NCBI GenBank assembly: GCA_030141585.1
Contig: JAQIFP010000022.1
Span: 39,829 to 77,534, forward strand
Origin: Ophryocystis elektroscirrha
Taxonomy: Eukaryota; Apicomplexa; Conoidasida; Neogregarinorida; Ophryocystidae
Reading direction: 5' to 3'
Length of the DNA stretch: 37,706 bases
This document shows, piece by piece, positions 1-37,706 of the stretch (position 1 is its first letter; the number at the start of each line of letters is the position of its first letter). The notes below the pieces were generated by a model that was given only the letters and a program-made list of their open reading frames with translations, ran no database searches and was not told the DNA's origin. A program made the translations under genes and the position numbers.

Positions 1-327
1 GTATATATAAAGATATGTATATATAAAAATATGTGTATATAAAGATATGTATATATAAAGATATGTATATATAAAGATATGTATATATAAAGATATGTAT
101 ATATAAAGATATGTATATATAAAGATACGTATATATAAAGATATGTATATATAAAGATATGTATATATAAAGATATGTATATATAAAGATATGTATATAT
201 AAAGATATGTATATATAAAGATATGTATATATATATATATAAACGTATATATTAAAGTATATATGTGTGCATGAATATATATATGTGTATATAAATATTT
301 GTATAAAGCTATATAAGTCTACATGTA

Positions 328-382
<55 letters not shown>

Positions 383-660
383 GTATATATAAAGATATAT
401 ATTAGCACATATATATGTATATATATATGTGTATATAAATGTATATATAAATGTATATATAAATGTATATATATAGGTATATATGTGTACATATATATGT
501 ATATATGTATTATATATGAGAAAAATATTATTGTGATAATTGCTAAAGTATTTATTTTTTTTATTTAAAAAACTGTAATAATAATAAACTATCATAATAA
601 CTGTTTTTTATATGTAAATACGGTTTTTGTTATTTGACATCTAATTAAATTATATTTAGC
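1..660. repeat. TA-rich tandem repeats at left edge
   Basis: Positions 1 to about 237 are a tandem array of a 16-bp unit (AGATATGTATATATAA), roughly 14 copies with a few substitutions. It is followed by irregular TA-rich sequence, a (TA)n run at about 331-378, and further TATATGTATATAAA-like units to about 515. The open frame at 323-568 is only the Tyr/Ile translation of this repeat. If the patatin gene at 707-1426 continues leftwards, this stretch is its intron; no further exon was recognised in it. Confidence 0.9.
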
Positions 661-706
661 ATTAAAAATTAATTCCCATATATTGAATAATAGTGTAAAA
701 ACTTAC

Positions 707-1426
707 AGTGGGTAATTTTCTCATTTTAAGAAGAACTTCAAGAACTCCCAAATGATGGAGACCAAGCATGGCTCCTCCCGAAAATACTATGCAAGTTGAA
801 CCGTATATTTTATACAATTGAGATATGTCCTGGAGAAGTGTATCGTCTTTAATGTTTTCTATTTCTTGCTCGAGAAACTTAATGGATAATAATAGCTCAT
901 GATGGAAAATTTCGGACAATTCTTTGGTTCCGTTATAGCAACACGACCATAACTCGTGTGATAATGTGTTATGTAGTTTGGATTCCAAACAGAATCTTAT
1001 ACATTGATAAAGCTCGAAGAACTGGTTCTGACGACGAAATGTTCGAAGCTCATGAATACGCCTTCTTAAAACAATAGGGTCATAAGCTGAAATTGGATAA
1101 GTTTCATCATTTTTTTTCCAAGCAATAATGCTCTTATTTAAATTATCTAAATTTTTTGAACAGCGAGAATATTCTTTGTAATTTTTACACTCACGCCTCC
1201 TATAAATTAAAGAACGCACTTTGGGACGTGATAGCCATTTCTCTGCAGCACGTCCCGTAAATCTTACGATTACGTAAAGACAGCCTTCAACTATAAAAAA
1301 AAAAATTATGATAAAACAAATAGGGATGCTTAAAATGGTTCGAATGTCGAGTTTCGGAAAACTTCTAAAAACCTTTTTTCTATTTTGTTGAAGTATAACT
1401 TGTTTTATATCGAATTCTTCATGCAT
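707..1426 (-). CDS. Tgl/SDP1-type patatin-like triacylglycerol lipase, 5' part
   Basis: Partial gene: 240 codons from ATG at 1426 to a phase-0 GTAAGT donor at 706. A hydrophobic stretch at about residues 30-54 could be a membrane anchor. Residues about 115-190 match the DUF3336 domain that precedes the patatin domain in yeast Tgl3/4/5 and plant SDP1 lipases, including YDPIVLRRRIHELR and a later GTKEL. The exon ends with the patatin oxyanion-hole loop, FSGGAMLGLHHLGVLEVLL, about residue 218 on. The GxSxG nucleophile elbow and catalytic Asp should lie in the next exon, which is not visible and is probably beyond the left edge. Members of the family hydrolyse triacylglycerol at lipid droplets. 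The family call is good; activity cannot be judged from this half. Confidence 0.82.
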
Positions 1427-1995
1427 ATTACATAATTGTTCATTTTCTATAATTTAAACTTTTATATTTCAATAAAAAAATTAGAATCTGTTAATTATGT
1501 ATTATTGTGTTTCTTTATTCCTTTTACAAATACACTAATTTTTAAGCTATTTTTGTATGTTTACATACAATTTTTTAAAATTAACATAAAAAATATACAA
1601 AAATTGAAAAACTAAATTTTAGAAGAATTAAAACAAAAAAAAAAAAAAAAAAATCATTAAATTCTAAAAAAAAAAGTTTATAACAATTTTTTCTGTTAAA
1701 TCAGCTATAGGAACAAGTATAACATTTATAAACAATCATAATCATAATAATAATGTAAGAAGACGTTTGCAACCACTTCTTTTTATAATTAAATAATATT
1801 TAATTGTTATTTTATTATTAAAACTTTGTTATACTCATTTTTTAAACTTATATAAAATCTTTCTATTATCTGATTTTATTAAAAATCTTCATTTTAAATA
1901 AATTATAAATTAGGATACTAAAGTTATCTAGAAAACTCCTACCAACGTTAATTTATGGCTCTATTTTCAAAGGCTATCAATAAGTTTTTAGAAGC
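1427..1995. other. Intergenic, A+T-rich, no gene seen
   Basis: Upstream region of the patatin gene, with poly(A) tracts at about 1632-1652. No open frame with protein-like composition was found. Confidence 0.6.
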
Positions 1996-2495
1996 CTTCT
2001 ACTAGTGCTTCTAATTAGCTTCTACTAGTGCTTCTAATTAGCTTCTACTAGTGCTTCTAATTGGCTTCCACTAGTGCTTCTAATTAGCTTCTACTAATGC
2101 TTCTAATTAGCTTCTACAAGTATTTTTAATTAGCTTCTACTAGTTCTTCTAATTAGCTTCTACTAGTTCTTCTAATTAGCTTCTACTAGTTCTTCTAATT
2201 AGCTTCTACAAGTATTTTTAATTAGCTTCTATTAATGCTTCTAATTAGCTTCTACAAGTATTTTTAATTAGCTTCTACTAGTTCTTCTAATTAGCTTCTA
2301 CAAGTATTTTTAATTAGCTTCTATTAGTGCTTCTAATTAGCTTCTATTAGTGCTTCTAATTAGCTTCTATTAGTGCTTCTAATTAGCTTCTACTAGTTCT
2401 TCTAATTAGCTTCTACTAGTGCTTCTAATAAGCTTCTAATAGTGCTTCTAATTAGCTTCTACTAGTGCTTCTAATTAACTTCTAGTAATCCTTCT
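1996..2495. repeat. 23-bp minisatellite, about 21 copies
   Basis: The unit is CTTCTACTAGTG followed by CTTCTAATTAG, 23 bp, repeated about 21 times with point variants such as CTACAAGTATTTTTAATTAG. Each unit is itself an imperfect doublet of a CTTCTA-headed 11-12-mer. The period is not a multiple of three, so it is not a coding repeat. It is less A+T-rich than the other arrays in the window and lies about 150 bp upstream of the ARPC4 start. Confidence 0.95.
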
Positions 2496-2645
2496 TTAAA
2501 ATCTCTTCTAACTTGTTTAAAAATTTCCAAGTTGACATTAGCATTAAATTAAACATTTAAGCAAAACTGTTGAACTAGCATTAATTCAATTTTTGTTTAG
2601 GAACTTTATAAGAGTTTTCAATAAAGCTTTTTAATCGATTATGTT

Positions 2646-3407
2646 ATGTCAAAATCATCGTTAAGTTTACTGAGCCCTGATCTTTTGGAAAACGTTATAA
2701 ATGCGGCAAAGGAGAACTTTTTTACTCCATCAAAACAAATAGATGTTTTTAGATTCAATCCAGTTGTTTCTGTAGAGACAAAAGCAGATGTTATCAGAAA
2801 ATTTGAGTCAGAATCAGCGAATGTATTATTAGAGGCAGCTGAAGATTCTTTAAGAGTAAAAAAAAAAAAAGAAAAAAAAAAAATAGATTAGCTGGTATTT
2901 TAAAGTTGATAACCATGAGAAGAGTGAAACCAAAAAAGTACTTGATTATATGTTTATAAAGTTAAATGACATGGAAACTGTTTCACATACAATTATTCGT
3001 AAAAGACCCGTTGAAGGATATCATATCACTTTCTTATTCATGGAGCATCATTTAAAAATGGCTACGGTTTCCCAGCTCATTTTGCAAATGACCCAGGTTT
3101 GTTTTTTTTTTTTTTTTCTAGTTAGATTAAATTTAGTATATATATACAAATATGATTGATATGTATTTATTTTTTACCGTACAAAATTCCTTTAGTGTTT
3201 AAGTACAAAACTATTTAGTCAATCTTATTACTATTACAATTTTTATATTGATTTTAGACTTTACGTTTACTGGAAAGACACGTGAGTGGAGTTTTGCAAA
3301 AATTAAAGATTCACGAAGATTACGTTGCTGATTGCTTACTTGCAGGGTTTTTGGAAGTCCATATGAGACCCATAGCTGCATCAAAAAAAGATAATGAAAA
3401 TCATTAA
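2646..3407 (+). CDS. ARPC4: Arp2/3 complex subunit 4 (ARPC4, p20)
   Basis: Exons 2646-2855, 2887-3096 and 3258-3407, all phase 0, give 189 aa against about 168 in animals. ARPC4 is a core scaffold subunit of the seven-subunit Arp2/3 complex, which nucleates branched actin at the cell cortex and on endocytic sites. The best evidence is RKRPVEGYHITFLF, matching the conserved RRKPVEGYDISFLI of ARPC4, together with NVLLEAAEDSLR before it and ERHVSGVLQKL near the C terminus at the expected spacing. The first intron, 2856-2886, is 31 nt and almost pure A; removing it joins two open frames exactly across a conserved part of the family. The second intron is 161 nt. The N-terminal ~35 residues are divergent, so the start is only probable. 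Confidence 0.85.
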
Positions 3408-3776
3408 TTTAAAAATAAATTTTTTTTTTTTTTCTAAAGAATTATTGAACTTTATTCACTTAGTATTTTTTTTAGTGCATACTATGGTACGATCAATAGT
3501 GCATTTGTTATTTACCCACAATTTGATAATATATAATTACATAATGAGAATTGAACTGTTAAATATTTTATTTGAACAGATGTTTTTTTTTTTTTAAAAA
3601 ATTATTTCGTAGCAAAAAAAAAAAGGAAGTGGTTCTTTTTTTTATTATCTTTATACTATACTGCAATAAGAATAAGTTATTTAGAAACATCAATTTACAT
3701 GCAAAATGATTTTATAGCAAAGAAGTCTTTTCGCATGCAATAAATTGAATACACTTGAAATAATCTTTTGGCAAAA
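3408..3776. other. Intergenic, poly(T)-rich
   Basis: Spacer between the ARPC4 stop and the GH18 start with several T10-T13 runs. No exon was recognised. Confidence 0.6.
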
Positions 3777-5494
3777 ATGAAAATTTTGAAGTCTGTGCCA
3801 AGATTTATTATTTTCTATTCAAACTTATTATATTTTATTAGTTTCTTCAAATTAATTGAATCGTCAGACTATGGTAAATTATTGAAATAGCGTTATATTC
3901 ATTCAAAAACGTTTTTTTTTTATATATTTATTTTTTTGTGTTTTTTAGAATGCGACTCAGGCGATTCTTCATGCGATTTTAACACGGTTGAACAGCAAAA
4001 TGACTATTTACTTCAAAGAAGTGCAGACCCTACGTTACCCCCCAATAGAGATATCAAGTTTGGAGTTTATTTGCCTTCGGTATAACTGATTAAATACAGT
4101 AAACTATCATTAATTAATATATAAATTGAATATATTTTAATTTAAATAAACTGCATAAGCAAAATTATATAACCCTTTATAATATTTAAATATACATATT
4201 ATATTTTATATATTATAAATGATATATTATATATTATCTAGTATATATTAAATATTATTAATTATGTATATTATATATATAATATATATATTATATTCAA
4301 ATTATCGGATAAATTTATTCATATATACTTATATAAATTGATATATATTTATATATAGTTATATATATTTATTAATATTTATACATATTCATATAGTATA
4401 TACATTATATATTATAAGTAATATATTATAATATATATTATATATAGTATATATTAAATATAAGTTATTAAATATATATACTTAGTATTTATTAATGGGA
4501 TTTTGCTGTATATAATCCGTTATTTATGATATGATAAATGTTAATAGTTTTTTTTTTTTCTTAGTGGAACGTTTACAGCAAGATGTTTATGGGTTTAAGT
4601 AAGCTAAATTTGAACGGCGTGTCATCTGCTCCGAGCGTGCCAGAATGGAAATATAGTTTTTGGGCTCGCGACATGCGTGCGTTAGCAAATAAAATGCATT
4701 ATTTAAATTATGCTTTCTGGAATGTAAATTCTGACTGTATAGTTCAGGATTCAGATACAGATGCATCTTGGTATGGAGCGGTATCCGAACCAACGTGGAT
4801 AAATATACAACGAAATAACCAAAGCGTATGTAAAGGTATGATGAATGATATGATGTCACTCAAAAACGATTTTCCTCATTTAAAACTTCTGGTCACTTTG
4901 GGAGGATTAGAGAATGCAAAAAATCTTTCAAAATGCTCATCTACACAAGAAAATCGAGAAAAGATAGCAAAATCTTTAAATTTTTTACTGAAGCAAATGG
5001 ACTCTAACTGGGGTATGGCAGACAACATGTGGGCTGGTGTTGATATTATCAAAGAATATTCTGATAGTGTTGAAGACAGTGAATGGGAAAACTACGTTTC
5101 ATTAATAAAAACTATTCGACAAATAGCTCACAATGAAAATCGCCATGAAGCCATTATTTCCAGTGCTTTTGGGGTAGGCGCTCCTTTTGATAAACTTATC
5201 TCAACGCCACATATTGTCAAAGATCTTTGTGAAAGTGTGGATTTTGTTAATTTAAAGGCATACAACTTCCATGGACAGTGGGATAAAATTACAGGGCATG
5301 CTGCTCCTTTTTGTGAGGATAAGAGAACTCAAAACCCTACTAGAAATTCTGTTGTAAGCATAGTTGATAAGCTGACTGCAGCTGGATGTCCAGCTATTAA
5401 AGTAAGTTAGATTTCTGTTATAATTAAATAAATAATAAATTATTATTATTTTTATTGAATAAAAATAATAATAATTAATGAAGTTCATTTTACA

Positions 5495-5530
<36 letters not shown>

Positions 5531-6569
5531 CAATAATAATTATTAATAATTTTATTACTTAATTAAGAAATGAAGGAATATATGAATTATGCTAATTAAT
5601 TGGTTTCAGTTGCATCTAGGAATTCCTAGTTTTGCGCAAGTATGGACTTCTGTGGAGCGAGGCCCTCACGGAAACGGGTTATTTACAGCTGCTTCAGGAG
5701 ATTTCTGGAAAGGTTGGTCTACATATTCTCAATCGGAGACTGAGTGGGAACCTCAAGGAACTGTATCTTTTTGGGACATTAAAAGAGAATTCGAAAGAAA
5801 CGCAGATTTAAAAGAATATGTGTACGAATGTCCAGAAAATTACGACGTAGCTGTCCCCATAAAACACATATATTCCGAACAACGAAAAATTTTTGCTTCT
5901 TATGAAGATGAAAATACTGTGGAGCATAAAGCTATATGGGCGAAGACGCGTGGACTAGGAGGCATTTTTTTTTGGGAAGCTGAGAATGACCGTAAAGGAC
6001 ATTTGCTAAACGCCGCCAGAATTGGTTTTGATGTTTCTAAAGTAAACCCAGCAAAGCAGAATACAAATAAATGTTTTGACGATCGAAAAATCGATTATAC
6101 TTTGAATCCATTAACTGGAGAAAAAATAAGAGAGGAGTGCCAATTCACAAATCATTCTTTGAATGTAATTTCTGGTGACACGTGTGCAAAATTACGTCAT
6201 TTGGCTAAAACGGCGTGCGGAGATTATGAAGCTTTCGTTATTGGTTCACATCGCCAGGGAGAAACTGAATGTCTTCATTTATGCACACGGCTATTCGGTG
6301 AAGGAATGAGCAGATTAAACGCTGGAGACACCATTTATTACGCCTGTGACAATGAAGTAGTCTCTCCAGAGGCGGGAATTGAATCCAGATACGAGTCAAT
6401 AACTCATGAACAAGATAGTGTGACGGGGAACCACTGTAGTACATGCGATGACTGTGTTGCTGTCCCTGGAAACTTCCAAGCTGCGACTGATGCACACTGT
6501 AAACCTTGCGCAAGGAACAAACAATCGTGGTGGCCATGTTCTGATCCAGGATTATGCCACTGTAAATAA
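3777..6569 (+). CDS. Secreted GH18 chitinase-like protein, degenerate active site
   Basis: Exons 3777-3873, 3949-4079, 4565-5401 and 5610-6569 join in frame to 674 aa. Residues 1-32 look like a signal peptide (hydrophobic FIIFYSNLLYFISFF). The GH18 barrel starts at KFGVYLPSWNVYS and contains LLVTLGG (the SxGG-type strand), WAGVDIIKEYS at 232-242 where the catalytic DGxDxDxE belongs, LKAYNFHGQWDKITGH at about 306-321 and GLGGIFFWEAEND ending the barrel near residue 482. In the catalytic motif the first Asp is Ala233 and the third is Ile238; Asp236 and the acid Glu240 remain, and the MxYD Asp is Asn310. The tail is Cys-rich: a possible LysM-like segment around SGDTC, then a terminal module ending in WWPCSDPGLCHCK that resembles tails of fungal chitinases. 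It is probably secreted, and more likely chitin-binding than efficiently hydrolytic; that last point is inference. Confidence 0.88.
4080..4564 (+). other. Intron 2 of the GH18 gene
   Basis: A 485-nt phase-0 intron made of TATAAATAT-type low-complexity sequence and ending in a T-rich tract and CTTAG. Nothing else was seen. Confidence 0.75.
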
Positions 6570-6810
6570 ATAATTACTTTTTTGTAATATATAATTTTTA
6601 AAAATTAAATTAGATTTCTTTTTATAATTTTATTACTCATAATTTTAAACAAGTGTAATAAAGACATTGTAAACGAATAGTATTATTTTTGTATTATTTA
6701 CATTTTATTTTGTGCCTTTTGGATAAAGAACCTTGAATAAATGATGATTTCATCAAATTAATTATTAGATTATTATTTGAGTTAGTGGGATTAAATGTAA
6801 ATAAAGAAAA

Positions 6811-9684
6811 ATGGAGGAGTTCACAAATTATAGTGAGTGGAACAAAATACAGGATATGTGGTATCGTAAAGAGCCTATACTTACGATGAATTGGTATAAA
6901 GACAATTTAAACAAATACTTTATGCGCTTTAGTCCATTTGGAGGACCTATAAGTATTTTGCTAGGCGTTAACGTTAATTTGAAGCCCATGGAAGATGTTT
7001 CACTCCCAACTTTACAAATATGTACTGCAGCAGGGGTATTATTAAGCCAAATCCCGTGGACATTTGGATTAGAAATAGCCTTAATGAAATGGGATATAGA
7101 AGAAAATTTAATTTGTATTTTTGATACAGGCACTGTGCGTGTTTTCTCCGCCATGGCTGAATTACTGTATACGTACACTTTGCATGAAGAAATTAAATTA
7201 GACCACGGTATATATTTGGGAGACATTTCGACTGATAAAATAGTTTGCGTAACTCGAGCTTTGAATATTTATGTTAATTATGGTTTATATAAATCGAATT
7301 GTGTTAAGTTGACTCATGCCAAAATTAATAATATTCCCATAGATTTATTTGTAATATCTTTTGATTTAAATAATCTTCATGATGACTATAATGACACTCC
7401 TTTATTTGAAAAGAAGTTGCCTCTCAAAAATAATTCGAATTATGAGTTGGATGCCTCGGAAGACAAAGACTACGACAGTAATTTGGATTCAAAACATGAA
7501 GTCAAAAGATTTTCTAAGCCATTCTCTGAAATTGATGAAGATAAAGAATTGAATCAATTTTTTGACGTAGATGGAACAAATACTTTAAGTAATTGGCGTG
7601 ATAGTGTGTCTTTGGATAATGAAAAAATAATAAATAAAAAAAGTACGTCGAATCAGCGTTGTTCAGAACAGTCTCCAGTTTTGTTGTCATGTTCGTCGAA
7701 TGTTCCTTCTACTTTTTCGAGTTCAAATGATTTTTCCGATGAATCTTCCACGAAAAAACTCATCAATGTATTAAACAATTATCACTTTAGTGATAACCAA
7801 GCGGATAAGCGTAGTTCAAGCAATTTAAACGATAATTTTGCTAGTTGGATTGATCAAAAAGCCGCACCGTCGTCCTCCGCTGTAAATGAAGCGGAAAAGA
7901 CGTATAAGCAAATTATTGAAACCGCTAGATCTGATTACAGTAAAACTTCCGATAGTGTCGCTTCAGAATATAAATTATTCAATAATCGTGGATCTTACCA
8001 ACATGCAGCAACGTCTTACAATAATAGACCTTCTTCGACTGTGTATTCCATTGATCACAAACAAGCAACAACCGTTTTTGACAGAAATAACTCATTTATT
8101 AAAAAATCCTTTGACAAAAGGGAACCCATTGTGAAAGATAACCAAACCATTTCTTCAAATAATTTTAATGTATATATAATAACGAAATCCGGTACATTGT
8201 ATTTGATAAATTTGGTCCTATGTAAGCAAATAAGCCCATCAATATATTTTACAAACTTTATAAGAAATTTAGATAAGAGGCATATATCGGCAAAGTCTTT
8301 GGATAATATAGTTTATGTGTATTCATTACATAAAGTCTTGGAAATGGATACTGCTGACAACAATAGTCCACAGATAATAAATACTGTGCCACTACCCATA
8401 GCAAGAGATAAAAACACAAAAACTATTTGTGGCTGGATAGGCCGCAATTGCCTTGTAGTATACCACACTTGTGATCCCTTTATAGTAAGCATAGGAGGTC
8501 CTTACAAACAGTGGATTCCTTTTGTTTTTCATGACGAAATTATAACACTATTGACAGAACTGGACTGTGTCAGAGTTATATGTAAAAAAATGACATATTG
8601 GATTCGTTGTGTCAATAGCAGCTCTTTGAATATATTTAAAAGTAAAACACATAGCGCATTTTATTTATATAACGCGTACAAATCTATTAATGAAGACAAC
8701 AATATACAGGTTCACACATTTTTGGAAAAAGCTCAAAAAAATCTCGTGTCAGCTATAATCAACTGCTGTGACGCCGCAATCAGAGAAAGAGATACAGATT
8801 TGTGTTATCAATTACTTGGTGCCGCTAGTTTAGGAAGAACATTGCTATTAAAAGGATATTCTAGCAGAATACAAAAATTTTTAATGAGATTATTTTTGTC
8901 TGTATGTCGTGATTTGCGGACACATTTAATATTAGCAAAACATAATATTGAAAAAGCAATTTCAATAAATCAATACATTTATTTAACTCCTTATAGAGTT
9001 TTAAGGATTCTAGCAAAAAGGCACCAACATTGTTTAGCTTTAAGACTTGCAGATTTACTTGGTTTTCAAATAGACAACTCAATACAAAAATTTCTTTATT
9101 TATCTTACATTCCAGAAAATAATAATAATGGAAATTATGACGAAAATTTCCCAGCTTATAAATTACAAGAACTAAAGCAATGGAGTTTCTATACTTCAGA
9201 AGAAAGATATGGTATTTTACCTGTTACCAAAAATCTCAGTACGGGAATAACCATACCAGTGCATCATTTTTCATATATTAATGCATTTTCTCACATTATA
9301 GATCAAACGAATAATATAATTAAAGTTTCTCCAGAAACTTCGATCTTTACTGATCTATTGGAACATTGGATAGCCATTCAAATTATTAATAAAAACGATA
9401 TATCTGAAGAACTTCTTCTAAAAATTATATCCTCATGTCTGGCTTCTTTTCCTAAAGTATTTTGCTCTTATTACGACGTAAGCTACAATATAAAGCAGTT
9501 TTTGTTAAATTACTGATATATATTATAATTGATAAATGTCTATATATACAAGAAATATATATATTAAAAAATAATACAAAAAATACAAATCTTATAAAAT
9601 AATATAATATATATATATATGTATAACTATAAAAATGTATAATATTATTATATATTTTACCAAATATACTATTATATATATTAT

Positions 9685-9727
<43 letters not shown>

Positions 9728-10973
9728 TGGTTTGATTGATTTAATTGGTTAAATTGTATATTATAAAATTCATTATATATAATGCATGCATATATAGACT
9801 AACTTATGTTCATGAGTTTATATATATGTATAGATATAATTTTATTTTTTATCAATAATTAATATTAATTAATATAAAAAATGATTATATTTGATTTCAG
9901 TTGGCGATGATAGCAGACTATTTTAATTCTCCTAAAATTGCGAACACTTTGATTCGGTATGAGTTACGATACAAATATCGTGTCTTTGGACTGTTAAGAA
10001 TGAAAGATTTAAAAGGGGCTTTAGACGTGGCAATTATTTCGGAAAACCCTGAGTTAATTTATATATGCATTAAAGCACTTGAAAAAATAGATCCTTATGT
10101 GGGACTTATCAAATGTTTCCAAAAAAACAAGATTTTATGGAGAATTTATCAGTCAATTTGCATAAACTCGAAGAAATATGTTACTATCAGAAGATTATAT
10201 GAGTCTGAAAACCACTTAAATTTGGCTGCTTATATGTCTTTCGCAAACAATATAGAAACTTCAGATATTTCAAGCTTTGCACACACTGCCGCTCTTTTTA
10301 GCTCAGCTGCAAGAACTTCAAAAAGTCCCATACTACCAAAAATAACATTAGAACATTTAGAATTACTAAATATTCAAAAAACTCTGGAAGCCAAATATGG
10401 GAAAATCATTTGGTCTGATAAAGATATCCATGCAGAATGTCGTTCTTTAGCACAAACTATCAAATTTCTTTATAAAAAGTAAGATTTTTGTTATATTTTT
10501 TAAAACCCGTTATTAGAAATGATGTGAAAGAAGCAGAAAGACTTCAAGCATTATTTTCAATATCCCCTAAACTAGCTGTGAAACTTCGATTACAAGTTTT
10601 AGCGGAATCGTAAGGTTAATTTACTCCATTTAGCGTTTATTTAGCGATCGCATTGAAGAGTTCTTAGACTTACGTAAAACCAATGCAAAATTTAATATTT
10701 CTAACACTTATTTGGTTACTTTACTACGCAAGTCATCCAAGAAAAAACTTACAGGTAATATTTGATTTTCTCCTTAACAAAACCAAAGAGGCTGCAATTG
10801 AACAATTATCCACGGAAAACGCATCACAGTCTCTCAAAAATGTCTTTAGTCGTCCAGGCTGGGATTTCCTTAAAATATTTAATACGCAAAATTTGAATAA
10901 ATCCGATATTAACGAAGATGAAACATCAAATGGGTTTTTATCCAGATACTTTAAACCACTCAAAAAAAATTAA
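6811..10973 (+). CDS. VPS16: VPS16, HOPS/CORVET core subunit
   Basis: Exons 6811-9477, 9901-10478, 10517-10609, 10645-10754 and 10789-10973 give 1210 aa; human VPS16 is 839 aa. VPS16 is a core subunit of the HOPS and CORVET tethering complexes that drive endosome-vacuole fusion. The N terminus fits Vps16_N: FSPFGGPISILLG matches the family's APYGGPIALL, followed by LQICTAAGVLLSQIPW and the DTGTVRVF blade. The C-terminal exons fit Vps16_C: MIADYFNSPKIANTLIRYE, then NDVKEAERLQALF and KLAVKLRLQVLAES. The extra length is mainly an Asn/Ser/Asp-rich insertion at about residues 187-450 inside the propeller, after which NVYIITKSGTLYLINL resumes it. Introns are 423, 38, 35 and 34 nt. The ATG follows an in-frame stop-rich spacer and precedes the first conserved block. 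Confidence 0.92.
9478..9900 (+). other. Intron 1 of VPS16 with TA microsatellite
   Basis: A 423-nt phase-0 intron (GTAAGC...TTTCAG) with a (TA)n run at about 9690-9724. No other feature. Confidence 0.85.
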
Positions 10974-11165
10974 TCAATAAACAAAATGATATCGCTTCGT
11001 AAGTATTCTTAAGTAATGCATAAAATCTTAAGCAATGCGTAAAATACTTATTTAAGCAAGTTATATCAAAAAACTGGAAAAAAAAAAAAATAAAAACAAA
11101 ATGCACGCAGATATTTAAATTATTTCTGAAGATTTCTTAATTTTTTTATTAGATAAACGACTAAT

Positions 11166-12446
11166 ATGTCAGCAGTACACGTGAGTGGTACAGAAAATGA
11201 TAAGATTAATAATAACACCAGTACAGCAGGATTGGTGAAAGCGAAATCTGTGCAGCTACATGAAATAGATGAAAAAGCTCGTATAGAACAAGCACCGAAA
11301 CAGCCTGGATTATGTGTTGATGAAATTTGTAACTGTAATTTACATTATTGCTACCCATCCACAATCCCTACTCCTTTTGATGGAACAACTACTTATAAAG
11401 TTGACTATGGCAACAAATTTATAGGCGAAGTATTTCCGCCTGTTCAATACACACTGGACAATCCACCTGAAGGGGTAGATCTGAATGAATGGAAAAAATA
11501 CATCGCTAAACATGGCTTACCCAAGCCGTAAGCTAAAACTATATATAAAATTTCACTATAATTCTGTAACAAATCTAGTTTAATTTAGACTTCATTTATC
11601 TCTCATAATTATATATTTAAATAATCTAAAATAATATTTATTTACTTTCAAATTATTTATAAAATTGTGGGGTTGCATTAACGTAGTTATATAAATTAAT
11701 TATATATATGTTTTTGTATATAGTAATATATTTAAAACATATATTATTATTATAACTATTTTAATCATAATAATAATAATAACAAAATATATATTTATAC
11801 TTATATATATTGCAATAATAAATAACATAAATTTATAATTTTGGGTTGCTATATATATATATAAAATTTGATATATTAATTAAATAATTATTTAAAAATT
11901 AATCTACAATATCCAGAAGTTACTAGTTATCCTCATTTTATATATATATATATATTTTTTTTCAAATAATAATTATATTTTTTAGAGGACAAATTCCCTC
12001 TTTATTTTTTTATCAAAAGACACCGGAAACTAGGGATTTTGCTACGGAAAGCCGATTAAATTATGACAATAAATTTCTTGGAAACCAAAACTTGTCAGCA
12101 TTCCATATAGATAAAGATACTCCTCCTCCAGGAGTAGATATAGATGTATGGAGAGAATATGTAGCCAAACATGGAGTACCTCCAATGTAAAAATCATAAA
12201 TTGTTAATTTTTATTGTTAGTGATAAAATACCTCAACAGTTACACTATAAAAAGACTCCTGATCTCAGGGACTTTGCGTAATAATTCATAAATAAATAAT
12301 TTTTTATTTATAGGACACAATACAGAAGTACATATATTCCTCATTCTGTGGATGTATGCCCAATCAACGTTTTACCTCCATACCCAAAAGCTGAATGGCC
12401 AAGACAACATAAATTTTGGGATCCTATTGCAAAATGCTGGTATTAA
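11166..12446 (+). CDS. SAXO-like axonemal microtubule protein (predicted)
   Basis: Exons 11166-11527, 11986-12186, 12221-12277 and 12314-12446 give 250 aa. Residues about 50-62 read CVDEICNCNLHYC, resembling the N-terminal CxCELCxCGRHxC signature of SAXO/FAM154 stabilisers of axonemal microtubules. Short repeated motifs follow, TTYKVDYGNKF, ESRLNYDNKFLG and TQYRSTYIP, like the TxYxxDY motifs of flagellar microtubule-binding proteins. A longer repeat is also visible: PPEGVDLNEWKKYIAKHG and PPPGVDIDVWREYVAKHG, each followed after about 10 residues by KTPxxRDFAT. Introns are 458, 34 and 36 nt; the 57-nt third exon is supported because it restores the KTPDLRDFA repeat. If right, the organism makes a flagellum. 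The gene model is strong; the family is a motif-level call. Confidence 0.72.
11528..11985 (+). other. Intron 1 of the SAXO-like gene
   Basis: A 458-nt A+T-rich intron with short TA runs and a T8 tract near the acceptor. No other feature. Confidence 0.8.
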
Positions 12447-12593
12447 TTTATTTTTGTTTATTTTTTACTTTGCTGTGTTCGCACAAAAAATTTTGATTAC
12501 TGCATAAGATTCATTTTTTGTAAATCTTGAGAAAAAATACATAAACTAGATAAAATATAAATCTAGGATAAATAAATAAGCTCCCGTCATAAA

Positions 12594-15022
12594 TTAAGTT
12601 GCCCGTCTTTTTTTGGTTTTACTGGAAGTGCTACGAGAACGTTTAGAAGATTTTTCTTCATAATCAAACTGGGAATCCATAAATAACGAATTAATTGAAT
12701 CATAGCAACTAAGTAAAGGGGACGATGTAGCTGAATAAAAATCATAAAAAAAAAAAAACTTACATAATTTGGAAGGTGTTGGTGTATGAAAGCTAGGATT
12801 ATCAAATGTACATTTATCGTTGTCGTTAGTACTATTCAAAGAACTTGTAGTTGATAATTCTAATGATTGAGCTGAGGAGTATATATCTTCTTTATTATTT
12901 TCATTATTTATGGTTCCTAAAAGATATGACGATTTATAGTCGGAATTGTATGTAGATGGACTCGAACCCAGTACGTATAGCATAGTATCATCGTATATAG
13001 ATTGGTTGTTTTGTTGAGATGTATTCTTAGGTGTATAAATATTGGAATCAATTACAAGCGAAGAAGAAGACGAAGAACATGAAGAAGAACAGCCTGTTTC
13101 AGTACTGTAAGTGGTTTTATTGTTATTAGTATTTTTAGTATCATACATATAATATAAAGAAGACGGGTTCTGTTGAATCGACGAAGAAGAAGACGATGGA
13201 GAAGAAGAGGATGAAGACGAAGATGAATATGATGGATGTTTTGATACATCACTCGACTTTATATTTTGAGAACTCATAATATTATAATACTGTAAATTTA
13301 CAGGTTTTACATCAACGGGAGTTAATAATAATTTTTTATTCATGTTATCATTATCTTGATTAGCCAATAAAGCTAAATTAACATCATGTATACCATCCGC
13401 AACTATTCTACATTATTTTTTATTAATTTAGTTAGCTTACTTGGTTACAACTTTTTTTACAGTATCTGGAATCCTTTTTTGAGGAGAAGGAGGATGGTCT
13501 AGACCATACGCTAATCTTGATAAAAATTTCCTAATTAATTCATGGTATAAAACAACTTTATTATTTGTAGAAGAAACGATCGATGGATCTCTACAAGTAG
13601 ACATTATAAGTAAATAGTAACCACACTAAAGCACCACTTATATAAACATGCATATACATAATTTTTTTTTTTTTTTTTTTTAACTCTATCTTATGAATTA
13701 ATAATTAATTTAGTACCTTCTTAGGTTATTTTGTAAAGGACATAAATTTGGTGTGCATTTTAAGAATGCATGATCAAGTCTAAATATAGGTTCTATATAT
13801 TTGTATTTAAATTTTCTAGAGAATTCAGTTGAATCTACTTCAATTCGAGCCAGAACTCGAGACATCACATTAACCAACAATTGTTCAGAATCAATGGAAT
13901 CAGTTAAAAAAGTTTTTTTGCCATTTAAAAAAGCGTCCTGTTTATTACAAGTAAAGGACGAGCAGCATTTGAATGCTTCTACGCATTTAGCATTATAAGT
14001 TGATTTTTGTACATTATCAGGTTTTTTTGGATGCACGTTCCAAGGGAGATCTTGCGATTGAGGGAACTGCAGCAATCAAAAATCAACTTTTTTTCTTATT
14101 TTGTTACACATTTGGCGGTATTTCACATATTTACGTGCAATTCAATATATATAAACACCTACTTTATTCAAATATTATTACATACATACATATATATAAC
14201 TTTTATCAAATAATCTATTAATTAATTTGATTAATTATTATTATTATTTATTAAATAGCAATAGCTAATTATAATTTGTACAAGGCAATATGTGCATATA
14301 CTGCAAACAATTTTTCCATATAATTGTACATATATTTTCCTAAAATATAAGTAAACGATTTTTTCTGTATATACCTTCAATATTCTATATATAGCAATAT
14401 ATGTAAATACTGTGTATATATGTAATATAATTATATTAATATATATATAACAATATATATAGTTACATATATAGTGATATATATAATAATATATGTAATA
14501 ATATATATATAATAACATATATAATAATATNNNNNNNNNNNNNNNNNNNNNNNNNNNNNNNNNNNNNNNNNNNNNNNNNNNNNNNNNNNNNNNNNNNNNN
14601 NNNNNNNNNNNNNNNNNNNNNNNNNNNNNNTAAATACTGTGTATATATGTAATATAATTATATTAATATATATATAACAATATATATAGTTACATATATA
14701 GTGATATATATAATAATATATGTAATAATATATATATAATAACATATATAATAATATATATAATAACATATATAATAATATGTATATATATATATAACTA
14801 TGTATAATAATAATGTATTACAACAAATGTAATTATCAAGTATATATGTAATATACCTTAAATTAATTACCTCTTACACCAATGTGTCCATGGTTATGAG
14901 ATATATATATAAAAATATATATATTGATATATATATAACAATATATATAAAAATATATATAATGATATATATAATAATAATATATATTAGAATATATTTG
15001 ATAATATATATAATATTGAATG

Positions 15023-15063
<41 letters not shown>

Positions 15064-16369
15064 ATAAATATAGTATTTATATAATAATACATTTTTTATA
15101 TATACTAATATATATAATAACATAAATAATAATATGTATATATATATAACTATGTATAATAATAATTTATTAGAACAAATGTAAATATCAAGTATATATG
15201 TAATATACCTTAAAATATATAGTTTTTACACCAGTGTGTATATGGTTATGTAATATATATAACTATATAATAATATCATTATGTATATATATATATATAC
15301 AATTTTAAAATGATACATATATTATTATGCTAGGTGTATTTATTATTAATTAAACAATTATGTAGTGTATATAGAACTTTATGTAATACAATTAATGTTT
15401 ATAGAATTTTTCTCAATTTTAATACTTAAAAGACAGGTATTATTTAATTGTATGGACCAGCTTTACATGTCTATGCAATTTGGAGCTTAAATAGTAGATA
15501 AATTGGCCATTTTAATTTACACGTGTATATGTGGATATTCACAGTAACATGTACAAATAATAACATACCTTTTTTTTAAACACAGCAACAATTTTAGCCT
15601 GCGAATTTGCAAATATAATGTAATCTTCTAAAGACCATATTCGAGGATCTTTAACGTCATCATTACATAAGGTTTTTTTAACTGAGTCGAACCATTCAAT
15701 CTCATGATCCGTATATTTTTGTTGAGGACAAAATGTTGCATATACATAACAATCAGGAGTCAAAAAATTTGATAAACATTCAAGAAATAATTTTGGTATG
15801 CTGACAGACAGAGTGACTGTGTCAAATTGATATACTTTTATACGTCCTTTCACTTTTCCTGTCGTTCTTGATGATTTAATGCAGTGACGTGCTGGGCATA
15901 ACACCCATGGGCGACTAGCACGGTAATCATTGAAAAATATCAATAATTTTTTTTTTTCAGAAGGTGTTATTATGTTTGTGTTGCTCGAAGAAGTTTCAAA
16001 AATTTTACTATTTTTAAATTTATGGTTTGGAGCTTTATATGAAGGATTGCTCGTTTTAATGACTTTTTGGTCAGACATAAGGTTTTTGTTTAAATTAAGT
16101 CTAGTTGTACCTTCTCTAAAGCCGTCTAATAAACATTTGATTTCCTCTGGATTTTGCACACCACATCGACGCATAACAAGCATTCCTAACTCGTAGTGAT
16201 GGGATATAAACTGCCTTTCAAAATCAGACGGTACTTTTTTTATTAGCTGTACCACTTCCGGCAAAGCACGAGGAACCCATGAAACCACATAATAACTACG
16301 TGGAGGTGGTAAAATACTGGCCATTGATGGGAACGGTATCATCCATGATGAAAAATCGTGTGTAACCAT
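12594..16369 (-). CDS. Unidentified 693-aa protein with Cys-rich middle and Ser-rich tail
   Basis: Read on the minus strand as exons 16369-15569, 14066-13717, 13590-13441, 13407-12764 and 12730-12594; every join keeps frame. I do not recognise the family. The first exon (267 codons) contains SYYVVSWVPRALPEVV, HHYELGMLVMRRCG and RPWVLCPARHC. The second carries paired cysteines (FKCCSSFTC and CTPNLC). The third has LYHELIRKFLSRL. The fourth is low-complexity Ser/Asn/Thr with S10 runs, and the end is a basic KRSRSTSSKTKKRR, likely a nuclear signal. A nuclear regulatory protein is possible but is inference. The last three exons could instead be a separate gene: an ATG at 13604 reads MSTCRDPS straight into the same frame, giving 314 aa from 13604 to 12594. 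The last two introns are 33 nt each. Confidence 0.6.
14404..14530. repeat. 127-bp direct repeat, copy left of the gap
   Basis: The sequence from TAAATACTGTGTATATATG to ATAATAATAT ends exactly at the N run and is identical to 14631-14757 immediately after it. Confidence 0.95.
14531..14630. other. Assembly gap (100 N)
   Basis: Exactly 100 undetermined bases, the conventional size for a scaffold gap of unknown length. Confidence 0.99.
14631..14757. repeat. 127-bp direct repeat, copy right of the gap
   Basis: Begins at the first base after the N run and is identical to 14404-14530. Confidence 0.95.
14785..14905. repeat. Diverged about 120-bp repeat, copy 1
   Basis: Contains AACTATGTATAATAATAA, then CAAGTATATATGTAATATAC and TTACACCAATGTGTCCATGG. 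It is paired with 15134-15260, which has the same blocks in the same order. Confidence 0.75.
15134..15260. repeat. Diverged about 120-bp repeat, copy 2
   Basis: Direct partner of 14785-14905 about 350 bp away, with scattered substitutions (for example TTACACCAGTGTGTATATGG). Confidence 0.75.
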
Positions 16370-16932
16370 AATAAAAAAAAATCTGGAAAAAAAAAAAATC
16401 ACACCCTCATTATACTACCTAATATATACTTATTTTCATATTTTAAATAATATTAATTCAATTATTCCCGTTAATATGTATTGACTCTAGAAAGAGTTAA
16501 AAAAAAAAATCGAAATAAAAAAAAAAGATATATATATACTTCCTTTTATGCTCTCCTTGTATGCATCCTTATGACTCGAAAGATGTATTTGGCATTATGC
16601 AACTGAAACGCAATACTTAAAATTGCATGATAGTGCATGAAATTAAATTACTTAGTATAGAAAATTGAATAAATTTTTATTTTTTAATTAAACATATATA
16701 TATCTTATTCTTTTTTTTTTTTTTTCGTTGCATATAAGCATGTTGTAATCATTAATTGTCACTATTGAATATAGTTTTATTTATTCATGTAGCTTATAGG
16801 TTTTAGAATAAGATGCATCAATTATTATTTTAATTCTTTGCTTTTTTTTTTTCTTAAAAATTACATTTACATTATTAATCATATTAAAAAAAAAAAAGGC
16901 TCGCTATTTTTTTTTGTTGATATAACTATATA
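16370..16932. other. Divergent intergenic region
   Basis: Separates the minus-strand 693-aa gene from the plus-strand UFD1-like gene and should hold both promoters. A T12-CCAG tract (reverse strand, about 16387-16400) directly before the minus-strand ATG looks like a 3' splice site, so a 5'-UTR intron or an upstream exon is possible. Several poly(T)/poly(A) runs are present; no promoter motif can be named. Confidence 0.5.
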
Positions 16933-19900
16933 ATGTCAGTTTCGGGAGGTAATATGCAGAAGAAAACTTCTATTGAAGAGAAGTTACAACTTGTTCGAGT
17001 TAGAAGACATTTAACTATAAATGGACCTCCAGAAGCAATTCGGAAAGTATGATGCATGTTTCTTTTTAGTTTTGTAGACGACAACTGAAAATTCGAATTT
17101 TCTCTTAAGAAAAATATTCAAAAAAATACAAGTATCTGATTCCCTTAGATCTGATCAAATTAATCTCGTAAAATAATATTCACTGTACAACAATAACAGC
17201 CTTCAAGTATTTTAAAATTTTGTATGATTCATGAAAAATATGCTTCAATGAGTTCTGGAGACCCTCTTACGTTCCATCTCCATTCGAGTGATACTGGGTC
17301 TCCTTGCTATGTAGTGGGAGCAGAATTTTCATTACAAGAAGTATATTTATTTAACTTAAATAACATCAGGAAATATTGGAAGTCTCCAAATATGTAGCGG
17401 AGGTACTGGAATTGGATGCCAAAAAACACCAGTCTGTTTATGTTACTTGGGTACTGTTGCCAAAAGGTATAATTTGTTACTAATAGTTAATTATTTCGAG
17501 CAATTAAATTTGCCGAATCATACATATGCAATAATATAAATACTTCTATAATATAAATATAAATATATATATTAATAATATTATACATAGAATCTTTGAT
17601 TATATTTTTTTTTTTTAAATATCAATATGTCCACATAGTATAATTGTTACACAGATTGTTATATACTGCTTATATGGTTTTAATAAGTACATGCGATCTT
17701 CGTATGTATAATGAATAATCATTTTAAGGTACATGTATTCTATATAATATATATAAGATATATTTATTTATGACACATAATAAATCAATTATTATTTATA
17801 TATGTGTATATATAATCGGTATCATAGAGTAAAAACAAACTAATAATCAATTTATTAATTATAAAGATAAAAAACTTGTAAACGGCTCTAAATTAGTCCA
17901 TAAATTCACTATTTTACAAACAATAATATTTTAATATTAATAAAATACGTAAAAAATAATTTCATTATTAAAATAATTAATTGAAGAAATTAGTTTGTAT
18001 AGAAATAATTTAATATATTTTGTATGTTTTTTTTCTTCTTATATTTAAAAGACAACATATATAGTTATGTTTTTGTATTATAAGTTTATCTAAATAAATT
18101 TAGAAGTAAAAAGTGTAGTTATGTAAGGACATATAACATATTTGGTTTATTTTAGTGTGCGTATTTGTGGCTTTTTATTTTTTTCACATGTTACAAGTGT
18201 ATATACAATGACATGTACTACCTTATAAGAACAATACAAACATCAATAAAAACTATAAAAAAAAATTACTATTTGTTTATTTGAAATTCTTGTATGCACT
18301 GTTTATTTATTATCTATAGGGGAATACGTTTTTCTTGAAGTTGATGGATCTACTTTGAATAATGTTCTCAATCTAGACGTAAAAAAAAAAAAAAAAAAAA
18401 GTATTAGAGATATATCGAAGAAACACTGTCAAGTTATAGTATTTTATTTAAAAACCAAAAAATCGAATTAAGTATTCCTGGAGACACCACGCGTGTACAT
18501 GTTCGCTGCAAAGATCTATTTCCTTCATGTGATGCCGTATCTATCAAGGACTGTGACGTCAGTCAATATTAATTATATATCTTTGAATCAGCTTAAAGTA
18601 GATATTGACATAATAAATAAAGTGCAAGACGAATCTGAGTTTCCAATTATTGCTATGGGCTCTGAGTATAAGGGAGTTGTAAGTTATTATGTCATGCAAT
18701 TTTTGTGATCTTCAATATATGTTGATTATATTAATCAAATATATCTATATTAATAATAAATTATTGACTATTAAGTGTCTTTATAATTACCAAATAATTT
18801 TATACCTATATACGTATATACGTATACTAAAATATACGTATATACAGTATAATATAATATAAATCCATAAGAAATGCAATAAGAAGTGCAGATAATGTTA
18901 AATATCTATATATAGCCTATAGCCAAATAATACATATATTTCATTGCATTCAAATAGGAAAATTTGCATACATTATACATTGTTTGATATAATCGACTAT
19001 AAGCATTATTTGCATGCAAGTTTGTGCAGAAAATATATATATACATATATATACATATACATAAATATATACATGTATATATACATATATATACATATAC
19101 ATAAATATATACATGTATATATACATATATATACATAAACATAAATATATACATGTATATATACATATATATATACATATATATACATATATATATATAC
19201 ATATGTATATATATATATATGTATATGTATATGTATTTATATATATATAAAATAATAATAATAAAAATATATATATATATATATATTTATCTATGTTATT
19301 ATTTATATAAAACATATTACTTCGTATAAATCTTTCAAGTTTTTTGCATAAAGGTATTTTTTATAGATTAAAGGCAATAAAGAAGTACTAAAAGTGAAAT
19401 TGTTTGAAAAAAGTAAATGGCCTCCTAAAATGCTGATAAATATTGTTGTTAATTCTTCTGGTAAAATTCTTTTTTTTTTTTTTTAATTTTTATCAGAAAT
19501 ATTGAGTATCTTTTTAAGTTTTCCACCATTGAAGGAAGCTTCAAAAAATCGACATCATTTTAGGAATAAAACAAATAATTCTTTAACTGTTTCTTATTCT
19601 GATTATCGAGAACACGTTCTTAGAAAATCACTTGGAACTGACTATCCTCAATATATGTTAATAGGGGTTGATTCAGATACTCCAAATGCATCTTTTACTT
19701 TAAGATGTCATTTTATTTTGTCAAAAAAAACCGACTCAGAATTCTCGTAAGATAAATAAAAAATAATTTTTTTTTTTTTTTTAGTATGAATTGTGCCTCA
19801 AGTAACCAATTGGTGCGGCAATGTATATTTTGCGGTTTATTTATTCATCAAGATTCCATTCAGCTTGAAGAGTTAAAAAAAAATGATATTGATTTAGAGT

Positions 19901-20870
19901 TGAATTTATGCGAGCATGAAATATATTGCGGATCAAAAACAGAGAATTGTGATGTTTGTTCCGTTCTTCTTCCTAGAAAGTTTATGCAATTTCATATTCA
20001 GTATGCCCACTGCTTTGATCCTTCACAGGTATTAGACTTTTTTTTTTTTTTTTTTTTTTCTTTTAGACTTGTTGCAATATCTGTCAATTAGACTACAATT
20101 GGAAGAGTTCCGATGAAGCCTGGAGTCATATTTTGAATGTCCATTCTAAACTATCAAATATATGTGTTAATGAGAAGTGTAATCGTCATTTTGTTTCGAA
20201 AAATGAAGTTCAAAAGTTATGCGATAGATGCCAGTCTCTTGTAACAAAAGACTTTAATAAAGCCGATCTTGAAGCATTGTCTTCAATTTATCTAAGTCAG
20301 CTTTCAGATAATTGCGTGAATCCAAAAGGACAGTGCAAATCCAATAAAGAATACTGTTCACATTCGTTTCAACATCAAAGTGAACTAGCATCAGTCAGTA
20401 CGTAAGTAAAGTGTAATTTTTTTTTGTATTGCCATTATATATATAGTATTTTTATTTTATAGTATCGGTTTTTTAAAAAGAAAAAAAAGATTTAAAAACC
20501 ATTTCTTTGTACTAACTATTAAATGAATAATAAAATATTTATTATCAGTATATAATAAGTAGCATATATAACCTGTATATAGCTTATATTTATAATACAT
20601 TTTCATACAAAGTTATGGTAGGTTTTTCTTTTTTTTTAGAATATTTTTTATCAATTTATAATAGAATGTATTACTATACAATACTATATACTAATGTACT
20701 AGCTAGTAGCAAAGTTCATTTTTATACACATTATTTTTAGGGAAATAAAAGATTTAGCGCTATATTGTGAAAATTTGGCGAAGCAATACAAAAGCAAATG
20801 TTTCATATGTATACCCGGAAATGTAGTAGAAAAAAAAAAGTCAATTAAGGGTAATCTTATAGCTTTTTAA
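16933..20870 (+). CDS. UFD1-domain protein with TRAF/XAF1-type zinc fingers
   Basis: Eleven exons: 16933-17046, 17200-17340, 17370-17466, 18320-18378, 18408-18557, 18592-18678, 19367-19460, 19497-19746, 19785-20028, 20067-20401, 20741-20870. They join without frame breaks to 566 aa. Residues about 39-210 follow the UFD1 N-terminal fold: [45 protein letters not shown] and [15 protein letters not shown], matching the family's LPKGTFVKLQP and DAVSIIDTD regions. The C-terminal half has repeated CxxC...H...C zinc knuckles: [47 protein letters not shown]1 with such fingers is known in plants, fungi and protists; canonical UFD1 works with Npl4 and Cdc48/p97 on ubiquitinated substrates. Eight introns are short (29-38 nt for seven, 153 nt for one) and three are long. 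Fine function is unknown. Confidence 0.85.
17467..18319 (+). other. Intron 3 of the UFD1-like gene
   Basis: An 853-nt intron between LPK-G and G-EYVF of the UFD1 domain. It is A+T-rich with poly(T) and TATA runs and holds no recognisable exon. Confidence 0.75.
18679..19366 (+). repeat. Intron 6 of the UFD1-like gene with 40-bp tandem repeat
   Basis: A 688-nt phase-0 intron. Positions about 19042-19170 hold just over three copies of a 40-bp unit made of ACATATATATACATATACAT followed by AAATATATACATGTATATAT, flanked by TA/CATA microsatellite to about 19290. Open frames made of Tyr/Ile/Met in this stretch are repeat translations. Confidence 0.85.
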
Positions 20871-20912
20871 TAAAAGGGTTTTTTTTTTTTTTTTTAATAA
20901 TAATAGTTATAA

Positions 20913-22150
20913 TTATTTGGTTTTTTGAGCAGTGATCAATCTACGCGCTGACCTTGTTTCGGCTGTATATATTATTATTAATTTTAGATTAACTTACGTT
21001 TTTTCTGAGATAGCTCATCACTTTTTTTTCTTCTTCTCTTTGGAGGCTCTAACAGGTTTTTTACTATTTTTTTTGAGTCTACGGATTTGGGTTCTGTATT
21101 ATCATTTATTTTCTAAAATATTTTTATTTTTTATTTTTTACTTTTAATTTCTCAACTTGTTGCTTCAATACGTCTTGTACGGACTTTGCTTCTTCTAGCT
21201 GTTTCTGAAAAAAAAATAAAAAAAAAAAAAAAAATACTTTCAGGTTGTTAATAGTAGTTAAATATTTGGATGTATCTGGACATTCAGAACGTAATTCAAT
21301 AGCTACAGCTCGATTCAAATCGTATTCTCTGTCGCCCAAATGGTGACTTTCAATGAGCTCTTTCTGTTCATCTAAGGCTTGAGAAGAGGCTAATAATTCT
21401 TTTTGTAAAATATCCAGATTTTCTGTTTTTTTCTGTATATTTTCTTTGATTAATAAAAGCTCTTCTTTTTTATTTCTTATTTGTTCTTCCTGATTTGTTA
21501 ATTCGACAAGACGCATTTCTAAGTCTCTTGATTTCAATAAATATTGCTCTTCTTTTGCTAAAAGATAATTTTCATGTTCTTTTTTTTCATTTTCAAATTG
21601 TAAATACTCAAGCTCTAACTTTTTTTTTTTTTCAATTAACTCATCATTGTTCGTATGGATTATTGCTGTTATTTTTTCTGCTTTTAATTGTTCTATTTGT
21701 ACAGATAAAAACTTGATTTCTTCTTCTTTTTTCTTTATTTTAGAGATATGCTTGTTTATTTGTTCACACGTTCGGGTTTTAGTTGAAAGTAAAGATGCGG
21801 CTAATACTTCATTTTTTTTTTCAAGAAATACTATTTTTTCTTTTGAAGAGACTAATGAATTCTATTTCAAATGTTGGGATTTTATTTAGATACCTGGATT
21901 TGTTGTATTTGAGAAAGAAGGGAAGATACATCTACTGAAGATTTAGATGTCTAAAAATATTTAAATTAAAGCAAATTTACATTATTGAAAGACGGGTTAC
22001 AGAGAGAATATGGTTTTGGTACCTATATTGACATTTTACTTATTATTTAATACATACTTCTTCTATATTCAAATTAAATATATTTTGAAACTGCTTTTGG
22101 GTTACTGGTTGTGAATAATTGTCTGATTGTGATAAAAATCTTGACTCCAT
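20913..22150 (-). CDS. Coiled-coil protein with basic C terminus
   Basis: Exons 22150-22058, 21950-21894, 21861-21238, 21204-21142, 21112-20998 and 20962-20913 give 333 aa. After a short polar N terminus (MESRFLSQSDNYSQP), residues about 50-275 are continuous heptad-like, Glu/Lys/Leu/Gln-rich coiled coil. The C terminus is basic, with PPKRRRKKSD and RSARRL, a likely bipartite nuclear signal or nucleic-acid/tubulin contact. No globular domain was recognised and no family is assigned; a kinetochore, spindle-pole or chromatin scaffold would fit but is only a guess. Four of its five introns are 29-35 nt. The stop lies 42 nt from the stop of the convergent UFD1-like gene, and the start is 61 nt from the stop of the next minus-strand gene. 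Confidence 0.8.
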
Positions 22151-22211
22151 TGAGGAGCTAGCATTAGGCACACGTACAGTATATAAAAAAAAAAAAAAGT
22201 CTATATTCAGT

Positions 22212-25200
22212 CTACTGGTTTTTCTTTTTTTGTTGATCTTTTTTATCATCTCTGATGATTTGTCGCAATAAACTTTGAAGTACACTTGATTGGTTTAGTT
22301 TATCTTGTATATCTAAATATAGTGATTGAGGGGTGCAATATTGTATAGTTTTATCATTATTCCACGTTAATTGTACATTATAGTATGCATAAGCTGTGAA
22401 TTTTGTTGTAATCGGCCATGATATAAGTCCTATTGCTTCTTGGCTGTTTTCTGGTATTGTTGTTGGTGTTATTATTTGGGGTAAGAAAAAAGATGATGCT
22501 ATATACCCCATATAAGTATACGCTATTTCTTGCTCAGTAGATGATAATTGTGTGACTAAACCCATTAATAACTTGAATGTTTGTAAATCAATGCATATTT
22601 GTTCTATTTTATCTTCTGGTTCGGTTGAAGACTCATATAATGATATACACTGTAATTTTAATTGTCTCATAATTTCAAGAATTAATTTCTGGATTAATAT
22701 AATACTGCAATTGACGCATCTAGCGGACATATCATTACAATCCATGTTTAATTTTTTAAGTAGTTTAGTCTGTGATTGTAAAAAGTTGTGTATAGTTTTA
22801 ATAAGATTATTTTTATTGATGCAATTAGATAAATTATCGTTAAGTAATGATTTCCAAGTTGTCATTTTTTTAATTGATTGGGTATTTACTGGGTATAATG
22901 CTATCAATTTGGCTCCATTGAATGGAGGATTTTGAATATTTATATAATTTATTGTAGGTAATTCGGATGTATTAATTGCATAACTATTTATATTTACTTT
23001 ACTTATATGAAAGGTTGCTTCAAATAATGATAAAATATAGTATAAATACTTTAAACGTGTTCTTTCGGCGTGGCGTAGTAGACCTTCTAAAGATTGCGTA
23101 AATAATAAGTTTGAACAACTGGAAACCCAGTAAATTTCATCAAAAGTTAAACCTTTGACCAAGTTATAATTGGATATAGCCATATTCAAATATTTTGCAC
23201 AAGTTTCAACATTATTAATAGACGAAGGAGTTACTAAAAGATGCAATAATTTATACTGCGTTATTAAATTGTTTTGAAATGAATATTTTAGCATAGACGG
23301 AAAGTGCATTTTGACCTCTAGATTTACATCAAATATATTAAGGAATTCCCGATCAGTATTATCACTATCAACGTGCTTGGTATGCAATTCTGCAAACTTT
23401 TCATTTTTTGTTAATAAATAATCCATTTGATGTTGTGTTACTAAAAATAATTTTTTCATTTGCGGTAACCAAACGTCAGTTATATGATTTAATAATTTTT
23501 CTTGAAATTGAGAAACATCGTAGGTTAAAGATAATTCTGATAAATTATATAATTCCTTGCTTATAATTAAGTTTTTATCCTCCAGTGTAACTTCTTTACT
23601 TAAGTAGCTGTTTTCGGTAAAGGTTTTATATAAAATATCCATTTCAACTTTTTGATTATCAATAGTTTCATCATGGTTAGTGTCTAATGTTAGGTGGGAC
23701 TTAGTTGACTGGTTAAAACCATTGTTAGTAACGTATTGTATAATCCATAAGTAATAGCGAGCAATCAAATCAATTTTTAAGGTGTTTTCAGTGTCATAAT
23801 TTTTGTATATATAAAATTGCATAGCTAGACGCTGTAATTTACTCAAGATTTTAGTAGTATAAAGTTCATTTTCAAGGTTTCTTTGGCACAAACGAAACCA
23901 TTTTAATGTATTTTGAAATAAGAAGGAGGTTTTATTGACTTCAAACACATATTTTGAATAAAATAATTGCTCGGATGCATTACGACATATATCTTGATAG
24001 TAACAATTCCACCCAATGATGAGACAAGCTTGTAACATATATATAAGAGATTTATTAAGACTATAAATTACATTACATAGCCACATGTTGTCCAATTTAG
24101 AACTTTGCATTAGTAATTTATATGTATATACCTTGGTATAATTATAATGCATATAACTCAGCATATATATAGGTATCCAAATAAAACTATTTGACTGTGA
24201 AAATACGTTAAATAACTGTAATGATTTTTGTGCTGTTACTTTGTCGTTAATACAAAGCAAAATATACCTTATATCTTCCACAACCATTTTAATATGTTCT
24301 AAATAATTGAATAACTTATTTATGTGACTATTTACTGCATCTATAGATGTTACTTCTAATTCGCGTCTTTTAAATAAAAGTGTTTTTGGTTTCTTAATAT
24401 AATGGTATATTTGCAATGATAGTTCTTGTGATGTAGGGTTTAAATCTTTCAATATAGATATCTCCATTAATACACTTATGCATAAATTACGGATGATTAC
24501 TACTGCTAAATTAGATAGTTTAATAGATTTAGCAAAACTATTTCTTGCAAAATGACTAGGAAATCGAGAAGGAGCCAAGCATTTTTTCGAAAATTCGTTT
24601 ATTTGAAATAAAATTTGAAGCTCATGGCAATATAACGCGTGTAATCCAATACGTAATAAACCATGTATATTATCAATTATGTAATTCTCTGATATTTTAT
24701 GCGTAGAACAAAATGGATTATTTAGATGTATCCAAACACCAGTTAGAGATATTCTGTCATGTAAATAATAATATAAAGCATGATAACAATGCGATACTGT
24801 TCCAATAAGCCGCATTGAAAAATATCCAAAGGATGCTGCTCTGTTTGCGTTAGATAAGTTTTGTAAAATATCAGAAGGTTTTATAATCTTTAAAGCATAA
24901 ACACCATTTACGTTAAATAATGCAGATGGAAAACCAGGTAAATTTACAGTTTGCTCTCCGTAAGTTATTTGTTGATTTTTCAAATACATTGATATAGAAT
25001 CTCCCCATAGTTGCTCATAAAAAACATACTTTGCGGTATTACGTGGACAATACAAAAATGGTTTAATATTAATACACGTAGACATATAAAGTTGAACCAA
25101 TTTTTTTGGTATAGCATGATCTCCTTCTGGCTTTACAAAGTATTGGAAATATGAACTAAATATATTTGCACACATGAATTTATATATTGTAGCCACTTCC

Positions 25201-27397
25201 ATATTAAGCAATTTTGGTTCTGGTAGCGAATAATATAACCCTATACAACTATTTTTATTTAATAATATATTTTGCTCTTCAATTGGATATTCAAAAACTA
25301 TTTTGTCGGGCAAATATTCACTAATAGTACAAGGCAAATATTTCTTGAAATAGTTTAGTATATTTTTTGTAGATAAATTTCCATATTTTTTTTCAACATC
25401 TTTATAATTTTGTAAATTAATATCATAATAGCTTAAGTTAAGGTCATTTAACTTTTTACAAAGTAAATCTTCGTCATTTTCTTGAGTTTCAAATTTGTAA
25501 TCGGAGATGTCTTTTGTAAAAGTTTGGTACCAAAAATCATTCTGGTTAGGATTGAAACAACGCTCACCTTCCAAGTCGATGAAATCAGAAAAAATCTGTT
25601 GATCAAATATTGGCGTTATTATTAATAAGTCATTATATAAATTCCATAATTTAGAGTCACTTTCGTCACTATACATGACAGTCTCTAATGCTTCGGTTAA
25701 CATCATCTTAACATTCTGAAAAATAGTACTTTATAAAAAAAAATTATGTGCAACTTATAGATAATTAACTTAATTATTTATATTATAATATTATAATAGT
25801 AATATATATATAATAGTGTATAAATAATGTATTATAATAATGCATTTATGATATTATTTAAATAAAGTTAGATTATTGTATGGAATGATATATTTGATAA
25901 ATATTAATGCCTTATGTTTCTTTAGAGTTAAAGATTTTGATATACAGTTACTATATCCACTAAGGTATTATTATAGTCTGATTATATTATAAAATCACTA
26001 ATATATGTCCAAAGTATACAAAATGACGTTACTTAGTATTTTTATATTATATATATTTGGTCTAATTATAAACTTACTTTTGATAGTTTTGAAAGATCGT
26101 ATGTTTTTCTTTTGAATACATACTTTTGAATTTGTAAGTGAACACAAAACAGGATTTGTAAAGATGTCCAGCTAAAAGGCTGAAAGTTAAAATATTTTCG
26201 TGCACTAAAAGGAGATGTAAGAGTGTCAAAGTCTTCTCTCTTTATTAAAGGACAAACATCTATATATGCTGGTGGTTTCGGATGTAGTTGTATACCAAAT
26301 AAACGCAACAAACAATGACTTATTAACTCATATAAATGAAGAAGTTGTCTCCATGTAATACTATATTTGAAAGTTTCGGTTGAAGTCTCGTATAATATAA
26401 ATCTAGCATCGTTTAACGCATTATAGATTGTTTCAGAAATTTTTTCATTATGCTCATCCACCTTCAAATGCTTGGATAAACAATTCAATATTACAAATAT
26501 TGTAACTTTCACACATTTTCTAAATGTTTTGAGAAATTGTATGTTCGGGAGCTTCAACAAAATTGTTAAAATATGCAAAGAAATATTCAATGAATGTGTA
26601 TTTGGTAAAATGAACAAAGAGTTATTAGTTTCTACATTATTTAATTCTCTTATTTTTGATTTTATCCATAAAGGTAATTGATCAATATCAGGTGACAAAA
26701 ATAAAGAACTCCAGCCTAAATACGTATCAGATATAGATTCAGAGGTTTTTTCAGACTTTATTTGAAAATATTTACTTTCTAATTCCATAATATATTTCCC
26801 TAGACTGATTAAATTGTCAATAATTCGTATATAAGGTTTTTTCTTTAAACCATCAAGTTTTTGTAAAGGTAATTGTATTAGAGAATATTGCAGCTGAAAT
26901 AAATAGCGTAGCTGTGATAATTTATACATGGAAACATTAGACAGATCTCGAATAATAGAGACTATGTATACACTGCAGGCATGTATAAGCATTTTAACCA
27001 TAGATGTGTATTTTTCATGTATATTAAAACGATTTGATTGTAGATAATGAATTAATATAGCATCATGAGCGTTATTTTCTTCAGATATAAAATTTCCTTC
27101 GACGTTCAAATCAGCTTCACTCAGTTTTAAAGAATTCCAATTAGAATTAGAAGATTGTTTATTAGGAAAACATATATTGTTTAATATAGTATATAACTCT
27201 TCGTCCTTATCTGCATTCGGCGAAAATAAAGTTTTCAAATTAAAATCTTCTTTTTTATTATCGTTTTTACTCTTTGGCGTCAAATAAATTGATTCAGAGT
27301 TTGCTGTAACTTTTTTGGGAGAGTCTTCATTGGTATTATCATTATCATCAGCAATAACTACTTCGTCTGAATATATATCAATATTTTTCCAATTCAT
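22212..27397 (-). CDS. Orphan 1607-aa protein, helical
   Basis: Two exons, 27397-26078 (440 codons) and 25715-22212, joined by a 362-nt phase-0 intron with GTAAGT and TTTTCAG ends. The first 60 residues are acidic and polar (EVVIADDNDNTNEDSPKK); the rest is Leu/Ile/Tyr-rich and looks all-helical, with no obvious signal peptide, repeat motif or catalytic signature. A fragment around HCYHALYYYLHD and VWIHLNNPF faintly recalls the NatC subunit Naa35/Mak10, but the length (about 725 aa in that family) and the rest do not agree, so no name is given. It may be a large scaffold subunit too divergent to recognise. The ATG at 27397 is the second in the frame, chosen because the sequence before it looks like TA-rich spacer. 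Confidence 0.8.
25716..26077 (-). other. Intron of the 1607-aa gene
   Basis: A 362-nt A+T-rich phase-0 intron with strong splice sites. No other feature. Confidence 0.85.
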
Positions 27398-27640
27398 GTA
27401 CCGTATGGCAATTATGTAGTGGAATATACGTAAATTCATATATTTCCATAAATATATACTTAATTTATTTATGTATATATATCATTAATTAAATGAATAC
27501 TATTATATTATACGTAAAGGATAATATTTGTTTAATTATATTATAATAAAATAAATAATTATATTTTAATGAAATAAATAATTATATTATAATAAAATAT
27601 AATCAAATATTTAATATAACATTATTGATTTGTAAGCAAG

Positions 27641-28508
27641 CTATTTAGAAATAACAATTAATGGCTTTGCTTGTATTTGAATAAAGAGAATAAAGCTAAA
27701 GTTCTTACGGTGAGAACTGCTGTCGCTATTATTAGATGTGCTTTTGATAGGTGCATCACTTTCAAAAGAGTAATCTGTTGAATCTAATGTAGCACTATGG
27801 GTAGATTCATCAAAATCTTTTTCTTCAGAAGACAAAGGGGAGATAGACGAAGAAAGTACCAAATCATCAGAAGAAGTTTCATGGAAGTAGTTGTAGGTTG
27901 GGACACCTGGATATTTTTTTTTGAGTGGTTTATAGAAGATTTTGGAAAATACATCGTATGTGGTATTTACAAGAATGTTTGAACTACACAGCATCTCTAT
28001 CAAAGCGAAGTCGTATTTTTCTGCTAAATTTTGAGCTGCAAGTCTAAGAAGTAAGGAATTGTTCAAGAAAACCATTTTCAATAAAGTGATTTCATCTGCC
28101 TTGATGTTCTTGTAAAACCCCTCATATTGAGAAGTGTTTTGAAAATACTTTGTATACAGATCAACTAAATTTGAAGAATCATACTTTGATCGACATGTAC
28201 AAAAATGACACGTTGTCAAGCGTAACAATTGTATTGAAGCTTCGATGTATTTCTGCATAAATAATATTATCACAAACATATTAATAGGTAATGGGTATAA
28301 AAATGCTATTTCCCTAATAACATTCAATTGATGTTGACAGCTATATATGTGTCCACGTATATACAGATATAAAAAAATTAGATGTGTATTATATTTAAAG
28401 GGTTTTATTTTGCATAAACTATAAATTGTTTTTATAATTTTTCCTAATAAGTAGCGCTATACTACCAAATATGCATATATAAATTCAAATTTTTTCATTA
28501 AATTTAAG

Positions 28509-28567
<59 letters not shown>

Positions 28568-30478
28568 TTAATAATAATAATAAAATAAGAGACAATAAAT
28601 ATTATCCTGCAATTATTGACATGAGTATATATGTTAGACGTATGTATATTTGTTTTTTGATATGATTATTCATATCAATATACAGTTTATATGTGTACGT
28701 AAAAAAATAAATATATGCTTTATGTATAATACAAATATTTTATAACCTTAGATTTTTGATATTTAATTACCTCGTACAATTGCCTGAATGAAATATTAGC
28801 TTTAGTGGTTGCATTCTTTATCAAGAATAAACCAATAAGATAAACACGTTTAGCATTCCTTACGGTTTTATGCAAATTCAAATAAGATTGAGCTTTATTT
28901 GTGTAGAAATCTTCAGCATATTTATTACTATCCACGTCAGGTGGAATCAACAAATAATGTGTATCCGGTTTAACTTGGTAATTAGTGAGAACATTAATGA
29001 GACGCAATTCCATAGCAGTACGCATATATTCATATTTGATTATTTTCTCAATTGAATATAAATTTTTATTTGCTGCTGTACACAAAGTCAAAAGTTTTCG
29101 AGCTAATACTAAACTAAGAATATATTGCTCTCCCCCACAGTAATTTTCCGATTGAGAGACAAATTTGTAAAGCAACCAAAAAATAAAAGGGGTTGAAGAT
29201 CCTGAATCAGGAATACACAGCAATAAAGTTTGTGTACAAGAATACAAAATGTTGGAATATTGAGCAATATATAATTTGGAATCAGCTTTCTCTTCATTTT
29301 TATAATGTACTAAAAACCTCTCGAATATAAATAACACTAAATTGAGATTATTCTTCACTGTTTTATAATCTGACAACGTTGCTTTAACAAGATGCACAAA
29401 ATAATTCCAAAGAAATAGGTTTTTATTCTCAAACTGTAATATTGAGTAAATGGTCTGTGTAAATTTCGCATAGCTTCTTCATTTACCTTCAGTATGTGTT
29501 TCCCAAATGTTTCCTAAGTAATTAATAAATAATCACATTTTACAGCATATAGTTAATCTATAAGTTCTTACATTAATTGAATTAAGTTAAAATATATTAA
29601 ATGTCTATTATAAATTAGTCAATATATATAATTTTATGACATATTAGTATTTAAATATATTATTAATATTACATTGGGTTCATATATACTACATAGCTCT
29701 ACTGTTTACAGTGTGGATTATTAAGAAATATTTTGATGACATATTTACTTAAAAATTATATATATATATATATATATATCTATATCGTATCTTTTATATA
29801 TAAATTATAATTATTATATTAATCATAATTATTATTGCATTATATTAATAATAATTAGTATAAAATTTTGATAAGCAATAATAATAGTTATATGAGCTTA
29901 CTTCAGATGAGTCTTCAATTTTTAGATACTCTTCACACATGAGAGTATTCGAGTTTACAAATAAATTACAGTTCTTGGGTACATGTATAGCATCAAACAA
30001 CTCCAAGAAACTATCCAACGTTGGGTCATCTGAATACCTACTAGTCATCTTTTTTGGAAATAACTCCCAAAAAAGTAACACCTATAGAAAAAAGAAATAT
30101 AATTAAGGTAAGATATTATTCATTAAAGGTAATGAAGTAATTAATATTTAAAATAATTGGCATTACCTTAGACTTATTGTTAGATGCCTCTGACACTTTA
30201 TTCTGGGAAGCAATAGCATTGAATTTCTAATAAATTTATAAATACAAATTCCCATTACTCGGCGTTGACGAAGACGGCCCTTTTTATATACATAAGCAAA
30301 GTATAATATCAAGTACCTTGTGCGTTTCCGAATAAGCTTCCTCTGTATCATTATTTGAAAGCTTGCTAATAATCAATTTATGTTTATTGGCGGCTTTTCT
30401 TATAGTCGAGTTAATCATATTCTCAATAGGAGCATTAATTTCACGTTTTTCAATAGAGACTTTGACACTAAAAATAAA

Positions 30479-30515
<37 letters not shown>

Positions 30516-30563
30516 AATATAAGGTAACAATAATTCATAAACTTATTACATTATTTTTAACAT
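27641..30563 (-). CDS. Orphan 555-aa helical protein
   Basis: Exons 30563-30550, 30467-30317, 30226-30167, 30081-29902, 29513-29487, 29433-28771, 28252-27709 and 27669-27641 join in frame to 555 aa. The 14-nt first exon (MLKI plus two bases) is the least certain; the body is solid because seven successive joins keep phase. The 221-codon exon looks like alpha-helical, HEAT/ARM-like repeat (FENKNLFLWNYFVHLVK, FIFERFLVHYKN) and the tail is acidic and Ser-rich (SISPLSSEEKDFDESTHS). I do not recognise the family. The last intron (27708-27670, 39 nt) is a multiple of three without a stop, so retention would add 13 residues before the same TAG. The start is 78 nt from the stop of the TPR-like gene. 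Confidence 0.72.
28253..28770 (-). repeat. Intron with (TAA)n microsatellite
   Basis: A 518-nt intron of the 555-aa gene. About 28511-28583 is a nearly perfect ATA/TAA trinucleotide array of roughly 24 units, with one interruption. Confidence 0.85.
29514..29901 (-). other. Intron of the 555-aa gene
   Basis: A 388-nt intron with a (TA)n run at about 29757-29779, bounded on the downstream side by the 27-nt exon. Confidence 0.75.
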
Positions 30564-30641
30564 TTAGTGTAATTTACTGATACTATATATACAACTAAAT
30601 TTATGTATAAACACGACAATGACCTATAAATATAAAAGAAA

Positions 30642-31321
30642 TTACTTTAAAATTTTAGATCTTGTTCTTTTTGTAGTGTGTCCTAGACATTTAAGCATTT
30701 TTCGAAACTTGTTGTACAAAAAATCAAAGTAAGAGAGTTGCTTTATATAGGGATATTTTTCTTCTTGGTTTAAGGGATAGAAAACGTATTTGGGGTATGA
30801 TTTTTGAAAAAATAAATATTTATCATGTATGGTAAAAACTGTTTTTGGATTTTGTTTTGTGTCTTCTTCGTTTAGAACCGGTTCATGTTCTTTTGATGTA
30901 TTATCTAAATAATCTGTAATTTGATACTTTGTTACCTTCAGTTTCTTGTAAAGCGGATGGGTTCAATATTTTGTTGGAACTCGTTAATTCTTCAAAGTTT
31001 TTCAAAAATTTGTCACAATCTTCACGAGGAATGGGTTTATAATAATGTGATTCGCAGAATCCACTCATTAAATTCTTCAGGTGCTTTGATAACCACAACA
31101 GCTTATTGGACACTTTATTATAATTGGAGTTAGTTTTGCAATAATCTGAAGAACGAAATGAATAAAGTAAATAAATCTCATATAAGAAAGTTATATACTC
31201 ATGACTGCGCATCAGACATAGTAATAATACATATATTTGTACTATATCGACTTATTATGATTATGAACCGTTTCTCATATCATAAGCATTCTGATTCGAA
31301 TGTATTATTATTATTATTATT

Positions 31322-31355
<34 letters not shown>

Positions 31356-32212
31356 TGATGAAATTATAGCTGACCTATTGCTTTTATGCAAGCAATATGA
31401 GCTTGCACGAAATCCTTTAAGCATAGAGATATGTAGATACATTTTTCTAGAGATGACACATAATTGTATCCGCTTTGAGCACACCAAGAAAAACAATGTC
31501 TAGAAAGAAGCAAAAAAGAAGGGTTTTTGGACGATAGCGCATTAATTCCATTTTTATACAATATACACGATTGCAATTCGTCATCCTTGTTTAAATATAG
31601 CAGGGCCTGTAAAACGTATGATTACATAAATTTGATTATTGCTGTATACTGTTTATTTAATCCTATCATTTTTACAATAAATTTATAAAATTAAGTATAT
31701 ACATATACATATATATACATAAATATATACATATTATACATATAGATATATAGATATATATGTATTTTTATTTATATATATGTATAATTTCAACAATATA
31801 TTAATTAAAGTAGATTCTTTTTAGTAGCTTAACTATAATATATTCAAATTTACTTGTACATGATAATAATGAAATTGTTAATGAATAATATAATTAAATG
31901 AATCTAATCAAATTACTTGAGTGTAATTGATTACAGCCTGTGTATATTGATGGCAAGCCCTGAAATATAGGAAAAAAGCAAAGGACATACGAATAGCAGT
32001 CGGCGAGCAAATATATCAAAGTAAAAGTCATTTTTTTGGACTTATTTGGAAACTCTGAGTAAATCTGCCAAGCTTTCTTAGCAACTTCAAGTGCCTCATC
32101 CGATCTGTGCATAGATTTATAAATTAAAAAATTCTTACTTTTTCTTCATTAATAATTCCTGAGAATCATTGATTATATTATTCAAATGAATTTCATTGGT
32201 ATTTGTATCCAT
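30642..32212 (-). CDS. TPR-like protein, 343 aa
   Basis: Exons 32212-32139, 32104-31991, 31959-31917, 31606-31375, 31241-30936 and 30904-30642 give 343 aa. The N-terminal half has helix-pair periodicity typical of tetratricopeptide repeats: SDEALEVAKKAWQIY, LADCYSACHQYTQAVINYTQ, then CIYISLCLKDFVQAHIACIKA. The C-terminal third is Lys/Tyr-rich and ends in a basic KRTRSKILK. No orthologue is recognised. Introns are 34, 31, 310, 133 and 31 nt. The last one could be 31 nt (acceptor TTTAG) or 22 nt (acceptor ATTACAG); both keep frame and differ by three codons. I prefer 31 nt because it fits the length class of this window. Confidence 0.75.
31607..31916 (-). other. Intron 3 of the TPR-like gene
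   Basis: A 310-nt intron with CATA/TA low-complexity sequence (31697-31785). Nothing else was seen. Confidence 0.8.
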
Positions 32213-32372
32213 ATACTCTTGAATGTATTCTAAATCTTAGAATATGTATAAATGAAAATGAGAGAAGGTACTGCTATTTTATATAAAAAAAAAAAAAAAA
32301 ATCCTTTTTTTTTCTTTAGTAAGTAAATAACATTTGATTTAGAACAAAAAAAATATACAAAAAAATAGATTT

Positions 32373-34198
32373 CTAGTTTGACGAGGGATGGAGTTTGTTA
32401 AACATAGGAAAAAAAGCCCAGCGGCGGATAGGATTGTTTGAGCAATAATTGTGTGTAGGGGATATATGTGTATAATAACTAGAGTCTATAATAGCATTAA
32501 TATCAATATTTCGTTTTGATGATTGATTTTCTTTGTCGTGAAGCTTTGATTTGGTTGTTGATGCGACAGGTATATACATCGTAGTCATCGATTGAAGAAA
32601 CCATGGATGGTTTAGTGCTTCTTTTGCTGTTTTGATGCGAAACTTAGCATCGTACATCAATAACCTTTTTGCAAGATCAACAGCTAAAGGATATTTTGCC
32701 TTCACTTGTTGCCTAAAACGTATTCCTTTGCGCAAAGTTTCCTTTATCATTTGGCTTCCACCTTTTATATTAGAAAGATCATAAGGGAAATGGCCGTCCA
32801 AAAAAATGTACAGAATTACACCGACGCTCCATAAATCAGATGCTTCCGTGTATAAGCCATTGTATCCTTCTGGTGCCTGCAAGACATAACATGAAACTTC
32901 CATTAAAGTATGCGAATTTTTAAGCATAATAAATGCAAATATAAGCGGAGTAAATAGAAAATATTATCAGAATATTTGAACATATTAATCAGCAATATAT
33001 TAATTGTTGATTAACTTGTATTAACTTATACTATTTAAATCAATCATATAAGTAATGCAAACTTTGACATGTTCTAATTAATATCAACATCTATACTCAT
33101 CATCCATATATCTATACTTGGCTGTTATATATATATACATATATATATGTATATTAGTGTTTCTACCATATAATCTCTAGTTCCAACGATAGAAATTTCA
33201 TTAGGTACTTTAGGAGGTCTCGGTAGTTCAGGCCAATCCACCATTAAGCTCATGTCGTAGTCAACGATTGATAATTCGGTCAACGACAAATCTTTAAATA
33301 AAATATTGTCCAATTTTATGTCACGGTGTAGGAATTTATGTTGGTGTAAGTGGTCAACTCCTTGAAGAATTTGATATAGAACCATTTGTATGAGGTGGTT
33401 TGGAATCGAACGAGGAGAGAATTTGAGTACATAGTCTACCAAATCTGACCCTTCATATAAGTCAGATATTATATAAAAGTTTTGACTGTCTTCTATGAAA
33501 TCTCTCATTTTTAAAATATTTGGATGAGGAAACTTTGGCAGTCGTCGATACAATGCTCTGTAATAATTGTCGCTAGCTAAAAGTTTCTGTTTCTGCTTTG
33601 GAACAATTTTCACAGCAACCGCATCTTCTTTTTGTAAATCAAGCCCTTTATATATAGTCGACGTACTAAAAACATTATGATTAGCATTTTCTAATTTTTT
33701 TGTTAATTAATTGTGTATTTTTATTCTTGCAGAAAACATTATATGATAAGTGTATCTTTGTATAATGTACATATCAATGGATATATCAAATACATAGATT
33801 ACAGAAAACCAGTACAATATTATAAGTAAAGATTACTTTATGCATGTCGTATACGTATAAATAAAAAGATAAGTTCAGACACTAGAGTGCAGCATTTTAC
33901 TGTTTCTCATATATTCAATAAACCAAAGTAAAACATCATTTTTATGAGAATATAATTTACTTATTATACATATGCTATGGTATTTATTTAGTTCGCAATA
34001 AAGACATCTTATAGATTATATACATATTCTTTCTTACAATCCTTTCCCTATAGGTTTTTCCTGAGGATCATTTTTTTTCCAAACAAACCGTTTGGAACTA
34101 CCAACATAAGAGTGACATACATTTTCGTTGACATTTTGATGAAAATACTGATCCTTATTTAAAGAAGATATTGATATTAAAGAATTTTGAGTCAACAT
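32373..34198 (-). CDS. CAMK-group-like Ser/Thr kinase, atypical
   Basis: Exons 34198-34038, 33665-33167 and 32876-32373 give 387 aa, with introns of 372 and 290 nt. Visible kinase elements in order: glycine loop PIGKGFTSTIYKG (from about 49), VAVK with Lys73, HPNIL, hinge region IISDLYEGSDLVDYV, catalytic loop HRDIKLDN (Asp169, Lys171, Asn174), VDYDMS at 188-193 in place of DFG, GTRDYMAPE (215-223), DLWSVGVILYIFLDGHFPY and RIKTAKEALNHPWF. The last resembles the C-lobe end of CAMK/CDPK kinases. There is no Glu anywhere between Lys73 and HPNI, so the usual alpha-C salt bridge is absent. No EF-hands or calmodulin-binding segment were seen in the about 75-residue tail. Catalytic Asp and metal-binding Asp are present, so activity is possible. 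Confidence 0.88.
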
Positions 34199-34961
34199 AA
34201 TTTACGATTACGTATATACTATCAAAGCGGATAAAGAAACTCTGATCAAGGGAAATAATATATAAAACCAATTATTTATTTAAACTAATAAATAGACATT
34301 TAAATTCTCACTTAATTATATATAAAATTAAATTTACATATAAATAGATCAAATTTAAACTTTTCCCTGAAATCTGTTAGAACGCGGGTTCAACATCCTT
34401 ACATTTTAACATACAAATCAGACTTAGACATTATTCATAGCTCATAAATGATCTCAATTTAATTCAGTTTGGTTTAAAAATAACATTTTGCTACGATTGA
34501 TAACACCCAGCCGCAGATAACTTTCATTATGACTCTTAAATAATGTATATGTTTTTATTTAATTCAAATGATAGTATAAAAAAAAACTCACGTAACAATA
34601 AAATTGATACGTTTCATAATGAAAGAAATTTATTTAATGTAAACTAATTTTTTTGAATAATTTTTCACAAACGTTTTTTCATATGTTGGATTTTTGTTTG
34701 CTAGTTAAATTAAAATTTTGTGAAATCTTGAAATGACGAAAATATATTATTTTTCTATCGTATACATAGTTTACTATGTGAAGCATGATTATTGTTGAAA
34801 AAAATTCTATGTTAAATTAATTTGAATGATTTGTTGTTTTACATGATCAAATGAAGCTTTAAATATCTTAAGAATGATTTTTTTTTAACAATATTCGAAT
34901 TAAAGAAATTATGCAAACTTCAAATATATATTAAAATATGTCTTTATATATGAAAAAATGA
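34199..34961. other. Intergenic, no gene seen
   Basis: About 760 nt upstream of the kinase and downstream of the 67-aa gene. It is A+T-rich but not a simple repeat. No exon with protein-like composition was recognised on either strand; it should include the kinase promoter. Confidence 0.55.
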
Positions 34962-35165
34962 CTAAGATAAATTTTCTTGTTCGTCAGAATCCAAAGTATC
35001 TTCTAAATTATTTTCTTTCATTTGTTGAGTAAAATATTGATTACAATTTATGTGCAATTCTTTTAAAGCTTGACTAATTAATTGATTATTAGATTGTTCA
35101 GCAGTATGTACGATAATATTAGAGTTGTATGTGATACCCTTCGTAAGCTGAAATTCTTGTTCCAT
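34962..35165 (-). CDS. Small acidic 67-aa protein, possibly Gon7-like
   Basis: A single-exon frame from ATG at 35165 to TAG. The composition is protein-like rather than repeat-like, with a predicted helix around ISQALKELHINCNQYFTQQM and an acidic end DTLDSDEQENLS. The pattern of a short helix with an N-x-FLT-like stretch followed by an acidic tail recalls Gon7 of the EKC/KEOPS tRNA-t6A complex, but similarity at this length is weak and the name is withheld. Its start lies only 35 nt from the DOP1 start on the other strand. Confidence 0.5.
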   Translation of the reverse strand: MEQEFQLTKGITYNSNIIVHTAEQSNNQLISQALKELHINCNQYFTQQMKENNLEDTLDSDEQENLS

Positions 35166-35200
35166 GTTCTCCAGACAGAATACCTGTTTAATTTAAATGA
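35166..35200. promoter_or_regulatory. Very short divergent intergenic region
   Basis: Only 35 nt separate the ATG of the minus-strand 67-aa frame and the ATG of DOP1. Both genes must share promoter elements or start transcription inside each other. No specific motif is identified. Confidence 0.4.
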
Positions 35201-36652
35201 ATGCTCAATCTTTCAATAAACACCGAGTCTTTTGAATATGAAATCCAATCTGTTTTGCATCTTTTTGATAAAGCTCAAGAGTGGGCTGATTTAAGCAATT
35301 GTTTGAGTCGTTTACACAAGGTTAGACGATTTATTTCTTTATAGTACTCTTTCTCTTTCAGGTACTACAAAAGTACAACCTTTCTATAGCTGTATTATCC
35401 AATTGCGAGGCTATAGCCAGTAAATTGACTGAATGCTTGAATCCTTCTTTACCCGGTAATTTAAATGAATTTTCATTAGTATTAATTTAATTAATACGAA
35501 TTTTTTCTTTAAATTTTAAAATAGTACAAATGTACATTTATTTTATTATTTATGTAATCACTGAGTTAAAGTATTCTTATTTATAAATAATTTCAAATAA
35601 AATAAATATAAAAAATTTTAATGATTTACAGCATAAAATAAATGCTTACATATTTTGGATTTTTTTTATTTCATAATATGAACACTTATAATTCAAACAT
35701 CTGTGTGTATATTTATGAATACGCATAACTTAAATATTTTTTTCAATAATTAAAGAAAATTTGTGCAAATCATTAAAATGCAATAATTAAACATGTCTAA
35801 TTTTTGACAATAAATAGATATACTATACAATATATATTTTATTATAAAACTGTTAAATTTCTAAAATATTATTATCAACAATAATCTAAAGATTTCTGTG
35901 TAACTATGTACAAATTTTAGCATAAGGGGTGCTTTAAAAATAAATAAGGGTGCTATGATACATATATGTCTACATGTTGTAATAATTACAACGATATTAG
36001 AAAACAGAATTAATAAATAACGTTATTTATTGAAATAAAAGTGTTTATAATAATTTTATATTTATAAATAAATTATTTAAAACTCAAGCTTGAAGCATAA
36101 ATTTTTTATGTATTTGTTGCTTTAGCGGGAGTACACCTTAAATGTTTGGATGTTTATAAAGAAATTTTTAGTAAATTTGATGTAAATTATCATTTTTTTA
36201 TAAAATGTTTTGAATAGGAAGAATATTTTTGTAATAATTTGGGTTTTTGGAGCTGCGGATTATTTCCCGTATTCGCAGATTCTTCATTTCAAGTTAAACC
36301 AGTATTTATTGAAATTATCAAAACATTTTATATCCCTATCAATAAAAAGTTGTTACCATGTTTAAGTGGTAGGATTCTTCATATATTCGGGAATTTCGAC
36401 GAATATGATTGTCAGGCTTATTAGTTGCTCTGTTACCTGGGTTAGAAACCATAGCTGATGGCAGCCAAACCGAGCTTAAGTATATATTGAAATGTATTGA
36501 AGAATGCGTTGGAACAAAACAATTTTGTTGCACTCTATGGATTGTTGCTCTTAGGTAATTTTTAATTAATTATATTATACACTTTTTATTTATAAAACAC
36601 TCTATTTTTTTCTCTAAATATTAGAAAGGTGCATTATACAGTTTTATATTAT

Positions 36653-36684
<32 letters not shown>

Positions 36685-37497
36685 TTAATTGTTATTCTTA
36701 CTGTAATACATAATATATTATTATTACAAGTTTATAATGTATGTGCTTTAAAATACAGTAATACAAAAAACAATTAATTTATGCCTAGTAACATAGACCG
36801 GGTTTTCTATTAATATATGGGTTTATTAATTTTATGATTCTTATCAAAATCTAGGTTTGTTTATTTGAATTTTAGTAAAAATTACTTTATTATATGCACA
36901 TCAGTATATGCTGTGTGTTCGTAGACTGTTTATTTATTAATAAATATTAGTATTTAAATAGTGTAATTGCATTCAGAACTTCAAGAGTTCGATTACCAGC
37001 ATTAAACCTATTACACTCCATAATAAGTGTTCCGAAAATTGACATTTGTGATGTGCTACCTTTTCAAGATACTCTTGTTTTGAATGCAATAGCTACAATT
37101 TTCCATGATGAATCAATTCTTGTCCAAAGACACCTTTTAGATTTATTAATTCAATTTGTACCCTTTAATTCGAATATATTCAACAAAGACCAACAAGTAA
37201 TGAATTAGTTAGCTCAAAATAGAACGCAACAATATATATATAGATCAATTTTATGAGTATGTTTAGCATATAACTCTTCATACTAACATTACTAAACATA
37301 GTACTTTATAATAATCAACGGAAACTGTAAAGTGTTTTCTTTACTAACTGAATTTGGTCCAGGTTTTTCTATTATACCACGCGCTTTATGTATTTTCTAA
37401 GAATGAAACATCACTTGTAAGAAGGGTTATCAATTGGATTACAGACGAAACAGAAATATACTCTAAAAAAAATCTATTAGCTTATTTTGAGCAACAT
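35201..37497 (+). CDS. DOP1: DOP1 (Dopey) N-terminal part, continues off the right edge
   Basis: Exons 35201-35320, 35362-35455, 36126-36181, 36218-36368, 36416-36554, 36977-37196 and 37363-37497 give the first 305 residues; a GTAAGA donor at 37498 shows the gene continues. DOP1 is a large peripheral Golgi/endosome protein that works with Mon2 in membrane traffic. The Dopey N-terminal domain is clear: AQEWADLSNCLSRLHK, LNPSLPAGVHLKCLDVYKEI, GFWSCGLFPVF, LLVALLPGLE, TSRVRLPALN and ILVQRHLLDLL, in the family order. Introns are 41, 670, 36, 47, 422 and 166 nt. A start at 35197 is excluded because its frame closes after 12 codons. Confidence 0.92.
35456..36125 (+). other. Intron 2 of DOP1
   Basis: A 670-nt A+T-rich intron splitting SLP-AGVHLK. 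No other feature was recognised. Confidence 0.85.
36555..36976 (+). other. Intron 5 of DOP1
   Basis: A 422-nt intron with a (TA)n run at about 36654-36676 and an ATTCAG acceptor. Confidence 0.85.
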
Positions 37498-37706
37498 GTA
37501 AGACTTTTACTATTTTGCATCTATTTATGAATAATTACCAACTACATCTATTATTGATCAAATTACCTTTTTATTAATAGATATATTATGTTTAAATATA
37601 CAATATATAAGATATAATATATAATATATAATATATAATATATAATATATAATATATAATATATAATATATAATATATAATATATAATATATAATATATA
37701 ATATAA
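37498..37706 (+). repeat. 7-bp satellite (AATATAT)n at right edge
   Basis: After the DOP1 exon-7 donor the sequence becomes, from about 37608 to the window end, a near-perfect 7-bp tandem array, about 14 copies. It probably lies inside a DOP1 intron. Confidence 0.85.

Follow-up and report, generated by a model that had tools for sequence, protein, structure and literature searches.

The nearest described precedent for the introns considered here is the gregarine Porospora cf. gigantea, in which the A and B genomes (about 9 Mb, GC 54%) carry a short intron class with a mode of 28 nt and a range of 25-30 nt that makes up 71-72% of introns and shows strong conservation of an A lying 6 bp before the acceptor (PMC9250747). 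The same paper mentions 20-bp introns in Babesia microti that have a presumed branch A close to the 3' end. In Blastocystis, more than half of the ST1 introns are reported to be 30 bp long, and ST7 has more at 31-38 bp (PMC5608401). Introns of about 25 bp are reported in Paramecium and Nyctotherus (PMC5014332), and a table for Stentor enters Slu7 and Prp18 as not available (PMC9505925). Mikrocytid introns are given as 16-17 nt (PMC10245619).

We analyzed a window of 37,706 nucleotides from Ophryocystis elektroscirrha, that is, the whole stretch of DNA under study, in which an earlier note had pointed out nine short GT...AG segments. The ends, coordinates, and lengths claimed for them (29, 29, 31, 31, 32, 34, 34, 35, and 36 nt) were correct in all nine cases. 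These segments are very probably U2-type spliceosomal GT-AG introns that have shrunk to near the spliceosome's minimum and lie beside longer ones. Their position, length class, GTAA/YAG consensus, strand specificity, joins in conserved proteins, and presence in the wider genome were observed directly. Because the gregarine Porospora has a published 28-nt class, the class belongs to an already known kind, from which it differs by length mode and by the absence of a fixed branch adenine. Like Porospora, O. elektroscirrha is a gregarine apicomplexan with a compact genome and a tight, very short class beside other introns; unlike it, the short introns here span 29-41 nt, account for 95 of 225 predicted introns, and lie in a genome of 28% GC. 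Babesia microti is also an apicomplexan with very short introns, but these are shorter and belong to a different branch of Apicomplexa. Blastocystis, a stramenopile, has nearly the same intron lengths in an unrelated lineage. The ciliates Paramecium, Nyctotherus, and Stentor share near-minimal spliceosomal introns with this genome, although Slu7 and Prp18 homologues were both found here, unlike in the Stentor table. Mikrocytids likewise show narrow intron sizes in a parasite, but theirs are much narrower and sequence-conserved, with a reduced spliceosome. Blastocystis and ciliates had been named earlier as precedents; near-minimal introns are known in both, but that list was incomplete without Porospora.

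Introns were predicted in two settings. A region-limited run, requiring only GT and AG with a flat length prior of 15-1200 nt in seven hand-chosen regions of the window, placed 19 of 47 introns at 29-41 nt. A joint two-strand run with the same flat prior and no splice-site model covered 164,008 bases, comprising the window and 126 kb of the same genome, of which pieces L015 (Prp8) and L016 (Slu7) were chosen for splicing genes and the rest by position only; taking each strand alone had given long antisense gene chains, and that approach was dropped. The joint run returned 217 introns, with 68 at 29-41 nt, 9 shorter, and 8 at 42-60 nt, and the non-window sequence by itself gave 58 of 174 at 29-41 nt. 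When a site model was added and the prior kept flat, 225 introns were obtained (95 at 29-41 nt, 1 shorter, 7 at 42-60 nt, and 19 at 61-120 nt). Both totals leave out loci L009-L014, L020, and L021, and the method misses introns of 3n length without a stop. With the site model, the lower length edge was sharp at 29 nt, most short introns measured 31-34 nt, none fell at 23-28 nt, and one was of 22 nt, so that the Porospora-type mode of about 28 nt and range of 25-30 nt did not appear. That 22-nt call was 33 nt in the joint run without the site model. Within the window, 29-41-nt introns numbered 10 of 43 (joint run, no site model) and 15 of 44 (with it), differing from the region-limited count because the joint runs lost window introns to merging.

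Long introns called by the finder are uncertain, as it also fuses separate genes. The short introns had been described as a class separate from the long ones, which is sharply true at the lower edge; at the upper edge, lengths continue into a sparse tail, with 47 nt in DOP1 and 69 and 100 nt in Prp8 (homology-supported stretches) and 75 nt in GH18 (reading frame). The statement that almost every gene requires removal of such an intron was too strong: the models contain no such intron in the chitinase, in the kinase, or in the first part of the DUF3336 gene.

The claim of a tight class near 30 nt was tested against 63 control dinucleotide pairs of similar abundance in the joint run. These yielded a mean of 9.3 and a maximum of 18 introns at 29-41 nt, against the 68 for GT..AG. 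In the region-limited run, GT..AG came just 27th by raw score among the 256 dinucleotide pairs, a ranking that reflects the far larger number of sites available to AT-rich pairs; once site counts were regressed out it stood first of 256 (4.26 sd), and among pairs of similar abundance first of 64. The raw rank would suit a reading in which homopolymer indels or wrong frames are patched by chance GT..AG pairs, as would the homopolymer-rich character of several segments (e.g., 2856-2886 and 20029-20066) and the finder's wrong calls, such as 22 nt instead of 34 nt in Prp8. We consider such artefacts very improbable, given that control pairs of equal abundance never produced the length peak, that the splice consensus arises unasked, and that Prp8 needs 31-36 nt removed rather than one or two bases. 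As to assembly indels, an alternative named in the earlier note, events of one or two bases are likewise rejected, because the removed pieces are 29-41 nt long and carry splice consensus. For homology-supported joins, the sequence comparisons already refute the artefact reading.

Excision at the DNA level, as of ciliate-like internal eliminated sequences lost from the genome rather than from RNA, has a very small probability. In Paramecium, eliminated sequences likewise peak at a short length, near 27 bp, but ciliate internal eliminated sequences have TA ends, whereas here GT..AG ends carry donor and acceptor consensus on the sense strand. From 4747 TA sites in the window, the TA..TA pair yielded 9 segments of the short-intron size (29-41 nt); CT..AC, the pair read on the reversed strand, belonged to the 63 controls, whose counts did not exceed 18.

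The spliceosomal reading is further supported by the site consensus, which emerged without being put in, only GT and AG having been imposed. Among the 68 short introns of the joint run without a site model, A occupied +3 in 53 and +4 in 49, and a pyrimidine occupied -3 in 61; in 2627 exonic GT..AG pairs of matched lengths, the corresponding values were 24%, 29%, and 43%, a contrast enlarged by the higher GC of exonic decoys. Interior GC was 16% in short introns and 34% in decoys, and in 3 of the 68 introns the interior held at most 25% pyrimidine. No branch-point motif was clearly enriched among 97 short introns. A weak excess of A was observed 12-13 nt from the intron end (52-54% of the 97), whereas at positions 5-9 from the end A frequency was 29-42% with no fixed A, so that the A which Porospora keeps 6 bp ahead of the acceptor is not seen here.

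In the window, joins inside conserved blocks of ARPC4, UFD1, VPS16, and DOP1, on which the earlier note relied, were borne out by PDB alignments and family matches. The ARPC4-like gene (2646..3407, + strand) has introns at 2856-2886 (31 nt, A-rich) and 3097-3257 (161 nt). The shorter one reads GTA(A)n...TAG without a pyrimidine tract. The spliced protein matched PF05856 (4.6e-11) and PDB ARPC4 (8e-7), and the 31-nt join was ungapped (SLR joined to ISW, opposite SVRVS), with a 4-residue gap a few residues further on; with this intron retained, the frame stops and no family match remains. The DOP1 gene, present as its 5' part (35201..37706, +), has introns at 35321-35361 (41 nt), 35456-36125 (670 nt), 36182-36217 (36 nt), 36369-36415 (47 nt), 36555-36961 (407 nt), and 37197-37362 (166 nt). 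With these joins Dopey_N scored 251.7 bits, compared with 241.7 when the 36-nt intron was retained and 199.7 for the finder's model, which skips the exon before that intron. The retained 36-nt intron has an in-frame stop, and a retained 47- or 41-nt intron breaks the frame.

The VPS16-like gene (6811..10973, +) has introns at 9478-9900 (423 nt), 10479-10516 (38 nt), 10610-10644 (35 nt), and 10755-10788 (34 nt). It matched PDB 8dit (7.9e-20), mainly across the first exon, and Vps16_C rose from 42.6 bits in one exon (profile 17-170) to 57.2 bits in the spliced protein (profile 2-256). The 38- and 35-nt joins lie inside this match and the 423-nt join 4 residues from its start; the 34-nt join, 2 residues from its end, rests for that reason on the reading frame. 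A protein search with the first exon returned no homologue, and the kinase retrieved nothing near-identical from this species (56% at best). Scanning the window with Rfam at gathering scores gave no hit, and ARAGORN likewise returned nothing.

The gene with a UFD1 domain and a TRAFD1-type zinc finger (16933..20870, +; region-limited model) has eight short introns, at 17047-17077 (31 nt), 17168-17199 (32 nt), 17341-17369 (29 nt), 18379-18407 (29 nt), 18558-18591 (34 nt), 19461-19496 (36 nt), 19747-19784 (38 nt), and 20029-20066 (38 nt), and long ones at 17467-18319 (853 nt), 18679-19366 (688 nt), and 20402-20740 (339 nt). The UFD1 PDB chain matched at 6.8e-4, with the joins at 17341, 18379, and 18558 ungapped; UFD1_N2 reached 3.4e-6, under its gathering score, and the TRAFD1 zinc finger 4.2e-7. 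The first two introns are less sure because the joint run with the site model has a single 153-nt intron at 17047-17199; that run ends the gene at 20405. On the minus strand, a 31-nt intron (31960..31990) of a TPR-like gene, not picked by the gene finder, adjoins a 310-nt intron (31607-31916). Removing both gave a TPR_12 match of 5.3e-4, below the gathering score, whereas the finder's model, in which the exon separating the two is missing, lacked any TPR match. A coiled-coil gene on the same strand has introns of 29 nt (21113..21141) and 32 nt (21862..21893), both from reading frame and site consensus, the latter absent from the joint run without the site model. A 33-nt intron (13408..13440, -) in a gene without an assigned family (16369..12594) was called from the reading frame.

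Outside the window, a 782-residue Prp8 piece from the same genome has introns of 34, 32, 32, 31, 33, and 36 nt, none leaving a gap at the join; these six are contained in a span of about 1.8 kb. All eight of its joins, six of them of 31-36 nt, were ungapped against PDB 6zym_A (1539.6 bits); hPrp8 (3jcr_A) gave 1538.7 bits, and the sole gap is one residue, seven residues ahead of the 36-nt join. The finder's 22-nt call in this gene was an error, the 34-nt intron yielding a better protein. The Prp18 domain was matched over its full length (181.5 bits), with joins of 30 and 182 nt within. A Rae1-like gene contains five short introns, and its product matched PDB Rae1 (1.8e-13); two of the five short joins fall in ungapped parts of the alignment and three at or beside gaps. 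On inspection, a 19-nt call in this gene may be a 34-nt intron with another donor.

The relation between short and long introns is illustrated by a tandem-repeat protein to which no family is assigned (11166..12446, +; region-limited model), with introns at 11528-11985 (458 nt), 12187-12220 (34 nt), and 12278-12313 (36 nt); the joint run with the site model fused the two short ones into one of 127 nt. Neither a Pfam family nor, by protein search, a homologue was found for it. Its repeats are about 67 aa long, and the introns of 458 and 34 nt interrupt residues 121 and 188, respectively, in the same phase, at a repeat offset of 67 either side. One duplicated repeat site thus has introns of both lengths, which suggests that short and long introns are probably the same elements caught at differing stages of shrinkage or growth. 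One spliceosome would take both out of RNA, with splice sites that may pair across the intron (intron definition), a minimum removable length of about 29 nt (most of the short class measuring 31-34 nt), and a branch adenine that may lie 12-13 nt before the intron's 3' end.

A separate pathway, in which the 29-41-nt class is recognized by length and AT-richness through an SPF45/RBM17-like early complex instead of U2AF, appears improbable. Some human short introns do require SPF45 and not U2AF (PMC8363638), a RED homologue is present, and the sharp 29-nt edge, the low interior GC, and the three pyrimidine-poor introns would fit; however, the donors and acceptors of short and long introns are broadly alike, one repeat site exists in both lengths, SF1 is present in the genome, and decoy depletion is not spacing-specific. 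In this last respect, length-specific depletion of decoy sites was looked for in predicted exons and not found, and 110 GTA[AT]..[CT]AG pairs with short-intron spacing sit inside predicted exons; therefore, sites plus spacing do not specify short introns. The same result weakens the idea that intron length is itself the recognition signal, a possibility we hold to be doubtful. Under it, a 29-nt floor and a window of about 12 nt would act with weak GTAA/YAG sites and low GC, without a pyrimidine tract or branch motif; near-pure poly-A introns would be spliced, the same spliceosome would handle introns many hundreds of nt long, and individual introns would switch states.

Spliceosome homologues in the same genome, under the favored reading of U2-type introns near the minimum, include Prp8, SF1, Slu7, RED, and Prp18. 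Of the U1, U2AF, and SF1 components whose inspection had been suggested, SF1 was thus found; a U1C-type finger was matched, but the same model also matched an E. coli control, and U2AF large gave partial matches below the family cut-off. Searching the genome for U2 snRNA gave no hit, but neither did any of the controls, which makes the result uninformative.

By default TopHat disregards introns shorter than about 70 nt, and aligners or gene finders with a larger minimum intron length would miss the class and break gene models. The published O. elektroscirrha gene set, made with TopHat and BRAKER on an assembly of 8.63 Mb with 27.18% GC and 156 scaffolds joined with Rascaf (PMC10210345), deserves re-mapping. 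The genome used here measures 8.0 Mb at about 28% GC, with 27.7% GC over the 164 kb. We found no description of the short-intron class of this species in the open-licence literature, and the main text of the assembly paper contains "intron" once and "splic" zero times (PMC10210345). The present data add a gregarine genome with near-minimal introns, distinct from Porospora in length and branch features; as it also keeps long introns, Slu7, and Prp18, the trait becomes comparable within one group.

Long introns had also been said to carry the microsatellites. They do coexist with the short class, and many hold tandem arrays (4178-4480, 5498-5528, 9602-9724, 18801-18861, 19033-19309, 31696-31786, and 36645-36685), but some arrays lie elsewhere, e.g., at 1996-2495, and those called at 2858-2887 correspond to the poly-A of a short intron.

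Two questions were posed: whether a class of short introns would arise unsought in this AT-rich eukaryotic scaffold (26.3% GC in the window), and whether it is present beyond the window in the genome assembly (8,008,172 bases, 118 contigs). A purpose-written Viterbi gene finder was used, which scored codon usage, made GT and AG compulsory at intron ends, and applied a flat length cost from 15 to 1200 nt. In seven hand-chosen regions of the window, 19 of 47 introns fell at 29-41 nt under this flat prior, a count that varied with the run (10, 15, or 19); conflicts between runs were settled by homology wherever it was available. The nine segments quoted in the earlier note as introns of this class were all GT...AG, at the positions and of the lengths reported. 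As a control, GT..AG was swapped for all 256 dinucleotide pairs; in the window, its raw score put it 27th. Once scores were regressed on site counts it came first (4.26 sd), and it also led the 64 similarly abundant pairs.

A joint two-strand run on 164,008 bases (the window and ten pieces, 126 kb altogether, taken from 13 stretches) assigned a length of 29-41 nt to 68 of 217 introns, with a finder that misses introns of length 3n lacking a stop and whose merged genes overstate the long introns. Over the same bases, 63 control pairs gave a mean of 9.3 and a maximum of 18 such introns. The short class was also recovered beyond the window (58 of 174 introns), with patchy density: 30 of 60 introns in 30 kb of contig C1 versus 1 of 12 in stretch L003. 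When a site model (GTAA donor, YAG acceptor) was added and the flat prior retained, 95 of 225 introns in the 164,008 bases measured 29-41 nt, compared with one at 22 nt, seven at 42-60 nt, and 19 at 61-120 nt.

Homology supported many of the joins. The Prp8 piece contained eight introns (100, 34, 32, 32, 31, 69, 33, and 36 nt), and its spliced product of 782 residues matched Prp8 in the PDB (6zym_A) with 1539.6 bits; all joins were ungapped, the sole gap being one residue, seven residues before the 36-nt join. The earlier note had located several window joins inside conserved families, and the alignments agreed. The alignment of the ARPC4-like gene (2646-3407) ran across its 31-nt join, and that of the UFD1-type domain, which shares its gene (16933-20870) with a fused zinc finger of TRAFD1/XAF1 type, crossed joins of 29, 29, and 34 nt with a modest E-value (6.8e-4). 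Splicing raised the Vps16_C score from 42.6 bits, obtained with a single exon, to 57.2 bits, and the match spanned the 38- and 35-nt joins. For DOP1, Dopey_N scored 251.7 bits with the joins of the earlier note, 241.7 bits with the 36-nt intron retained, and 199.7 bits with the finder's own model; on these scores, the earlier joins were correct and the finder was wrong. Elsewhere, a complete Prp18 domain contained 30-nt and 182-nt joins, and a Rae1-like gene (introns of 30, 35, 31, 38, and 31 nt) matched a solved Rae1 at 1.8e-13, with only two of its five joins in ungapped stretches.

Site preferences emerged without being built into the finder. Compared with 2627 decoys (GT..AG pairs of matching length in exons), short introns more often carried A at +3 (53 of 68 versus 24%), A at +4 (49 of 68 versus 29%), and a pyrimidine at -3 (61 of 68 versus 43%); this contrast is larger than one with intergenic DNA would be, because exonic decoys are GC-richer. 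Long introns showed a similar but weaker consensus, perhaps owing to false joins in that set. The pyrimidine tract was slight (56% versus 48% in decoys), and three of the 68 short introns had an interior with 25% pyrimidine or less. A branch motif was sought among 97 short introns and not found; an excess of A at 12-13 nt before the end of the intron (in 52-54% of the 97) is a hint only. If length itself acted as a ruler, exons should avoid decoy pairs at 29-41 nt spacing. Exonic GTA..YAG pairs were depleted across the whole 15-120 range of spacings, with 29-41 not singled out, and plain GT..AG pairs showed no depletion. As far as this exonic test goes, the ruler is an unsupported possibility.

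Judged from sequence, the short introns are most likely of the ordinary U2 type, with lengths close to the smallest that this spliceosome removes. The genome contains homologues of Prp8, SF1, Slu7, RED, and Prp18. Among the factors singled out in the earlier note, SF1 was thus found, whereas the large U2AF subunit gave only partial matches under the family cut-off, the best two on separate contigs, and a U1C-type zinc finger was matched by a model that gave a hit in the E. coli control as well. Slu7 and Prp18 have no entry in the published table for Stentor, which has tiny introns (PMC9505925); finding both here is in keeping with a genome that bears long introns as well.

Introns of this kind are already known, since they occur in the gregarine Porospora (25-30 bp class, 71-72% of introns; PMC9250747), Blastocystis ST1 (30 bp in over half of introns; PMC5608401), the ciliates Paramecium and Nyctotherus (about 25 bp; PMC5014332), and mikrocytids (16-17 nt; PMC10245619); 20-bp introns of Babesia microti are mentioned in PMC9250747. 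The same source describes, for Porospora, a length mode of 28 and a conserved A lying 6 bp upstream of the acceptor; both were tested here, and the present introns showed neither. The main text of the O. elektroscirrha genome paper uses "intron" once, as an aligner setting.

One gene probably contains the same intron in two sizes. The repeat-protein gene at 11166-12446 (repeats of about 67 residues) gave no Pfam family and no homologue in a protein search, and its 34-nt join is based on the repeat and the reading frame. A 458-nt intron falls within the codon for residue 121 and the 34-nt intron within that for residue 188, in equal phase and at an equal repeat position; four marker motifs flanking both sides lie 67 apart, and a fifth, more distant, 66 apart. 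In the simplest reading, a tandem duplication would have copied the intron along, and one copy would then have altered in length. This single case suggests that the short and long classes may interconvert.

Among other features of the window, a GH18 chitinase-like gene (3777-6569), cysteine-rich in its C-terminal part, had introns of 75, 485, and 208 nt. For the protein kinase on the minus strand (32373-34198), EF-hand was not among the families found for the gene model, and the best among the matches listed was a 56% identical protein (P0001) on a 2.4-kb contig. A run of 100 N at 14531-14630 probably marks a place where the assembly was joined across a repeat, because an identical AT-rich stretch lies on either side. 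Most Apicomplexa are not known to possess the Arp2/3 complex. The ARPC4-like gene is preceded by a tandem array at 1996-2495, in which a 23-nt unit recurs about 22 times head to tail.
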